A DNA stretch of 64,000 nucleotides from Polaromonas sp. 39-63-25 (GTDB lineage: Bacteria > Pseudomonadota > Gammaproteobacteria > Burkholderiales > Burkholderiaceae_C): contig NZ_NCJH01000006.1 in NCBI RefSeq assembly GCF_002278925.1, positions 62,001-126,000 of the forward strand, given 5' to 3'. The notes under the pieces were generated by a model. It was given only the letters and a program-made list of their open reading frames with translations. It ran no database searches and was not told the origin of the DNA. Made by a program: the position numbers and the translations under genes. Below are positions 1 through 64,000 of the stretch, in pieces (positions within the stretch are counted from its first letter, which is position 1; each line of letters opens with the position of its first letter).

Positions 1-2
1 AT

Positions 3-662
3 GCACAGAACTACAACACCGAGGTGATCCGTCCGCTGGCCACGCCGTTCAAGGACAAGGCCGGCATTGCCGTGCTGCGCGGCAACCTGTCGCCGCGCGG
101 CGCCGTCATCAAGCCGAGTGCGGCGACGCCCGCACTCATGGTGCACACCGGCCGTGCGGTAGTGTTTGAAAACATCGAGGACTTCCACGCCCGCATCGAC
201 GACGAAGACCTCGACATCGACGAGACCTGTGTCATGGTGCTGAAAAACTGCGGTCCCAAGGGTTACCCCGGCATGGCCGAAGTCGGCAACATGCCGCTGC
301 CGCCCAAGGTGCTGCGCAAGGGCATCACCGACATGGTGCGCATCAGCGACGCCCGCATGAGCGGCACCGCCTACGGCACGGTGGTGCTGCACACGGCGCC
401 CGAAGCGGCGGCCGGCGGCCCGCTGGCGATTGTGCAGAACGGCGACCTGATCGAACTCAACGTGCCCGAGCGCAAGCTGCATCTGCATATCAGCGACGAG
501 GAGCTGGCGCGCCGCCTGGCCGAATGGAAAGCACCCCCGCCGCCGCTGTCCTCGGGTTACTGGAAACTGTATGTTGACCATGTGCTGCAGGCCGACGAGG
601 GCGTGGACCTGGACTTCCTGGTCGGCAAACGCGGCTCCTTCGTGCCGCGCGACAACCACTGA
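3..662 (+). CDS. IlvD/Edd-family sugar-acid dehydratase, C-terminal fragment
   Basis: The reading frame is open from the window edge, so this is the last ~220 residues of a protein normally about 570-600 aa; the N-terminal part with the iron-sulfur cysteines lies outside. Visible family landmarks are EVIRPLATPF, NLSPRGAVIKPSA, the DARMSGTAYGTVVLH block and [10 protein letters not shown]. The tail GYWKLYVDHVLQADEG resembles pentonate and hexonate dehydratases (L-arabonate/D-xylonate type) rather than dihydroxyacid dehydratase. Such enzymes remove water from an aldonate to give a 2-keto-3-deoxy acid. The next gene starts 15 bp downstream and the operon goes on to a KDGal kinase and a KDPGal aldolase, so a galactonate- or similar aldonate-dehydrating role is inferred. 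The exact substrate cannot be read from the sequence. Confidence 0.9.
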   Translation, partial: AQNYNTEVIRPLATPFKDKAGIAVLRGNLSPRGAVIKPSAATPALMVHTGRAVVFENIEDFHARIDDEDLDIDETCVMVLKNCGPKGYPGMAEVGNMPLPPKVLRKGITDMVRISDARMSGTAYGTVVLHTAPEAAAGGPLAIVQNGDLIELNVPERKLHLHISDEELARRLAEWKAPPPPLSSGYWKLYVDHVLQADEGVDLDFLVGKRGSFVPRDNH

Positions 663-677
663 TTCACAAGGCTTGAC

Positions 678-1679
678 ATGAAATTACTCATCACAGGCGG
701 CGCCGGTTTTGTGGGCGCCAGGCTGGCCCGCGCAATTCTTCAAAAGGGCCAGCTCGATGGCCAGACCGTTGACGAGCTGCACATTGCCGACATGTTTGCC
801 CCGCCGGCCGATCTGGCGGCCGACACGCGGGTGCGGGTGCACACCGGCCCGCTGCTCAACCAGTCGGTCCTGTTTGCCAGCGGCTTCGACGCCGTATTCC
901 ACCTGGCCTCGGCCGTGTCGGGCGAGTGCGAACTGGACTTCGACCTGGGCCTGCGCTCCAACCTCGACAGCACCCGCCTTCTGCTCGACGGCCTGCGCCA
1001 GGCCGGCAATGCCCCGCGCCTGGTGTTCGCCAGTTCGGTGGCGGTCTTCGGCCCGGATGTATCCAACCCGCTGCCAGACCTCGTGAGCGACCACACCCTG
1101 CCGTCGCCGCAGACCTCCTATGGCATGCACAAGCTGGTGTGTGAACACCTGATAACCGACTACACCCGCAAGGGTTTTGTCGACGGCCGGTCGGCGCGCC
1201 TGATGACCGTCACCGTGCGCCCGGGCAAACCCAACGGCGCGGCGTCCTCGTTTTTCAGCGGCATCATCCGCGAGCCCCTGGCCGGCGTGGAAACCACCTG
1301 CCCGGTGGATGCGAGCGTCACGCATCCCGTGTCATCGCCGTCGAACACGGTGCATGGCCTGATTACCGTGTTCGAGGCCAGCCAGCAAGCCATGGGCGGG
1401 CGGCTGGCGCTCAACCTGCCGGGCCTCAATGTCAGCGTCGGTGAGATGCTGCAGGCCCTGGAAGAGGTCGCCGGCCCCGAGGTCCGCCGGCGGGTGCGTT
1501 TTGAACGCGACGAACGCATCGCCGGCATCGTCGCCAACTGGGCGCGCGGCGCCAGCGCCGGTCGGGCGCACGCCCTCGGCCTGAAGCCCGACGCTTCCTT
1601 CAAGGCCATCATTGAACAGTACATCGAGGATTGCCGCAGCCCCGCCTACCCGGCCGATGCCCTGCAGGGCATGTCCTGA
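678..1679 (+). CDS. denD: NAD-dependent epimerase/dehydratase, D-erythronate dehydrogenase-like (DenD)
   Basis: 333-aa extended short-chain dehydrogenase. The N-terminal NAD-binding motif GGAGFVGARLA is at residues 7-17, the catalytic Y-x3-K is in SYGMHKLVCE near residue 155, and FASSVAVFGP precedes it as expected for the Ser of the triad. The overall pattern, including VTVRPGKPNGAASSFFSGIIREPL, matches the DenD group, which oxidises D-erythronate-type acids at C2 with NAD+. The gene sits between the dehydratase and dgoK in one transcription unit. DenD enzymes are usually neighbours of four-carbon-acid kinases and epimerases; none is visible here, so the substrate in this operon may be a longer sugar acid. 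The family call is solid, the substrate is inferred. Confidence 0.82.
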   Translation: MKLLITGGAGFVGARLARAILQKGQLDGQTVDELHIADMFAPPADLAADTRVRVHTGPLLNQSVLFASGFDAVFHLASAVSGECELDFDLGLRSNLDSTRLLLDGLRQAGNAPRLVFASSVAVFGPDVSNPLPDLVSDHTLPSPQTSYGMHKLVCEHLITDYTRKGFVDGRSARLMTVTVRPGKPNGAASSFFSGIIREPLAGVETTCPVDASVTHPVSSPSNTVHGLITVFEASQQAMGGRLALNLPGLNVSVGEMLQALEEVAGPEVRRRVRFERDERIAGIVANWARGASAGRAHALGLKPDASFKAIIEQYIEDCRSPAYPADALQGMS

Positions 1680-1726
1680 ACCATGCCCACCGGCAGGCCT
1701 GACGCCGCTCCCTGCACGCAGCCCGC

Positions 1727-2629
1727 ATGAACGGCCGACGATTGCTGGCCGTGGACTGGGGCACCTCGTCGCTGCGCGGCGCGTTGGTGGCGCCTGACGG
1801 TCAGGTGCTGGAAGAACGCGCCCTGGCACGCGGCATTCTCAGTGTGGCGGCAGGCGAATTTCCGGCGGTTTTTGAAAACGCGTTTGGCGACTGGATGACG
1901 GCCGGCACCTTGTGCCTGATCTCGGGCATGGCCGGCAGCCAGCAGGGCTGGCGGGAAGCGCCCTACTGCGCCTGTCCGGCGGGTTTCAGCGACATCGCCG
2001 CGAGGCTTGAATGGCTGGAGCCCGGCCGCATCGCCATCGTGCCCGGCCTCAGCATCAGCACGGACGGTGTCCCCGATGTCATGCGCGGCGAGGAAACGCA
2101 GATTGTCGGTGCCCTGCTGCTGCTGGGCATCACCGACGCGCGCCTGGTGCTGCCGGGCACCCACAGCAAATGGGTCACGGTCGCCGACGGCCGCATCACG
2201 GATTTTTCAACCTGGATGACCGGCGAGTTTTACGCCCTGCTGCGCCAGCACTCGATTCTGGCGCGCACGCTGCCCGCGGGGGAGCCGCCAGCGGACACCG
2301 CCGCCTTCGAGCAGGGCGTGGCCCGAGCGCTGGCCGGCCCCGGCCTGCTGCACACCGCCTTCAGCACGCGCACCCTGTCCCTGTTCAAGCACCTGCCGCC
2401 CGATGCCCTGCCCAGCTACCTGTCGGGACTGCTCATCGGCGAAGAACTCAAAAGCCAGAAGCTGCAGCGCGGCGAGTCCGTGGTGCTCATGGGCGCAGAG
2501 GCACTGACCGCGCGTTATGAACAGGCGCTGGCGCAACTGGGCGTGACGGTCCGTCGCGTGGGCGCCAGCGCCACCTGGCGCGGCCTGCGCGCCATTGCAG
2601 ACACCTTGCCTCCACCCCCTCCACCATGA
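1727..2629 (+). CDS. dgoK: 2-dehydro-3-deoxygalactonokinase
   Basis: 300-aa sugar-acid kinase that phosphorylates 2-keto-3-deoxygalactonate (KDGal) with ATP to give KDPGal. Family signatures are VDWGTSSLRGALV at the N-terminus (phosphate-binding loop of the actin-like ATPase fold), ISGMAGSQQGWREAPY near residue 65, GEETQIVGAL and LPGTHSKWV. The length is normal for DgoK (about 290-300 aa). The protein ends in a run of six prolines. Its stop codon is only four bases before the aldolase ATG, so the two are almost certainly co-translated. This step and the next make up the lower part of the De Ley-Doudoroff route. Confidence 0.92.
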   Translation: MNGRRLLAVDWGTSSLRGALVAPDGQVLEERALARGILSVAAGEFPAVFENAFGDWMTAGTLCLISGMAGSQQGWREAPYCACPAGFSDIAARLEWLEPGRIAIVPGLSISTDGVPDVMRGEETQIVGALLLLGITDARLVLPGTHSKWVTVADGRITDFSTWMTGEFYALLRQHSILARTLPAGEPPADTAAFEQGVARALAGPGLLHTAFSTRTLSLFKHLPPDALPSYLSGLLIGEELKSQKLQRGESVVLMGAEALTARYEQALAQLGVTVRRVGASATWRGLRAIADTLPPPPPP

Positions 2630-2633
2630 ACCC

Positions 2634-3272
2634 ATGAACGCCTCCCAAAACTTTGCCGCTGCCCTGCAGACCCTGCCGCTGGTCGCCATCCTGCGCGGCC
2701 TGCGCCCCGCCGAGGCCGTCCCGGTGGGCCAGGCGCTGCTGTCCACCGGCTGGACGCTGATCGAAGTCCCGCTCAATTCACCGCAGCCGCTGGACAGCAT
2801 TGCGGCCCTGGCCGCCGCCTGTCCCCAGGCCTTGGTCGGCGCCGGCACGGTGCTGGGTGTGAACGATGTGCGCAATGTGCAGGCCGCCGGTGGCCAGCTG
2901 ATCGTCTCGCCCAACTTCAACCCGGCCGTCGTGCGCGAAGCCGTGCGCCTGGGCCTGGTCTGCCTGCCCGGCGTGATGACGGCCAGCGAGGCCTTTGCCG
3001 CGCTCGAAGCCGGCGCCACCGGCCTGAAAATTTTCCCGGCGGAAATGATCACGCCCGCCGTGCTGAAAGCGCTGCGCGCAGTGCTGCCGGCCAAGACCGT
3101 GGTGCTGCCGGTGGGCGGCATCACGCCGGACAACATGGAAGCTTATTTCGCAGCAGGCGCCAGCGGCTTCGGCATCGGGTCGGCGCTTTACAAGCCCGGC
3201 ATGGCGGCCGCAGAAGTCGCTGAAAATGCTACAAAATTCATAGCTGCTTGCGCTGGTAACATAAAAACATGA
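2634..3272 (+). CDS. dgoA: 2-dehydro-3-deoxy-6-phosphogalactonate aldolase
   Basis: 212-aa class I aldolase of the KDPG/KHG family, splitting KDPGal into pyruvate and glyceraldehyde-3-phosphate. Motifs: LVAILRGLRP at the N-terminus (Glu/Arg region), GAGTVLGVNDV, and GLKIFPAEMITP with the Schiff-base Lys. The ATG at 2634 is chosen because it follows dgoK by 4 bp and gives a normal N-terminus (MNASQNFAAALQTL). The last ~15 codons (ENATKFIAACAGNIKT) are written in AT-rich codons and coincide with a copy of the dispersed short repeat of this window. The stop overlaps the start of the next gene (ATGA). A second KDPG-type aldolase, eda, lies at 16.8 kb. Confidence 0.92.
   Translation: MNASQNFAAALQTLPLVAILRGLRPAEAVPVGQALLSTGWTLIEVPLNSPQPLDSIAALAAACPQALVGAGTVLGVNDVRNVQAAGGQLIVSPNFNPAVVREAVRLGLVCLPGVMTASEAFAALEAGATGLKIFPAEMITPAVLKALRAVLPAKTVVLPVGGITPDNMEAYFAAGASGFGIGSALYKPGMAAAEVAENATKFIAACAGNIKT
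3227..3256 (+). repeat. Short AT-rich dispersed repeat, intragenic copy in dgoA
   Basis: Core GCTACAAAATTCATAGCTGC followed by TTGCGC, inside the 3' end of dgoA. It is read as A-T-K-F-I-A-A-C-A using codons (ACA, AAA, ATA) that are rare in the surrounding GC-rich genes. Compared from memory with the E. coli DgoA C-terminus, the protein length is unchanged, which suggests replacement rather than insertion. Confidence 0.75.
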
Positions 3273-4063
3273 GCACTATTTCATCCTCCAATTCATCAGT
3301 CATCTCTTTCGGCCTCGCGGGCCGCGTCTGCATGGTCACGGGCGGCGCCCAGGGCATCGGCGAGGCGTGTATACGGCGCTTTGCGCGCGAGGGGGCCCAG
3401 GTCGTCATTGCCGACATTGACGACAGCCGCGGCGCGGCCCTGGCCGCCGAGCTGGGCGGCCTGTATGTGCATTGCGACGTCGGCGACAAGGCCCAGGTCG
3501 ATGCGCTGGTGGCGCAAACCATGGCCGCCCACGGCCGCATCGATGTGCTGGTCAACAACGCCGGCATTTTCAGGGCCGCCGACTTTCTGGAGGTCACCGA
3601 AGCCGACTTCGACGCCGTGCTGCGCATCAACCTCAAGGGCTCGTTTCTGGTGGGCCAGGCCGTGGCGCGCGTGATGGCCGGCGCGGGCAAGGGCAGCATC
3701 ATCAACATGAGTTCGGTCAACGCCGTGCTGACCATTCCGACCATTGCCAGCTACAACGTCAGCAAGGGCGGCATCAACCAGCTCACCCGCGTGATGGCAC
3801 TGGCGCTGGCCGATAAAGGCGTGCGTGTCAACGCCGTCGCGCCCGGCACCATCGCCACCGAGCTGGCCGCCAAAGCCGTGCTGACCAGCCCCGAGGCCAC
3901 TGCCCGCATCATGAGCCGCACGCCCATGAAACGCCTGGGCGAACCCTCCGAGATTGCCGACACCGTGGCCTACCTGGCCAGCGATGCGGCCAGTTACATC
4001 ACCGGCGAGATCGTGGTGGTTGACGGTGGCCGCATGACCCTGAATTACACCGTTCCGGTGTAG
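3269..4063 (+). CDS. SDR-family NAD(P)-dependent sugar dehydrogenase-like oxidoreductase
   Basis: 264-aa classical short-chain dehydrogenase. It shows the cofactor motif TGGAQGIGEA near residue 25, NNAG at about 97, the catalytic Ser in NMSSVNA, YNVSKGG (Y-x3-K) near 170, and the C-terminal SDAASYITGEIVVVDGG. VVIADIDD after beta-2 has an acidic residue that favours NAD+. The start overlaps the dgoA stop by 4 bp (ATGA), so it is the last gene of the sugar-acid operon. In this context it probably oxidises the sugar or an acid intermediate, for example as an aldose dehydrogenase that makes the aldonolactone. SDR substrate cannot be read from the sequence alone. Confidence 0.85.
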   Translation: MSTISSSNSSVISFGLAGRVCMVTGGAQGIGEACIRRFAREGAQVVIADIDDSRGAALAAELGGLYVHCDVGDKAQVDALVAQTMAAHGRIDVLVNNAGIFRAADFLEVTEADFDAVLRINLKGSFLVGQAVARVMAGAGKGSIINMSSVNAVLTIPTIASYNVSKGGINQLTRVMALALADKGVRVNAVAPGTIATELAAKAVLTSPEATARIMSRTPMKRLGEPSEIADTVAYLASDAASYITGEIVVVDGGRMTLNYTVPV

Positions 4064-4193
4064 CCGGTCCGGCCGGCCACAGGAATGCGGCTGATTGCCG
4101 CTTCCCGTTGACATGGATCATGGATACGCGTGGGCGAACTCCCAAAAATTGGCCAGATTCAATAGACTGGCCGTTCAACAACCGGAGTTCACC

Positions 4194-4658
4194 ATGATGT
4201 CAATTCGCCTGATTTCCATCGCCGCAGTCGCTGCCACCTTGGGTTTGGCCGGTTGCGCCCAGACACGTTACGGTCACATGGCCTATCACAGCGGCGCAAC
4301 ACCGGCGTCCGGACAAGCCATGCCCATGGCCGGCCCCGGCGGCCCCATGGCGCGTATGGACGACCACATGACCGCCATGCGTTCCATGCATGACAGGATG
4401 TCACGCGCCAGAACGCCGGAGGAGCGCAACGCCCTGATGGCCGAGCACCACAAACTCATGCAGGACGGCATGGGCATGATGGGTGGCATGGGCCCCGGCG
4501 GCATGGGTGGCAGGGGTGGCATGATGGGACCTGGTCCGGGCCCCATGGCTGCTGATCCGGCGGCACGCCAGCAATGGATGGAAAAACGCATGGAGATGAT
4601 GCAGTCCATGATGCAGATGATGATGGACCGCCTGCCCCCGGCACCCGCCAAACCCTGA
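4194..4658 (+). CDS. Met/Gly-rich putative lipoprotein, probable copper-associated
   Basis: 154 aa. The N-terminus [21 protein letters not shown] is a lipoprotein signal with lipobox LAGC, so the mature protein should be lipid-anchored at Cys. The start at 4194 follows a GGAG site at 4182. The body is extremely rich in Met, Gly and His: [15 protein letters not shown], then [17 protein letters not shown] near the C-terminus. Met clusters of this sort are typical of periplasmic Cu(I)/Ag(I)-binding proteins. Together with the downstream DUF302, SHOCT and Cu-ATPase genes, a role as periplasmic copper buffer is inferred. No named family is recognised. The region [32 protein letters not shown] looks helical. 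Confidence 0.8.
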
Positions 4659-4666
4659 AAGACACC

Positions 4667-5116
4667 ATGACCTCCAGCACCACGCCCTCCGCCGGCGCAG
4701 CTTACGGCTTTTACTGCAAGCTGGACGACAAGAGCTTCGCCCATGTGGTGAGCCGCGTCACCGACGCCCTCAAGGCCGAAGGCTTTGGCGTGCTGACCGA
4801 CATCGACGTGCAGGCGACCATGAAAACCAAGCTGGGGGTCGATGTGCGGCCCTACCGCATCCTGGGCGCCTGCAATCCGCCGCTGGCGCATCGCGCCCTG
4901 ACCGCACAGCCCGATATCGGACTGCTGCTTCCCTGCAACGTCATCGTGCGTGAAGACGACGACGGCAGCTACACCGTGGGTTTCATGGACCCGGTGGCGG
5001 TGATGCAGATGACCGACGACCCCGAAGTGGCCCGGGTGGCCGACGAGGTCCGCAGCCGCCTCGAGCGGGTTCGCTCGGCGCTGACGGTGGCACCCGGCGG
5101 CGCCGCGAAAACCTGA
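4667..5116 (+). CDS. DUF302 domain protein
   Basis: 149 aa with no signal peptide. The body matches the DUF302 family: [35 protein letters not shown] is the conserved first half (mentioned by span only as residues ~20-55), and [16 protein letters not shown] followed by [11 protein letters not shown] is the second half with its two conserved cysteines. Function of the family is unknown; members often sit beside heavy-metal resistance genes and small lipoproteins, as here. The start is the ATG 8 bp after the lipoprotein stop, so the two genes are probably co-transcribed. Confidence 0.85.
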
Positions 5117-5128
5117 GAAGGTCAGCGT

Positions 5129-5383
5129 ATGCCCGGTCTGTTTTATGACGGTGGCTACATGATGGGCATGCACGGGCTGGGGTGGCTGGTTCTGTTGGTT
5201 CTACTGGTTCTTCTCGCCGGGGTTTTTCTTTTCGGCCGGGGCCGCTACACGGACCGCGAAGATGACCGGCGTGAAACGCCGCACGAGATGTTGCGCAGAC
5301 GGCTGGCCAGTGGCGACATCACCGTGGCGGGGTACGAAGAGCGCAAGGCCCTGCTCGATCGCGACGGCGGCCGGTCCACCTGA
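5129..5383 (+). CDS. Small SHOCT-domain membrane protein
   Basis: 84 aa. One hydrophobic segment (GWLVLLVLLVLLAGVFLFG, about residues 18-36) anchors it in the inner membrane. A C-terminal SHOCT motif (HEMLRRRLASGDITVAGYEE, about residues 52-71) follows. SHOCT domains are short helical modules found at the end of many small membrane proteins and are thought to mediate oligomerisation. The N-terminus is Met/His-containing (GGYMMGMHGLG). Small SHOCT proteins of this build are frequent neighbours of copper-resistance genes. It follows the DUF302 gene by 12 bp. Confidence 0.85.
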   Translation: MPGLFYDGGYMMGMHGLGWLVLLVLLVLLAGVFLFGRGRYTDREDDRRETPHEMLRRRLASGDITVAGYEERKALLDRDGGRST

Positions 5384-5437
5384 GGCACCATCCGCGTCGC
5401 TACCCCTCCTGCGGGCAGGGTTAAGGCCGCTGGCGGC

Positions 5438-5468
5438 TTGACCTTTCCATCATGGGAAGGTTTATCCT
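5438..5468 (+). promoter_or_regulatory. CueR/MerR-type promoter of the copper ATPase
   Basis: The -35 element TTGACC (5438-5443) and the -10-like TATCCT (5463-5468) are separated by 19 bp, the over-long spacer diagnostic of MerR-family activators. A near-perfect 21-bp dyad fills the spacer: left arm ACCTTTCCAT (5441-5450), right arm ATGGGAAGGT (5452-5461). The ACCTTnCC...GGnAAGGT pattern is the known CueR-type operator. Copper or silver induction of the ATPase gene is therefore inferred. No merR/cueR gene is present in the window. Confidence 0.88.
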
Positions 5469-5522
5469 TTTCATGAAGCTGTTCAGATCTTCTGTTCAGG
5501 TCTTCGCAAAGGGATGCTTTCC

Positions 5523-7937
5523 ATGAAACACACTCCTTACCCTCAACCTCACCCTGATGGCGTGGCCGCAGGCTCTGCGCATGGCACCGGACATGACCAC
5601 AGTCGAACCCACTCTGACGACCCAGCCGGTCTCAGGGACCCCGTCTGCGGCATGGCCGTTACCACCGCGTCAGGGCACCAGCTCGAGCACGAAGGCAGGT
5701 CCTGGTATTTCTGCAGCGCCGCTTGCCTGGCAAAATTCGCCGCCCATCCCTCGGCCTACCTCGACAAGCCGACAGATGCACCCGCTGCTGAAGCAAAAAC
5801 CGCAGTTGCCGATGACCAGGCCGGGACCACCGTCTACACCTGTCCCATGCACCCGGAGATACGGCAGGACCATCCCGGCAACTGCCCGATCTGCGGCATG
5901 ACGCTGGAACCGGTCATGCCCAGCCTCGACGAGGAGGAGAACCCGGAACTCCAATCCTTCACCCGCCGCTTCTGGTGGACGCTGCCGCTGACGGTGGTGG
6001 TCACTGTGCTGGCGATGGCCGGCCACCAGTTCGGCTGGTTCGACATGGCCACCCAGAGCTGGATCGAGCTGGTGCTGACCCTGCCCGTGGTGCTGTGGGC
6101 GGGCTGGCCGTTTTTCGTGCGGGGTGCGCAGTCGGTCATCCACCGCAGTCCCAACATGTGGACCCTGATCGGCCTGGGGACGGGCGCCGCTTTTGTTTAC
6201 AGCGTGGTGGCAACCATGGCACCCGGCGTTTTCCCCGACTCGTTCATTTCCATGGGACGCGTGGCCGTCTATTTTGAAGCGGCGGCAGTCATCATTTCGC
6301 TGACACTGCTCGGCCAGATGCTGGAGCTGAAAGCGCGTTCGCAGACCTCGGCCGCCATCAAGTCCCTGCTGGGCCTGGCGCCCAAAACCGCCCGCCGCAT
6401 CCGGGCCGACGGCGCGGAAGAAGACGTGCCGCTGACCCATGTGCATGTGGGCGACAGCCTGCGGGTGCGCCCCGGCGAGAAGGTGCCGGTCGATGGCGTC
6501 GTCACCGAAGGCAGCAGCGCGGTCGACGAGTCGATGCTGACCGGGGAGCCTTTGCCCGTGAGCAAGCGGGCGGGCGACAAGCTCATAGGCGCCACACTCA
6601 ACACCAGCGGGGCTTTGGTGATGCGCTCCGAACGTGTGGGCGCGCAGACCATGCTGTCGCAAATCGTGCAGATGGTGGCGCAGGCCCAGCGCTCAAAGGC
6701 GCCCATGCAACGCATGGCCGACCAGGTGGCCGGCTGGTTCGTCATGGCCGTGGTGACGGTGGCGGTACTGACGTTCTTCGGCTGGGGTTTTTTCGGACCG
6801 CAGCCGAGCTGGGTTTATGGCCTGATCAACGCGGTGGCGGTGCTGATCATCGCCTGCCCCTGCGCGCTGGGCCTGGCCACGCCGATGTCCATCATGGTGG
6901 CCACCGGCAAGGCGGCCGGCCAGGGCATTCTTTTCCGCGATGCGGCAGCGATCGAACACTTGCGCACCGTCGATGTGCTGATCGTTGACAAGACCGGCAC
7001 GCTGACAGCCGGCAAGCCGGCCTTCGACCGGGCGGTTCCGGCCGCCGGCTTCAGCGCCGACGAGGTATTGCGGCTGGCCGCCAGCCTGGACCAGGGCAGT
7101 GAACACCCGCTGGCAGACGCCATCGTGGCGGCGGCGCGCGAGCGCGGCCTGGCGCTGGACAAACCCGAAAGTTTCGAGTCGGCCAGCGGCATCGGTGTCA
7201 GCGGGAATGTGGCCGGCCGGGCACTCGCGCTCGGCAACACGGCGCTGATGGAGCAGACCGGTGTAGCCGTCGACGTATTGCTGACACAAGCAGAAGCGCT
7301 GCGCGCCGAGGGCGCCAGCGTGATGCACCTCGCTGTGGACGGCCAGCTTGCCGGCCTGCTGGCCGTGGCCGATCCGGTCAAGGCCAGCACGCCCGAGGCG
7401 CTGGCGACGCTGAAGGTCGCAGGCCTGCGCGTGATCATGGCCACCGGCGACGGTCTGACCACCGCCAAGGCCGTCGCCGCACGCTTGGGGCTAACCGAGG
7501 TCCACGGCGGCGTCCAGCCCGCCGACAAGCTTGTCCTGGTCAAGCGCCTGCAGGAGGAGGGTCACATCGTGGCCATGGCCGGCGACGGCATCAATGACGC
7601 GCCGGCCCTGGCCCAGGCCAATGTGGGCATCGCAATGGGCACGGGTACCGACGTGGCCATGAACAGCGCCCAGGTGACGCTGGTCAAGGGCGACCTGCGC
7701 GGCATCGCACAGGCCAGGGCAATCTCGGAGGCCACCATCGCCAACATGAAGCAGAACCTCGGCTTTGCCTTTGTTTACAACGCCCTGGGCGTGCCTCTGG
7801 CCGCGGGCCTGCTCTACCCCTTCACCGGCTGGCTGCTGTCGCCGATGATTGCGGCCCTGGCGATGAGCCTGAGTTCGGTGTCCGTGATCAGCAACGCGCT
7901 GAGGCTGCGCAAGGCCCGTTTGTCCATCTCTGCGTGA
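5523..7937 (+). CDS. copA: Cu(I)-translocating P1B-type ATPase
   Basis: About 804 aa. N-terminal order: His-rich leader ([20 protein letters not shown]), a YHS domain ([10 protein letters not shown] to [11 protein letters not shown], about residues 40-80), then a heavy-metal-binding domain with YTCPMHPEI and CPICGM (about 105-130). No classic HMA ferredoxin-like CxxC domain is seen. The ATPase core has TGEPLPV (actuator), [11 protein letters not shown] (Cu-type transmembrane CPC, about 445), DKTGTLT (phosphorylated Asp, about 490), SEHPLADA and [11 protein letters not shown]. It exports Cu+ or Ag+ from the cytoplasm. The second ATG (5523) is preferred because the AAAGGG site at 5508-5513 abuts the first ATG (5514) but is well spaced for 5523. 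Confidence 0.94.
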
Positions 7938-8006
7938 TCGGTCTGCCCGCGACACCCGCAGCCTGTCCGGCAAGGCCGGGCGCCCGTGCGCCCTTACACT
8001 GCCGCC

Positions 8007-9269
8007 ATGCCTTCCCTGCCTGACTTCTCCACCCTGCTCGGCCTGAGTGTGGCGTTGGGCATCGGCCTGCTGGTCGGCGCTGAACGCGAACGCCGCAAAG
8101 GCAGCGGGCCGACGCGCGGCGCGGCCGGCATACGCACTTTTGCGGTGGCCTCGGTGCTGGGCGCCGTTGGGGTGTTGCTGGGCGGCGGCCTGTTGCTGGC
8201 GGCTGTCGCCCTGGTCATCGGCGCCCTGGCCGTCGTGTCCTACCAGCGCACCCGGGAGCGCGACCCGGGCATGACCACCGAGATCGCCCTGCTGCTGACC
8301 TGCCTGCTCGGCGGGCTGGCGATGCGCAACGCGGCCCTGGCCGCCGGTGTGGGCGCAGCGCTGGCGGCGCTGCTGGCGGCACGCAACGGCCTTCACCATT
8401 TTGTGCGCGGCGTGCTGACCGAGCGTGAGTTGCATGATGCCCTGCTGTTTTCAGCGGCGGCCCTGATCGCCCTGCCGCTGGCCCCGGACCGGTTCATGGG
8501 TCCTTTCGATGCCGTCAACCCCCATGCCATCACCCGCCTGGTGGTGCTGGTGATGGCCATCAGTGCGCTCGGTTATGTGGCGACGCGCGCACTGGGTCCG
8601 CGTTACGGCCTGCCACTGGCCGGGTTCGCGGCGGGCTTCATTTCGAGCACCGCCACCATCCATGCCATGGGCACACGTGCGGCCAGGGCCAAAACCCAGG
8701 CGGACGGGGCCATCGCCGGTGCGGTGCTCTCCAGCCTGGCCACCATGGTGCAGCTGGCGGTCGTGGTGGCTGCGGTGCAACCGGCGCTGCTCGACGCGCT
8801 GAGGTGGCCGCTGGTTCTCGGCGGTCTGGCGGCATGCGCCTACAGCCTGCTGTTCTTCCCGCGGGGAGCACTGGCGGCCCAAGCAGCCACCGGCCGTCCG
8901 GAACCACAGGACCTGGGCCGGGCCTTCGACCTCAAGACCGCGCTGGCATTTGCCGCCATCGTCGGTGTCGTGCTGGTGGTGTCGGCCGCGCTCAGCGCCT
9001 GGCTGGGCGCACCCGGCGCCCTGCTGGCGGCCGCAGTCACCGGGCTGGTCGATGCCCACGCAACCGCCGCCTCGGTCGCGTCGCTGGTGGCGTCCGGCAA
9101 ACTGTCGCCGGACGCCGCGCTGTGGCCCATCCTCGCCGGTCTGAGCACCAATTCGCTGATGAAGGCCGTTGTGGCCTTCCACGCCGGGGGTGCCGCGTAT
9201 GCGGCGCGTATCGTGCCGGGGCTGGTGCTGATGATCGCGGCGGTCTGGCTCGGTGTCTGGTTGCCATAA
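8007..9269 (+). CDS. DUF4010 / MgtC-like multispanning membrane protein
   Basis: About 420 aa, strongly hydrophobic, with roughly a dozen membrane segments. The N-terminus (LGLSVALGIGLLVGAERERR, then GIRTFAVASVLGAVG) is the MgtC/SapB-like signature, and the C-terminal half (FAAGFISSTATIHAMGTRA, ILAGLSTNSLMKAVVAF) is typical of DUF4010. The function of the family is not established. ATG 8007 is used rather than the upstream GTG because it begins just before the first conserved block. It stands alone 69 bp after copA, in the same direction; no evidence ties it to copper. Confidence 0.85.
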   Translation: MPSLPDFSTLLGLSVALGIGLLVGAERERRKGSGPTRGAAGIRTFAVASVLGAVGVLLGGGLLLAAVALVIGALAVVSYQRTRERDPGMTTEIALLLTCLLGGLAMRNAALAAGVGAALAALLAARNGLHHFVRGVLTERELHDALLFSAAALIALPLAPDRFMGPFDAVNPHAITRLVVLVMAISALGYVATRALGPRYGLPLAGFAAGFISSTATIHAMGTRAARAKTQADGAIAGAVLSSLATMVQLAVVVAAVQPALLDALRWPLVLGGLAACAYSLLFFPRGALAAQAATGRPEPQDLGRAFDLKTALAFAAIVGVVLVVSAALSAWLGAPGALLAAAVTGLVDAHATAASVASLVASGKLSPDAALWPILAGLSTNSLMKAVVAFHAGGAAYAARIVPGLVLMIAAVWLGVWLP

Positions 9270-9417
9270 GGCCACATCCCGAAAACCCTGACCCGCGCCA
9301 TGCCTTGTGCGCGTGTTAAGGTGAAAACATGGTCAAGCAATCCACACCGCGCCCGGACCTGCCGGCGCTTCAACCCCAGCCGCAGCACCCGCGTGTTGCG
9401 TACGCCCCAGGTCCGCG

Positions 9418-10248
9418 ATGAGCACACGCTCACGCCTCTTGTTCGCTGCCGTCCTTGTGGCCGCGCTGGCCGCCGCCGCCCTGTGGTGGAGCTCGCGGAC
9501 CCCGGCGCCCGCGCCGGCCGCCGCACCGGTGGCCGCAGCGCCTGCCCTGCCTGAGCCGGCCCAGGCCCCGGTGGACGAGCCGGCGCCGCCGATCCTGCAC
9601 CCGGTCGCGCCACCCGCCGCGGAGCCGCCCCTGGCGGCCTCGGGCATAGGCGCGGCGCTGACCGCCTTGCTGGGCCAGCCGGCCATGGCCACCTTTTTCC
9701 AGGTCGAGGACTTCCCGCGCCGCTTTGTGGCCACCGTGGACACCCTCGGCCGCGCCCACGCGCCGCCGCTGCTCTGGCCGGTACAGCCGACAGCGGGCCG
9801 CTTCACGGTCGAGGAGCCCGCCGGCGGCGGCAGCTTCATCGCCGCAGACAACAGCCTGCGTTATGCGCCGCTGGTGGCCCTGGCCGACAGCGTCTCGCCG
9901 GCGCGGGCGGTGGGGTTGTACATCCACATGTACCCGCTGCTGCAACAGGCCTATGAAGAACTGGGTTACCCCAAGCGTTATTTCAACGACAGGCTGATCG
10001 CGGTGATCGACCAGTTGCTCGCCACGCCGGAGCCGGCCGGCCCGGTGCCGGTGCGGCTGACAGAGGTCAAGGGACCGATCGCCCCGGTGCGGCCGTGGGT
10101 GCGTTACGAGTTCGCTGATCCGGCGCTGGAGTCGCTGTCGGCGGGGCAAAAAATCATGCTGCGTGTCGGTCCGGCCCATGAACGCCGGCTCAAGGCCAAA
10201 CTGGTTGCCCTTCGCCAGGAACTGCTGCTGCGTACCAAAACGCCCTGA
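9418..10248 (+). CDS. DUF3014 family protein, membrane-anchored
   Basis: 276 aa. A single N-terminal membrane anchor (LLFAAVLVAALAAAALWW, residues 7-24) is followed by an Ala/Pro-rich linker of about 50 residues, then a conserved soluble domain from about residue 75 (FFQVEDFPRRFVATVDTLGR, YAPLVALADSVSP, HMYPLLQQAYEELGYP, RYFNDRLIAVIDQLL). This is the DUF3014 pattern; no biochemical function is known. Topology suggests the domain faces the periplasm. It is followed 23 bp later by tag, with no indication of functional coupling. Confidence 0.85.
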   Translation: MSTRSRLLFAAVLVAALAAAALWWSSRTPAPAPAAAPVAAAPALPEPAQAPVDEPAPPILHPVAPPAAEPPLAASGIGAALTALLGQPAMATFFQVEDFPRRFVATVDTLGRAHAPPLLWPVQPTAGRFTVEEPAGGGSFIAADNSLRYAPLVALADSVSPARAVGLYIHMYPLLQQAYEELGYPKRYFNDRLIAVIDQLLATPEPAGPVPVRLTEVKGPIAPVRPWVRYEFADPALESLSAGQKIMLRVGPAHERRLKAKLVALRQELLLRTKTP

Positions 10249-10271
10249 GCGGGGCCCAGTCCCTGACTGCC

Positions 10272-10928
10272 ATGCCTGCCGCCACCTCCCTGCCCGCCGA
10301 CGCACCCGGCCTGTTCACCGAAGCGGGCGGCGACACCCGCTGCGCCTGGTGCCAGGCCACGCCGCTGTACCGCCACTACCACGACACCGAATGGGGCTTT
10401 CCAGTCGCCGATGAACGCAGGCTGTTTGAAAAGATCTGCCTCGAAGGTTTTCAGGCCGGCCTGAGCTGGCTGACCATCCTGAACAAGCGCGAAGCCTTTC
10501 GCAGCGCGTTCGCCAACTTCGATGCCGAACAGGTGGCGCGTTTTGATGCCGCCGATGTCCAGCGCCTGCTAGCCGATGCAGGCATCGTGCGCCACGCCGG
10601 CAAGATCGCATCAAGCATCAACAACGCACGGCGTGTCCTGGAGCTGCGCCGCGAGTTCGGCTCGCTGGCCGCCTATGTCTGGCGGCTGGAGCCCGACGCC
10701 GCCAGCCGGCCCAAACACATCACGCTGGAAGCCGTGCGCGCCCTGCCCCATTCGCCCGCCTCGGCGGCGCTGTCCAAAGACCTGAAGAAACGCGGCTGGA
10801 CCTTTGTCGGTCCAACCACGATGTACGCCTTCATGCAGGCCATGGGCCTGGTCAACGACCACCTCGAAGGTTGCGCCAGCCGCGCGCAGGCGCTGGCGGC
10901 ACGCGCGGCCTTCACGCCACCGGTTTGA
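10272..10928 (+). CDS. tag: DNA-3-methyladenine glycosylase I
   Basis: 218 aa. Tag excises 3-methyladenine from alkylated DNA in base excision repair. Family features: RCAWCQATPLYRHYHDTEWG (residues 23-42) with the first zinc-snap Cys/His, the HhH-related core LFEKICLEGFQAGLSWLTIL, and the C-terminal FVGPTTMYAFMQAMGLVNDH followed by LEGC, which supplies the second zinc pair. About 15-20 residues precede the conserved start compared with the E. coli enzyme (187 aa). Confidence 0.94.
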   Translation: MPAATSLPADAPGLFTEAGGDTRCAWCQATPLYRHYHDTEWGFPVADERRLFEKICLEGFQAGLSWLTILNKREAFRSAFANFDAEQVARFDAADVQRLLADAGIVRHAGKIASSINNARRVLELRREFGSLAAYVWRLEPDAASRPKHITLEAVRALPHSPASAALSKDLKKRGWTFVGPTTMYAFMQAMGLVNDHLEGCASRAQALAARAAFTPPV

Positions 10929-10942
10929 AGGCGACAGTCATT

Positions 10943-11000
10943 TGCTACTGAATACATAGCTGCTTGCGCCCGTGGTTATTGGGCTGGAGGCCTTTTTCTT
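10943..11000 (+). repeat. Short dispersed repeat, long intergenic form
   Basis: Begins GCTACTGAATACATAGCTGC, continues TTGCGCCCG, then a spacer, TATTGGGC, TGGAGGCC and a T-rich run. It lies between the convergent tag and MATE genes. The GCCCG/GGGC pair plus T-run looks terminator-like for rightward transcription. Confidence 0.75.
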
Positions 11001-11001
11001 T

Positions 11002-12537
11002 TCAAACCCCGGCTGATGGAATTCTTTTCAGCAGCCCCGCCGTGCTGCGCGGCCAGCCGATGCCGCCAAACCAGGCGCCGCCGGCCACCGCCCAGGCATT
11101 GAGCACGCCGTAGATCACCAGCGCCACCGCCTGGGCAAGAAAAACCCCGGCCAGGCCACCGTCCCAACGCAGGGCCAGCCAGCCGCCGGCGAGGGCCACC
11201 GCCAGCCGCGCCAGGTTGCCGAGCACCGGCCAGAGCAGCCGCCCGGCCCCCTGCGACGCAAAGTACAGCGCGAGGCCGAGCCCGAAAAAGCCATACACCG
11301 GCCCCACCACCCGCAGGTAGGCGCTGCCAGCTTCGATCATGGCCGGATCGCTGTTGAACAGTGAGAGCCAGGCCTTGGGAAACGCCGCGGCCCACAGGCC
11401 GATGGCTTCGGTCATCACGAAGGCCATGCCCGCGCCTATCCAGGTCGCGTGCAGCGCGCGTTCGCGCTGGCCCGCACCCATGCAGGTGCCCACCATCGCG
11501 ACCAGCGGCGCACCGAAACCGAAGACCAGCGGCACCAGCAGATACTCCAGCCGCGAGGCCGTGCCGTAGCCGGCAATCGCTGCGGTGCCGAAACTACCGA
11601 CCAGCGCGGTGGTGATGCCTATGGCCAGGTTGGTGGCGACCGTGGACACCGTGCCGACCAGGCCGACACGCAGGATGTCCTTGAACAGCGGCCAACGAAA
11701 ACGGATGTGTGCGAGCGACGGGCGCAACAGGCTTTTCGGCGACCACAGGTAGGCCGCCAGCACCAGGCTGCCCACCAGGTAATAGGCCAGCAGCGCAATG
11801 GCCCCGCCGGCAATGCCCAGCGCGGGCAGCGGACCCCAACCGAAGATCAGCAGCGGCGACAGCGGCAACAACACCAGCGCACCCAGCACCGTGACATTGG
11901 CCGGCACCGCCATGTTGCCGGTGCCGCGGATCACCGCCGACAGTGTGTTGAAAATCCACACCAGCGCCGCGCCGGCAAACACCCAGTTGGAATACACCAT
12001 GGCCGCCTCCAGCGCGCCACCGGTGCCGCCCATGCGGGCATACAGCCAGCGCCCGCCGCCCAGCACCGCCACCGTGAACAGCAGCGCGAACACGGCGGCA
12101 ATCACGATGGCGTGCAGCACCAGCGCATCGGCATCGCCCTTGCGCCGTGCGCCGAGGGCGCGGGCAATCGCCGAAGCGATGCCACCGCCCATGGCGCCGG
12201 CCGAGGTCATCTGCATCAGCATCACCACCGGAAACACCAGGGCCATGCCGGCCAGCGCGTCGGTGCCGAGTTTGCCAACGAAGTAAGTTTCAATCAGCCC
12301 GACACCGGCCTGCGCGAGCATGACCAGCACATTGGGGGCGGCCAGGCGCAGCAGGGTGGGCGCAATCGGCGCTTCGAGCAGCAGCCGCGTGCGTGGGTCA
12401 AGACCAGCCCCCACGCTCCCCACTGCGTGTGGTTCGCTGCCCCCCGAGGGGGCGCTGCGCCTGCGGCCCGGCAGAGCCGGTTCCGCGGCCCCTGCTTGAC
12501 TTGAAGAGGCTGTACTCGACGCATTGGCGCTGTTCAT
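11002..12537 (-). CDS. MATE-family multidrug efflux transporter (NorM-like)
   Basis: 511 aa, with about 12 membrane segments and two homologous halves. Typical MATE pieces are LLEAPIAPTLLRLAAPNVLV at the start of the core (about residue 53) and VGKLGTDALAGMALVFPV. Such proteins expel cationic drugs in exchange for Na+ or H+. The ATG overlaps the stop of the upstream MFS gene (ATGA). The first ~45 residues (rich in Ala, Ser, Pro, Gly) are not MATE-like and are encoded by a copy of the GC-rich repeat found elsewhere in the window, so the N-terminus may be repeat-derived or translation may start further in. It is the last gene of a marR-MFS-MATE operon. Confidence 0.9.
   Translation of the reverse strand: MNSANASSTASSSQAGAAEPALPGRRRSAPSGGSEPHAVGSVGAGLDPRTRLLLEAPIAPTLLRLAAPNVLVMLAQAGVGLIETYFVGKLGTDALAGMALVFPVVMLMQMTSAGAMGGGIASAIARALGARRKGDADALVLHAIVIAAVFALLFTVAVLGGGRWLYARMGGTGGALEAAMVYSNWVFAGAALVWIFNTLSAVIRGTGNMAVPANVTVLGALVLLPLSPLLIFGWGPLPALGIAGGAIALLAYYLVGSLVLAAYLWSPKSLLRPSLAHIRFRWPLFKDILRVGLVGTVSTVATNLAIGITTALVGSFGTAAIAGYGTASRLEYLLVPLVFGFGAPLVAMVGTCMGAGQRERALHATWIGAGMAFVMTEAIGLWAAAFPKAWLSLFNSDPAMIEAGSAYLRVVGPVYGFFGLGLALYFASQGAGRLLWPVLGNLARLAVALAGGWLALRWDGGLAGVFLAQAVALVIYGVLNAWAVAGGAWFGGIGWPRSTAGLLKRIPSAGV
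12407..12500 (+). repeat. GC-rich ~95-bp repeat, copy inside 5' end of MATE gene
   Basis: Starts with GCCCCCACG, then CACTGCGTGT, CTGCCCCCCGAGGGGG, GCTGCGCCTGCGGCCCGGCA and ends CGCGGCCCCTGCTTGA. The same order of blocks recurs at 21333 and, inverted, at 26321. Here it encodes, on the minus strand, the non-conserved N-terminal stretch of the MATE transporter. Confidence 0.8.
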
Positions 12538-13787
12538 GTTGCAGCCCTGCTTGCACGCGGCAACTTGGCCTCACGGATCGGCAGGTTCACGAGGGCGGCA
12601 CCCGCGGCCAGCACGATGTCGATGTACCAGACCCAGTCGTAGCTGCCGGTGGCTTCAAAGACATAACCACCGAGGAAGGCGCCGAAAAAGCCGCCGATCT
12701 GGTGCGCCAGCATCACGATGCCGAACAGCATGGCCATGTTGGCCGTGCCGAACATCTTGGCCACCAGGCCCGCGGTCGGCGGAACCGTCGAGAGAAAGGT
12801 CACGCCCATGACGGCGGCAAACACCAGCATCACCGCCGGTGTTTTCGGCGCCAGCAAAAAGATCAGTACCGCGATGCCGCGCGTCGCGTACAGCAGCGCC
12901 AGTAGCGACTTCATGCGCCAACGGCCCACGGCCCAGCCCATGGCGAGGCTGCCGACGATGTTGAACAGGCCGATCATGGCCAGTGCCCAGCCGCCGATCT
13001 CCGGCGGCAGGCCGCAGGCAGCCACCACACCCGGCAGGTGCGTGGCCAGAAAGGCGACGTGGAATCCGCAGACGAAAAACCCCAGGCTCAGGTATCGGTA
13101 ACTGGGCGTGGCCAACGCCTGGCGAATCGCCTGGCGGGCGCTCAGTGCTTTCTTGCCGGAGGCTGCCGCGGCCTGTGCTGCCAGGGCGTTCGAGTTGCCC
13201 TGGAGCACCCACACCGCCGGCAGCGCCAGCAGGATCAGCACGCCCAACCACTGCATCGCGTTGGCCCAGCCGACGGTCGCCGTCAGGCCAATCGCGATCG
13301 GCGCCATCGCAAACTGGCCGAAGGAGCCGCCCGCATTGACGATGCCGCTGGCAAAGCCGCGTTTTTCCAGCGGCACCAGGCGTGCGGTCGCCGCCATCAG
13401 CACCGACGGGCCAGCCATGCCCGCACCACCCGCGGCGAGCACACCAATGGCAAATATCAGGCCCGCCGTGCTGGTCATCAGCGGCGTGAGGATGGTGCCT
13501 GTGGCCACCAGCAACACGCCCAGAAAAATCACGCGGCCGGTGCCGATGCGGTCGGCCACGGCGCCGGCAAAAGGCTGGGTCAACCCCCACCACAACTGGC
13601 CAAACGCAAAGGCCAGGCTGATGCTGCCTATGCCCAGCGCGGTCGAGGTATTGAGCGCCGACAGGAACAGGCCCATGGTCTGTCGCACGCCCATGGTCAG
13701 CGCAAAGGTGCCGGCCGCGGCCAGCAGCACCAGCCACAGCGCGACATGCCGCCTGGCAGACGAGGAAGAGGAAGGTTTATTCATCAT
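12534..13787 (-). CDS. MFS transporter
   Basis: About 417 aa with 12 predicted membrane segments. It begins MMNKPSSSSSARRHVALWLVLLAAAG (residues 1-26 by span) and shows the MFS loop GAVADRIGTGRVIFLG between helices 2 and 3 and the repeated gate after helix 8 (GWAVGRWRMKSLLAL). The mid-loop is short and the protein resembles oxalate/formate-antiporter-type and aromatic-compound MFS carriers, but the substrate is not readable. The start (ATG 13787, or 13784) overlaps the end of marR and its stop overlaps the MATE ATG, so three genes form a tight operon, probably repressed by the MarR protein. Confidence 0.88.
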   Translation of the reverse strand: MMNKPSSSSSARRHVALWLVLLAAAGTFALTMGVRQTMGLFLSALNTSTALGIGSISLAFAFGQLWWGLTQPFAGAVADRIGTGRVIFLGVLLVATGTILTPLMTSTAGLIFAIGVLAAGGAGMAGPSVLMAATARLVPLEKRGFASGIVNAGGSFGQFAMAPIAIGLTATVGWANAMQWLGVLILLALPAVWVLQGNSNALAAQAAAASGKKALSARQAIRQALATPSYRYLSLGFFVCGFHVAFLATHLPGVVAACGLPPEIGGWALAMIGLFNIVGSLAMGWAVGRWRMKSLLALLYATRGIAVLIFLLAPKTPAVMLVFAAVMGVTFLSTVPPTAGLVAKMFGTANMAMLFGIVMLAHQIGGFFGAFLGGYVFEATGSYDWVWYIDIVLAAGAALVNLPIREAKLPRASRAAT

Positions 13788-14262
13788 CGGCTCCGGATCC
13801 GGTTTCAACGGGGGACAGCAGCTCCAGCGACTCATTGATCAGGCCATGCAGCGCCAGCACGCGCTGCGCGCCCAGCAGGTGGTTCAAGCCCTCCTGCGCC
13901 ACCTTCCAGCGATGGCGGGCCTCCTCGCGTTTGGCACGGCCCGCCGGTGTGATGGCCACACTGCGGCTGCGTGCATCGGTGCCAGCGGTCAGTTCGATCC
14001 AGCCGGCATCGATCAGGGGTTTGAGATTGCGCGTCAGGGTGGAGGCGCTGACCTTCATGCTTTGCGCCAGCTCGCCGGGACGCAGGGGGCCGAGCTTGAG
14101 AACATGGGACAGCAGCGAATACTGGGTGGTCTTCAGGCCCGACTTCGCCATCTCGAGGTCGTAATAGGTGGCGACACGCCGCATCAGCTGGCGCAGCTTC
14201 AGGTTGGTGCAACCCAGGGCTTTCAGGTCGGCCTGGGTGGCGGCAGCGGTTTTTCTGGACAT
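13777..14262 (-). CDS. MarR-family transcriptional regulator
   Basis: 161 aa. The winged helix-turn-helix is seen as LGPLRPGELAQSMKVSASTL (about 57-76) followed by TRNLKPLIDAGWIEL and the wing DARSRSVAITPAGRAK. N- and C-terminal helices supply the dimer interface. MarR proteins repress adjacent efflux or detoxification genes and are released by phenolic or similar ligands. It is the first gene of the marR-MFS-MATE operon and is divergent from a thioesterase; a perfect 20-bp palindrome immediately upstream of its ATG is the likely operator controlling both directions. Confidence 0.92.
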   Translation of the reverse strand: MSRKTAAATQADLKALGCTNLKLRQLMRRVATYYDLEMAKSGLKTTQYSLLSHVLKLGPLRPGELAQSMKVSASTLTRNLKPLIDAGWIELTAGTDARSRSVAITPAGRAKREEARHRWKVAQEGLNHLLGAQRVLALHGLINESLELLSPVETGSGADDE

Positions 14263-14265
14263 GTG

Positions 14266-14285
14266 ATAATTGTAGCTACAATTAT
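14266..14285. promoter_or_regulatory. Perfect 20-bp palindromic operator, probable MarR site
   Basis: ATAATTGTAGCTACAATTAT is its own reverse complement. It occupies almost the whole 48-bp gap between the divergent marR and thioesterase starts. The TTGTAGCTACAA core has the length and symmetry of MarR-family boxes, and its position next to both start codons would let the regulator repress itself, the efflux genes and the thioesterase. Confidence 0.85.
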
Positions 14286-14310
14286 TGCAGGTGCAATCAA
14301 AGGAGAAACA

Positions 14311-14865
14311 ATGACCCCGGAAGAAACATTGGCGTTATGGAACGAGGAGCGCAACGCCGTCGTCGAGCGCATGCTGGCCGGCGGCGGCAAACCGGGCCTG
14401 GCCCATCCGTCCATGGTGGCCGGCAAGAGCGGGCTGGAGATCATGCAGGCCATGTTGGCCGGCGAGCTGCCCTTTCCGCACATTGCCGACACACTCGATT
14501 TTTCGCTGGTGGAGGTCGGCCCCGGCAAAGCGGTGTTCCAGGGCACGCCGCAGCTCAAGCATTACAACCCGCTGGGCACGGTGCATGGCGGCTGGTACGC
14601 CACGCTGCTGGACTCGGCGCTGGGCTGCGCTGTGCACACCATGATGCCGGCCGGCCGCGCCTACACCACGGCGGAACTCGGCGTCAACATCGTGCGGGCC
14701 GCGTCCCATAAAACCGGACCGCTGCGTGCGATCGGCACGGTCATCCATTGCGGCCGGCAAATGGCCACGGCCGAAGCCCGCATCATCGGGCCGGACGGCA
14801 AGCTGTATGCCCACGCCACCACCACCTGCCTGGTGTTTGAGGTGCCGCCGCCAAAAGCGGCCTGA
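14311..14865 (+). CDS. PaaI-type hotdog-fold thioesterase
   Basis: 184 aa. The hotdog thioesterase signature is HYNPLGTVHGGWYATLLDSA (about residues 87-106), with the conserved N-x-x-G-x-x-H-G-G block, followed by YTTAELGVNIVRAA and a C-terminal strand pair. It hydrolyses acyl- or aryl-CoA thioesters. Start ATG 14311 follows an AAAGGAGAAACA ribosome site. It is transcribed away from the marR efflux operon across the shared palindrome, so it may be co-regulated in a response to an aromatic or fatty compound. Confidence 0.9.
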   Translation: MTPEETLALWNEERNAVVERMLAGGGKPGLAHPSMVAGKSGLEIMQAMLAGELPFPHIADTLDFSLVEVGPGKAVFQGTPQLKHYNPLGTVHGGWYATLLDSALGCAVHTMMPAGRAYTTAELGVNIVRAASHKTGPLRAIGTVIHCGRQMATAEARIIGPDGKLYAHATTTCLVFEVPPPKAA

Positions 14866-14886
14866 ACTTCGGACGGGAAGGTATTC

Positions 14887-15633
14887 CTAGGCGGGCTGCC
14901 CTGCCGCCCCGGGCTGGGTCCGGACCTGCTCCACACGCCGGTTCACCAGCGCGGCGGCGAGCATCCATTTGGCCCGCGTCAGCCAGCCGAGCTCCAGCTC
15001 CGCATGGTCCTTGCTGCTGTAGAAATGCTCGGGATCGTGCGCCACGCCCCAGTCATGCAGCGGCAGGCTGGCCGGGTCGGAAACGTTGTACTGCGCATGC
15101 GCGGCATGCCGGCCATCCCAGAAATGCATGCCCCGGACGTGGATGCCGTAGCCCACCAGACAGCCGGTCTGGCTCAGCAACTCTGCAGCCTGCGCCTCCA
15201 GCAGGGAGTCCGTCACATAGGTGTCGGTCTGTATCCAGCGCGCGTCCAGGTAAACCTCCGCCACGGCATGGGTGATGGTGCTCTGCGGCACATCGATGAT
15301 GCCCTTGAGAAACCCGCTGGAGAGGGTCACGAAACGCAGCCGGGCGGGCACGCCGACCGAACGCAGCATGGCTACAAACAGCGTGCCCTTGGTGTGGCAG
15401 TCGCCGCGTCCCGCCTTGAGCACGGCCGCCGCCGGTACATGGTCAAAACCGGCCACGCAACCAAAAGGCAGCGACTTGACGAAGTCATGAAGGGCCACGG
15501 CCTTCCGGGTTGGCGTGGTCGCCAGCTGCGTGATGCGCATGGCCTGGATACGGAGTTTGGGATCATCAAGATCGAGCAGGCGGGTGGAGCACAGCCAGTC
15601 ATGAGGCTGATCAGTCGTGGAAGACAGGGGCAT
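14887..15633 (-). CDS. Transglutaminase-like cysteine-peptidase-fold protein
   Basis: 248 aa. The transglutaminase-like core has the Cys motif AGRGDCHTKGTLFVAMLRSV (about residues 74-93), then PARLRFVTLS, and the His/Asp part THAVAEVYLDARWIQTDTYV (about 120-140), giving the Cys-His-Asp triad. No signal peptide is evident. Such proteins act as peptidases or amidases, but the substrate is unknown. It converges with the thioesterase gene on one side and is divergent from gloA on the other. Confidence 0.85.
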   Translation of the reverse strand: MPLSSTTDQPHDWLCSTRLLDLDDPKLRIQAMRITQLATTPTRKAVALHDFVKSLPFGCVAGFDHVPAAAVLKAGRGDCHTKGTLFVAMLRSVGVPARLRFVTLSSGFLKGIIDVPQSTITHAVAEVYLDARWIQTDTYVTDSLLEAQAAELLSQTGCLVGYGIHVRGMHFWDGRHAAHAQYNVSDPASLPLHDWGVAHDPEHFYSSKDHAELELGWLTRAKWMLAAALVNRRVEQVRTQPGAAGQPA

Positions 15634-15761
15634 GAATGAGGGGCGCTGCGTAAATAGCTGGCCAGTATATCGCCCGGAAAACCGTGAATTTCCCCCGTTG
15701 TGTTGGGGGGTTCTGGATTGCCGGACAATGCCAACACCTGTTCAAAAGGAAGAGAAACACG

Positions 15762-16175
15762 ATGAGACTCCTGCACACCATGCTGCGCGTTGGCAAGCTG
15801 CAACGCTCGATTGATTTCTACACCCAGGTGCTCGGCATGACGCTGCTGCGCACGTCGGAAAACCCGGAATACAAATACAGCCTGGCCTTTGTCGGCTACG
15901 AGGGCGGCAATCCGGGCCAGGCCGAGATCGAACTGACCTGGAACTGGGACACCGACAGCTACGAGATGGGCACCGCCTATGGTCATATTGCACTGGGCGT
16001 TCCCGACGCCTACGCGGCCTGCGAAAAAATCAAGGCAGCTGGCGGCAACGTGACGCGCGAGGCCGGGCCGGTCAAGGGCGGCACAACCGTGATTGCGTTT
16101 GTCACCGATCCGGATGGCTACAAGATCGAGTTGATTGAGCGCAAGAACGATACGGGTGGTGCGGGGCTGCGCTGA
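15762..16175 (+). CDS. gloA: Lactoylglutathione lyase (glyoxalase I)
   Basis: 137 aa. Converts the methylglyoxal-glutathione hemithioacetal to S-lactoylglutathione. Metal ligands can be assigned by pattern: His in [10 protein letters not shown] (residue 5), Glu in [10 protein letters not shown], His in [10 protein letters not shown], and Glu in YKIELIERK. The length (135-140 aa) is that of the Ni-type bacterial enzyme. ATG 15762 is preceded by AAAGGAAGAG. The gene ends just before a large repeated element that separates it from the convergent eda. Confidence 0.96.
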
Positions 16176-16239
16176 GGGCATTGCATCTCTGGCGTCCTGG
16201 CACCCGGGGATCGCCGGCTTCACGCCGCGACTGCGGTTC

Positions 16240-16685
16240 GCCCAAGGCAGTAGGAGCGACTCCCCACTCCCTCCCCTATCCCGTCCCTCGCCTCGCTGGG
16301 CGATGGAGGGGGACTTCATTTGGCCGCGTGTGCTGCGCTCGCGTGCAAACATGACTGCTGCGTAAGAACGACGTGACGCGCTGCGCGCGTCACGTCCCCC
16401 GCATACGATCCCGACCCCGGTCCTGCATTCGATTCCCCCACCCGTCGGGCTGGGCCGAGGAGCGCAGCCGAAAGCGGATCAGGACGAGCGATTGTCTGAG
16501 CGAAGCGAGTTCGAGCTCGGCCCCGCTTTCGGCGAGCACCGGAGGTTTCCCGTAGCGAAGCGGAGGGACCCAGACCATCGGGTCGCCTTTTCTTTGACCC
16601 AGACCATCGGGTCGCCTTTTCTTTTGCTTACTTTTCTTTTGGCGACGCAAAAGAAAAGTGAGTTGCCGCCGGGCAACCCCCGGCT
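16240..16685 (+). repeat. ~430-bp dispersed element, copy A (convergent gloA/eda gap)
   Basis: The 670-bp gap 16176-16845 between gloA and eda holds no gene; this repeat fills most of it. Blocks shared with copies at 38.9 and 43.3 kb are, in order: CTCCCCACTCC, GGGCGATGGAGGGGGACTTC, GCAAACATGAC, a palindrome, CCCACCCGTCGGGCTGGGCC, GAGGAGCGCAG, a GAGCGATTGTCTGAGCG-type block, CCCAGACCATCGGGTCGCC and a T/A hairpin. Hairpin 1 is ACGTGACGCGC-TGC-GCGCGTCACGT (16371-16395). Hairpin 2 is ACTTTTCTTTTG-GCGACG-CAAAAGAAAAGT (16630-16659). This copy carries a tandem duplication of the GACCCAGACCATCGGG unit (16566 and 16597). Confidence 0.9.
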
Positions 16686-16777
16686 TGCCGGCAGACCACG
16701 ACAGCAAGAACAACGCAGGTGATCCACGAACATGGATCCCGGATCAAGTCCGGGATGACAGGGCCGGAAAAGCAGGC

Positions 16778-16822
16778 GCTATGAATTCAATAGCTGCATA
16801 CGCCCGAATCCATTGGGCCAAC
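16778..16822 (+). repeat. Short dispersed repeat, intergenic copy next to eda
   Basis: GCTATGAATTCAATAGCTGC followed by ATACGCCCG, a short spacer and CATTGGGCC. It matches the intergenic copies at 10943 and 29941 and lies just beyond the eda stop. Confidence 0.7.
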
Positions 16823-16845
16823 ACACGATTCTTCTCGAGTCGAAA

Positions 16846-17498
16846 TCAACCCGCTTGCCGCGGCAACTCACTGGCGTGCCGGGCCAGCTCCGTCACGCGG
16901 CCCCAATCGCCGCGCGCCAGCGCATCGGCCGGCACCAGCCAGGAGCCGCCGACACACACCACGTTGGGCAGTGCCAGAAACTCGGCCGCGTTCGCTGCCG
17001 TGATGCCGCCGGTGGGACAGAACGTCACGTCACCAAACGGGCCGCTCCAGGCCTTGAGCATGGCCAGCCCGCCGGCCTGCAGGGCCGGGAAAAACTTGAG
17101 TTCGGTGAACCCGTCTTCCTGCGCCGCCATGATTTCGCTGCCCGTGGCCACGCCGGGCAACAGCGGCAGGTGCGCATCGCGGCAGGCCGCGCCCACCGCA
17201 TGCGTGTAGCCCGGGCTGACGATAAAACGCGCGCCGGCCATCGCGCAGGCCTGCACGTCGGCCGCACTGCGCGCCGTGCCGGCGCCGACCACGGCTTCGG
17301 GCACATCACGCGCAATCGCTTCGATGCAGGCCAGCGCCTGCGGCGTGCGCAGGGTCACTTCCAGCATGCGTATCCCGCCAGCCACCAGCGCTCGCGCCAG
17401 CGGCACGGCGTGCGCCACATCGGTCAGCACAATCACCGGAATGACCGCCGCATCCTGCATCACCTGCAGGGCCGTCAGCGGGCCCTGGATATCGATAC

Positions 17499-17508
<10 letters not shown>
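16846..17508 (-). CDS. eda: 2-dehydro-3-deoxy-phosphogluconate aldolase
   Basis: 220-aa KDPG aldolase, the last step of the Entner-Doudoroff pathway, giving pyruvate and glyceraldehyde-3-phosphate. Motifs: [36 protein letters not shown] with the catalytic Glu, [13 protein letters not shown], and [14 protein letters not shown] with the Schiff-base Lys, then FCPTGGIT for phosphate binding. Its start overlaps the edd stop by 10 bp, so the two are translationally coupled. It is a paralogue of dgoA at 2.6 kb. Confidence 0.96.
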
Positions 17509-19379
<1,871 letters not shown>

Positions 19380-19488
19380 CGTACTTGTTTACCCCACCTT
19401 TGGAAAGGCGCGGGTTACAGACCGGGTACCACGCAGGGACAAGAGGCGCGGGTAGCGCGGCCCCTGAGCGCGCCCCTGGCGTCCCGCC

Positions 19489-20049
19489 CTATTGCAAGGT
19501 GATCTCGACCCGGCGCGCCTCGGCGTCGCTGCCCGAGCCCGCCACCTGCTCGGGTTTTTGCAGCGTGATCTGGCTGGCTGTCACACCCGCTGCTGTCAGC
19601 GCATCGCGGACCGCCAGTGCGCGCTGGCGGGCCAGTTCAACATTGGCTGCGGCATTGCCCTTGGGGTCGTGAAAACCCGCAATGACCACCTTCTTGCCGG
19701 TTTTAGCTGCCCTGACCACATCGACCAGCACCGCGCCGGCACCAGGCGCCAGATCGGCCTTGCCCGACGCAAAATAAAATTTCACCACCCCGTATTCCAC
19801 CGTGATGCTGGCGGCATCCGACACGGCCTGTGCCGATGGCGCTGTTGCCGGCGCAGCGGCACTGGCAGGCGCAGCCGGCACCGGCGCGGCCAGCACAGGC
19901 AACGCGGCGGCGCCTGCCACGGCGGGCAAGGCCGGCGCACCCCGGCGCTGCAGCGCGGCGCCTATCACCAACGCGATCACGAGGGCAATGATGGCAAAAA
20001 CAAGGCCCAGGACCGGGCCCAGCTGTTCATCATCCGATGAGGAAGACAT
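19489..20049 (-). CDS. OmpA-family protein
   Basis: 186 aa. One N-terminal membrane segment (LGLVFAIIALVIALVIGAAL, about 11-30), an Ala/Pro-rich linker, then an OmpA/MotB C-terminal domain starting VKFYFASGKADLAPGAGAVL. The peptidoglycan-binding signature is the block FHDPKGNAAANVELARQRAL with its A-x-x-R, followed by VRDALTAAGV. The segment is uncleaved in appearance, so this is probably an inner-membrane-anchored periplasmic protein. ATG 20049 is chosen over the longer reading because of a GGAG site 9 bp upstream. Confidence 0.88.
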   Translation of the reverse strand: MSSSSDDEQLGPVLGLVFAIIALVIALVIGAALQRRGAPALPAVAGAAALPVLAAPVPAAPASAAAPATAPSAQAVSDAASITVEYGVVKFYFASGKADLAPGAGAVLVDVVRAAKTGKKVVIAGFHDPKGNAAANVELARQRALAVRDALTAAGVTASQITLQKPEQVAGSGSDAEARRVEITLQ

Positions 20050-20145
20050 GGATAAAACTCCGTGAAACTGCACAGGCTGCGGCGCCTGTGCCGGCCGCAA
20101 AAAATAACCGGCTGCTTCGCCGGTGAGAGCCGGTCATTGTAAAGT

Positions 20146-20766
20146 GTGACTGTGGAAACTCCCCCGCACCATGACCTGTCCGCCCTGCGTGATCCGGCGC
20201 CCATGCTGGAGCGTTTTCTGCACCAGTGGGGCGGCCGAGAGGACCTCTGGATTTTCGGCTACGCGTCGCTGATCTGGCGGCCCGATTTCGACTTTGCCGA
20301 ACTGCGGCGCGCGCGGGTGCACGGCTGGCACCGGGCGCTGAAGATGTGGAGCCGCATCAACCGCGGCACGCCCGAGTGCCCGGGGCTGGTGTTTGCGCTG
20401 CTCTCGGGCGGCAGCTGCCACGGCGTGGTCTACCGTGTGCCGCGCCACGAAGTGCCGGACGTGGTGGCCAGGCTCTGGCTGCGCGAGATGGCCATGGGCG
20501 TGTATGACCCGCGCTCTCTGCGTTGCAACACCGACAAGGGGCCGGTCCAGGCGCTGGCCTTCACCCTCTCACGGCGCAGCCCCAGCTTCACCGGCGAACT
20601 CAGCGAGGCGCGTTACCGGCAGATTTTCTCCAGCGCCTGCGGGTGTTACGGCACCACACACGACTACGCACGCCAGACGCTGGAAAGCCTGCGCAGCCAC
20701 GGCATTTCGGATGCCACCCTGGCCCGGCTGCTCAACTTGGCATCCTGTCCTACTTCGCAGGCCTGA
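20146..20766 (+). CDS. Gamma-glutamylcyclotransferase, ChaC family
   Basis: 206 aa. ChaC enzymes cleave glutathione to 5-oxoproline and Cys-Gly. The fold signature WIFGYASLIWRPDFDF (about residues 35-50) binds the gamma-glutamyl group, and the catalytic Glu is in LWLREMAMGVYDPR. The start is GTG (20146), with a second GTG two codons later and an ATG at 20191 as alternatives. The gene is divergent from the OmpA-like gene. Confidence 0.9.
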   Translation: MTVETPPHHDLSALRDPAPMLERFLHQWGGREDLWIFGYASLIWRPDFDFAELRRARVHGWHRALKMWSRINRGTPECPGLVFALLSGGSCHGVVYRVPRHEVPDVVARLWLREMAMGVYDPRSLRCNTDKGPVQALAFTLSRRSPSFTGELSEARYRQIFSSACGCYGTTHDYARQTLESLRSHGISDATLARLLNLASCPTSQA

Positions 20767-20823
20767 CGCATGGCCTAGAGTCAAGCCGTGCCCGCTTCGT
20801 CCACTGTAAAAAAGGAGTTCCAC

Positions 20824-21333
20824 ATGGTTTCCAGAATGCTTTTGATTGCGGCCGCCGCCCTGCTTGGCGCCTGTGCCAGCACCCCCAGCGGCCCACGCGC
20901 CACCGCGCAGTTGCAGCCCACCACCGGCAACACCACCAGCGGCAGCGTCAGTTTTGTCCAGAAGGGCAAAAAGGTTCTGGTGAGCGGCGAAATCCGTGGC
21001 CTCAAGCCGAATGCGGAACACGGTTTTCATGTGCACGAAAAAGGCGACTGCTCCAGCGGCGACGGCATGAGCGCGGGCGGGCACTTCAACCCCACCGGCG
21101 CGCCGCATGGCAGCCACGGCATGGGCATGCACCACACCGGCGACCTGCCCAGCCTGAAAGCCGATGCCGGCGGTGTCGCCCGCTTCAACTTTGAATCAGG
21201 CTCTCTGGCTGTCGGTAGCGGCGTGACCGACGTCGTGGGCCGCGGCCTGATTGTTCACCGCGACCCCGATGACTACAAAACCCAGCCGACCGGCAACGCC
21301 GGCCCGCGGCTGGCTTGTGCGGTAATACGTTAG
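20824..21333 (+). CDS. sodC: Cu/Zn superoxide dismutase-like lipoprotein
   Basis: 169 aa. The signal MVSRMLLIAAAALLGAC has a lipobox LGAC, so the enzyme is probably lipid-anchored in the envelope. Copper and zinc ligands are all recognisable: HGFHVHEKGDC (two Cu His plus disulfide Cys), GGHFNP (bridging His), HHTGDLP (Zn His and Asp) and IVHRDPDDY (Cu His); the partner Cys is in RLACAVI. A complete ligand set implies an active enzyme that dismutates periplasmic superoxide. ATG 20824 follows AAGGAG with 7-8 bp spacing. Confidence 0.95.
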   Translation: MVSRMLLIAAAALLGACASTPSGPRATAQLQPTTGNTTSGSVSFVQKGKKVLVSGEIRGLKPNAEHGFHVHEKGDCSSGDGMSAGGHFNPTGAPHGSHGMGMHHTGDLPSLKADAGGVARFNFESGSLAVGSGVTDVVGRGLIVHRDPDDYKTQPTGNAGPRLACAVIR

Positions 21334-21429
21334 CCCCCACGGTCGCTCACTGCGTGTAGCTCCCTGCCCCCCGATGGGGCCGCTGCGCCTGCGGGCCGGC
21401 AAAGCCGGACCCGCGGCCCCTGCTTGATT
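21333..21429 (+). repeat. GC-rich ~95-bp repeat, copy between sodC and mocA-like gene
   Basis: Begins at the sodC stop with GCCCCCACGG, then CACTGCGTGTAG, CTGCCCCCCGATGGGGC, GCTGCGCCTGCGGGCCGGCA and ends GCGGCCCCTGCTTGATT. It fills the gap between two convergent genes. Internal inverted repeats (CCCCC/GGGG, GCCGGC) would fold strongly. Confidence 0.8.
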
Positions 21430-21436
21430 AGGGAAA

Positions 21437-22015
21437 TCAACGCGCGGCGAGCAGTGCTTCGGCGCGCGCCAGGTCGTCCACGGTATCGACATCGGTCACG
21501 ATGCCGACATCGTCAAGCGCTAGGACCGCTACTGAATTCATAGCTTCCTGCGCCCGCACTACGGGCGCTGCGCCCTGATTTCCCGTTAATCCCAGCAAAC
21601 CGTCCCGGCACGCCGCGGCAAAGCCGACCGGGTGGCCGCGCGCGCCCTGGTACAGCGGAATCACCACCGCGTGTTGCGCCAGCGCCCGGGCCACGGCCCG
21701 CAACGTGTCGCTGCGCACCAGCGGCAGGTCGCCCGGCAGCACCAGCCAGCCCGTGGCATCCGGCGTGGCACGCACCGCCGCCGCAATCGAGTCACCCATG
21801 CCCGGATGCCCGGCGTCCTCAAGGTGCCAGGGCAGGCCGCTGGCGATCACTGCGTCCAGCGTGTGCTGCAGCACCGGCTTGCCGGCCAGCAGGGCCTGCA
21901 GCTTGTGGGTGTGGCCGCCGGACGCGATGAAACGTTCCCCGCGGCCCGAGGCCAGCACGATGACGGTGGGCAGCGCAAGAGGCGGGGGGGAGACGGGCGA
22001 TGAAGACAAGGACAT
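21437..22015 (-). CDS. MobA/MocA-like nucleotidyltransferase (molybdenum cofactor cytidylyltransferase type)
   Basis: 192 aa. GT-A-type NTP-transferase fold: the nucleotide loop LASGRGERF (about 21-29) replaces the usual LAAGxGxRF, then [29 protein letters not shown] (metal-binding Asp) and [19 protein letters not shown]. This is the pattern of MocA, which attaches CMP to molybdopterin, and of related transferases. A copy of the short dispersed repeat, including its second GC hairpin, lies within the gene at 21527-21570 and encodes part of [18 protein letters not shown]. The reading frame is intact across it. Confidence 0.85.
21527..21570 (+). repeat. Short dispersed repeat, long form inside the mocA-like gene
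   Basis: GCTACTGAATTCATAGCTTC, then CTGCGCCCG, CACTAC and CGGGCGCTGC. Both the AT-rich palindrome and the GCCCG/CGGGC hairpin are present, although the copy is entirely coding (minus-strand gene). Confidence 0.75.
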
Positions 22016-22038
22016 GGTGGACTACCTATACTTCCAGT

Positions 22039-22686
22039 ATGTCAGAGCCTACCCAACACATCGCCAGCCTGCGCAAAAGCTACGAACGCGCCGAACTCAA
22101 CGAAGAGGCCTCGCATGCCGACCCGCTGCAGCAATTTGACCAGTGGATCAAGGAAGCCATCGCGGCCGAGGTGCCCGAGCCCAATGCGATGACGGTGGCC
22201 ACGGTGGCCGCCAACGGACGTCCTTCGACCCGCGTCGTGCTGATCAAAGGGTATGACGAGCGCGGCATTGTCTGGTACACCAATTACGAGAGCCGCAAGG
22301 GCCAGGAGCTGGCCGCCAACCCCTTCGCCGCGTTGCAGTTTCACTGGGTCGAGCTCGAGCGCGTGGTGCGCATCGAAGGTCGGGTCGAAAAAGTGTCCGC
22401 CGAGGAAAGCGACGAGTACTTCCACAGCCGGCCGCTGGATTCGCGCATCGGCGCCTGGGCCAGCCCGCAAAGCCAGGTGATCTCCGGCCGCAGCGTGCTG
22501 GTGGCCAATGCGGCGAAGTACGGCGCGAAATTCCTGCTGCAGCCGCCACGGCCGCCGCACTGGGGTGGCTACCGGCTCAAGCCCGACAACTGGCAGTTCT
22601 GGCAGGGCCGCAAAAGCCGGTTGCATGACCGGCTGCGCTACACCCAGGTCGAGGCGGGCTGGCTGCGCGAGCGCCTGGCGCCCTGA
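22039..22686 (+). CDS. pdxH: Pyridoxamine/pyridoxine 5'-phosphate oxidase
   Basis: 215 aa, the usual PdxH length. FMN-dependent oxidation of PNP or PMP to pyridoxal phosphate, the cofactor also used by ArgD, KynU and SerC in this window. Signatures: [72 protein letters not shown] and the C-terminal [11 protein letters not shown]. Start ATG 22039 is 23 bp from the divergent mocA-like start, so the promoters must overlap. Confidence 0.96.
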
Positions 22687-22704
22687 AACGGGTCGCCTCA
22701 GGCC

Positions 22705-23223
22705 TCAAGCGTCCAGACGCTGGATCGCCTGATCCGCCACCGCCTCGAGCTGCGCCTGCGGCACCAGCGCCGGCGCAATTTCCGCCAGCGGCACCAGCAC
22801 AAACGCGCGCTGATGCATGCGCGGATGCGGCACGGTGAGGCGGGCTGAATCGATGCGGCCGCTGCCGTACAAAAGAAGATCGAGATCCAGCGTGCGCGGT
22901 GCGTTGCGGTAGGACCGCTCGCGGCCGGCGGCCTGTTCCAGGGCCTGCAGCTGGCGCAGCAGCTCGGGCGCGCTCAGGGCGGTCTGCACTTCCACCACGG
23001 CATTGATGTAGTCGCCGCCGGCAGCCGGGCCGGGCGTGTCGCCTGCGTCAGCCAGCGGCGCGGTCCGGTACAGGCTGGAGCGGCGGCTCACCCGGGTCAG
23101 CGGCAGGCCCGCCAGGGCATCCATGGCCGACCGCACCGCCGCGGCGGCGTCACCGAGGTTGGCGCCCAGCGCGACATAAGCCGTGACACCATCGGACCGC
23201 TCAGGGCGCAGGGCCGTCCCCAT
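22705..23223 (-). CDS. folK: 2-amino-4-hydroxy-6-hydroxymethyldihydropteridine pyrophosphokinase
   Basis: 172 aa. Transfers pyrophosphate from ATP to the pterin in folate synthesis. HPPK signatures: YVALGANLGDAAAAVRSAM at the N-terminus, SSLYRTAPL, YINAVVEVQTALS, and the diagnostic ERSYRNAPRTLDLDLLLYG followed by VPHPRMHQRAFVLVPL. Follows pcnB by 11 bp in the same direction, the usual pcnB-folK arrangement in gamma- and betaproteobacteria. Confidence 0.96.
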   Translation of the reverse strand: MGTALRPERSDGVTAYVALGANLGDAAAAVRSAMDALAGLPLTRVSRRSSLYRTAPLADAGDTPGPAAGGDYINAVVEVQTALSAPELLRQLQALEQAAGRERSYRNAPRTLDLDLLLYGSGRIDSARLTVPHPRMHQRAFVLVPLAEIAPALVPQAQLEAVADQAIQRLDA

Positions 23224-23234
23224 GGCCGGCTGAC

Positions 23235-24839
23235 TTAGAAGTCGGTCGGGGTGTCGGAAGCCGGACCTGTCGATGCAGCCGAGCCGCCTTCGCGGTTGGC
23301 CGGCTTGCGGCGGCGCCTGCGCTTTTTGGCGGGCGCGGGTTCACCGGATTCGCCGGCTTCGGGCGCAGGTGCCGGGCCATGGCCGGCATCGTCGCTGCGC
23401 GGCGCGTCACCTTCGGCGCGCTTGACGCGGGTGCGCGGCGGCTGCGGCTTTTTCGACTGTTCGAGCCTGGCCTGCTCGATCATCTCGTGGCGCTCGTCGT
23501 CGTAGGCGGTGCTGAATTTCTCCCACCACTCGGACAGCTCGGGTTCGATCTCGCCGGTCTGCGCGCGCAGGCGCAGGAAGTCAAAGCCCGCGCGAAAGCG
23601 TGGCTGCTCCAGCAGCGAATAAGGCGAGCTGCCGGTGCGTTTTTCAAAACGCGGCTGCATGGTCCAGATTTCGCGCATGTCGGTGCCCAGCTTGCCGCGA
23701 CCCGACACATCGCCAATCTTCGCGTTGAAGGCATCGTCGATCGCGTCCTGCAGCGCGGGCATGGTGTTCTCTCCGCGCTTGAGGCGCCGGGCCCAGCCTT
23801 CGCGCACATCGGCCCAGAGCACGCAGGACAGCAGAAAACTTGGCGCAACCGGCTTGCCTTCGGCCACGCGGCGGTCGGTGTCGAGCAGCGCCAGCTGCAG
23901 GAAGGGCTCTTCCGACGTATCCACCACCACATCGAGCAGGGGATAGATGCCGGTGTTCAGGCCCAGGAACTTGAGTTGCTCGATGCTGGCCAGCGAGTGG
24001 CCGGTTTGCAGCAGCTTGAGCATTTCGTCGAACAGGCGCGACTGCGGTACATCGGCCAGCAGGCCTTTCATCTCGCGCAGCGGCGCCACGGTCTTTTCTT
24101 CAAACTTGAAGCCCAGATCGCTGAGCTTGGCGGCAAAACGCACGGCGCGGATGATGCGCACCGGGTCTTCGCGGTAACGCGTGGCCGGATCGCCAATCAT
24201 GCGGATGATTTTTTTCTTCGCGTCGCGGATGCCGTGGTGGTAGTCGACCACGATCTGCGTCTCCGGGTCGTAATACATGGCGTTGATGGTGAAGTCGCGC
24301 CGCGCGGCGTCTTCTTCCATCGGGCCCCAGACGTTGTCGCGCAGCACGCGGCCGGAGGCGTCCACGGCGTGTTTCATGCCGGCGAGTTCGCTCTTGCTGG
24401 TGCGCTCGTTGCCGCCGACCTGCTCGGCCAGGCTGCTGTCCAGATGCGCGCGGAAGGTCGAGACCTCGATCACCTCGTGTTCGCGGCCGCGGCCGTAAAT
24501 CACATGCACGATGCGAAAGCGCCGGCCGATGATGAAGGCGCGGCGGAACAGCGATTTGACCTGCTCGGGCGTGGCATCGGTGGCCACATCGAAGTCCTTG
24601 GGACGCAGGCCGACCAGCAGGTCGCGCACCGCACCGCCGACGATGAAGGCCTCGTAGCCGGCCCGCTTGAGGGTGTGCACCACGTCCATCGCGCGCTCAT
24701 CGACCAGCTTGGGGTTGATCGCATGGTCCTGGGGACCGACTTCGCGGCGCTCCCCGAAAACTGATTTTTTGGACCGGGTGGCACCGCTGGCGGGACTGGC
24801 GGACTTGCCAAACAGCTTGTCGATAAATTTTTTGATCAT
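23235..24839 (-). CDS. pcnB: Poly(A) polymerase I
   Basis: 534 aa. Adds 3' poly(A) tails to RNA and so promotes decay. The nucleotidyltransferase head has FIVGGAVRDLLVGLRPKDFD (with the catalytic D-x-D in DFDVATDA), the RRFRIVHV block, RRDFTINAMYYDPE and DPVRIIRAVRFAAKL. The C-terminus is a long basic, Pro-rich tail ending in KKRRRRRKPANREGG, as in other PcnB proteins that bind RNA. The ATG at 24839 (MIKKFIDKLFGK) is chosen for its typical basic N-terminus. It belongs to the hda-HAD-pcnB-folK cluster. Confidence 0.95.
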   Translation of the reverse strand: MIKKFIDKLFGKSASPASGATRSKKSVFGERREVGPQDHAINPKLVDERAMDVVHTLKRAGYEAFIVGGAVRDLLVGLRPKDFDVATDATPEQVKSLFRRAFIIGRRFRIVHVIYGRGREHEVIEVSTFRAHLDSSLAEQVGGNERTSKSELAGMKHAVDASGRVLRDNVWGPMEEDAARRDFTINAMYYDPETQIVVDYHHGIRDAKKKIIRMIGDPATRYREDPVRIIRAVRFAAKLSDLGFKFEEKTVAPLREMKGLLADVPQSRLFDEMLKLLQTGHSLASIEQLKFLGLNTGIYPLLDVVVDTSEEPFLQLALLDTDRRVAEGKPVAPSFLLSCVLWADVREGWARRLKRGENTMPALQDAIDDAFNAKIGDVSGRGKLGTDMREIWTMQPRFEKRTGSSPYSLLEQPRFRAGFDFLRLRAQTGEIEPELSEWWEKFSTAYDDERHEMIEQARLEQSKKPQPPRTRVKRAEGDAPRSDDAGHGPAPAPEAGESGEPAPAKKRRRRRKPANREGGSAASTGPASDTPTDF

Positions 24840-24901
24840 GGAATCAGGAGATTTTGCCGGACAGACCGCGCTTGCAGGGCAAGGCCGGCCGTCCACGGCA
24901 G

Positions 24902-25591
24902 TTAGAACAGCTCAAGTATGCGCCATCCGCGCTCGGTGGCAATCGCCCGCAGGCGCTCGTCGGGGTTGGTGGCCACCGGGTGGGTGACTTTTTCCAGCAA
25001 AGGCAGATCGTTCATGGAATCGCTGTAAAAAGTGCTTTCCACCGCCTCCCAGTGCAGCCCGCGGTCGGCCAGCCATTGCTGGACCCGGGCTACCTTGCCT
25101 TCCCGGAAAGACGGGGTGCCGCGGATTTCACCGGTCAGCTGGCCGGCGGCGTCGCGCTCGAGTTCCACCGCAATCAGCTCGGTCACCCCGAACGCCTCGG
25201 CGATGGGCCGGGTCACGAATTCGTTGGTGGCGGTGACGATCACGGTGTCGTCCCCTGCCGCCTGGTGGCCGCGGACCAGATCCAGCGCCGTGGCTTGTAT
25301 GCCTTTTTGCACGATTTCGCCCATGAAACGGGCGTGAGCAGCTATTGATTTTGTAGCGCCCTGCTCCCGGATGGCCTGGGTGGCAAAACGCACGTAGTCA
25401 TGGATGTCGAGCGTTCCGGCCTGGTAGTGGGCAAAAAACTCGGCGTTGCGGCGCTTGAACTCGTGGCCCTCGCACCAGCCCAGTGCAATCGTGAACTCGC
25501 CCCACTCGTAGTCGGAATCGATGGGAATCAGCGTGTGGTCGAGGTCGAACAGGGCGATGCGCCGTTTTGCGGCGCCAGGGCGTGATGTCAC
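24902..25591 (-). CDS. HAD-IB family phosphatase
   Basis: 229 aa. HAD motifs: FDLDHTLIPIDSDYEW (motif I, D-x-D), VTATNEFVTRP (motif II), then REGKVARVQQWL (Lys, motif III) and FYSDSMNDLPLLE (motif IV). The group includes SerB-like phosphatases, and a phosphoserine phosphatase role is conceivable because serA and serC are in the window but no serB is; it remains unproven. The start is GTG 25591, whose GTGA overlaps the hda stop. A copy of the short repeat lies within the gene (25331-25360), encoding GATKSIAAHA. Confidence 0.9.
   Translation of the reverse strand: MTSRPGAAKRRIALFDLDHTLIPIDSDYEWGEFTIALGWCEGHEFKRRNAEFFAHYQAGTLDIHDYVRFATQAIREQGATKSIAAHARFMGEIVQKGIQATALDLVRGHQAAGDDTVIVTATNEFVTRPIAEAFGVTELIAVELERDAAGQLTGEIRGTPSFREGKVARVQQWLADRGLHWEAVESTFYSDSMNDLPLLEKVTHPVATNPDERLRAIATERGWRILELF
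25331..25360 (-). repeat. Short AT-rich dispersed repeat, intragenic copy in HAD phosphatase
   Basis: On the gene's strand: GCTACAAAATCAATAGCTGC, read as A-T-K-S-I-A-A. Same frame and nearly the same codons as the copies in dgoA, kynB and the citE-like gene. Confidence 0.75.
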
Positions 25592-26274
25592 AGGGTCTCC
25601 AGCATGGATTTGATCAGCGGAATGGTGATCGCGCGTTGCGTCTGCAGCGCGTAGGCGTCGAGCTGGTCCAGCAGCTGCATCAGGTTGCCGAGGTCGCGCG
25701 AGAAGCGGCTCAGGATGAAATCCATGGCCTCGTCGCTGAGGAACACGCCACGCGCGTCGGCCTCCTGGCGCAGCACCGCACGGCGTTCCGTCTCGGTCAG
25801 GGCCTGCAGCGCAAACACATGGCCCCAGCCCAGGCGCGTGCGCAGATCCTCGCGCAGGGCCAGATCGGCCGGCGGCGCGTTGCCAGCCGCCAGCACCCAG
25901 CGCGGGTGGCCGTCGGCGGCATTGAGGGCATTGACGAACCAGTTGAAGGCCGCCTGCTGCTGCACCGCGGTGTACAGGTGGCAGTCGTCCATGATCACCG
26001 CCGCCCATTTTTCATTGAATTCGGGCGGCTCCAGCATGGAGGCATCGAGCCAGCCCACCGACGCGCCCTGCTCGCGCAGCGCCTCGCTGACGGCCTTGAG
26101 CAGGTGGGTCTTGCCGCTGCCGGGCTCCCCCCACAGGTAGGTCGGCACCGGGGAGCGCAGGCTGTTGCCGGCCCACAGTTCCAGGTGCCGGAGCGCCGCC
26201 TCGTTGGGGCCGGCAAAAAAATTGGCGAACGACGGTGGCGATGCCAGCCCGATGTCCAGTGCGATCTGTTTCAT
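25588..26274 (-). CDS. hda: DnaA-homologue regulator of replication initiation Hda
   Basis: 228-aa AAA+ protein related to DnaA domain III. Hda with the sliding clamp stimulates ATP hydrolysis by DnaA. Visible parts: the N-terminal clamp-binding-like KQIALDIGL, Walker A WGEPGSGKTHLLKAV (about 47-61), sensor I-like IMDDCHLYTAVQQQ, and DLRTRLGWGHVFAL (box VII Arg finger). ATG 26274 is chosen because MKQIALDIG is the conserved family start; the reading frame continues upstream into a GC-rich repeat that does not look like Hda. Confidence 0.94.
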   Translation of the reverse strand: MKQIALDIGLASPPSFANFFAGPNEAALRHLELWAGNSLRSPVPTYLWGEPGSGKTHLLKAVSEALREQGASVGWLDASMLEPPEFNEKWAAVIMDDCHLYTAVQQQAAFNWFVNALNAADGHPRWVLAAGNAPPADLALREDLRTRLGWGHVFALQALTETERRAVLRQEADARGVFLSDEAMDFILSRFSRDLGNLMQLLDQLDAYALQTQRAITIPLIKSMLETL

Positions 26275-26320
26275 CTTTGCAACCCTCGGGCGAGGCTCGA
26301 ACGTGGCGAAAATCTCCCCT

Positions 26321-26432
26321 TCAAGCAGGGGCTGCGGAACCGGCTTTGCCGGGCCGCAGGCGCAGCGGCCCCTCCTATTCGTGCAAGGGGCAGCGCACCA
26401 CCGAAGGTACACGAAGTGACAAGCGTGGGGGC
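26321..26432 (-). repeat. GC-rich ~95-bp repeat, inverted copy between perM-like gene and hda
   Basis: Read on the minus strand it has the blocks GCCCCCACG, CACTTCGTGTACC, GGGGCCGCTGCGCCTGCGG, CCCGGCAAAGCCGG and GCAGCCCCTGCTTGA, the same order as the copies at 12407 and 21333. It fills the 164-bp gap between two co-directional genes and contains the sequence upstream of hda. Confidence 0.8.
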
Positions 26433-26438
26433 CATGTT

Positions 26439-27509
26439 CTAGCCTTGATACAGCTTGCTGGCCATGTAGCCGGCGCGCACGCGACGAATGCCGACCAGCA
26501 GCACGGCGCTGGCCGGCAAGGCAATCAACACGCCGAGAAAGCCAAACAGCTGCCCGAAAGCCAGCAGGGCAAAAATGACGGCCAGCGGGTGCAGGCCGAT
26601 ACGCTCACCGACCAGCCGCGGCGTCAGGTACAAACTCTCGACCAGTTGCCCCGCGCCGTACACGCCGGCGACCACCAGCACGCCATACAGGCCACCGAAC
26701 TGGAGGACGCCGGCCAGCAGCGCCAGCACCAGCCCCAGCCCGAAGCCCAGGTAGGGAATAAAAAACGCCAGGCCGGTGAAAACACCGACCGGCACGGCCA
26801 GGTCGAACCCGAACAGCGCCAGCGCCACGCTGAAATAGATCGCCAGCACGCCCATGACCAGCAACTGGCCACGCAGGTACTGACCGAGCACAGCATCCGC
26901 CTCGTCCATGAAGCTGTCAAATGAAGCGCGCAGCTTGGGCGGCACCAGCTCGACCACGAGGCCGACGAAGCGGCCCCAGTCCTTGAGCAGGAAAAACAGG
27001 GCCACCGGAATCAGCACGGCATTGCCCACGATGGCCAGCGCCACGCTGCCGCCCAGCTTGAGCGAAGACAGGACCGAGCCGAAGGCATCTTCAAAGTTGG
27101 CACTGAGGTACTTCACGACAAAGGCCTTGATGCTGGCCACATCCAGCGCCACGGTGATGCCGAACTGCGCCAGCCACGGCCCCAGGGCGTTGTTGACACG
27201 ATCGGCCAGCAGCGGCAACTGCTCGCGCAGCAGCGGCAGTTCCTTGGCAAAAATCGGCACCACCAGCAGCAGGATGGACAGCAAGACCAGGATGAACAGG
27301 GTCTCCACGATCAGGACGGCCAGCACGCGCGGCATCCGTCCGCGACCCAGGCCGTCGAGCCAGTTCACCACCGGCGTCAGCACATAGGCCAGCACGGCAC
27401 CCACCACAAAAGGCGTGAGCACCGGCCCCAGCAGCCACAACGCCAGCATCACCAGGGCCGCGATCAGGCACCAGGCGGCTGTACGTTTTTGGGCAGAAGT
27501 AAATTGCAT
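26439..27509 (-). CDS. AI-2E family transporter (PerM-like permease)
   Basis: 356 aa with about eight membrane segments. Family landmarks: an N-terminal pair of helices ([20 protein letters not shown]), [32 protein letters not shown], and the C-terminal [20 protein letters not shown] with [15 protein letters not shown]. Members include the AI-2 exporter TqsA and many permeases of unknown cargo. It lies between hda and the divergent purM, the conserved betaproteobacterial order. Substrate unknown. Confidence 0.92.
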
Positions 27510-27603
27510 GCAGGCGGACGGGGGTGAACCCTTAGAATCTTGGCTTGGATTCTATCGGGCTTGCATGTCCGTCCCGCCGGCCCCTTCCCACCACTCAAGC
27601 AGC

Positions 27604-28644
27604 ATGACCACCTCCTCCTCTTCCCCCCTGAGCTACAAAGACGCCGGCGTTGACATCGACGCGGGCGACGCCCTGGTTGAACGCATCAAGCCCCTGGCCA
27701 GGAAAACCATGCGCGAAGGCGTGCTGGCCGGCATCGGCGGCTTTGGCGCGCTGTTCGAGGTGCCCAAACGCTACAAGGAGCCGGTGCTGGTCAGCGGCAC
27801 CGACGGCGTGGGCACCAAGCTGCGCCTGGCGTTCGAATGGGCCATGCACGACACCGTGGGCATCGACCTGGTGGCCATGAGCGTCAACGACGTGCTGGTG
27901 CAGGGCGCCGAGCCGCTGTTTTTTCTGGACTACTTCGCCTGCGGCAAGCTTGATGTGGACACCGCCGCAGCCGTGGTCGGCGGCATTGCCAAAGGCTGCG
28001 AACTCAGCGGTTGCGCACTGATAGGCGGCGAAACCGCCGAAATGCCGGGCATGTACCCCGAGGGCGAATACGACCTGGCCGGTTTTGCGGTCGGTGCCGT
28101 TGAAAAGTCCAAAATCCTGACCGGCAAGGATGTCAAGCCCGGCGACGTGGTGCTGGGCCTGGCCAGCAGCGGCGTGCATTCCAACGGTTTCAGCCTGGTG
28201 CGCAAATGTATCGAACGCGCCGGCGCCGACCTGCCCGCCACGCTGGACGGCAAACCCTTCAGGCAGGCCCTGATGGAGCCGACCCGCCTGTACGTGAAAA
28301 ACGTGCTGGCCGCCCTGGCCGCCCACCCGATCAAGGCGCTGGCCCACATCACCGGCGGCGGCCTGCTGGAAAACATTCCGCGCGTGTTGCCCGAAGGCAC
28401 GGCCGCCCATCTGAAAAAGGGCAGCTGGCCGCAGACCGAGCTGTTTGCCTGGCTGCAGAAAACCGCCGCCATCTCCGACTTCGAGATGAACCGCACCTTC
28501 AACAACGGCATCGGCATGGTGGTGGTGGTGGATGCCGCCAGCGCCCTGGCCACCGCAAAAACCCTGCGCGACGCCGGCGAGCAGGTGTATGAAATCGGTG
28601 TGATTGCACCTCAGGGCGACGGCGCCGCGGTCGCGGTCAGCTAG
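27604..28644 (+). CDS. purM: Phosphoribosylformylglycinamidine cyclo-ligase (AIR synthetase)
   Basis: 346 aa. ATP-dependent ring closure of FGAM to aminoimidazole ribotide, step five of purine synthesis. Motifs: [20 protein letters not shown] at the start, [68 protein letters not shown] and [18 protein letters not shown] 27604 is preferred to one at 27565 because the protein then begins shortly before the conserved [10 protein letters not shown] block. Transcribed divergently from the PerM-like gene. Confidence 0.97.
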
Positions 28645-28705
28645 AACCAGGCCCCAGGACGCAAGGCACGGGGCAGGCGCTACAGACCGCACGGACAACC
28701 CCGCC

Positions 28706-29929
28706 ATGCCCGGCACACCCCCCATCCCGCCACGGCGGCTTCCGGCCGCCATCTGGGCACTGGGTTTTGTCAGCCTGCTGATGGACATCTCCTCCGAGAT
28801 GATCCACAGCCTGCTGCCTGTCTTCATGGTGACGGTGCTGGGCACCAGCATGTGGGCCGTCGGCCTGATTGAAGGTGTAGCCGAGGCCACGGCCCTGATC
28901 GTCAAGGTCTTCTCGGGCGTGCTCAGCGACTACTGGGGCCGGCGCAAGCCGCTGGCGGTGCTGGGTTACGGCCTGGGCGCCGCCTCCAAACCCCTGTTTG
29001 CGCTGGCCACCACCACCGGCATGGTGCTGGCCGCCCGCCTGATCGACCGTACCGGAAAAGGCATACGCGGCGCGCCGCGTGACGCGCTGGTAGCCGATCT
29101 GGCCCCGCCCGGCATGCGCGGTGCGGCCTTCGGGCTGCGCCAGTCGCTCGACACCGTGGGCGCTTTTGTCGGGCCGCTGCTCGCCATGGGCCTGATGCTG
29201 CTCTGGGCCAACGACTTCCGGGCGATTTTCTGGGTCGCCATGGTTCCGGGTTTCATGGCGGTGGCCTTGCTGCTGTTCGGCGTACAGGAGGCTGCGCCGG
29301 CACAGGACAAAACCGCGGCGCCACGCCGCAACCCGATCAGCCGGGACGAGTTGCGGCGGCTGGGCGCCCCGTACTGGCGCGTGGTCGTGATTGGCGCCGT
29401 CTTCACCCTCGCGCGTTTCAGCGAAGCCTTTCTGGTGCTGCGCGCGCTGCAGGGCGGCCTGCCCATCGCCTGGACGCCGCTGGTGCTGATCGGCATGAAC
29501 GTCGTTTACGCCCTGGGCGCCTACCCCTTCGGCAAGCTGTCGGACCAGATGAGCCACACCAGGCTGCTGGCAGCGGGGCTGGTGGTGCTGATCGCCGCCG
29601 ATGTGGTGCTGGCCTCGGGCAACCACTGGACCTTTGTCTGGGCCGGCATTGCGCTGTGGGGCCTGCACATGGCGATGACCCAGGGCCTGCTGGCCACCAT
29701 GGTGGCCGACGCCGCACCGGCCGACCTGCGCGGTACCGCCTTCGGGTTTTTCAACCTGATGAGCGGCCTGGCCATGCTGCTGGCCAGCACGGTGGCCGGG
29801 GTCTTGTGGGACCAGCTGGGCGCCCCGGTGACCTTTGTGGCGGGTGCGGTCTTCAGCCTGGCGGCGTTGGCGCTGCTGGGGTGCTGGCGCGGGGCGCGGG
29901 TCCGCGATGCGGCCGCGGCCTCCCCCTGA
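28706..29929 (+). CDS. MFS transporter
   Basis: 407 aa, 12 predicted membrane segments. Opening sequence WALGFVSLLMDISSEMIHSL and the loop VLSDYWGRRKPLAVLGYGLG (MFS motif A) are clear; RGAPRDALVADLAP followed by GMRGAAFGLRQSLDTVGAF is typical of a group of proteobacterial carriers related to sugar and drug MFS proteins. No substrate can be assigned. The gene is 61 bp after purM and is followed closely by an intergenic copy of the short dispersed repeat. Confidence 0.88.
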   Translation: MPGTPPIPPRRLPAAIWALGFVSLLMDISSEMIHSLLPVFMVTVLGTSMWAVGLIEGVAEATALIVKVFSGVLSDYWGRRKPLAVLGYGLGAASKPLFALATTTGMVLAARLIDRTGKGIRGAPRDALVADLAPPGMRGAAFGLRQSLDTVGAFVGPLLAMGLMLLWANDFRAIFWVAMVPGFMAVALLLFGVQEAAPAQDKTAAPRRNPISRDELRRLGAPYWRVVVIGAVFTLARFSEAFLVLRALQGGLPIAWTPLVLIGMNVVYALGAYPFGKLSDQMSHTRLLAAGLVVLIAADVVLASGNHWTFVWAGIALWGLHMAMTQGLLATMVADAAPADLRGTAFGFFNLMSGLAMLLASTVAGVLWDQLGAPVTFVAGAVFSLAALALLGCWRGARVRDAAAASP

Positions 29930-29940
29930 ATAAGACTTTT

Positions 29941-29985
29941 TTGCTACAAAAATACTAGCTGCTTGCGCCCGCATTCATTGGGCAG
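29941..29985 (+). repeat. Short dispersed repeat, long intergenic form after MFS gene
   Basis: GCTACAAAAATACTAGCTGC, TTGCGCCCG, spacer CATTCATT, GGGC, then ACTTTTGAG. It begins about a dozen bases after the MFS stop codon and precedes the ParA-like gene. Confidence 0.75.
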
Positions 29986-30044
29986 ACTGGACTTTTGAGG
30001 CAATTTGTATCAAACTGTTCCTTCTACCCGATTCTGGAGCGTTC

Positions 30045-30977
30045 ATGCCGGTCATCGCAGTCGTCAACCGCAAGGGGGGCAGTGGCAAAAGCACACTGGC
30101 CGCCCACATCGCGGCATGGTGCGCGCGCAATGGCAGCTCCGTCATGCTTGGCGACGTGGACCGACAGCAGTCGGCGCGTGCCTGGTTGAAACGGCGCGAC
30201 GGCTCGCTGCCGGCCATCGCGCCCTGGGCGGTGGACCAGAAAAACATGTTGCGTGTGCCGACCGGCATCACCCACGTCGTGCTCGACACCCCCGGCGGCA
30301 TGCACGGCTTTGAACTCGCTCGCGTCGTGATGTTTGCCGACGCCATCGTGATGCCGGTGTGCAACTCGATGTTCGACCGCGAATCGGCCGAAGCCTGCCA
30401 CGCCGAACTGATGACCATGCCGCGCGTGGCCAGCGGCCGCTGCCGCCTGGCGGTGGTCGGCATGCGTATCGACGGGCGCACCAATGCCGCGCAAACCCTC
30501 GAAGAATGGTCGGAATCGCTGGGCGTGCCTTTTCTGGGCGCCCTGCGCGAAACGCAGCTTTACGTGCGCAGCCTGGAGCGCGGCCTGACGATTTTTGACC
30601 TGCAGCCCCAGTTGGCCGCTGCAGATCTGGCCCAGTGGGCGCCCATCCTTCAGTGGCTCAAGCCCCAGCTCTACCCGCCCCAAGCCGCCAACGACGGGGC
30701 AGGCGTGGTGCGCCCCCCGGCACGCACCCTGGCGCCCAAAGGTGCGGCATCACCCTTGAAAGCGCCCGGCGAAGTGGTGTCCAAACGGCTGGGTTCGCTG
30801 CCGGGCAGCCTGATGCCGGCCCAGGAGTCCATGGTCCAGGGCGGCCGCATGTCCACCCTGAGCGCCGGTCGCACCACCCCCGCCCCGGCGAGCCCCCCGG
30901 TCGCCCCCACCCTGGTCCGCCCCGCACGCGCAGCCGACAGCCCGCAGATTCCACAGTTTTTGAAACGCAGCGGTTAG
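30045..30977 (+). CDS. Orphan ParA-family ATPase with Pro-rich tail
   Basis: 310 aa. The deviant Walker A motif KGGSGKST is at residues 10-17, the switch region is VVLDTPGGMHGFELARV (about 83-99), and CNSMFDRESAEAC with GMRIDGRTNAAQTLEEW follows. These are ParA/MinD features. The last ~90 residues are rich in Pro, Ala and Ser and end PQIPQFLKRSG, not typical of chromosomal ParA. No parB, minE or parS-like gene lies beside it. A positioning ATPase for some cellular cargo is inferred from the family; the cargo is unknown. Confidence 0.88.
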   Translation: MPVIAVVNRKGGSGKSTLAAHIAAWCARNGSSVMLGDVDRQQSARAWLKRRDGSLPAIAPWAVDQKNMLRVPTGITHVVLDTPGGMHGFELARVVMFADAIVMPVCNSMFDRESAEACHAELMTMPRVASGRCRLAVVGMRIDGRTNAAQTLEEWSESLGVPFLGALRETQLYVRSLERGLTIFDLQPQLAAADLAQWAPILQWLKPQLYPPQAANDGAGVVRPPARTLAPKGAASPLKAPGEVVSKRLGSLPGSLMPAQESMVQGGRMSTLSAGRTTPAPASPPVAPTLVRPARAADSPQIPQFLKRSG

Positions 30978-30980
30978 CAG

Positions 30981-31030
30981 AGCCCCCACGGTTGCTCACT
31001 GCGTGTAGCGCCCGAGGCCTTGCAGGCCGC
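30981..31030 (+). repeat. GC-rich repeat, head-only copy after parA-like gene
   Basis: GCCCCCACGGTTGCTCACTG followed by CGTGTAG matches the first part of the repeats at 21333 and 12407. The rest of the 194-bp gap to the next gene is GC-rich and diverges, though it keeps self-complementary pieces (AGCTGC...GCAGCT, GAGCCGCAGGCTC). No gene is seen in the gap. Confidence 0.6.
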
Positions 31031-31171
31031 GGCTCGCGAGACGCTTCGCCTCTGTCGCCTGTCCAAAGCTGCTCAAGCAGCTTTGGAGCCGCAGGCTCCA
31101 GCCCCTCGGCCCATGCTCGAAAAAATCCCCCGCGATCACTTGCTGCGTGCGGCCCCGCACCAGCCATCCGG

Positions 31172-32023
31172 TCAGCTTTTCTGGCGCCGCAAGCGGGCCA
31201 GGCGGTCGGCGATGACGTCGAGGTCCAGTGCGTCTTCGGCATGCGCGATGTAGGTCTCCAGGTCCGGCACGGCGCGTCCGGCCTCACCCTGCTCGGCCAG
31301 CGCCAGGCCGCGATCGCGGTACTCGGGCCAGGAATCGGGATGCAGCACGATCAGCCTGTCCTGCACGGCGATCAACCGCGGCCAGTCCTGCTGGGTCTTG
31401 TGGATTTCCTTGAGGTTGCGCAGCATGCGGCTGATGATGTCGCGCGCCGGCACCGACTGCAGGTACAGGCCGATCGGCACCTCGAAGTCGTCCACCAAGC
31501 CGCTGCGCTGGCGAAACGGCTCGAGCCGTTCGGCCAGCTCTTCACGGCTCAGCGACTGGCCGGTAAAGGGGTCGATCACCACCTGGCCCTTGGGCAGGTT
31601 GACCTTGACCATGAAATGGCCCGGAAAAGCAATGCCGCGGGCATTGAGCCCGACACCGCCGGCCAGTTCCAGCCAGAGCACCGCCAGCGAGATCGGAATG
31701 CCGCGCCGGGTTTTCAGCACAGCGTTCAGGTAGCTGTTGTCGGGATCGTAATAATCATTGACGTTGCCCCCGAAGTTCAGATCGCGGAAGAAGAACTGGT
31801 TCAGCGCCCGCAGCCGCTGCAGGGCCGAGGCGTCCGACGGCAAGCGGCGCTTGAGGCGGGCCAGCAGCTGGTCCACATCGCCGAGCACCTGCTCCACATC
31901 CAGATCAGGGTACTCGTCCTGGGCCACACTGACCGCCGCTTCCAGCAGCGGAAAATGCTCATCGCTTTGCACCAGGCTGGCAAAGTACTGCAGGGGCGAC
32001 GGAACATCGAGATTGAGAGGCAT
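31172..32023 (-). CDS. SirB1-family transglutaminase-like/TPR protein
   Basis: 283 aa. The SirB1 core is visible as DDYYDPDNSYLNAVLKTRRG-like text (residues ~86-108), GIPISLAVLWLELAGGVGLN, then ARGIAFPGHFMVKV and VVIDPFTGQSLSREEL. A C-terminal helical repeat region (LIAVQDRLIVLHPDSWPEYRD, DLETYIAHAEDA) looks TPR-like. The catalytic Cys of true transglutaminases is replaced in this family, so a binding rather than enzymatic role is likely. It lies 55 bp downstream of murJ in the same direction. Confidence 0.88.
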   Translation of the reverse strand: MPLNLDVPSPLQYFASLVQSDEHFPLLEAAVSVAQDEYPDLDVEQVLGDVDQLLARLKRRLPSDASALQRLRALNQFFFRDLNFGGNVNDYYDPDNSYLNAVLKTRRGIPISLAVLWLELAGGVGLNARGIAFPGHFMVKVNLPKGQVVIDPFTGQSLSREELAERLEPFRQRSGLVDDFEVPIGLYLQSVPARDIISRMLRNLKEIHKTQQDWPRLIAVQDRLIVLHPDSWPEYRDRGLALAEQGEAGRAVPDLETYIAHAEDALDLDVIADRLARLRRQKS

Positions 32024-32078
32024 GCCGCTACTTTCTCACAAAGCGTCGGCCGACGCGAGTGCCAGCGCCGGAAAACCG

Positions 32079-33644
32079 TCAGCGCCGCATCAACTTTCGC
32101 ACTTTCAGGCCGGTGGCCCAAAGTGCTCCGAAATAAATAGCAGCTGACGCAAGCAGGACAAGGGCCAGCAACCCGATTCGCTTGAAGGCTTCGGCCCGCA
32201 ACCCGGTCCAGCTGACAGCCTGGGCGGACCACATCAAAAAGACCGCAAGCAGCGCCGTGGCGGCCAGCACCTGCAACAAGAACATGCCCCAGCCGGGCGA
32301 CGGCTTGTAGCTGCCGCGCTGGCGCAGGCCGATCAGCAGCCAGAGCGCATTGATCAGCGCGCCTATGCCGATGGCCAGGGCCAGCCCGGCGTGTTGCAGC
32401 AGCGGCACAAAGGCCAGGTTGAGCAGCTGCGTGATCACCAGCACCACCAGCGCAATTTTCACGGGCGTGCGGATGTCCTGGCTCGCGTAAAAACCGGGCG
32501 CCAGCACCTTGATGGCCACCAGGCCCACCAGGCCGGCACCGTAGCCCATCAGCGCCGTCGTGGTCTGCTGCACATCGCGGTCGGTGAAGGCGCCATAGTG
32601 GTACAGCGTGGCCACCAGCGGCTGGGCAAAGGTCAGCAGCGCGACAGCGCTCGGCACGGCCATCAGCACGACGATGCGCAGGCCCCAGTCCAGCATGGCG
32701 GAATAGGCGTCACCGTCGCCCGCGGCCTTGGCGGCGGCCAACTGCGGCATCAGCACCACCCCGATGGCCACACCCAGCATGGCGGTGGGAAACTCCATCA
32801 GGCGGTCCGCGTAGGTCAGCCAGCTGACGCTGCCGGGCGTCAGGTGCGAGGCGATCTGGGTGTTGATGATGGTGGAGACATGCGCCACGCTGACCCCCAG
32901 TAGCGCCGGCATCATCAGGCGGGCGATGTTTTTGGTGTCGGGGTCGGCCCAGGCGTTGCGGATGGCCGTCCAGCCCAGGCCCATGCGCGGCAACATGCCG
33001 ATCCGCAGCAGGGCCGGCACCTGCACCGCCAGCTGCAGGGCTCCGCCCAACATCACGCCGGCGCCCATCGCGTAAATCGGCTCAATGCCCAGGGTCTTGA
33101 GCCAGGGCGCACCGAACCAGGCCGCGCCAATCATGGAGAGGTTCAGCAGCACCGGTGTGGCGGCCGGCACGGCAAAACGCTTCCAGGTGTTCAAAATGCC
33201 GGCCGACAGGGCCACCAGCGACATGAAACCGATGTAGGGGAACATCCAGCGCGTCATGAATACCGCCGCTTCGAAACCGCGCGGCTCCTGCTTGAGCCCG
33301 CTGGCCATCAGCCAGACCAGCACCGGGGCCGCCGCCACCCCGATCACACAGGTCAGCAGCAGCGCCCAGGCCAGCAGGGTGGCGACCCGGTTGACCAGCA
33401 CCTGGGTGGCCGCCTCGCCGTGCTGGGCCTTGCTGGCGGCCAGCACCGGCACAAACGCCTGGCTGAATGCGCCCTCGGCAAACAGGCGACGGAACAGGTT
33501 GGGAATGCGGAAAGCGACGTTGAAGGCGTCCGTCATGGCGCTGGCGCCAAACGTCGAGGCCACCAGCAGCTCCCGCACCAGACCGGTGATCCGGGAAACC
33601 AGCGTGAACAGGGAAACGGTGGACGCGGATTTGAAAAGTGACAC
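32079..33644 (-). CDS. murJ: Lipid II flippase MurJ
   Basis: 521 aa, about 14 membrane helices. MurJ (MviN) moves lipid-linked peptidoglycan precursor across the inner membrane. Family features: the N-terminus SLFKSASTVSLFTLVSRITG, FGASAMTDAFNVAFRIPNLF, RRLFAEGAFSQAFVPVL with its essential Arg residues, and QIASHLTPGSVSWLTYADRL with MEFPTAMLGVAIGVVLMPQL. A short AT-rich repeat copy lies near the 3' end (32125-32154), encoding ASAAIYFGA within a terminal helix. In related genomes murJ is usually directly divergent from rpsT; here two extra genes separate them. Confidence 0.96.
   Translation of the reverse strand: MSLFKSASTVSLFTLVSRITGLVRELLVASTFGASAMTDAFNVAFRIPNLFRRLFAEGAFSQAFVPVLAASKAQHGEAATQVLVNRVATLLAWALLLTCVIGVAAAPVLVWLMASGLKQEPRGFEAAVFMTRWMFPYIGFMSLVALSAGILNTWKRFAVPAATPVLLNLSMIGAAWFGAPWLKTLGIEPIYAMGAGVMLGGALQLAVQVPALLRIGMLPRMGLGWTAIRNAWADPDTKNIARLMMPALLGVSVAHVSTIINTQIASHLTPGSVSWLTYADRLMEFPTAMLGVAIGVVLMPQLAAAKAAGDGDAYSAMLDWGLRIVVLMAVPSAVALLTFAQPLVATLYHYGAFTDRDVQQTTTALMGYGAGLVGLVAIKVLAPGFYASQDIRTPVKIALVVLVITQLLNLAFVPLLQHAGLALAIGIGALINALWLLIGLRQRGSYKPSPGWGMFLLQVLAATALLAVFLMWSAQAVSWTGLRAEAFKRIGLLALVLLASAAIYFGALWATGLKVRKLMRR
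32125..32154. repeat. Short AT-rich dispersed repeat, degenerate intragenic copy in murJ
   Basis: GCTCCGAAATAAATAGCAGC followed by TGACGCAAGC. It keeps the AT-rich ATAGC heart and the flanking CGCAAGC but is the most diverged of the intragenic copies; the gene stays in frame. Confidence 0.5.
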
Positions 33645-33684
33645 AACGGGAGTTTAAGGCCCACGCTCCGGGTTCAGCGCTTCC

Positions 33685-34662
33685 CTAACGCTGCGTGGAA
33701 AAGTCCGCCAGGAAACCGGCGTACAGCTGTGCCGTTGACTTCGGCGCCTCCATCATTGGCAAGTGTCCCACCCCTTGCAGCACCTGGATGCGGGAGTTTT
33801 TCAGGCGCGTATGCACCACGTCCGCACCTGAAACATCAAACAGACGATCATCGCCGCCCCATAACGTCAGGTTGGGCTGTTTCAAGGCGCCAATGTGCGC
33901 ATCCAGAAGGTAGCGGTCTTTCAATTGCTCCGTCCATAGACGGACATTCGACGGTGCATTGCGCAGTGCATCGGCCTGCGTCGCCTGCAGGATGGGATAC
34001 GGCAGGAAAGGGCGTTGGTTGAACAGCAGCGACATCATCTGCTCAAACTCAACCGTGTTGTGCGCAATCAGGGGCGTCTTGCCGGCATCGATCCATCCGT
34101 CCATCTCGCTGGGCCTGGGCGTCTTGATGCCGTGCGGCGCACCGATAAAGGCAACACTTGCCACGCGCGCTGGATAACGGATGGCAAACAGCGCCGCCAG
34201 GGTGCCGCCCATCGAATTTCCAGCCAGGTGCACCCGCTGGATACCAAGTACATCCAACAGAGCCTTCAGGCGCTCTGTTTGGCTGGCGTAGTCATAGCTC
34301 TGATCCGGCAGCCTGCCGCTTTCCCCGAAGCCAGGCAGGTCGGGTGCAATCACCTGATAGCGGCGGGTCAGGGGCCTTGCAAAGTCAACCCAATGATCCT
34401 TCTCGGCAAAAATGCCATGCAGCAAGACGACCGGCTCGCCGCTTCCGCCAACAAGATAATGGATCTCATGCGCGCCCACTGATACCGTTTTTTCCGAGAG
34501 ACCGGACAATTCACGGTTCAGGCTCAACAACGGTTGCACAAATGCGCCAGGCAAGCTGTAGTACATCAACACCGTCGCGGCAAGCAATAAAAACAGAAAT
34601 GCAGACCATGCAGGAACAAGACGTTTCAAGGAAGTCTCCGTGTAATGGGGATGTGGATCCAT
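33685..34662 (-). CDS. Alpha/beta-hydrolase (lipase/esterase-like), membrane-anchored
   Basis: 325 aa. A single hydrophobic segment (AFLFLLLAATVLMYYSLPG, about residues 21-39) serves as signal anchor. Hydrolase signatures: VVLLHGIFAEKDHW (oxyanion loop), LAGNSMGGTLAAL (nucleophile Ser in G-x-S-x-G), WGGDDRLFDVSGA (Asp) and GVGHLPMMEAP (His). The pattern resembles cold-adapted lipases and C-C hydrolases of this fold. The reported start is ATG 34662, but a TTG at 34629 with a GGAG site seven bases upstream would give MKRLVPAWSAF and may be the true start. Base composition is clearly less GC-rich than the neighbours, suggesting transfer. Divergent from the AraC regulator. Confidence 0.88.
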   Translation of the reverse strand: MDPHPHYTETSLKRLVPAWSAFLFLLLAATVLMYYSLPGAFVQPLLSLNRELSGLSEKTVSVGAHEIHYLVGGSGEPVVLLHGIFAEKDHWVDFARPLTRRYQVIAPDLPGFGESGRLPDQSYDYASQTERLKALLDVLGIQRVHLAGNSMGGTLAALFAIRYPARVASVAFIGAPHGIKTPRPSEMDGWIDAGKTPLIAHNTVEFEQMMSLLFNQRPFLPYPILQATQADALRNAPSNVRLWTEQLKDRYLLDAHIGALKQPNLTLWGGDDRLFDVSGADVVHTRLKNSRIQVLQGVGHLPMMEAPKSTAQLYAGFLADFSTQR

Positions 34663-34736
34663 ACCGCTGGCCAGGGGGGACGAGCAGCGTTCGGGAGAAT
34701 ACAGAAAGCATGACGAAAAACTTGTACGTTTAGGCT

Positions 34737-35471
34737 ATGCGCGCAACCAATACCCTGACGCTCGGCGCCAACCGGGCTCTGTATGTGGGCGAGTTGCCGG
34801 CAACGGGTTGGCACCGCCATGCGTCGCCGGTGCTGCTGATGGGGCTGTCGGGCCGCTTCGCGGTGCAATTGCCCAACCAGCACCCCCAGACCTGCAACAG
34901 CGCGCTGATCAACACCGGTGTGGAACATGTATTCGACCCCTGCGGCGAACATGTCGCACTCATGTACCTTGAGCCAGACTCTGTGGAAGCACGGGGTCTG
35001 CGCACCCATTTTCAGGTGGAAGGCGGGGTGATTTTCGAGCCAGCTGTGCGGGTGACCTCGCGCAGCCGCATGGATGCGCATTTGCGTACCTTCGATGTGC
35101 ATTCGCTGCTGCAATTGACCTGCCACCAGGTCGCGCCGATCGACGCGCGGGTCGCCCGCGGCCTGCTCGCCTTGCGCACGCAGCGCGAGGGACCGCTCGG
35201 CCGTGACTGCGCCGGGGCCGCCGCACACTTGTCGGCCTCACGCTTTAACCACTTGTTCCGCGCTGAAATGGGCGTGAGTTTTCGCAGCTACCGCGTATGG
35301 TCCCAGGTACGCTCCGCCATGGTCGGGCTGACAACAAGCAGCAACCTGACCCATGCCGCATTGCACGGCGGGTTTGTGGATTCCTCACACTTCAGCCGCA
35401 TGTTCCGCCAAACCTTCGGCATGACACCGTCCAGCGTGCTCAAGCCACTGAAGGATGTCAGCCTGATTTAG
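34737..35471 (+). CDS. AraC-family transcriptional regulator
   Basis: 244 aa. The C-terminal double helix-turn-helix is visible: CAGAAAHLSASRFNHLFRAE (about 160-180), MGVSFRSYRVWSQVRSAM, and the second unit LTHAALHGGFVDSSHFSRMF followed by RQTFGMTPSSVL. The N-terminal half has a cupin-like pattern (GWHRHASPVLLMGLSG). It starts 74 bp from the divergent alpha/beta-hydrolase, which it probably controls. The two form a small module lying between murJ and rpsT. Confidence 0.92.
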   Translation: MRATNTLTLGANRALYVGELPATGWHRHASPVLLMGLSGRFAVQLPNQHPQTCNSALINTGVEHVFDPCGEHVALMYLEPDSVEARGLRTHFQVEGGVIFEPAVRVTSRSRMDAHLRTFDVHSLLQLTCHQVAPIDARVARGLLALRTQREGPLGRDCAGAAAHLSASRFNHLFRAEMGVSFRSYRVWSQVRSAMVGLTTSSNLTHAALHGGFVDSSHFSRMFRQTFGMTPSSVLKPLKDVSLI

Positions 35472-35546
35472 GCAGATGCCGGGAGCCCTGTGCGCCCCGG
35501 ATCACAGGCCCGGACGGGCTTTAAGGCGGCACATTGAGGGAAGTTA

Positions 35547-35552
35547 TATAAT
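35547..35552 (+). promoter_or_regulatory. Probable -10 element of rpsT
   Basis: TATAAT at 35547-35552, 56 bp before the rpsT ATG, is a consensus sigma-70 -10 box in otherwise GC-rich DNA. No convincing -35 at normal spacing was found, so the assignment rests on the -10 and position. Confidence 0.5.
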
Positions 35553-35608
35553 GGTGGGCTTTGCTAAGCATCATCCGCAGACCCTTCCTCATTTAAAGGA
35601 ACACTTAT

Positions 35609-35917
35609 ATGGCTACCGCCAAACCCAAGAAAAAGAACCCCCGCCTGGCCTCCGGCCGCAAACGCGTCCGCCAGGACAGCAAACTCAACGCCGCCAACAC
35701 CTCGCTGCGTTCGAAATACCGCACCGCCGTGAAAAACGTCGAAAAAGCTGTCGCCGCCGGCGACAAGACCAAAGCCACCGAACTCTTCGCCAAGGCGCAG
35801 AGCATTGTGGACACGATCGCCGACAAGGGCATCTTCCACAAAAACAAGGCAGCACGCGACAAGAGCCGCCTGTCCACCAAGGTCAAGGCACTCGCCCTGG
35901 CCACTCCCGCCGCGTAA
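35609..35917 (+). CDS. rpsT: 30S ribosomal protein S20
   Basis: 102 aa, slightly longer than the 87-aa E. coli protein owing to the C-terminal tail LALATPAA and a few internal residues. It binds 16S rRNA early in 30S assembly. Characteristic text: [39 protein letters not shown], and [20 protein letters not shown]. The protein is basic and helical. AAAGGA (35595-35600) is a good ribosome site. A strong intrinsic terminator follows at 35998. Confidence 0.97.
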
Positions 35918-35997
35918 AACCCACCGCCTGAGCAATCAGGCAACCCGCCCGGACTGATCTTCAGTTCGCCGTTCTGCAGGGTGCGCTGCCAGCAAAG

Positions 35998-36027
35998 CAA
36001 AAAAGCCGTCTTTCGACGGCTTTTTTG
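35998..36027 (+). terminator. Rho-independent terminator after rpsT
   Basis: Stem GCCGTC (36005-36010), loop TTTC, stem GACGGC (36015-36020), then TTTTTTG; a matching A-run precedes the stem, so it can also act on leftward transcription. Confidence 0.92.
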
Positions 36028-36205
36028 TTTTGCGCTTCAGTCCCGGAGGACAAGCCAGAAAGCGTAGCGAGCGGGCGCGAAGCAAGGCGCACGGAGCGCA
36101 GGCACCGGAATGTACTTTGGGTACATGAGGATGACGACGAAAAGGGAGACGGGCCCCTTTTCATTCCCGTCAGGCGCAACGCTTCATCGCGCCCGCGCAG
36201 TAGCT

Positions 36206-36517
36206 TTATGGCTTGTCCGGAATCAGGCAGGCCTCGGCGATCTGCAGGTCATTGTCCTTGGCGAAATTGATCGCAAAGTCCCAGGCCATGGGCTCGGCGT
36301 CGCGCAGGTCGCTGTTGACCACCACACATTTGACGCCGTTGATCACCGTGGGCACACACCACGGGGAATAGGTCAGATGGCTGCCGGGCTGCGGGCCACC
36401 GGGGCGAAACTGGCTCATCACCCCGCACAGCCGGTCCGCCCAGTCGCTGGGGCGAAAGGTTTTGCCGTCGCGGGTGATGCCTTGAATGAAGACTTCTTTG
36501 GCGGTGTTGGAGACCAT
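36206..36517 (-). CDS. DUF3579 domain protein
   Basis: 103 aa. The conserved family text is FIQGITRDGKTFRPSDWADR (residues ~10-29) followed by LCGVMSQF, then YSPWCVPTVINGVKCVVVNS and MAWDFAINFAKDNDLQIAEA. The function is unknown; in betaproteobacteria the gene is commonly next to arginine genes, as here (argD is divergent). The start at 36517 places the conserved block about ten residues in; a longer reading from 36562 is possible. A GntR-type palindrome lies 68 bp upstream. Confidence 0.88.
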   Translation of the reverse strand: MVSNTAKEVFIQGITRDGKTFRPSDWADRLCGVMSQFRPGGPQPGSHLTYSPWCVPTVINGVKCVVVNSDLRDAEPMAWDFAINFAKDNDLQIAEACLIPDKP

Positions 36518-36584
36518 CGGGTGGAGGGTTTTGGCGTGCCCGGGGCCAGGATCGAGCCCCATGTTGCAGCGCACAACGATTCTA

Positions 36585-36596
36585 TCTTATATAAGA
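36585..36596. promoter_or_regulatory. GntR-type operator-like palindrome between DUF3579 and argD
   Basis: TCTTATATAAGA is a perfect 12-bp palindrome. On the minus strand it is embedded in GTCTTATATAAGATA, identical over 15 bp to the sequence upstream of the GntR gene at 63004-63018. It lies in the divergent DUF3579/argD region. Confidence 0.7.
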
Positions 36597-36750
36597 CTGA
36601 GGCCAGCTTACCTGACTTCCGACTGCACGCATGGCTGTGATGCAGGATCTTCACCAAAGGCCGCAGGGTCTGCGCCTAAAATCACTTCAGAACCGCCGAT
36701 CCCATCGCGGTTTCCTGTTTTTTCAGTCCCCGTTTTTCCGGAGTTCCCTC

Positions 36751-37974
36751 ATGACCGCTGCCCTTCCCAAGCACATCGAAGCCGCTTCCCCCCACGTGAT
36801 GAACACCTACGGCCGCCTGCCGATAGCCTTGTCGCATGGCCAGGGCTGCCGCGTCTGGGATGTCAACGGCAAGGAATACCTGGACGCGCTGGGCGGCATT
36901 GCGGTCAACACCCTGGGCCACAACCACCCCAAGCTGGTGCCGGCCCTGCAGGACCAGATTGCCAAGATCATCCACAGCTCCAACTACTACCACGTGCCCA
37001 ACCAGGAAGTGCTGGCGGCCAAGCTGGTCGAGCTGTCGGGCCTGGAAAACGTCTTTTTCTGCTCCACCGGCCTCGAAGCCAATGAGGCCGCGCTGAAGCT
37101 GGCGCGCAAGTTCGGCCACGACAAGGGCATCGAACGCCCAGAAATCGTGGTGTACGAAAAAGCCTTTCATGGCCGCAGCATTGCCACACTGAGCGCCACC
37201 GGCAATCCCAAGGTGCAGGCCGGTTTTGGTCCGCTGGTCGAAGGGTTCATCCGCGTGCCGCTCAACGACGTGGCCGCGCTGGAAACCGCCACGGCCGGCA
37301 ACCCGAATGTGGTGGCCGTCTTTTTTGAAGCCATCCAGGGCGAAGGCGGCGTCAACCCGATGGACGCCGACTACCTGCGGCAAGTGCGCGCCCTGTGCGA
37401 CGAGCGCGACTGGCTGCTGATGATTGATGAAGTGCAGTGCGGCATGGGCCGCACCGGCAAGTGGTTCGCGCACCAGTGGGCCGGCATCAAGCCGGACGTG
37501 ATGCCGCTGGCCAAAGGCCTGGGCTCGGGCGTACCGATAGGCGCCGTCGTGGCAGGCCCGAAAGCGGCCCACATCTTTGCCCCCGGCAACCACGGCACCA
37601 CCTTCGGCGGCAACCCGCTGGCCATGCGCGCCGGGGTGGAGACCATCCGGATCATGGAAGAAGAAGGCCTGCTGGCCAACGCCGCCAAGGTGGGCGCACA
37701 CCTGAAGTTGGCCCTTGGCCGCGAACTGGCCGCCGAGCTGGCTTCGGGCACGGTCAAGGAAGTCCGCGGCATGGGCCTGATGCTGGGCATCGACCTGGCC
37801 AAACCCTGCGGCGACCTGGTCAAACGCGCTGCCGACAAGGGCCTCCTGATCAGTGTGACGGCCGACAGTGTGATCCGGCTGGTGCCGCCGCTGATCATCA
37901 CGCAAGCCGAGGCTGACGAAGTCGTGGCCATTCTGTGCCCGCTGATCAAGCAGTTGCTGGCGGAAAAACCATGA
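36751..37974 (+). CDS. argD: Acetylornithine aminotransferase
   Basis: 407 aa. PLP-dependent class III aminotransferase of arginine synthesis; may also serve lysine synthesis as in other bacteria. Motifs: VWDVNGKEYLDALGGIAVNT, FFCSTGLEANEAALKLARK, FHGRSIATLSATGNPK, LMIDEVQCGMGRTGKWFAHQ, and DVMPLAKGLGSGVPIGAVV with the PLP-binding Lys. ATG 36751 follows GGAG at 36740; upstream reading has no conserved sequence. Its stop overlaps the argF start (ATGA). Confidence 0.93.
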   Translation: MTAALPKHIEAASPHVMNTYGRLPIALSHGQGCRVWDVNGKEYLDALGGIAVNTLGHNHPKLVPALQDQIAKIIHSSNYYHVPNQEVLAAKLVELSGLENVFFCSTGLEANEAALKLARKFGHDKGIERPEIVVYEKAFHGRSIATLSATGNPKVQAGFGPLVEGFIRVPLNDVAALETATAGNPNVVAVFFEAIQGEGGVNPMDADYLRQVRALCDERDWLLMIDEVQCGMGRTGKWFAHQWAGIKPDVMPLAKGLGSGVPIGAVVAGPKAAHIFAPGNHGTTFGGNPLAMRAGVETIRIMEEEGLLANAAKVGAHLKLALGRELAAELASGTVKEVRGMGLMLGIDLAKPCGDLVKRAADKGLLISVTADSVIRLVPPLIITQAEADEVVAILCPLIKQLLAEKP

Positions 37975-38906
37975 GCACCCCGGTCAACACCGCAATCCGC
38001 CACTACCTGCAGTTCAGCGACTTCAATGCCGCCGAATATGCCTACGTCTTCGAGCGCGCCGCCCTGATCAAGAAAAAATTCAAGGCCTACGACAAACACC
38101 AGCCGCTGGTGGACCGCACGCTGGCCATGATTTTCGAAAAAGCCTCGACCCGCACCCGCGTGAGTTTTGAAGCCGGCATGTACCAGCTGGGCGGCAGCGT
38201 GGTGCACCTGACCACCGGCGACAGCCAGCTGGGCCGCGCCGAGCCGATCGAGGATAGCGCCAAGGTCATCAGCCGCATGGTGGACCTGGTGATGATCCGC
38301 ACCTACGAACAGACCAAGATCGAGCTGTTTGCCGAACACTCGCGCGTACCGGTGATCAACGGCCTGACCAACGAGTTCCACCCCTGCCAGATCCTGGCAG
38401 ACATCTTCACTTACATCGAGCACCGCGGCAGCATCAAGGGCAAGACAGTCGCCTGGGTCGGTGACGGCAACAACATGGCCAACACCTGGCTGCAGGCCAG
38501 CGAGATCCTCGGCTTCAAGGTGCACCTGAGCACACCGACCGGTTACGAGGTGGACCAGTCGGTGGCCGGCATCCGCTCGGCCGACAGCTACAAGGTCTTC
38601 AAGGACCCGATGCAGGCCTGCGCCGGCGCCGACCTGGTCACCACCGACGTCTGGACCAGCATGGGTTACGAAGCCGAGAACGAAGAGCGCAAAAAGGCGT
38701 TTGCCGACTGGTGCGTGGACAGCGACATGATGAAGGCCGCCAAACCCGACGCCCTCTTCATGCATTGCCTGCCGGCGCACCGCGGGGAAGAGGTCGAAGC
38801 CGAGGTGATCGACGGGCCGCAGTCCGTTGTCTGGGATGAAGCCGAAAACCGGCTGCACGTGCAGAAGGCCTTGATGGAGTTTTTGCTGCTGGGCAAGGTG
38901 GGATAA
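37971..38906 (+). CDS. argF: Ornithine carbamoyltransferase
   Basis: 311 aa. Makes citrulline from ornithine and carbamoyl phosphate. Signatures: FEKASTRTRVSFEAGMYQLG (carbamoyl phosphate site), FHPCQILADIFTYIEH, VAWVGDGNNMANTW, VTTDVWTSMGYEAE and FMHCLPAHRGEEV (ornithine site with catalytic Cys). Translationally coupled to argD by a 4-bp overlap. A copy of the large repeated element begins about 40 bp after the stop. Confidence 0.97.
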   Translation: MSTPVNTAIRHYLQFSDFNAAEYAYVFERAALIKKKFKAYDKHQPLVDRTLAMIFEKASTRTRVSFEAGMYQLGGSVVHLTTGDSQLGRAEPIEDSAKVISRMVDLVMIRTYEQTKIELFAEHSRVPVINGLTNEFHPCQILADIFTYIEHRGSIKGKTVAWVGDGNNMANTWLQASEILGFKVHLSTPTGYEVDQSVAGIRSADSYKVFKDPMQACAGADLVTTDVWTSMGYEAENEERKKAFADWCVDSDMMKAAKPDALFMHCLPAHRGEEVEAEVIDGPQSVVWDEAENRLHVQKALMEFLLLGKVG

Positions 38907-38954
38907 GTCCATTGAGGCATCACGCTCCGTCCCCGGTTCACTTCGGGCAGTAGT

Positions 38955-39365
38955 GTCAACTCCCCACTCCCGCCCCTAACCCCTCCCTCGCCCCGCTGGG
39001 CGATGGAGGGGGACTTCATTTGGCCGCGTGTACTGCAAGCACGTGCAAACATGACGGCCACGTTCTCCGACATGACGCGCGTAGCGCGTCATGTCTCTCC
39101 GTACCCGAACCCGCATTCGTTTCCCCCACCCGTCGGGCTGGGCCGAGGAGCGCAGGCAAAAGCGGATCAGGGCTGGCGTTGTTTGAGCCGAAGGCGAGTT
39201 TAGCCAGACCCCGCTTTTGCCGAGCACCACAGGTTGCCCGCAGCGAAGCGAAGGGACCCAGACCATCGGGTCGCCTTTCTTTTCCTTAGGTTTCTTTGGC
39301 GAAGCAAAGAAAAGTAAGTCGCCCGCCGGGGCGAGTCCCGGCTTGCTGGCACACCACAGCAGCTG
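38955..39365 (+). repeat. ~420-bp dispersed element, copy B (convergent argF/SDR gap)
   Basis: The 494-bp gap 38907-39400 has no gene and is mostly this element. It has the same block order as copies A and C. Hairpin 1 is ACATGACGCGC-GTA-GCGCGTCATGT (39070-39094), where the outer pair differs from copy A but is still complementary. Hairpin 2 is TTTCTTTG-GCGAAG-CAAAGAAA (39291-39312), shorter on both arms. CCCAGACCATCGGGTCGCC occurs once. Confidence 0.9.
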
Positions 39366-39400
39366 GCGTGAAAAGGTGACTGCGCCTTCAGCCCTACGGA

Positions 39401-40156
39401 CTAGCCGCGCCCCACAAATGGCATCTTCGTCGCCATGATGGTCATGAACTGCACATTGGTCGCCAGCGGCAACGCGGCCATGTGTACCACCGCGTCGGCC
39501 ACATGGTTCACGTCCATCAAGGGTTCGATCGCAATTTCGCCATTGGCCTGCGGCACACCCTTGGCCATGCGCGCGGCCATCTCGGTCTGGGCGTTGCCGA
39601 TGTCGATCTGCCCGCAGGCGATGTCGTATTGGCGGCAGTCGAGCGAGATCGACTTGGTCAGGCCGGTGATTGCGTGTTTGGTGGCGGTATAGGGCGCCGA
39701 GTGGGGACGCGGTGCGTGCGCCGAGATCGAGCCGTTGTTGATGATGCGGCCGCCCTGCGGCGACTGCGCCTTCATCAGGCGGATGGCCTGCTGCGCGCAC
39801 AGGAAGGAGCCGGTCAGGTTGATGTTGACGACGTTTTGCCATTGCTCGAACGTCAATTCTTCCATGGGCACGGCGGGCGCACCGACGCCGGCGTTGTTGA
39901 ACAGCAGGTCCAGGCGGCCAAAGGCGGCGTGAACCTTGTCGAAGGCCGCACGCACCGCGTCGGGGTTGCTGACATCGCAGGGCACGGCGAGTGCCCTGTC
40001 GCCAGCGGCGGACGCCTGGGCTACCTCGTTCAAAGGCTCCACGCGCCGGCCCACGAGCGCCACGCGGTAACCCTCACGCAGCAGCGCCAGCGCCACCGTC
40101 TTGCCAATGCCGGTGCCTGCGCCGGTAACGAGTGCAACCTTGCCGTTTGATGTCAT
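39401..40156 (-). CDS. SDR-family oxidoreductase
   Basis: 251 aa. Classical [19 protein letters not shown] near the N-terminus, VGRRVEPL after beta-2 (a basic patch that favours NADP), FNNAGVG, the Ser in [10 protein letters not shown], and [11 protein letters not shown] (Y-x3-K, about 156-160). The C-terminal half is less usual ([20 protein letters not shown]), a pattern common to a 3-oxoacyl-reductase-like subgroup. Substrate unknown. It is divergent from the kyn operon across a 217-bp region and converges with argF. Confidence 0.88.
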
Positions 40157-40373
40157 GGGTGAGCCTTTGTCTCTGGATGTTGTGGAGGAAAGGACGGCCT
40201 GCCAGCACGTGGCCCCGCCCTGCGCAGATTGTGCCCCAGCAACACCGGTGGCGCTGGCGCCCGGGTGCCGCAGCAGGCGGCGTCCCGGGCAACTGCTTTA
40301 GGTTTCAACTATTTTGAAAAGCTGTTGGAAATTACCGACACCACGCCATTTGCAGCAGTGCTACCTTTGCGCG

Positions 40374-41066
40374 ATGACGTCCCGCGCCACCCCTGCACCC
40401 ACTGAACACGCTGCCGCCCGGCCGCGGAAAATCTGGGACATCTCGCCCGCCGTGGACGAGCAGGCCGCCGTGTTTCCGGGCGACGCAGCGTATTCGCAGA
40501 AGCTGCACTTTGCGCTCTCGCCCGGCTGCCCGGTCAATGTCAACACCCTCACCTTCTCGCCGCACACCGGCGCCCATGCCGATGCCCCCATGCACTATGC
40601 CAACGGCGCGCCGGCCATTGGCGCCGTGGATCTGCAGCCCTACCTCGGGCCCTGCCGCGTGATCCACTGCCTGGACTGCGGGCCGCTGGTGGAGCCGCAG
40701 CACATCGCCCACGCGCTGGAAAACCTGCCCGCGCGCGTGTTGCTGCGCACGGCCGCGGCCGCCAGCCAGTCCTGGGCATCGTTTACGGCGATTGCGCCCG
40801 CCACGCTTGCGCTGTTAGCTACAAAAAACATAGCACTCATCGGCATCGACACGCCCAGCGTGGACCCCGCCACCAGCCAGGACCTGCCCAGCCACCACCT
40901 GCTGCTCAAGCACGATCTGCGCGTGCTGGAAAACCTGGTGCTCGACGAGGTGCCGGAAGGCGACTACGAGCTGATTGCCCTGCCTCTCAAACTGACAAAA
41001 GCCGACGCCTCGCCCGTTCGCGCCGTGCTGCGCGAACTGCCCGGGAACGGCGCTGGAAACCCATGA
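40374..41066 (+). CDS. kynB: Kynurenine formamidase
   Basis: 230 aa. Hydrolyses N-formylkynurenine to kynurenine. The bacterial KynB metal site is seen in [18 protein letters not shown] (His/Asp ligands), with [17 protein letters not shown] at the N-terminus and [20 protein letters not shown] following the core. ATG 40374 gives the standard start. Codons for ATKNIA (about residues 149-154) come from a short dispersed repeat copy without apparent change in protein length. The stop overlaps the kynU start (ATGA). First gene of kynBUA; no kynR-like regulator is adjacent. Confidence 0.95.
40818..40836 (+). repeat. Short AT-rich dispersed repeat, intragenic copy in kynB
   Basis: GCTACAAAAAACATAGCAC, read as A-T-K-N-I-A within kynB. 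It is only the AT-rich core, without the GC hairpin, and sits just before the conserved LIGIDTPS block. Confidence 0.65.
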
Positions 41067-42340
41067 CCACACTTAATGACTGCCGCGCGCTCGACGCTCG
41101 CAACGCGCTGCGCCCGCTGCGCGACCACTTTGTGCTGCCCGAGGGCGTGATTTACCTCGACGGCAACTCCCTGGGCGTGTTGCCCAGAAGCACGGCGGCA
41201 CGTGTGGCCGAAGTCATCACGCGCGAATGGGGCCAGGACCTGATCCGCGCCTGGAACAGCGCCGGCTGGTTTACCCTGCCGCAGCGCCTGGGCGACAGGA
41301 TTGCGTCGCTGATTGGCGCCGGGCCGGGCGAGGTGGTCGCCACCGACAGCACCTCGGTCAATCTGTACAAGGTCCTCAGCGCGGCCCTGAACATGGCCGC
41401 CGAAGATGCACCGGCAAAAAAAGTGATCGTCAGTGAACGCAGCAACTTCCCGACCGATCTCTACATTGCCGAGGGCCTGTGCCGCGAGCGCGGCTACCGC
41501 TTGCAGCTGGTCGAGCCTGAGGAAATCACTGCCGCATTGACGCAAGACGCCGCCGTGCTGATGCTGACCCATGTGAACTACCGCACCGGCGCCATGCACG
41601 ACATGGCGGCGCTCACCAGCGCCGCCCATGCGGCGGGTGTTCTGGTGGTGTGGGACCTGGCGCACAGCGCGGGCGCCGTGCCGGTGGACCTGCAGGGCGC
41701 CAACGCCGACTTTGCCATCGGCTGCGGCTACAAATACCTCAATGGCGGCCCCGGCGCACCGGCTTTCGTCTGGGTGCATCCCCGGCACGCCGACCGTTTC
41801 CGCCAACCGCTGTCCGGCTGGTGGGGCCATGCCGCGCCGTTCGAGTTCACGCCCGACTACCAGCCCGCCCCCGGGATCACGCGTTACCTGTGCGGCACCC
41901 AGCCCATCCTGAGCCTGGCCGCGCTCGAGTGCGGGCTGGAGGTGTTCGGCGCCGCGGACGCCCTCGGTGGCATGGGTGCGCTGCGGACCAAGTCGCTGGC
42001 ACTGACCGACCTGTTCATCACGCTGGTGGAAGAACGTTGCGCCGGCCATGGACTGGGACTGGCGACACCCCGCGAGCATGCGGAGCGCGGCTCACAGGTC
42101 TGCCTCTCGCGCAGCGAAGGCGCCTACGCCATCGTGCAAGCGCTGATTGCGCGCGGCGTGATCGGCGACTTCCGGGCCGGCTCCGGCGACGGCCGGCATC
42201 CGGATATCCTGCGCTTCGGCTTCACGCCGCTGTACATCGGGTTTGAGGATGTCTGGCATGCGGTCGAGCATTTGAAGCAGGTGCTGGAAACCGGCGAGTG
42301 GCAACGCCCCGAATTCAACCAGAAACACGCGGTGACCTGA
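41063..42340 (+). CDS. kynU: Kynureninase
   Basis: 425 aa. PLP-dependent cleavage of kynurenine to anthranilate and alanine. Family text: [87 protein letters not shown] with the PLP Lys (YKYLNGGPG), and [20 protein letters not shown] near the end. Coupled to kynB by overlap and followed 2 bp later by kynA. Confidence 0.97.
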
Positions 42341-42342
42341 CC

Positions 42343-43182
42343 ATGACCACCCCCGAAAACATCGTCACCGACGAAAAAGCCAAGCTCGATTTCAGCCGCG
42401 ACATGAGTTACGGCGATTACCTCCAGCTCGATGCGATTCTTGGCGCGCAGAAGCCGCTTTCCCCCGCGCACGACGAGCTGCTGTTCATCGTCCAGCACCA
42501 GACCAGCGAACTCTGGATGAAGCTGATGCTGCACGAGCTGGGCGCAGCGATTGCGAACGTGGCTAAGGACGAACTCGGCGACGCCTTCAAGAAACTCGCA
42601 CGCGTCAGCCGCATCATGGAGCAACTGGTACACGCCTGGGACGTGCTGGCGACCATGACCCCGCCCGAGTACAGCGCGATACGCCCCTACCTCGCCAACT
42701 CCAGCGGCTTCCAGAGCGCGCAATACCGCTGCATCGAGTTTGCCCTCGGCAACAAGAACGCCGCCATGCTCAAGCCGCACGCACATCGCCCCGATTTGCT
42801 GGCGCAGGTGCAGGCCGCCTTTGAAGCGCCGTCGCTCTATGACGAAGCCCTGCGCCTGCTGGCACGCCGCGGCCTGCCCGTGCCGATCAGCCACACGCAG
42901 CGCGACTGGACCCGGGCTTACGTGGAAAGCGACGCGGTCGAACAAGCCTGGCTGGTGGTCTACCGCGACCCCAAACAGTACTGGGACCTGTACCAGCTCG
43001 GCGAAGAACTCACCGACCTCGAAGACGCGTTCAGGCTCTGGCGCTTTCGCCATGTGACGACGGTGGAACGTGTGATCGGCTTCAAGCGCGGGACGGGTGG
43101 CACCGGTGGCGTGAGTTATCTGCGCAAGATGCTGGATGTGGTGTTGTTTCCGGAGATCTGGAAACTGCGGACCAATTTGTAA
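42343..43182 (+). CDS. kynA: Tryptophan 2,3-dioxygenase
   Basis: 279 aa. Heme enzyme opening the indole ring of L-tryptophan to N-formylkynurenine, first step of the kynurenine route. Signatures: [40 protein letters not shown] (substrate and heme pocket His), [40 protein letters not shown] and [20 protein letters not shown]. Third gene of kynBUA. The three products convert tryptophan to anthranilate; no anthranilate dioxygenase or hydroxylase is recognised with certainty in the window. Confidence 0.97.
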
Positions 43183-43194
43183 GACAAATAGGGT

Positions 43195-43250
43195 CCTAGC
43201 CCTTTTCCTGCGGTCGCCAGTAGCTATTTAATTGATAGCGATATCGGCAT
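43195..43250 (-). repeat. Short dispersed repeat, long intergenic form after kynA
   Basis: On the minus strand: GCTATCAATTAAATAGCTAC, TGGCGACCG, spacer, AAAAGGGCTAGGACCC. It begins about a dozen bases after the kynA stop and lies just before copy C of the large element. Confidence 0.65.
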
Positions 43251-43274
43251 CACGCTGCTTTCGCGGCGTGCGCA

Positions 43275-43685
43275 GGCACAGTAGGGTCTAACTCCCCACT
43301 CCCACCCCTAACCCCTCCCTCGCCCCGCTGGGCGATGGAGGGGGACTTCATTTGGTCGCGTGTGCTGCGCCCGCGTGCAAACATGACGGTCCCGTACTCC
43401 GACGATGACGCGCAAAGCGCGTCATCGTCTCCCCGAATCCGTATCCGTCCCCGCATTGGTCCCCCCACCCGTCGGGCTGGGCCGAGGAGCGCAGCCGAAA
43501 ACGGATCAGGGCGAGCGATTGTCTGAGCGCAGCGAGTTCGAGCTCGACCCCGTTTTCGGCGAGCACCGTAGGTTGCCCGTAGCGAAGCGAAGGGTCCCAG
43601 ACCATCGGGTCGCCTTTTCTTTGGTGACTTTCTTTTGGCGACGCAAAAGAAAGTTACTTGCCGCCGGGCAACTCGGTGGATTGCC
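43275..43685 (+). repeat. ~420-bp dispersed element, copy C (convergent kynA/monooxygenase gap)
   Basis: The 551-bp gap 43183-43733 holds no gene. This copy has the shared blocks in the same order and orientation as A and B. Hairpin 1 is ACGATGACGCGC-AAA-GCGCGTCATCGT (43402-43428), one base pair longer than in A and B. Hairpin 2 is ACTTTCTTTTG-GCGACG-CAAAAGAAAGT (43627-43654), one pair shorter than in A with both arms adjusted. Confidence 0.9.
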
Positions 43686-43733
43686 AGGATGGACCCGGAT
43701 CGAATCCGGGGCGACAGCGAAAACGGGATCCGG

Positions 43734-44914
43734 TCAGGGCCCGCCATAGAGCCACGGCACATCCAGCAAACGCTCCCCCAGCAGCTTCATCGACGCATCC
43801 CGCCCCAGCCGGACTACCCCATCCGCATGAAAAATCTGCCCGTTGCGGATGGCGCGCGCCTGTACCCGGGCGTTGCGCTGCCAGCGGTTCAGCGCGTAAC
43901 GGCCCAGCAGCGTCGGTACGTCGAAGGCCGGGTCCAGCGCCTGCGCCAGCATGCGCCCGAGTTCGGCGGCGTCTTCGATGGCCATGCCCGCGCCTTGGGC
44001 GAGGTAGGGGCGCATGGGGTGGGCCGCGTCGCCGAGCAGGGCAACGCGGCCCAGCGCGTGCTGGTACGCACCCTGCATGGGCGGCCGGTCGCACAGTGCC
44101 CAGAGCCGCCACGCAGGAATCGCCCGCACCAGGTCCTGCAGCGGCGCGCAGCTGCCGGCCAGCGCGGCGTGCAGGCCGGCGCCATCGGTACCCTGGTCCC
44201 AGTTGTCGAGATCACCCCCGGTGCGCCCTTCGACAATGCCCACCACGTTGAGCGACCTGCCGCCGCACACCGGGTACTGCACCACATGTAATTTCGGTCC
44301 CAACCAGGCCGTGACCTGGCCGGAGCGCAGGGTGTCGGGCAGGTCGGCCTGCGGCAACAGCGCGCGGTAGGCCACGTGGCCGGTGGCGCGTGGCGGCCCG
44401 TCGCCCAGCAGCCACTGGCGCACCGGGCTCCACAAGCCGTCAGCGCCGACCAGCACCTCGCCCTCGACGGGCGGGTCGTCACCGCTCTGCACGGTCACGG
44501 CTTCCAGGTTCTGCGTGAAGCGGTTCAAGGTCCGGTTGAGCTTGAGCGTCACACCGGCCTGCTGCACCGCGTCCAGCAGCAGGCCATGCAGGTCGGCGCG
44601 GTGCACCGTGGCGTAAGGCGCACCATAACGCTGCGCCATCACATCGCCGAGCCGCAGTACACCGAGGGTTTCGCCGGTCAGCGCGCTGCGCACTTCCAGG
44701 CGTTCGGGGAAAGCCGCCACACCGGCCAGCGCATCGGCCAGACCCCAGCCATGCAGCACCTTGACGACATTCGGGCCGAGCTGGATACCGGCGCCGACCT
44801 CACTGAACACCGATGCACGCTCGTACAGGCGCACGTCCCAGCCGGCGCGCGACACCGCCAGCGCCGCCGCCAGTCCGCCTATGCCGCCGCCGGCAATCAG
44901 GGCCTGCCGGAGCA

Positions 44915-44915
<1 letters not shown>
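43734..44915 (-). CDS. FAD-dependent aromatic monooxygenase (salicylate/3-hydroxybenzoate hydroxylase type)
   Basis: 393 aa, group A flavoprotein. FAD motifs: LIAGGGIGGLAAALAVSRAG (Rossmann GxGxxG, residues 6-25), VLVGADGLWSPVR (DG motif, about 165) and VALLGDAAHPMRPYLAQGAG (GD motif, about 300). The build resembles 3-hydroxybenzoate 6-hydroxylase and salicylate hydroxylase, with Tyr- and His-containing HVVQYPVCGGRSLNVV. Substrate not certain. Its ATG shares one base with the acnA stop (TGATG), so it is translationally coupled to aconitase, which is an unexpected partner. The kyn operon converges from the other side, but no direct link is shown. Confidence 0.88.
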
Positions 44916-47800
<2,885 letters not shown>

Positions 47801-47868
47801 GGCGAACTCCTTGGTGTGTGGTTTTCGCTATTGTCGCCCCGCCAGATTTCTCTCAACAACTGCGGGGC

Positions 47869-49080
47869 TTAGCCGCCGGCCGGATCGGGCAGGTAACGCA
47901 CCGCCAGCACGCCCTCAATCGCCCGCAGGTGGTCCAGCACCGCGTCGCCCACCGGGCTTTCCACGTCCACCAGGGTGTAGGCCATGTCGCCGCGCGACTT
48001 GTTGACCATGTTGTGGATGTTCAGGCCGGCCTGCGCCATGGCGGTGGAAATCTGCCCCAGCATGTTGGGCACATTGGCGTTGGCAATGGCCACCCGGTAG
48101 GCCGACTCGCGCGCCATGGCCACGGCCGGGAAGTTGACCGCATTGACCACATTGCCATGCTCGAGGTAGTCGCGCAGCTGGTCAGCCACCATGATGGCGC
48201 AGTTTTCCTCGGCTTCGCGGGTGGACGCGCCCAGGTGCGGCAGCGCCACGACCTGGGGGTGGTGGTTGAGCGTTGCAGAAGGGAAATCGCAGACATAGGC
48301 GCGCAGCTGCTTCGCGTCGAGGGCGGCCAGCACCGCGGTTTCGCTGACCACGCCTTCACGCGAAAAATTGAGCAGTACCGCAGCCGATCGCATGAGCTTG
48401 ATGTTGTCGGCGTTGACCAGGTCGCGCGTGGCAGCCACCAGCGGCACGTGCAGGGTCACGAAGTCTGAGTTTTTCAACACCTCGGCGACGCTGGCCGCCT
48501 TTTTGACCTGCGCCGGCAGGCTCCAGGCGGCATCCACCGTGATGTCGGGGTCGTAGCCGAGCACGTTCATGCCGAGCTTGATGGCGGCGTCGGCCACCAG
48601 GCAGCCAACCTTGCCCAGGCCCACGATGCCCAGCGTGTGGCCGGCCAGCTCGAAGCCGGCGAAGTGTTTCTTGCCCTCTTCCACCGCCTTGTCCATGTCA
48701 GCCATGGTGATGTCCAGGCCGGCGACAAAACGCAGCGCCGGTGCGATGTTGCGCGCTGCCAGCAGCATGCCGGTCAGCACCAGCTCCTTCACGGCATTGG
48801 CATTGGCGCCAGGCGCATTGAACACCGGCACGCCGCGTGCACTCATGGCCTGGACCGGGATGTTGTTGGTGCCGGCGCCGGCGCGGGCAATCGCCTGCAC
48901 GCTGTCGGGGACCACCATGGCGTGCATGTCGGCCGAGCGCACCAGCACGGCGTCGGGCCGGGCCATGTCCTTGCCGGTGCTGTAGCGGTCTGCCGGCAGG
49001 CGCTTCAAGCCATTGGCCGAGATCTGGTTGAGTACCAGGATGTCGAAGCGCCGGCCGGCCGCGCCAGCGGCCTCAGCCAT
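47869..49080 (-). CDS. serA: D-3-phosphoglycerate dehydrogenase
   Basis: 403 aa. First step of serine synthesis. The 2-hydroxyacid dehydrogenase core shows [39 protein letters not shown], the NAD motif [34 protein letters not shown], and [15 protein letters not shown] with the catalytic His. A C-terminal ACT-like domain (about residues 325-400; [20 protein letters not shown]) suggests feedback by serine. It overlaps the serC stop by 8 bp, so serC and serA are co-translated. Confidence 0.94.
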
Positions 49081-50155
49081 GGCTGGCCTCGAACTCCTTC
49101 ATATACGTCACCAGCGCCTGCACACCTTCGAGCGGCATGGCGTTGTAGATCGAGGCACGCATGCCGCCGACCGAGCGATGGCCTTTGAGCTGCACCATCC
49201 CGCGTGCCTGCGCACCCTTGAGGAAGGCCTCGTCGAGCGACTCGTCCTTGAGTTTGAAGGGCACGTTCATCAGCGAGCGGTCTTCACGCGCCACCGGGTT
49301 GCTGTAGAACGAGGTGGCATCGAGGTAGTCGTACAGCAGGGCCGCCTTGCGGCGGTTGTGCGCCTCCACGGCGGTCAGGCCGCCCAGCGCCTTGAGGTGC
49401 TTGAACACCAGGCCGGCGATGTAGATCGCATAGGTGGGCGGCGTGTTGTACATCGAGTCGTTGTCGGCCTGCTGCTTGTAGTCGAACACGGAAGGCGTGT
49501 GGGGAATCGCCTGGCCGATCAGGTCCTCGCGGACAATCACAATGGTCAGACCCGAGGGGCCGATGTTCTTCTGCGCGCCGGCGTAAATCAGGCCATAGCG
49601 GCCGACGTCGATGGGCCGCGACAGCAGATTCGACGACATGTCGGCCACCAGCGGCACCTTGCCGGTGTCGGGCGTCCAGTGGTACTCCACACCGCCAATG
49701 GTTTCGTTCGAGCAGATGTGCACATAGGCCGCATCGGGGTCCAGCTTCCAGGTGTCGAATTTCGGCACGCTGGTGAAGCCGCCGGCTTCGGCGCTGGCGG
49801 CGACGTTGACCTTGCAGAAGTTTTTCGCTTCCTTGATGGATTTTTTCATCCACTCGCCGGTGTTGATGAAGTCCGCACCGGCATGGCCGCGCAGCAGGTT
49901 CATCGGCACGATGGCGTTTTGCGCCAGGCCACCGCCCTGCAGGAACAACACCTTGTAGTTGGCCGGGATCGCCAGCAGTTCACGCAGATCAGCCTCGGCC
50001 TGGGCATGGATGGAGATGAACTCCTTGCCGCGGTGGCTCATCTCCATCACCGACATGCCGGAACCGTTCCAGTCCAGCATTTCGGCGGCAGCCTGGCGCA
50101 GCACGGTTTCGGGAAGGGTGGCCGGGCCGGCACTGAAGTTCAAGGCGCGTGTCAT
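49073..50155 (-). CDS. serC: Phosphoserine aminotransferase
   Basis: 360 aa. Converts 3-phosphohydroxypyruvate to phosphoserine, with a side role in pyridoxal phosphate synthesis. Signatures: [73 protein letters not shown] and [20 protein letters not shown] with the PLP Lys, then [20 protein letters not shown]. Upstream of serA in one operon. No serB is recognised, apart from the HAD phosphatase at 25 kb as a candidate. Confidence 0.97.
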
Positions 50156-50253
50156 GGAGAGGGCTTTCTAGGAGGGAAGGAAGTCGGTCGGACGACCCGG
50201 TCGGATCGCCAGAACGCACAGCATACAAGAAAGTCCGGCGCCAGCCCTGCCCT

Positions 50254-50679
50254 TCACCAGCCGGGCCGCACCACGGCCTTGCGCAGTCCGACCCACTGCA
50301 GTTCGGCCAGCAGGCCCACGGTCACTGCCTGGATGGCGATAAAGACCTTGCCAGCCAACGTGGGCATCACCAGGTCGCCCAGCAGCAGCGCCAGGCAGCC
50401 CAGCACCCAGAGAAAGTTGGCGCCGATGAGCAGCCAGACCAGGGCTGCGGGCACGAACTGCCTCGTCGCGATGAAACCGATGCCCGCCACATAGACAAAC
50501 ATCACCCAGCCCGACACCACCAGCAGGGTCTCGGGCAGGCCCAGCAGGCCAGCCAGGAAACCGGCCAGCAGCAACTGCAGCGCGCCCGTGGCCGCGCCGG
50601 TGGCGGCGTCCAGCCACAAGACACGGCGCAAAAACAGGGGCGATGCGGCCAGGGAGGAAAAGGATGCAACAGCAGACAT
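50254..50679 (-). CDS. Small four-helix membrane protein, unknown
   Basis: 141 aa. About four hydrophobic segments: AATGAATGALQLLLAGFLAG, ETLLVVSGWVMFVYVAGIGF, PAALVWLLIGANFLWVLGCL and GKVFIAIQAVTVGLLAELQW. No enzymatic motif. The ATG at 50679 follows AAGGAGTTTTTC, a strong ribosome site. It is divergent from the XRE regulator at 50851, which may control it. No family recognised with confidence. Confidence 0.8.
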   Translation of the reverse strand: MSAVASFSSLAASPLFLRRVLWLDAATGAATGALQLLLAGFLAGLLGLPETLLVVSGWVMFVYVAGIGFIATRQFVPAALVWLLIGANFLWVLGCLALLLGDLVMPTLAGKVFIAIQAVTVGLLAELQWVGLRKAVVRPGW

Positions 50680-50850
50680 GAAAAACTCCTTGAGTAGGTA
50701 AGTTGAGGGACAGGGGACAGCGGCCTGATTCCGTTGCCGCAGCCGGCTGTCCATCGCTGCGGTCATGGCGCCATGATTGCCGCCGGAGTGCGCAGCGTCG
50801 ATAACCTCCCAGGTAATGGCATCCGGCCGCGCCGGCCTTACGATGGCGCC

Positions 50851-51684
50851 ATGACTGCCAGCCTTCACCCCACCGCACGGCCTCACCCGTCCACCCCACT
50901 GCCCTTTGGCGAGCACCTGCGCCACTGGCGCCAGCACCGGCGCCTGAGCCAGCTGGACCTGGCCAGCGAGGCCGACATCTCGACCCGGCACCTGAGTTTT
51001 GTGGAAACCGGCCGGGCCGTGCCCAGCCGCGAAATGGTGCTGCGCCTGTCCGAGCGCCTGGCGATTCCCCTGCGCGAGCGCAACACGCTGCTGGTGGCGG
51101 CCGGGTACGCGCCCATGTACCGCGAACGCCCGCTGGACGACCCGGCGCTGGCGTCAGCCCGGCAGGCGGTGGAGCTGATTCTCAAGGGCCACGAACCCTT
51201 TCCGGCGCTGGCGCTGGACCGGCACTGGAACCTGCTGGCCGCGAACGCCGCCCTGCCGCACCTGCTGGCCGGCGCGGACCCCGAGCTGCTGCAGGCGCCC
51301 ATCAACGTGCTGCGCCTGAGCCTGCACCCCCGCGGCCTGGCCAGCAAGATCGTCAATCTCGCGCAATGGCGCAATCACCTGTTCGAGCGGCTGCGCCAGC
51401 AGATCGCCGCCACCGCCGACCCGGTGCTGGCGGAGCTGCTGGCCGAACTGCAGGCCTACCCCCTGCCCGAAGGCGCCGACGACACCCACCTTGAAGGCGA
51501 ACACCTGGGCGTGGTCATGCCCTTCCAGTTCCGCACGGCCTACGGCGTGCTGAGTTTCATCAGCACCGTCACGATTTTCGGCACCCCGGTGGACGTGACC
51601 CTGCAGGAGCTGATGCTGGAGACCTTTTTCCCGGCCGACGCGCTGACCGGCGAGGTGTTGCGCAAGCTGCTGTCGCCCGCGTGA
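50851..51684 (+). CDS. XRE-family regulator with MmyB-like ligand-binding domain
   Basis: 277 aa. N-terminal helix-turn-helix: FGEHLRHWRQHRRLSQLDLA, then SEADISTRHLSFVETGRAVP (about residues 19-58). The remainder matches the MmyB-type sensor domain (ALDRHWNLLAANAALPHLLA, FQFRTAYGVLSFISTVTIFG, LQELMLETFFPADALT), found in many actinobacterial and proteobacterial regulators and thought to bind a fatty-acid-like ligand. It stands between the small membrane protein and the molybdopterin oxidoreductase, 46 bp upstream of the latter in the same direction. Confidence 0.92.
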   Translation: MTASLHPTARPHPSTPLPFGEHLRHWRQHRRLSQLDLASEADISTRHLSFVETGRAVPSREMVLRLSERLAIPLRERNTLLVAAGYAPMYRERPLDDPALASARQAVELILKGHEPFPALALDRHWNLLAANAALPHLLAGADPELLQAPINVLRLSLHPRGLASKIVNLAQWRNHLFERLRQQIAATADPVLAELLAELQAYPLPEGADDTHLEGEHLGVVMPFQFRTAYGVLSFISTVTIFGTPVDVTLQELMLETFFPADALTGEVLRKLLSPA

Positions 51685-51730
51685 TCGCGCGGCGGCGGGG
51701 CTTGACGCACCATGCAGCCAGGAGACAACC

Positions 51731-53947
51731 ATGAGCGACAACATCCACCACCGAATCTGCCCGCTGTGCGAAGCCTGCTGCGGCCTGGAACTCAAGGTCA
51801 GCGACGGCAAGGTCATCAGCATCCGCGGCCACGACAGCGACGTCTTCAGCGCCGGCTACATCTGCCCCAAGGGCGTGGCGCTGAAAGACCTGCACGAAGA
51901 CCCGGACCGGCTGCGCACGCCGCTGATCAAGCGCGATGGGCAATTTGTCCCCGCCAGCTGGGACGAGGCCTTTACCGAAATCGAACGCCGCCTGCCGCCG
52001 ATTCTTGCGCAGCACGGCCGCCAGGCCGGGGCCATCAGCGTAGGTAACCCGTCGGCGCACAAGATCGGGCTGCTGCTTTATTTCTCGCGCCTGGCCAAGG
52101 CCCTGGGTTCGCGCAATGTGTTTTCGGCGTCCACGCTGGACCAGATGCCCAAGCAGTTGTCCAGCGGGCTGATGTTCGGCCACTGGCTCAGCATCGCCGT
52201 GCCGGACCTCCCGCGCTGTGATTTCCTGCTGGTGCTGGGCGCGAACCCGCTGGCCAGCAACGGCAGCCTGTGGACCGTGCCCGACTTCAAGGGCAAGGCC
52301 AAGGCCATGCAGGCGCGCGGCGGCAAGCTGGTGGTGATCGACCCGCGCCGCACCGAAACCGCCGCCATGGCCGATGCGCACCACTTCATCCGGCCCGGTG
52401 CCGATGTGTTTTTGCTGCTCGGCCTGGTGCACACGCTGTTTGACGAAAAGCTGGTTCGGCTGGGACGCATCGCGCCCCTGATCCATGGCGTGGATGCCGT
52501 TGAAGCCGCCGTGGAAGCCTTCAGTGCCGAGGTGGTCGCGCCGCGCTGCGGCATAGCCGCCGAAACGATTCGCAGCCTGGCACGCCAACTCGCCGCCACA
52601 CCGCGCGCCGCGGTGTATGGCCGCATCGGCACCTGTACGCAGGAATACGGCACGCTGGCGAGCTGGCTGGTGGATGTGCTCAACGTGCTGACCGGCCACC
52701 TCGACGAGCCCGGTGGTGCCATGTTCCCGAAAGCCGCCGCGTTTGCGCACAACACCGCTGGCCAGCCGGGCAGCGGCCGCGGCATCAGCACCGGGCGGCA
52801 TACCAGCCGGGTCAGCGGCGCGCCCGAAGTCTTCGGCGAACTGCCCATGACCTGCCTGGCCGAAGAAATCGAGACGCCCGGCCCCGACCAGGTGCGCGCG
52901 CTGATCACCGTGGCCAGCAACCCGGTGCTCTCCTCGCCCAACGGCGCGCGGCTCGCGCGGGCCCTGGACAGCCTGGACTTCATGGTCAGCCTGGACATCT
53001 ATGTCAATGAAACCTCGCGCCATGCCGACGTGATCCTGCCCGGTCCCTCGCCGCTGGAGGACATGCATTACGACGTGGCTTTCCCTCAGTTCTCCTGGCG
53101 CAACCACGCCCGTTACAGCGCGCCTGTGTTTGCTGCGCCCGAAGAACAGCCGGCGGAATGGGAAACCCTGCTCAAGCTGGCCGCCATCGTGCAGGGCCAG
53201 GGCGCACAAACCCCGGCACGCGAGATCGACGACCGCTACTTTGCCGAAGACGCGAAAAAGCTGTTCGGCGAGCAGGCCGCAGCCGTGATCGATGCCACGC
53301 AAGGCCTGCATGGCCCGGACCGCCTGCTGGAACTCGCGCTGCGCACCGGCCCCTATGGCGATCAGTTTGGCCGCGAGCCCGAGGGCCTGACCCTGGCCAA
53401 GGTGCGGGCCGCACCGGACGGCATCGACCTGGGGGAACTGCAGCCGCGCATGCCCGAGGTGCTGCGCACGCCGTCCGGCAAGATCGAACTGGCGCCGCCC
53501 GCGCTGCTGCAGGACCTGCAGCGCGCCGCGCAGGCCATCACGCAGCCGGTGCCGGCGATGGTGATCGTCGGCCGGCGCGACGTGCGCTCCAACAACAGCT
53601 GGATGCACAACCTGCCCGTCCTCGCCAAGGGGCCGATGCGTTGCACCGCGCTGGTCCACCCGGCCGACGCGAAGCGCCTGGGCCTGGCCGACGGCGCGCT
53701 GGCCCGCATCAGCAATCAGGGACGCAGCATCGATGCGCAGGTGCAGGTGAGTGAGGAGATGATGCCCGGCGTGGTCAGCCTGCCGCACGGCTGGGGCCAT
53801 GGCCTGACCGGCACCCGCATGGCGCTCGCCGCAGAACGGCCAGGCGTCAACCTCAATGCACTGCTTGACGAAGACTGGCGCGATCCGCTGTCGGGCAACG
53901 CCGTGCTCAGCGGCGTGCCGGTGGTGCTGGAACCCGTTGGCGCCTGA
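51731..53947 (+). CDS. Molybdopterin-dependent oxidoreductase (DMSO-reductase superfamily), cytoplasmic
   Basis: 738 aa. The N-terminal [4Fe-4S] motif is C-x2-C-x3-C in ICPLCEACCGLEL (Cys 10, 13 and 17 or 16) with a fourth Cys in YICPKGVAL near residue 45. Cofactor-binding blocks include CDFLLVLGANPLASNGSLWT, VVIDPRRTETAAMADAHHFI, VYGRIGTCTQEYGTLASWLV and the C-terminal PAMVIVGRRDVRSNNSWMHN. At the usual metal-ligand region it reads SASTLDQMPKQLSSG, with no obvious Cys or Sec. No Tat signal is present, so it is cytoplasmic. No electron-transfer subunit is adjacent. Substrate unknown; formate dehydrogenase-like annotation would be by homology only. Confidence 0.9.
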   Translation: MSDNIHHRICPLCEACCGLELKVSDGKVISIRGHDSDVFSAGYICPKGVALKDLHEDPDRLRTPLIKRDGQFVPASWDEAFTEIERRLPPILAQHGRQAGAISVGNPSAHKIGLLLYFSRLAKALGSRNVFSASTLDQMPKQLSSGLMFGHWLSIAVPDLPRCDFLLVLGANPLASNGSLWTVPDFKGKAKAMQARGGKLVVIDPRRTETAAMADAHHFIRPGADVFLLLGLVHTLFDEKLVRLGRIAPLIHGVDAVEAAVEAFSAEVVAPRCGIAAETIRSLARQLAATPRAAVYGRIGTCTQEYGTLASWLVDVLNVLTGHLDEPGGAMFPKAAAFAHNTAGQPGSGRGISTGRHTSRVSGAPEVFGELPMTCLAEEIETPGPDQVRALITVASNPVLSSPNGARLARALDSLDFMVSLDIYVNETSRHADVILPGPSPLEDMHYDVAFPQFSWRNHARYSAPVFAAPEEQPAEWETLLKLAAIVQGQGAQTPAREIDDRYFAEDAKKLFGEQAAAVIDATQGLHGPDRLLELALRTGPYGDQFGREPEGLTLAKVRAAPDGIDLGELQPRMPEVLRTPSGKIELAPPALLQDLQRAAQAITQPVPAMVIVGRRDVRSNNSWMHNLPVLAKGPMRCTALVHPADAKRLGLADGALARISNQGRSIDAQVQVSEEMMPGVVSLPHGWGHGLTGTRMALAAERPGVNLNALLDEDWRDPLSGNAVLSGVPVVLEPVGA

Positions 53948-53957
53948 TTTTTTTAAA

Positions 53958-54020
53958 CAAAACAAGGCTCCAGCCCTTGCTGGTCTTTCGCAAGCAGCTA
54001 TTGAATAAATAGCAGCTCAA
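53958..54020 (-). repeat. Short dispersed repeat, long intergenic form between convergent genes
   Basis: On the minus strand: GCTATTTATTCAATAGCTGC, TTGCGAAAG, ACCAGCAAGGGCTGGAGCC and TTGTTTTG. It occupies the gap between the molybdopterin enzyme and the convergent MFS gene; a CCAGC/GCTGG stem followed by T-rich DNA is terminator-like. Confidence 0.7.
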
Positions 54021-54056
54021 TCTGCTTGGTTGACCATCTGAAAAGTGCGGTGCGGC

Positions 54057-55520
54057 TCACTCGGCCCCCTGACCAGTGGCCGCCGGCCGGTCGGCACGGC
54101 CCCCAGGCGCAGCGGCGGCCCCGGTGCGCATCAGCAACGCGCCCAGCAGCGCCGCCATGGCGGCAAACACGGCACCGAGCAAAAAGGCCAGCTGGTAACC
54201 GCCGTTGAGCGCCGCCAGCGGCTGCGCGCCAGCGCTCGTCAGGTGACCGGTGCGCGCGGCAGCGGCGCTGGCGAGCACGGCCAGCCCCAGCGCCCCGCCC
54301 ATCATGAAGGCGGTGTTGACCACGCCCGACGCAATGCCCGACTCGCTGGGTGCCACATCGCTCATGGCGGCCAGCAGCACGGGATTGAAGGCCATGCCCG
54401 CACCCAGGCCCAGCAACAGCATGCCCGGCAACACGTCGGCCACGAACTGGCCGCCCACCGGCGCCCGCGCAAACAGCGCCAGCCCGAGCGCCGCCAGCAG
54501 GAGGCCCGCCGCCAGCGGCAGGCGGATGCCGAAACGCATGACGATGCGGGCCGACAGACCCAGCGAAAACGCGGCCATGATCAGGTTGGCCGGAAGAAAA
54601 CCCAGCCCGACCTGCAGCGCGCTGTAGCCCAGCACCAGCTGCATGTAGAGCGCGGAAATAAAGAACCAGGCAAACATGGCGGCCGCCCACAACACGCCGA
54701 CGATGTTGGCGACGGCCACATTGCGCAGGCGAAACAGGCCCAGAGGCACCAGCGGCGTGGGGACGCGCGATTCGATGCGCAGGAAAATCGCCATCAGCAC
54801 AGCGGCAGCGGCCAGCAGCCCCAGCGTAAGCGCCGAGGTCCAGCCGGCCTCGTTGCCGTTGACGATGGCATACACCGCCAGCATCAGCGCCGTGGTCACG
54901 GTGACCGCACCCCATACATCCAGCCGCGCACCGGCGGACTGCCCGCGCCCATCGGGCAGCAGCACCAGGCACAGGGCAAACACCGCCACACCGATCGGCA
55001 GGTTGACGAGAAAGATCCAGTGCCAGTTGAAGGCATCCGTCAGCACGCCACCGAGCAACACGCCGATGCTGCCGCCGCCGGCACAGACAAAACCATACAC
55101 ACCCATGGCTTTGGCACGTTCGGCCGGCTCGGTGAACAGAGCCATGATCAGCGACAGGGCGATGGCCGACACCACCGCACCACCCAGGCCCTGCACGGCA
55201 CGCGCCACCACCAGCAGCCACTGCGAATTGGCCAGCCCGCAGGCCAGCGAGGCCAGCGTGAACAGCACCAGGCCGGCCAGAAACAGCCGGCGCTGGCCGT
55301 ACAGATCGCCGAGCCGCCCGCCCAGCAGCAGAAAACCGCCAAAGGTCAGCATGTAGGCGTTGACCACCCAGACCAGCGAGGTTTCCGAAAAAGCCAGGTC
55401 GGTGCGGATCGACGGCAGGGCCACGTTCACGATGGTGGTGTCGAGCACGATCATCAGCACACCGAGGCAAAGCACAGTGAGTGCCCACCAGCGTTTGCGG
55501 CTGTCCATCCCGGCATTCAT
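54057..55520 (-). CDS. DHA2-family MFS drug efflux transporter (EmrB/QacA type)
   Basis: 487 aa with about 14 membrane segments. It starts MNAGMDSRKRWWALTVLCLG and has the family signature LDTTIVNVALPSIRTDL in helix 1, motif A-like GGRLGDLYGQRRLFLAG and motif C-like GGGSIGVLLGGVLTDAFNWH followed by WIFLVNLPIGV. Proton-driven export of hydrophobic toxic compounds is expected. ATG 55520 is preferred because GGAGG lies five bases upstream. A perfect inverted repeat about 130 bp before the start is a likely repressor site, although no repressor gene is adjacent. Confidence 0.92.
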   Translation of the reverse strand: MNAGMDSRKRWWALTVLCLGVLMIVLDTTIVNVALPSIRTDLAFSETSLVWVVNAYMLTFGGFLLLGGRLGDLYGQRRLFLAGLVLFTLASLACGLANSQWLLVVARAVQGLGGAVVSAIALSLIMALFTEPAERAKAMGVYGFVCAGGGSIGVLLGGVLTDAFNWHWIFLVNLPIGVAVFALCLVLLPDGRGQSAGARLDVWGAVTVTTALMLAVYAIVNGNEAGWTSALTLGLLAAAAVLMAIFLRIESRVPTPLVPLGLFRLRNVAVANIVGVLWAAAMFAWFFISALYMQLVLGYSALQVGLGFLPANLIMAAFSLGLSARIVMRFGIRLPLAAGLLLAALGLALFARAPVGGQFVADVLPGMLLLGLGAGMAFNPVLLAAMSDVAPSESGIASGVVNTAFMMGGALGLAVLASAAAARTGHLTSAGAQPLAALNGGYQLAFLLGAVFAAMAALLGALLMRTGAAAAPGGRADRPAATGQGAE

Positions 55521-55649
55521 GCACACCTCCAGGAAACGCCGGACGCCGGCAATGCGGGTTGGACGGAAAGCCGCAAGGTCGGCAGGTCCATGGTTCGGCT
55601 TTCAAAACAAACGTGAAAAACGTAGGCTGCCACCGAATACTCCTTTGCC

Positions 55650-55672
55650 TATTGTGTACGGCGTACACAATA
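55650..55672. promoter_or_regulatory. Perfect inverted repeat, probable TetR-type operator
   Basis: Arms TATTGTGTAC (55650-55659) and GTACACAATA (55663-55672) around GGC. Symmetry and length suit a TetR/AcrR-family repressor. It lies upstream of the DHA2 pump on the side facing the divergent gene. Confidence 0.75.
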
Positions 55673-55757
55673 GCATACCAAAGACCATCAACAGCGTCCA
55701 CATCACACCACTCCCGCCCGCGTTGATGCCCGGCGCTGCGTCCCGTTGCTCTGTTTT

Positions 55758-55804
55758 TGATAGCTTTTTGCGCCCGTCCGGAAAGGGCTGCAGGCACTTT
55801 TTTC
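55758..55804 (+). repeat. Short dispersed repeat, intergenic copy
   Basis: TTTTTGATAGCTTTTTGCGC, CCGTCCGGAAAGGGC, TGCAGGC and ACTTTTTTC. The left AT palindrome is reduced, while the second GCCCG/GGGC hairpin with T-run is well kept. Confidence 0.6.
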
Positions 55805-55966
55805 ATTCATCCTGCAACAACGGCCTGCGCCGGCCCCGGCACAGCTGTCGGCATGCACTGACAGCCAGCGGGGACAGCGACTGATGAAGGACCGTGCCAC
55901 CGGCGCCTAAGGTGGTTGATGAATCCAGCCGCCCGACGTACCCATTTATCCACTTACGGAGTCCGC

Positions 55967-56470
55967 ATGACCACCAACACTTCCGACCAGCAAACCCTGT
56001 GGGACCTGATCAAGGACATCAAATTCGGAATGCTGACGCACCGCCACAGCGACGGCATGCTGCACAGCCACCCGCTGACCACCCTGAACCAGTCCGCCGA
56101 TGAAGGCTCGCGCCTGTATTTCTTCGTTTCGCACCACAGCGAAATCGCCCGTCGCCTGCAGCAGGACGGCAACGTCAACGTGTCCTATGCCGACCCGGGC
56201 AAGGACAGCTACGTGTCCCTGTCGGGCCAGGGCGCGATTGTCGAGGATGGCGTCAAAAAGGCAGCCCTCTGGTCGCCGATGGCCAAGGCCTGGTTTCCGG
56301 AAGGCCCCACCGATCCGGATCTGGCGCTGCTGGAAGTCAGCATCCGCCACGCCGAATACTGGGACGTGAAGGAAAGCAAGATGGTGCAATTGGCCAAGAT
56401 GGCCAAAGCCGCGCTGACCGGCGAGCCGCCCAAAAACCTGGGCGAGCACAAAGAACTGAGCCTGTCCTGA
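55967..56470 (+). CDS. Pyridoxamine 5'-phosphate oxidase-like (general stress protein 26 type) flavin-fold protein
   Basis: 167 aa. Split-barrel FMN-binding fold: LWDLIKDIKFGMLTHRHSDG at the start, HSHPLTTLNQ, LYFFVSHHSEIARRLQQDGN, VSYADPGKDSYVSLSGQGAI, and WFPEGPTDPDLALLEVSIRH with AEYWDVKESKMVQL. This is the GSP26-like group rather than true PdxH, which is at 22 kb. Members bind FMN or related cofactors and are induced by stress; the reaction is unclear. ATG 55967 follows ACGGAGTCCGC. Confidence 0.88.
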   Translation: MTTNTSDQQTLWDLIKDIKFGMLTHRHSDGMLHSHPLTTLNQSADEGSRLYFFVSHHSEIARRLQQDGNVNVSYADPGKDSYVSLSGQGAIVEDGVKKAALWSPMAKAWFPEGPTDPDLALLEVSIRHAEYWDVKESKMVQLAKMAKAALTGEPPKNLGEHKELSLS

Positions 56471-56487
56471 AACACCGGTTGCACGAC

Positions 56488-56871
56488 ATGCCACTTCTCT
56501 GCTTTAACAAGGCCACAGACCCTAGCGCACCCGACGACCTGCGGATCAACCCCGCAGCCGTGCTCTACGTCGAAGCGTCACGGCCGGACCAGATCGGCCA
56601 GGCCATCATCCACCTGCTGGGCCAGGGCACCAGCGTCAACGCGGTCACCCAGTCCACCGCCACCGTGGTCAGCGCCATCGGCGGCCTGGTCAGCGCCACG
56701 CGCCACTACCTGGCGCCGCCGCCCGACGATCGGGTCAGCACGGTGTATTTCGCACCAGGCAATATCAGCCACGTGCGGCCCAACCTGCCCGCCGCGCCGG
56801 ACTTCTGGTACGTGCGTTTCGTCGATGGTTCGGAGCTGCGCATCGTCGATCCGCTGCCGGCCGGGCTGTAA
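56488..56871 (+). CDS. Hypothetical protein
   Basis: 127 aa, soluble, no signal peptide. Begins MPLLCFNKATDPSAPDDLRI and continues with NPAAVLYVEASRPDQIGQAI and a run of small and Thr/Ser/Val residues (GTSVNAVTQSTATVVSAIGG) that could be beta-rich. It ends FVDGSELRIVDPLPAGL. Not assigned to a family. It starts 17 bp after the GSP26-like gene, so co-transcription is likely. A leftward terminator lies directly after its stop. Confidence 0.65.
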   Translation: MPLLCFNKATDPSAPDDLRINPAAVLYVEASRPDQIGQAIIHLLGQGTSVNAVTQSTATVVSAIGGLVSATRHYLAPPPDDRVSTVYFAPGNISHVRPNLPAAPDFWYVRFVDGSELRIVDPLPAGL

Positions 56872-56903
56872 AAGAAAAAAGCCCTGCAGCCAGGCTGCAG
56901 GGC
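56870..56903 (-). terminator. Rho-independent terminator for the leftward Cys-rich protein gene
   Basis: On the minus strand the stem GCCCTGCAGC / GCTGCAGGGC (56894-56903 and 56881-56890) with a CTG loop is followed by TTTTTTCTTTT. It ends exactly at the stop of the convergent plus-strand gene. The T-run is on the left side, so it acts on minus-strand transcripts. Confidence 0.9.
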
Positions 56904-56983
56904 TTGAGCGCAGCGCCGTGGCCGGCGGTGCATGGTGATGTTGGTGGTGGGATCAGGCCTTGTGCAACAGGGCCTGCCGCGAC

Positions 56984-57301
56984 TCAGTTGCCCCAGTCGG
57001 AATGCTTTTCGCAGGTCTTGTTGGTGGACTTGCCCTTGGCGGTTTCAGCGAACTTGGCCAGGCTGCCCTTGAAGTCCTCCGGCGTTTCGTTCCACATGCA
57101 GGTGCAAAACGCCTGCGCCTTGGACTGGCCCTTCACCGGGCTTTTTTCATTGCCGCCTTCGTAATTCTTGTTTGAATAGCTGATGCAGGCGGCATACTGC
57201 TTGTCGCCCGCCGGAGGGGCGTTGTAATCGTCCACGGCGAGCGCAACGGTGCCGGCGCACAGCAGCACAGCCGACACCAGGCATTTGAGACTGTTTTTCA
57301 T
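56984..57301 (-). CDS. Small secreted protein with four cysteines, unknown
   Basis: 105 aa. The signal peptide MKNSLKCLVSAVLLCAGTVALA ends in a normal A-x-A-like site, leaving a mature ~83-residue protein. The mature part has four Cys (AACISYSN, FCTCMWNE, KTCEKHSD), suitable for two disulfides, and a short conserved-looking GNEKSPVKGQSKAQAFCTCM region. No family recognised. A leftward terminator follows about 80 bp downstream. The upstream region 57302-57404 is AT-rich and probably holds the promoter. Confidence 0.72.
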   Translation of the reverse strand: MKNSLKCLVSAVLLCAGTVALAVDDYNAPPAGDKQYAACISYSNKNYEGGNEKSPVKGQSKAQAFCTCMWNETPEDFKGSLAKFAETAKGKSTNKTCEKHSDWGN

Positions 57302-57404
57302 TGTTTTGATCCCTTATAGGCAAAAAGAGCTTTGCCTTCTCATTGTAACGATTGAAACAATTTTTAACATTCTCGTTACTGGGCTTTCGGCATTTCATCA
57401 CCGA

Positions 57405-57435
57405 ATAAAAAAACCCCGGGACCGAAGTCACGGGG
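57405..57435 (-). terminator. Rho-independent terminator of acnB
   Basis: On the minus strand the stem CCCCGTGAC, loop TTCG, GTCCCGGGG (one mismatch) is followed by a seven-T run (57407-57413 as A on the plus strand). It lies 35 bp after the acnB stop. The TTCG tetraloop supports a stable hairpin. Confidence 0.9.
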
Positions 57436-57469
57436 CTCGCTGCACAGGCAGTCAGCGCAGCGGCGGGAA

Positions 57470-60085
57470 TCAGGCCGGCACGCTGTCTTTCACCGTGTCG
57501 GCCATGTCGGTGTAATCCTTGACCTGGTCGAAGTTGAGGTACTGGTAGACCTCGGCGCTGGCGGCGGTCAGCACACCCATGTCGGCCATGTATTCGGCCT
57601 TGGTCGGGATGCGGCCCAGCTTGGAGCAGATGGCGGCCAGTTCCGCAGAACCCAGGTACACGTTGGAATTCTTGCCCAGGCGGTTCGGGAAGTTGCGCGT
57701 CGAGGTCGAGAACACGGTCGCGCCCTCTTTCACCTGCGCCTGGTTGCCCATGCACAAGCTGCAGCCCGGCATTTCCATGCGCGCACCGGCCGAACCCAGC
57801 ACACCGTAGTGGCCTTCTTCGCTCAGCTGCTTGGCGTCCATCTTGGTGGGCGGCGCCATCCAGAGCTTGACCGGAATGTCGCGCTTGTTTTCCAGCAGCT
57901 TGGAGGCTGCGCGGAAATGGCCGATATTGGTCATGCAGCTGCCGATGAAAACTTCATCGATCTTGCTGCCGGCCACTTCACTCAGCGTCTTCACGTCGTC
58001 CGGATCGTTCGGGCAGGCCACGATGGGTTCGTGGATGTCGGCCAGATCGATCTCGATCACGGCGGTGTATTCCGCGTCCGCGTCGGCCTTGAGCAGCTGC
58101 GGGTCGGCCAGCCAGGCTTCCATGGCGGCGATGCGGCGCTTGATGGTGCGCACGTCCGAGTAACCCGAGGCAATCATCCACTTGAGCATGGTGATGTTGC
58201 TGGTGATGTACTCGATGATGGGTTCCTTGTTCAGGTGCACCGTGCAGCCGCCGGCAGAACGTTCGGCCGAAGCATCGCTCAGTTCAAACGCCTGCTCGAC
58301 CTTCAGATCGGGCAAACCTTCGATTTCCAGGATGCGGCCGGAGAAGATGTTTTTCTTGCCCTGCTTGGCGACCGTCAGCAGGCCGGCCTTGATCGCGTAG
58401 AGCGGAATCGCATTGACCAGGTCGCGCAGCGTGATGCCGGGCTGCATCTGGCCCTTGAAACGCACCAGCACCGACTCGGGCATGTCCAGTGGCATGACGC
58501 CGGTGGCGGCACCGAAAGCCACCAGGCCGGAACCTGCAGGGAAGCTGATGCCGATGGGGAAACGCGTGTGGCTGTCGCCGCCGGTGCCGACGGTGTCGGG
58601 CAGCAGCATGCGGTTGAGCCAGCTGTGGATGATGCCGTCGCCCGGGCGCAGCGGGATGCCGCCGCGGTCGCTCATGAACTCGGGCAGTTCATGGTGCATC
58701 TTCACATCGACCGGCTTCGGATAAGCCGCCGTGTGGCAGAAGGACTGCATCACCAGGTCGGCGGAGAAGCCCAGGCAGGCCAGGTCTTTCAGTTCGTCGC
58801 GTGTCATCGGGCCAGTGGTGTCCTGGGAACCCACGGACGTCATCTTCGGCTCGCAATAGGTTCCGGGGCGCACGCCCTGGCCTTCCGGCAGGCCGACCGC
58901 GCGGCCGACCATTTTTTGTGCCAGCGTGAAGCCGCGCTCGCTGGCGACGGGCGCCTGCGGCAGGCGAAACAGCGTCGAGACCGGCAGCCCCAGCGCCCAG
59001 CGTGCCTTGGCCGTCAGGCCGCGGCCGACGATCAGCGGAATGCGGCCGCCGGCGCGCACTTCGTCAAACAGCACCTCGCTCTTGAGCTTGAACTCGGCAA
59101 TCACCTTGCCGTCTTTCAGCGCCTTGCCCTCGTAGGGGCGCAGCTCGATCACGTCGCCCATGGCCATCTGGCTCACGTCGAGCTCGATCGGCAACGCGCC
59201 GGAGTCTTCCATGGTGTTGTAGAAAATCGGCGCGATTTTGGAGCCCAGGCAAACGCCGCCAAAACGTTTGTTTGGCACATAGGGAATGTCCTGGCCGGTG
59301 AACCACAACACCGAGTTGGTGGCGGACTTGCGGGAAGAACCGGTGCCCACCACGTCGCCAACGTAGGCCACCAGATTGCCCTTGGCTTTCAGTTCTTCAA
59401 TAAATTTGACCGGACCGCGTTTGCCGTCTTCTTCCGGTGTGACGCCAGGGCGGGCGTTTTTGTGCATGGCCAGCGCGTGCAGCGGAATGTCGGGGCGGCT
59501 CCAGGCGTCGGGTGCGGGCGACAGGTCGTCGGTGTTGATCTCGCCGGCCACCTTGAACACGGTCAGCTTGATCGACTCCGGCACTTCGGGGCGGCTGGTG
59601 AACCACTCGGCATCGGCCCAGCTCTGCAGCACGGCCTTGGCGTATTTGTTGCCCTTGTCGGCTTTTTCCTTGACGTCGTGAAACTGGTCGAACATCAGCA
59701 GGGTGTTTTTCAGGCCGCTGGCGGCCTGGTTGGCGACACTTTCTTCAGCGTCGTCGAGCAAATCGATCATGGGGCTGATGTTGTAGCCGCCCAGCATGGT
59801 GCCCAGCAGTTGCGTGGCTTTTTCACGCGAGATCAGGGAACACTTTTCGGTGCCATGCGCCACGGCGGCCAGATAGCTGGCCTTGACTTTGGCCGCGTCA
59901 TCGACACCGGCCGGAACGCGGTGCGTGATCAGTTCAACCAGGAAGGCCTCTTCGCCCTTGGGCGGGTTTTTCAGCAGCTCGATGACTTCGCCCGTCTGTT
60001 TGGCAGACAGGGGCAACGGCGGAATGCCGAGTGTGGCCCGCTCGGCCACGTGGTTGCGGTAGGTGGTTATGAACTCGGGCATCAT
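57470..60085 (-). CDS. acnB: Aconitate hydratase B (bifunctional aconitase/2-methylisocitrate dehydratase type)
   Basis: 871 aa, normal AcnB size. The N-terminal HEAT-like domain begins [20 protein letters not shown], the swivel domain includes [20 protein letters not shown], and the cluster cysteines lie in [16 protein letters not shown] and [16 protein letters not shown]. It is the main TCA-cycle aconitase in most proteobacteria; AcnA at 45 kb is the second enzyme. The ATG at 60085 or 60082 follows AGGAGAAGAAAACC. Leftward terminator at 57405. No operator-like palindrome was found upstream. Confidence 0.96.
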
Positions 60086-60157
60086 GGTTTTCTTCTCCTG
60101 TACTCAAAAATTTGCAAAGTCAAAGTGGTGCGCGCCTGGCGGGGTACCCGCCTGGTG

Positions 60158-60796
60158 TTATTCGGCTTTGGCCGGCGTTTGTGCGGGCTGAGCAGAACCC
60201 GTGCCAGCCAGCGCGGTAGCCGGCTTGTCTGCGGGCAGGGGATCCAGAATGCTCACCGGAGGGTTCTTCTTCATCTCGTCGGCAAAGGTGGCCTGCAACG
60301 GGCTCATGCATTCATCGGCCATGCGCTGGCCCAGCTTCTGGCTCATCAGCATGGACTTGTTGCCCAGCTGCAGCCACATCGCGCCGGCACGGCCGTCTTC
60401 CAGGCGGATGGCGCCGGTGCGGCTTCCGACAGGGTGCATGCGGAAACGCGTCTTGCCGGTTTGCACCAGGAAAAAGCCCGGGCGCTTTTCGCTCGGCGTG
60501 ATGGTGACGGAAACGCCGAGTTCGCAGGGAATCGTGCCCACATGAACCCGCTTGGCGAGTTCGAGGTCTTCGGGGGTCAGCGTGACGCTGGGGTCGTCAT
60601 CGATGGGCGTCATTTCTTCCACCACCTTGGCGGCAGAGCGTTTGATGCGCGCGCGTTTGGCGGCCTGGACAGGTTGGGTGGACGCAGACGCGGCCTTCGG
60701 GGCAGCCTTGGCAGGTGCAGCCTTGGCAGGTGCGGTCTGGGCCAGCAGCATGGCGGGAGCGGCAAGTGCCAGGGCGGTGAGAACAATGAGTTTCAT
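60158..60796 (-). CDS. Hypothetical secreted protein
   Basis: 212 aa. The signal peptide MKLIVLTALALAAPAMLLAQ is followed by an Ala/Lys/Pro-rich stretch (about residues 22-60), then a conserved-looking domain: DDDPSVTLTPEDLELAKRVH, HVGTIPCELGVSVTITPSEK, PGFFLVQTGKTRFRMHPVGS, RTGAIRLEDGRAGAMWLQLG. Two Cys occur in the mature protein. The family is not recognised; similar proteins are widespread near TCA-cycle genes in related bacteria, from memory. ATG 60796 follows AAGGACCCC. It is between acnB and the CitE-like gene, all leftward. Confidence 0.75.
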   Translation of the reverse strand: MKLIVLTALALAAPAMLLAQTAPAKAAPAKAAPKAASASTQPVQAAKRARIKRSAAKVVEEMTPIDDDPSVTLTPEDLELAKRVHVGTIPCELGVSVTITPSEKRPGFFLVQTGKTRFRMHPVGSRTGAIRLEDGRAGAMWLQLGNKSMLMSQKLGQRMADECMSPLQATFADEMKKNPPVSILDPLPADKPATALAGTGSAQPAQTPAKAE

Positions 60797-60836
60797 GAGG
60801 GGTCCTTGGAAAACGGATGAGGATGAGCCAATCGGT

Positions 60837-61826
60837 CTAATGAAGCGCAGCGGAAAAATAGACCTGCGCCTCTGGCGCAAGCACACGGCCGGTCTGGTGC
60901 GCGCGTTCGAGCACCTGCCAGAAATAGCGGTAACTGGCGCGGTCGTGCAACTGACCTTCAAAACTGATGGGCGCCCAATCGGCACGGGCGGCAGCAGCTA
61001 TTATTTTTGTAGCATTTTCAATCTCGCCTTCGCTGGGCGCAAAAGCCTCCAGGATGGGGGGGATTTGGCCCGGGTGGATGCTCCACATCCGGGTGTAGCC
61101 GAACTCCAGGGCGGCTTTTTGCGCAGCCGCCTTCATGGCGCAAGTGTCACTGAATTCGGTGACAACACAGTGCGAGGGGACTTTGCCGTACGCGTGGCAG
61201 GCGGAGGCGATCTCGAGCTTGGCACGCACCACCAGCGGGTGCGTGAACTGGCCCTGGCTGCTCATGCCCCCGGCAGGAATGGCGCCACCGTGGCTGGAGA
61301 CAAAGTCCATCAGGCCAAAGCTGAGTGACTGCACGCGCGGGTGGGCTGCAATGTCGAAAGCACGGTGCACCGCAGCGGGCGATTCCAGCAACACATGGAC
61401 CGGCAGCGTAACCCGCGAGACGGCGGCCAGGGCAGCCACCACGCGTTCGACGTCCGCAACCGATTCGACCTTGGGCACCATGAGGTGGCAGAGCCTGCCG
61501 CCGACCTGGCCGGCAATGGTGGCAATGTCCGCCTCAAACGCCGGATGGTCCACCGCATGGACCCGCACCGCCACACGCGCCCCGTCACCGGCCTGCGCGA
61601 CCAGCGCGCAAACCAGCGCCGCGTGGTCGGCCTCGCCACCGACGGGCGCGCCGTCCTCGCAGTCCAGCGTCACGTCGAACATGCAGGTGCCGAACTCCTC
61701 GGTCATCTCCGCCTGCAGCTGCAGGCTTTTGCGCATCCGCGCCTCGACGCCGCTGTAATGATCACAGACCGGCAAAAAAACCGCCGCGGCCTGTGCCCCC
61801 AGAAGAACGTCGCGAGGATGTGTCAC
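60837..61826 (-). CDS. HpcH/HpaI aldolase / citrate lyase beta-like (CitE family)
   Basis: 329 aa. TIM-barrel acyl-CoA lyase family. Visible: the Mg-binding [11 protein letters not shown] near residue 53, [76 protein letters not shown] and [20 protein letters not shown]. Stand-alone CitE proteins cleave or form malyl-, citramalyl- or similar CoA thioesters; exact substrate unknown. A short repeat copy encodes [10 protein letters not shown] near residue 270. It follows mdh by 20 bp and is probably co-transcribed. Confidence 0.9.
60990..61018 (-). repeat. Short AT-rich dispersed repeat, intragenic copy in citE-like gene
   Basis: On the gene's strand: GCTACAAAAATAATAGCTGC, read A-T-K-I-I-A-A. 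Same frame as the dgoA, HAD and kynB copies. The codons ACA, AAA, ATA, ATA are unusual for this GC-rich gene. Confidence 0.75.
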
Positions 61827-61846
61827 TACAGTATGTGCTTCTGCAA

Positions 61847-62833
<987 letters not shown>

Positions 62834-63004
62834 GATGGAGAACTCCAGGAAGGTTGAAAATCGGTTGAAGGGGTGAGAGTGCGGGGTTTGGCGTGGCTGG
62901 ATGCGTTCCGGACATGTGAAATACGTCACATGAAACGCAGCCTTGCGGTCGGCTCAGCCAAAGATTTTACGCTGGAAAACCTGCGGGCGTCAATTTGTCT
63001 TATG

Positions 63005-63016
63005 TCTTATATAAGA
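63005..63016. promoter_or_regulatory. GntR-type operator between mdh and gntR
   Basis: TCTTATATAAGA perfect palindrome, 30 bp before the gntR ATG and about 170 bp from the mdh ATG. Extended over GTCTTATATAAGATA it is identical to the site at 36.6 kb. Autoregulation and control of mdh by the adjacent GntR protein are inferred. Confidence 0.78.
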
Positions 63017-63045
63017 TATCATTGCAGGTATTCACACCCCAAGCC

Positions 63046-63816
63046 ATGGCCGCCCTCCCCACCCCCTCCCCTGACGATTTTCCAGGTGCCACGCCGGCTT
63101 TCAGCCCGCTGTACCAGCAGATCAAGGGCCTGATCCTGCAAAGCCTGCAATCGGGCGAGTGGAAGCCGGGCGAAGCCATCCCCTCCGAGATGGACCTGGC
63201 CGCCCGCTACCGCGTGAGCCAAGGCACGGTGCGCAAGGCCATTGATGAACTCGCGGCCGACAACCTGGTGGTGCGCCGCCAGGGCAAGGGCACGTTTGTC
63301 GCGACCCATGCCGAACAGCATGTGCAGTTCCGTTTCCTCAAACTCGTGCCCGACAGCGGCACACCGGGCAGCGAAGGCCCGGCCCAGCGCGACATCATCG
63401 ACTGCCGGCGCGTGCGCGCCAGCGCCGACATTGCCCGCGCGCTGGCGCTGCGCACCGGCGATGCCGTGCTGCAGGCACGCCGCGTACTGAGTTTTGCCGG
63501 AACACCGACGATTCTCGAAGACCTCTGGTTGCCTGCCGCCCCGTTCAAGGGCCTGACCGCCGAGCGGCTGGCCGACTACCACGGCCCGATGTACGCGCTG
63601 TTCGAGACCGAGTTCAATGTGCGCATGGTTCGCGCTGAAGAGAAAATACGCGCCGAAGCAGCCATCGACGGGCGCGAGCTGCTCCTGAAAGTAGCGCATG
63701 GCACGCCCCTGCTGAGCGTGGAGCGCATCGCCTACACCTACAACGATGTGCCGATGGAGTTGCGGCGCGGTTATTACCGCACCGACACCCACTACTACCG
63801 CAATACCCTGAACTGA
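63046..63816 (+). CDS. GntR-family (HutC/UTRA) transcriptional regulator
   Basis: 256 aa. The N-terminal winged helix has PLYQQIKGLILQSLQSGEWK, AIPSEMDLAARYRVSQGTVR and KAIDELAADNLVVRRQGKGT FVA (about residues 20-85). The C-terminal UTRA ligand domain follows (LALRTGDAVLQARRVLSFAG, LLSVERIAYTYNDVPMELRR). It probably senses a small organic acid and controls TCA-cycle genes, as its position beside mdh suggests. In related genomes this gene lies between mdh and the sdh operon. ATG 63046 gives the standard start. Confidence 0.93.
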   Translation: MAALPTPSPDDFPGATPAFSPLYQQIKGLILQSLQSGEWKPGEAIPSEMDLAARYRVSQGTVRKAIDELAADNLVVRRQGKGTFVATHAEQHVQFRFLKLVPDSGTPGSEGPAQRDIIDCRRVRASADIARALALRTGDAVLQARRVLSFAGTPTILEDLWLPAAPFKGLTAERLADYHGPMYALFETEFNVRMVRAEEKIRAEAAIDGRELLLKVAHGTPLLSVERIAYTYNDVPMELRRGYYRTDTHYYRNTLN

Positions 63817-63925
63817 AAGCAGCGATGGGTTTCAAGGGCAACAAGTCATCGCTGCCGTGCAAGGCCCGGCCGCGCGAACAAACCAGCAACAGGAAAGTTC
63901 ATGCCGGCCGCAGCGGAGAGCTGTA

Positions 63926-64000
63926 ATGCTTGAGTCAGCTTACCCCAGGCCCGGGACCATCGGCGCCCGAATGGCTCTGTTCTTGCCCCGTTTTTCTGAC
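63926..64000 (+). CDS. Possible 5' end of a gene cut by the window edge
   Basis: From ATG 63926, preceded by GGAGAG, a frame is open to the end (25 codons: MLESAYPRPGTIGARMALFL and onwards). Too short to identify or to prove coding. The preceding 110 bp after gntR shows nothing recognisable. Confidence 0.22.
   Translation, partial: MLESAYPRPGTIGARMALFLPRFSD

What the first reader, a model, noticed from the sequence alone, without database searches (positions are those of the whole stretch)
3227..61018. A short AT-rich dispersed element is fixed inside at least seven genes, and four copies read A-T-K-x-I-A in the same frame
Copies in dgoA (3227), HAD phosphatase (25331), kynB (40818) and the citE-like gene (60990) all contain GCTACAAAA-nnn-ATAGC and are translated in the same frame, giving ATKFIA, ATKSIA, ATKNIA and ATKIIA. 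Further copies lie in the mocA-like gene, acnA and murJ. The codons ACA, AAA and ATA stand out against GC-rich neighbours. Compared from memory with homologues (E. coli DgoA C-terminus, KynB before LIGIDTPS), the proteins are not longer, so the element seems to replace codons rather than insert. That is unlike a simple MITE and hints at conversion-like or templated spread, or at repeated selection of the same short sequence as a DNA signal.
Basis: partly seen in the sequence, partly recalled or inferred. Interest (0 to 1): 0.85.

Follow-up and report, generated by a model that had tools for sequence, protein, structure and literature searches.

The report
Genome-wide DNA signal written into genes
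A sharply defined DNA tag occurs hundreds of times in this Polaromonas-type chromosome and in many related bacteria, even inside genes where it replaces codons, and it behaves like a mark read by a protein, much as the self-DNA tags that some bacteria use when they take up DNA.

Summary
The window has 13 copies, 7 in genes, all 7 in one frame. The core is a 17-bp palindrome, GCTAYNNWWWNNRTAGC: 338 sites in the genome against 1 for the reversed pattern. By hand count 51 of 200 family genomes have at least 50 sites; 291 order genomes outside the family have at most 9. An oriented extension, about 57 bp in all, has a middle that differs between genera and within the genus.
In citE, kynB and HAD the site replaces codons without a gap; in acnA it came with 24 extra in-frame bases. 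Rare codons in the citE site are conserved. The shared frame is largely a coding effect: one frame forces TAG, and G020 uses the other two 5 to 7.
The palindrome does not favour hairpin pairing, orientation is free, and 400 kb of Polaromonas plasmids hold none. Evidence on copying between elements is mixed.
I read it as a protein-read DNA signal arising mostly by substitution; an uptake-type self mark leads, a chromosome-organising site is the main rival. No reader protein was found. Fragments are in print without function.

The parts
3228..3244 (+). core in the dgoA-type aldolase gene (2634-3272), codons GCT ACA AAA TTC ATA GCT; oriented extension follows on +
   Evidence: G099 keeps the core with a changed interior
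10944..10960 (+). intergenic core with full extension to about 11000 (TGCTTGCGCCCG, GGGCTGGAGGCC, T tract), between convergent genes
16778..16794 (+). intergenic core, extension on +
21528..21544 (+). core in the MobA/MocA-like gene (called 21437-21958, -), read AMNSVA; element oriented opposite to the gene
   Evidence: G099 lacks it without a gap in the core
25341..25357 (-). core in the HAD histidinol-phosphatase-like gene (24902-25591, -), read ATKSIA
29943..29959 (+). intergenic core with one base off the consensus, extension present
32125..32141 (.). relaxed core (GCTCC variant) in murJ (32079-33644, -), read AIYFGA
40818..40834 (.). core in kynB (40452-41066, +), read ATKNIA; extension weak
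43223..43239 (-). intergenic core, extension on -
45644..45700 (-). complete 57-bp element in acnA (core 45684-45700), gained with 24 extra in-frame bases
53997..54013 (-). intergenic core; three aligned close relatives keep the half-sites while the free positions differ, a fourth (G570) has a core at a like distance past the same gene
55748..55764 (+). intergenic relaxed core (GCTCT variant), kept in three close relatives
60957..61013 (-). element in the citE-like gene (called 60837-61736, -), core 60997-61013, read ATKIIA; rare codons conserved across Polaromonas-type orthologues

Best explanation
Shown: a genome-wide DNA signal of about 57 bp with a dyad-symmetric 17-bp core (GCTAYNNWWWNNRTAGC) and an oriented, lineage-specific extension. 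It is kept at the DNA level, and in three of the four genes compared with sets of relatives lacking it, it sits there without any length change, so it was formed by base substitution; in the fourth (acnA) with 24 extra bases. Inferred: a protein, probably a dimer on the core, reads it. This would account for high copy number with turnover of places, dialect change, free orientation, and the absence from the plasmids sampled.
For: 338 sites v 1 control. Spacing 7 only: 78 sites v 9 in reversed sequence, and 0 at spacings 4 to 6 and 8 to 11 in the own stretches. Exact, 1- and 2-mismatch cores 71/49/49 v 0/15/123 in reversed sequence. Selected by flank alone, 44 of 44 hits have a core with at most 2 mismatches. 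In 17 Polaromonas-type citE sequences the top 5 of 248 codon columns for conserved rare codons lie in the element. No gap at the site in citE, kynB and HAD. Different module in a congener. Few places shared between genomes. 0 sites v 28 expected in 400 kb of plasmids. A ComEC match in the genome. Papers on DUS/USS describe dialects with a fixed core, growth by point mutation, intergenic preference and a frame barred by a stop (passages).
Against: No uptake or transformation data. ComEC is also in 22 of 23 signal-poor genomes, and in E. coli among the controls, so it neither tracks the signal nor proves competence. The DUS and USS consensus sequences printed in the papers read are not dyad-symmetric; a symmetric core fits an ordinary dimeric DNA-binding protein at least as well. 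acnA gained its copy with a 24-nt insertion. Whole elements resemble each other more than shuffled columns in 4 of 4 genomes. No reader protein was identified. About 340 sites in 4.8 Mb is sparser than the almost 1,500 copies given for the Neisseria DUS.
Confidence: 0.42

Rival explanations
1. Binding site of a nucleoid or chromosome-organising protein (a dimer on the palindrome, a partner on the extension). Number and spread matter rather than exact places, so sites turn over but the total is kept.
For: Dyad symmetry, fixed spacing, A/T centre and no preference for internal pairing; random-like spacing with mean 12 kb; none in the plasmid sample.
Against: The extension differs between congeners while the core stays, which is unusual for hundreds of sites of one housekeeping protein. 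Several sister genera have almost none.
Confidence: 0.35
2. A miniature mobile or REP-like family that multiplied in each genus, perhaps also by conversion between copies, and was then preserved in part.
For: Lineage-specific full-length consensus; best pairs of whole elements above shuffled columns in 4 of 4 genomes (P 0.0, 0.043, 0.0 and 0.003) and a higher spread of identity at free columns in the own set; a 24-nt in-frame gain in acnA.
Against: No gaps in citE, kynB and HAD; at free columns the best pair is no better than chance in the 3 genomes testable, with 12, 7 and 4 columns; no copies in 400 kb of plasmids; exact cores outnumber mutated ones.
Confidence: 0.12
3. Transcription terminator or RNA structure at gene ends.
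For: Enriched between convergent genes, 19 of 53 intergenic sites v 15 percent of intergenic bases; GC-rich module followed by a T or A tract; in G020 the module is a near-perfect inverted repeat.
Against: Orientation to the gene is even: 13 same v 12 opposite in tandem gaps (4 of 29 dropped for a weak extension), 9 v 12 inside genes (1 of 22 dropped). No clear covariation in the module. No Rfam match in the window at gathering scores.
Confidence: 0.05
4. Chance or protein-level convergence on A-T-K-x-I-A.
For: Only two frames are open and the motif suits helices (my judgement).
Against: The site is mostly intergenic (53 of 75), and synonymous positions are conserved.
Confidence: 0.01

Closest known systems
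DNA uptake sequences of Neisseriaceae (DUS) and Pasteurellaceae (USS)
   Same: Hundreds of copies, sharp core, lineage dialects with a constant core, mostly point-mutation origin, intergenic preference with in-frame genic copies and one frame barred by a stop (passages in PMC3630211 and PMC1939737; abstract and Findings section of PMC2346458)
   Different: Here the core is a spaced palindrome, the element is about 57 bp, copies are sparser, and no link to uptake is shown
Motif pairs ATAGCT(N)22CAAAAG of P. naphthalenivorans CJ2 and GCTTAT(N)5AAGCG of Acidovorax ebreus (PMC5217627; abstract, passages and section 13)
   Same: The first begins with the right half-site and has 125 copies, 101 intergenic, 18 in genes, 34 between convergent genes; I take both as fragments of this element in other dialects (inference from spacing and sequence)
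   Different: Reported as separate motifs of single genomes; what I read gives no palindromic core, family-wide reach, dialects, codon replacement or function
REP elements and RAYTs
   Same: Short, dispersed, mostly extragenic, hundreds of copies
   Different: No preference for internal pairing, many genic copies, free spacer bases; the six terms searched, including Polaromonas and Acidovorax, do not occur in the main text of two REP surveys
Rickettsia palindromic elements (recalled)
   Same: Palindromic repeats inside genes in a fixed frame
   Different: Those lengthen proteins (recalled); here citE, kynB and HAD show no length change and acnA 8 codons

Membership tests
DNA uptake sequence (DUS/USS) | Strong over-representation of a short exact core across the chromosome | tested here: met
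   338 v 1; mismatch spectrum
DNA uptake sequence (DUS/USS) | Arises by point mutation rather than insertion | tested here: met
   citE, kynB, HAD gapless; acnA is an exception with +24 nt; intergenic origin not resolved
DNA uptake sequence (DUS/USS) | Lineage dialects with a constant core | tested here: met
   own, G020, G413, G031, G099
DNA uptake sequence (DUS/USS) | Biased uptake or transformation of DNA carrying it | not testable with these tools
   needs a wet test
DNA uptake sequence (DUS/USS) | Competence channel present where the signal is | tested here: inconclusive
   ComEC in 23 of 23 signal-rich and 22 of 23 signal-poor genomes
DNA uptake sequence (DUS/USS) | Dedicated receptor pilin such as ComP | not tested
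   no receptor was searched
REP element | Hairpin-forming palindrome | tested here: not met
   pairing inside the core at or below expectation in 14 of 16 genome-by-pair cells; only the outer arms are complementary by the pattern; in G020 the separate module is a near-perfect inverted repeat
REP element | Extragenic | tested here: not met
   22 of 75 sites inside genes
REP element | Associated RAYT transposase | not tested
   not searched
In-frame inserted element (Rickettsia type) or MITE | Genes without the element are shorter by its length | tested here: not met
   acnA differs by 24 nt from four relatives, not by 57
Dimeric DNA-binding-protein site | Dyad symmetry with fixed spacing | tested here: met
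   spacing 7 only, of 2 to 14 tested
Dimeric DNA-binding-protein site | A protein that binds it | not tested
   no candidate found

The most novel reading that the evidence does not exclude
Many Comamonadaceae use an uptake-type self-recognition system, outside the two families known for it, built on a dyad-symmetric core with an exchangeable dialect module. It rewrites codons across the proteome, and the module can switch at hundreds of sites between species of one genus.
Probability: 0.33. Interest if true: 0.9.

Novelty: new variant of a known kind. Interest (0 to 1): 0.74.

Why it matters
A DNA-level signal strong enough to fix rare codons inside a conserved enzyme gene, kept at 50 to 600 sites per genome in some 34 genera (hand count), with a module that changes between lineages, suggests that an unidentified protein shapes whole chromosomes in a large environmental family. 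If it acts in DNA uptake, it gives an independent case for testing how such signals evolve and isolate species. If it organises the chromosome, it points to an unknown architectural protein. Either way it biases synonymous sites and short protein stretches in these genomes.

Tried and rejected
ComEC does not separate signal-rich from signal-poor genomes. Strand or replichore polarity: in G015 (one contig) 109 hits to ATAGCTGCTTGCGCTT, 65 forward and 44 reverse (P 0.055); of the 100 listed, forward exceeds reverse in all four stretches, 19/14, 19/11, 12/7, 12/6, so there is no switch of sign, only a slight lean. Copying between elements: with whole elements the best pair beat the shuffles in 4 of 4 genomes (own 51 of 57, simulated maximum 49). 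Consensus-like copies resemble each other anyway, so I repeated it at free columns: the best pair is then at chance in own (P 0.56, 12 columns), G020 (7) and G031 (4), G413 has none; in own the spread of identities stays high (1.70 v 1.59, 0 of 500 shuffles). The power is low, so copying is not excluded; for this I moved the mobile rival from 0.10 to 0.12 and the organiser rival from 0.36 to 0.35 on re-checking. Closest other copy to the acnA element: 88 percent over 42 bases within the element, not decisive for a template. Hypervariable interior at site 53997 was considered and dropped, as the surrounding gap also diverges (by eye). The comparison of gaps with other genera rests on 13, 47 and 36 intervals. 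Literature: in the listings seen (20 of 747, 0 of 0, 20 of 598, 20 of 664, 20 of 90, 10 of 28 papers) I saw nothing on this element; (10 of 18) led to PMC5217627.
Full report
Observation. All four stated copies are exact and in one frame; with up to 3 mismatches the window holds 20 matches on the two strands against a shuffled mean of 1.58. A logo of 31 C-type copies showed that bases 8 to 10 are always A or T, giving the core GCTAYNNWWWNNRTAGC. The window holds 13 copies: 10 strict, 2 relaxed and one with a single base off; 7 are in genes, all 7 in frame 0. Genes were named by profile search. The genome is a Polaromonas or very near it: the best named relative of the citE-like protein is Polaromonas at 92 percent, and two same-genus genomes have contigs of the same lengths as Polaromonas records.

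Genome-wide and phylogenetic reach. The core occurs 338 times in the genome against 1 for the reversed pattern. Of 300 order genomes, the 291 outside the own family have at most 9 each (read from the table). Of 200 family genomes 51 have 50 or more, in 34 genera, 14 have 10 to 49 and 135 have 9 or fewer (hand counts). I took 30 of the 80 named loci as handles: Polaromonas (7 genomes) 173 to 528, Acidovorax (4) 241 to 265, Simplicispira (3) 89 to 176, Variovorax (3) 18 to 50, Ramlibacter (3, one a MAG) 8 to 11, Caenimonas 18, a MAG labelled Gammaproteobacteria 155; Limnohabitans (3), Hydrogenophaga, Pseudorhodoferax, Pseudacidovorax (2) and Xenophilus 0 to 4. Congeners can differ strongly: 320 v 4 and 234 v 11.

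Anatomy. Of spacings 2 to 14 only 7 is enriched: 78 v 9 in reversed sequence for own, likewise in G020, G413 and G031. The extension runs to about base 57. In the own genome it reads TGCTTGCGCCCG, then AAGGGCTGGA, then a GCC block and an A/T tract. The middle differs in G020 (GGCCGGCG ... CGCCGGCC), in an Acidovorax (G413), in G031 and in the congener G099 (GCCAAGG ... TTGGGCTAGAGGCC, 32 sites oriented by the own model). These logos select on the core, so its 100 percent columns are by construction. The unbiased test selects on the flank alone: 44 hits, with 0, 1 or 2 core mismatches in 23, 17 and 4, while the four spacer positions vary. Of 30 loci with the 14-mer ATAGCTGCTTGCGC, 22 have the strict core and 7 of the other 8 the GCTC variant. 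Pairing inside the core is at or below expectation in 14 of 16 genome-by-pair cells; G413 4-12 (0.89 v 0.72) and own 5-11 (0.30 v 0.28) are above. The module shows no clear covariation, though in G020 its consensus is itself a near-perfect inverted repeat, where the test has little power. This argues for protein binding rather than a hairpin at the core.

Places. In 855 kb of the own genome 75 exact GCTAYN7ATAGC sites fall 53 between genes and 22 inside (18 percent of the sequence is non-coding), with convergent gaps enriched, 19 of 53. A second run of my gene caller gave 85 percent coding and 24 v 47 for the strict core. Orientation to genes is even: 13 v 12 in tandem gaps, 9 v 12 in genes, after dropping 4 of 29 and 1 of 22 with a weak extension. 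Spacing is close to random, mean 12 kb. Frames: 22, 2, 0 (own), 5, 7, 0 (G020), 15, 2, 0 (G031), 1, 0, 0 (G413), 6, 0, 0 (G099): 0 of 60 in the frame that forces TAG and a genus-dependent split of the other two. Gene calls are from my own simple caller.

How genic copies arise. In citE (81 sequences) the site is present in 18 by a strict pattern, and 0 of 81 rows have a gap in the 32 columns around it; Limnohabitans lacks it there without a gap. kynB (the 30 best of 77 genomes with a match, own included) has it in 3, HAD (30 best of 117) in 4 by a relaxed pattern, none gapped. In 17 Polaromonas-type citE sequences the five codon columns with the most conserved rare codons, of 248 scored, are in the element (residues 272, 273, 275, 277, 278); residue 274 is not conspicuous, as 38 outside columns reach the lowest inside value. 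In 16 Acidovorax, Simplicispira and similar sequences, where the left arm is mostly altered, the top column is again in the site but most of the leading ones are not. Shared ancestry inflates such scores inside and outside alike. acnA differs: the own gene has 24 more in-frame bases than G593, G542, G570 and G586 (33 more than G099), and the two ends of the element resemble sequence already present in the first four. Against G099, 11 of 71 strict sites could be aligned: 7 kept, 2 relaxed, 2 absent; 60 could not. In 104 shared gene gaps own has 5, G099 6, both 2 (0.29 expected); G020 0, 2, 0 of 13, G413 5, 3, 1 of 47, G031 2, 5, 0 of 36; the margins used let a few genic sites count. At the intergenic site 53997 the half-sites and the A/T centre are the same in own and three aligned relatives, while the four spacer positions differ; G570 has a core at a like distance past the same gene.

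Mobile element or not. Against: no gaps in three genes; exact cores outnumber single-mismatch cores, 71 v 49 with control 0 v 15; eight 50-kb stretches of four plasmids of Polaromonas JS666 and CJ2 hold none against 28 expected at the density of the window's genome. I did not measure either host chromosome here; for CJ2, 125 copies of a fragment are in print. For: whole elements are more alike than shuffled columns in 4 of 4 genomes, and in own the spread at free columns stays high, although the best pair is at chance (P 0.56). So copying between elements is not the main pattern, but not excluded.

What it works like. Passages of PMC3630211 and PMC1939737 and the Findings section of PMC2346458 describe uptake sequences with dialects around a fixed core, growth by point mutation, intergenic preference, a frame barred by a stop, and orientation and gene-end biases within genes. 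The match in behaviour is close, but membership needs uptake data that I cannot obtain, and the symmetric core and lower copy number differ. ComEC is present in the own genome but also in 22 of 23 signal-poor ones and in E. coli. In my judgement the DNA-signal claim stands at about 0.9, the uptake reading at 0.42 and the chromosome-organiser reading at 0.35.

Prior art. PMC5217627 (abstract, passages and section 13 read) lists ATAGCT(N)22CAAAAG in P. naphthalenivorans and GCTTAT(N)5AAGCG in A. [quoted passage not shown] That both are fragments of this element is my inference. Two REP surveys do not mention these genera in their main text. In the listings, which are capped and cover open-licence papers only, I saw no other paper on it.

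Noticed in passing
window 16216-16624, 38916-39284, 43248-43623: Three copies of a roughly 370-nt repeat unrelated to the element, its two blocks 72 to 94 percent alike to the reference, with a tandem doubled 29-nt unit at 16567-16624.
   Followed up: no
window 12446-12499, 21376-21427, 26321-26374: A GC-rich 52 to 54-nt sequence in three places (one inverted), 87 to 94 percent alike between pairs.
   Followed up: no
window 21332-21364 and 30981-31013: A 33-nt direct repeat, 94 percent alike, with a weaker third copy at 31125.
   Followed up: no
L211 2028, L212 2017, L213 2061: A palindrome GCTACGCTTTTCGTAGC in the same gap of three genomes, upstream of a gene that looks like infC (recall); it matches the core pattern but is probably a leader structure.
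   Followed up: partly
L218 (G095, stretch C2:120000-139999): This genome has 14 copies of ATAGCTGCTTGCGC but only 5 palindromes; the one copy seen has no strict left arm.
   Followed up: partly
G036: The one genome of 46 without a ComEC match also has no core sites.
   Followed up: no
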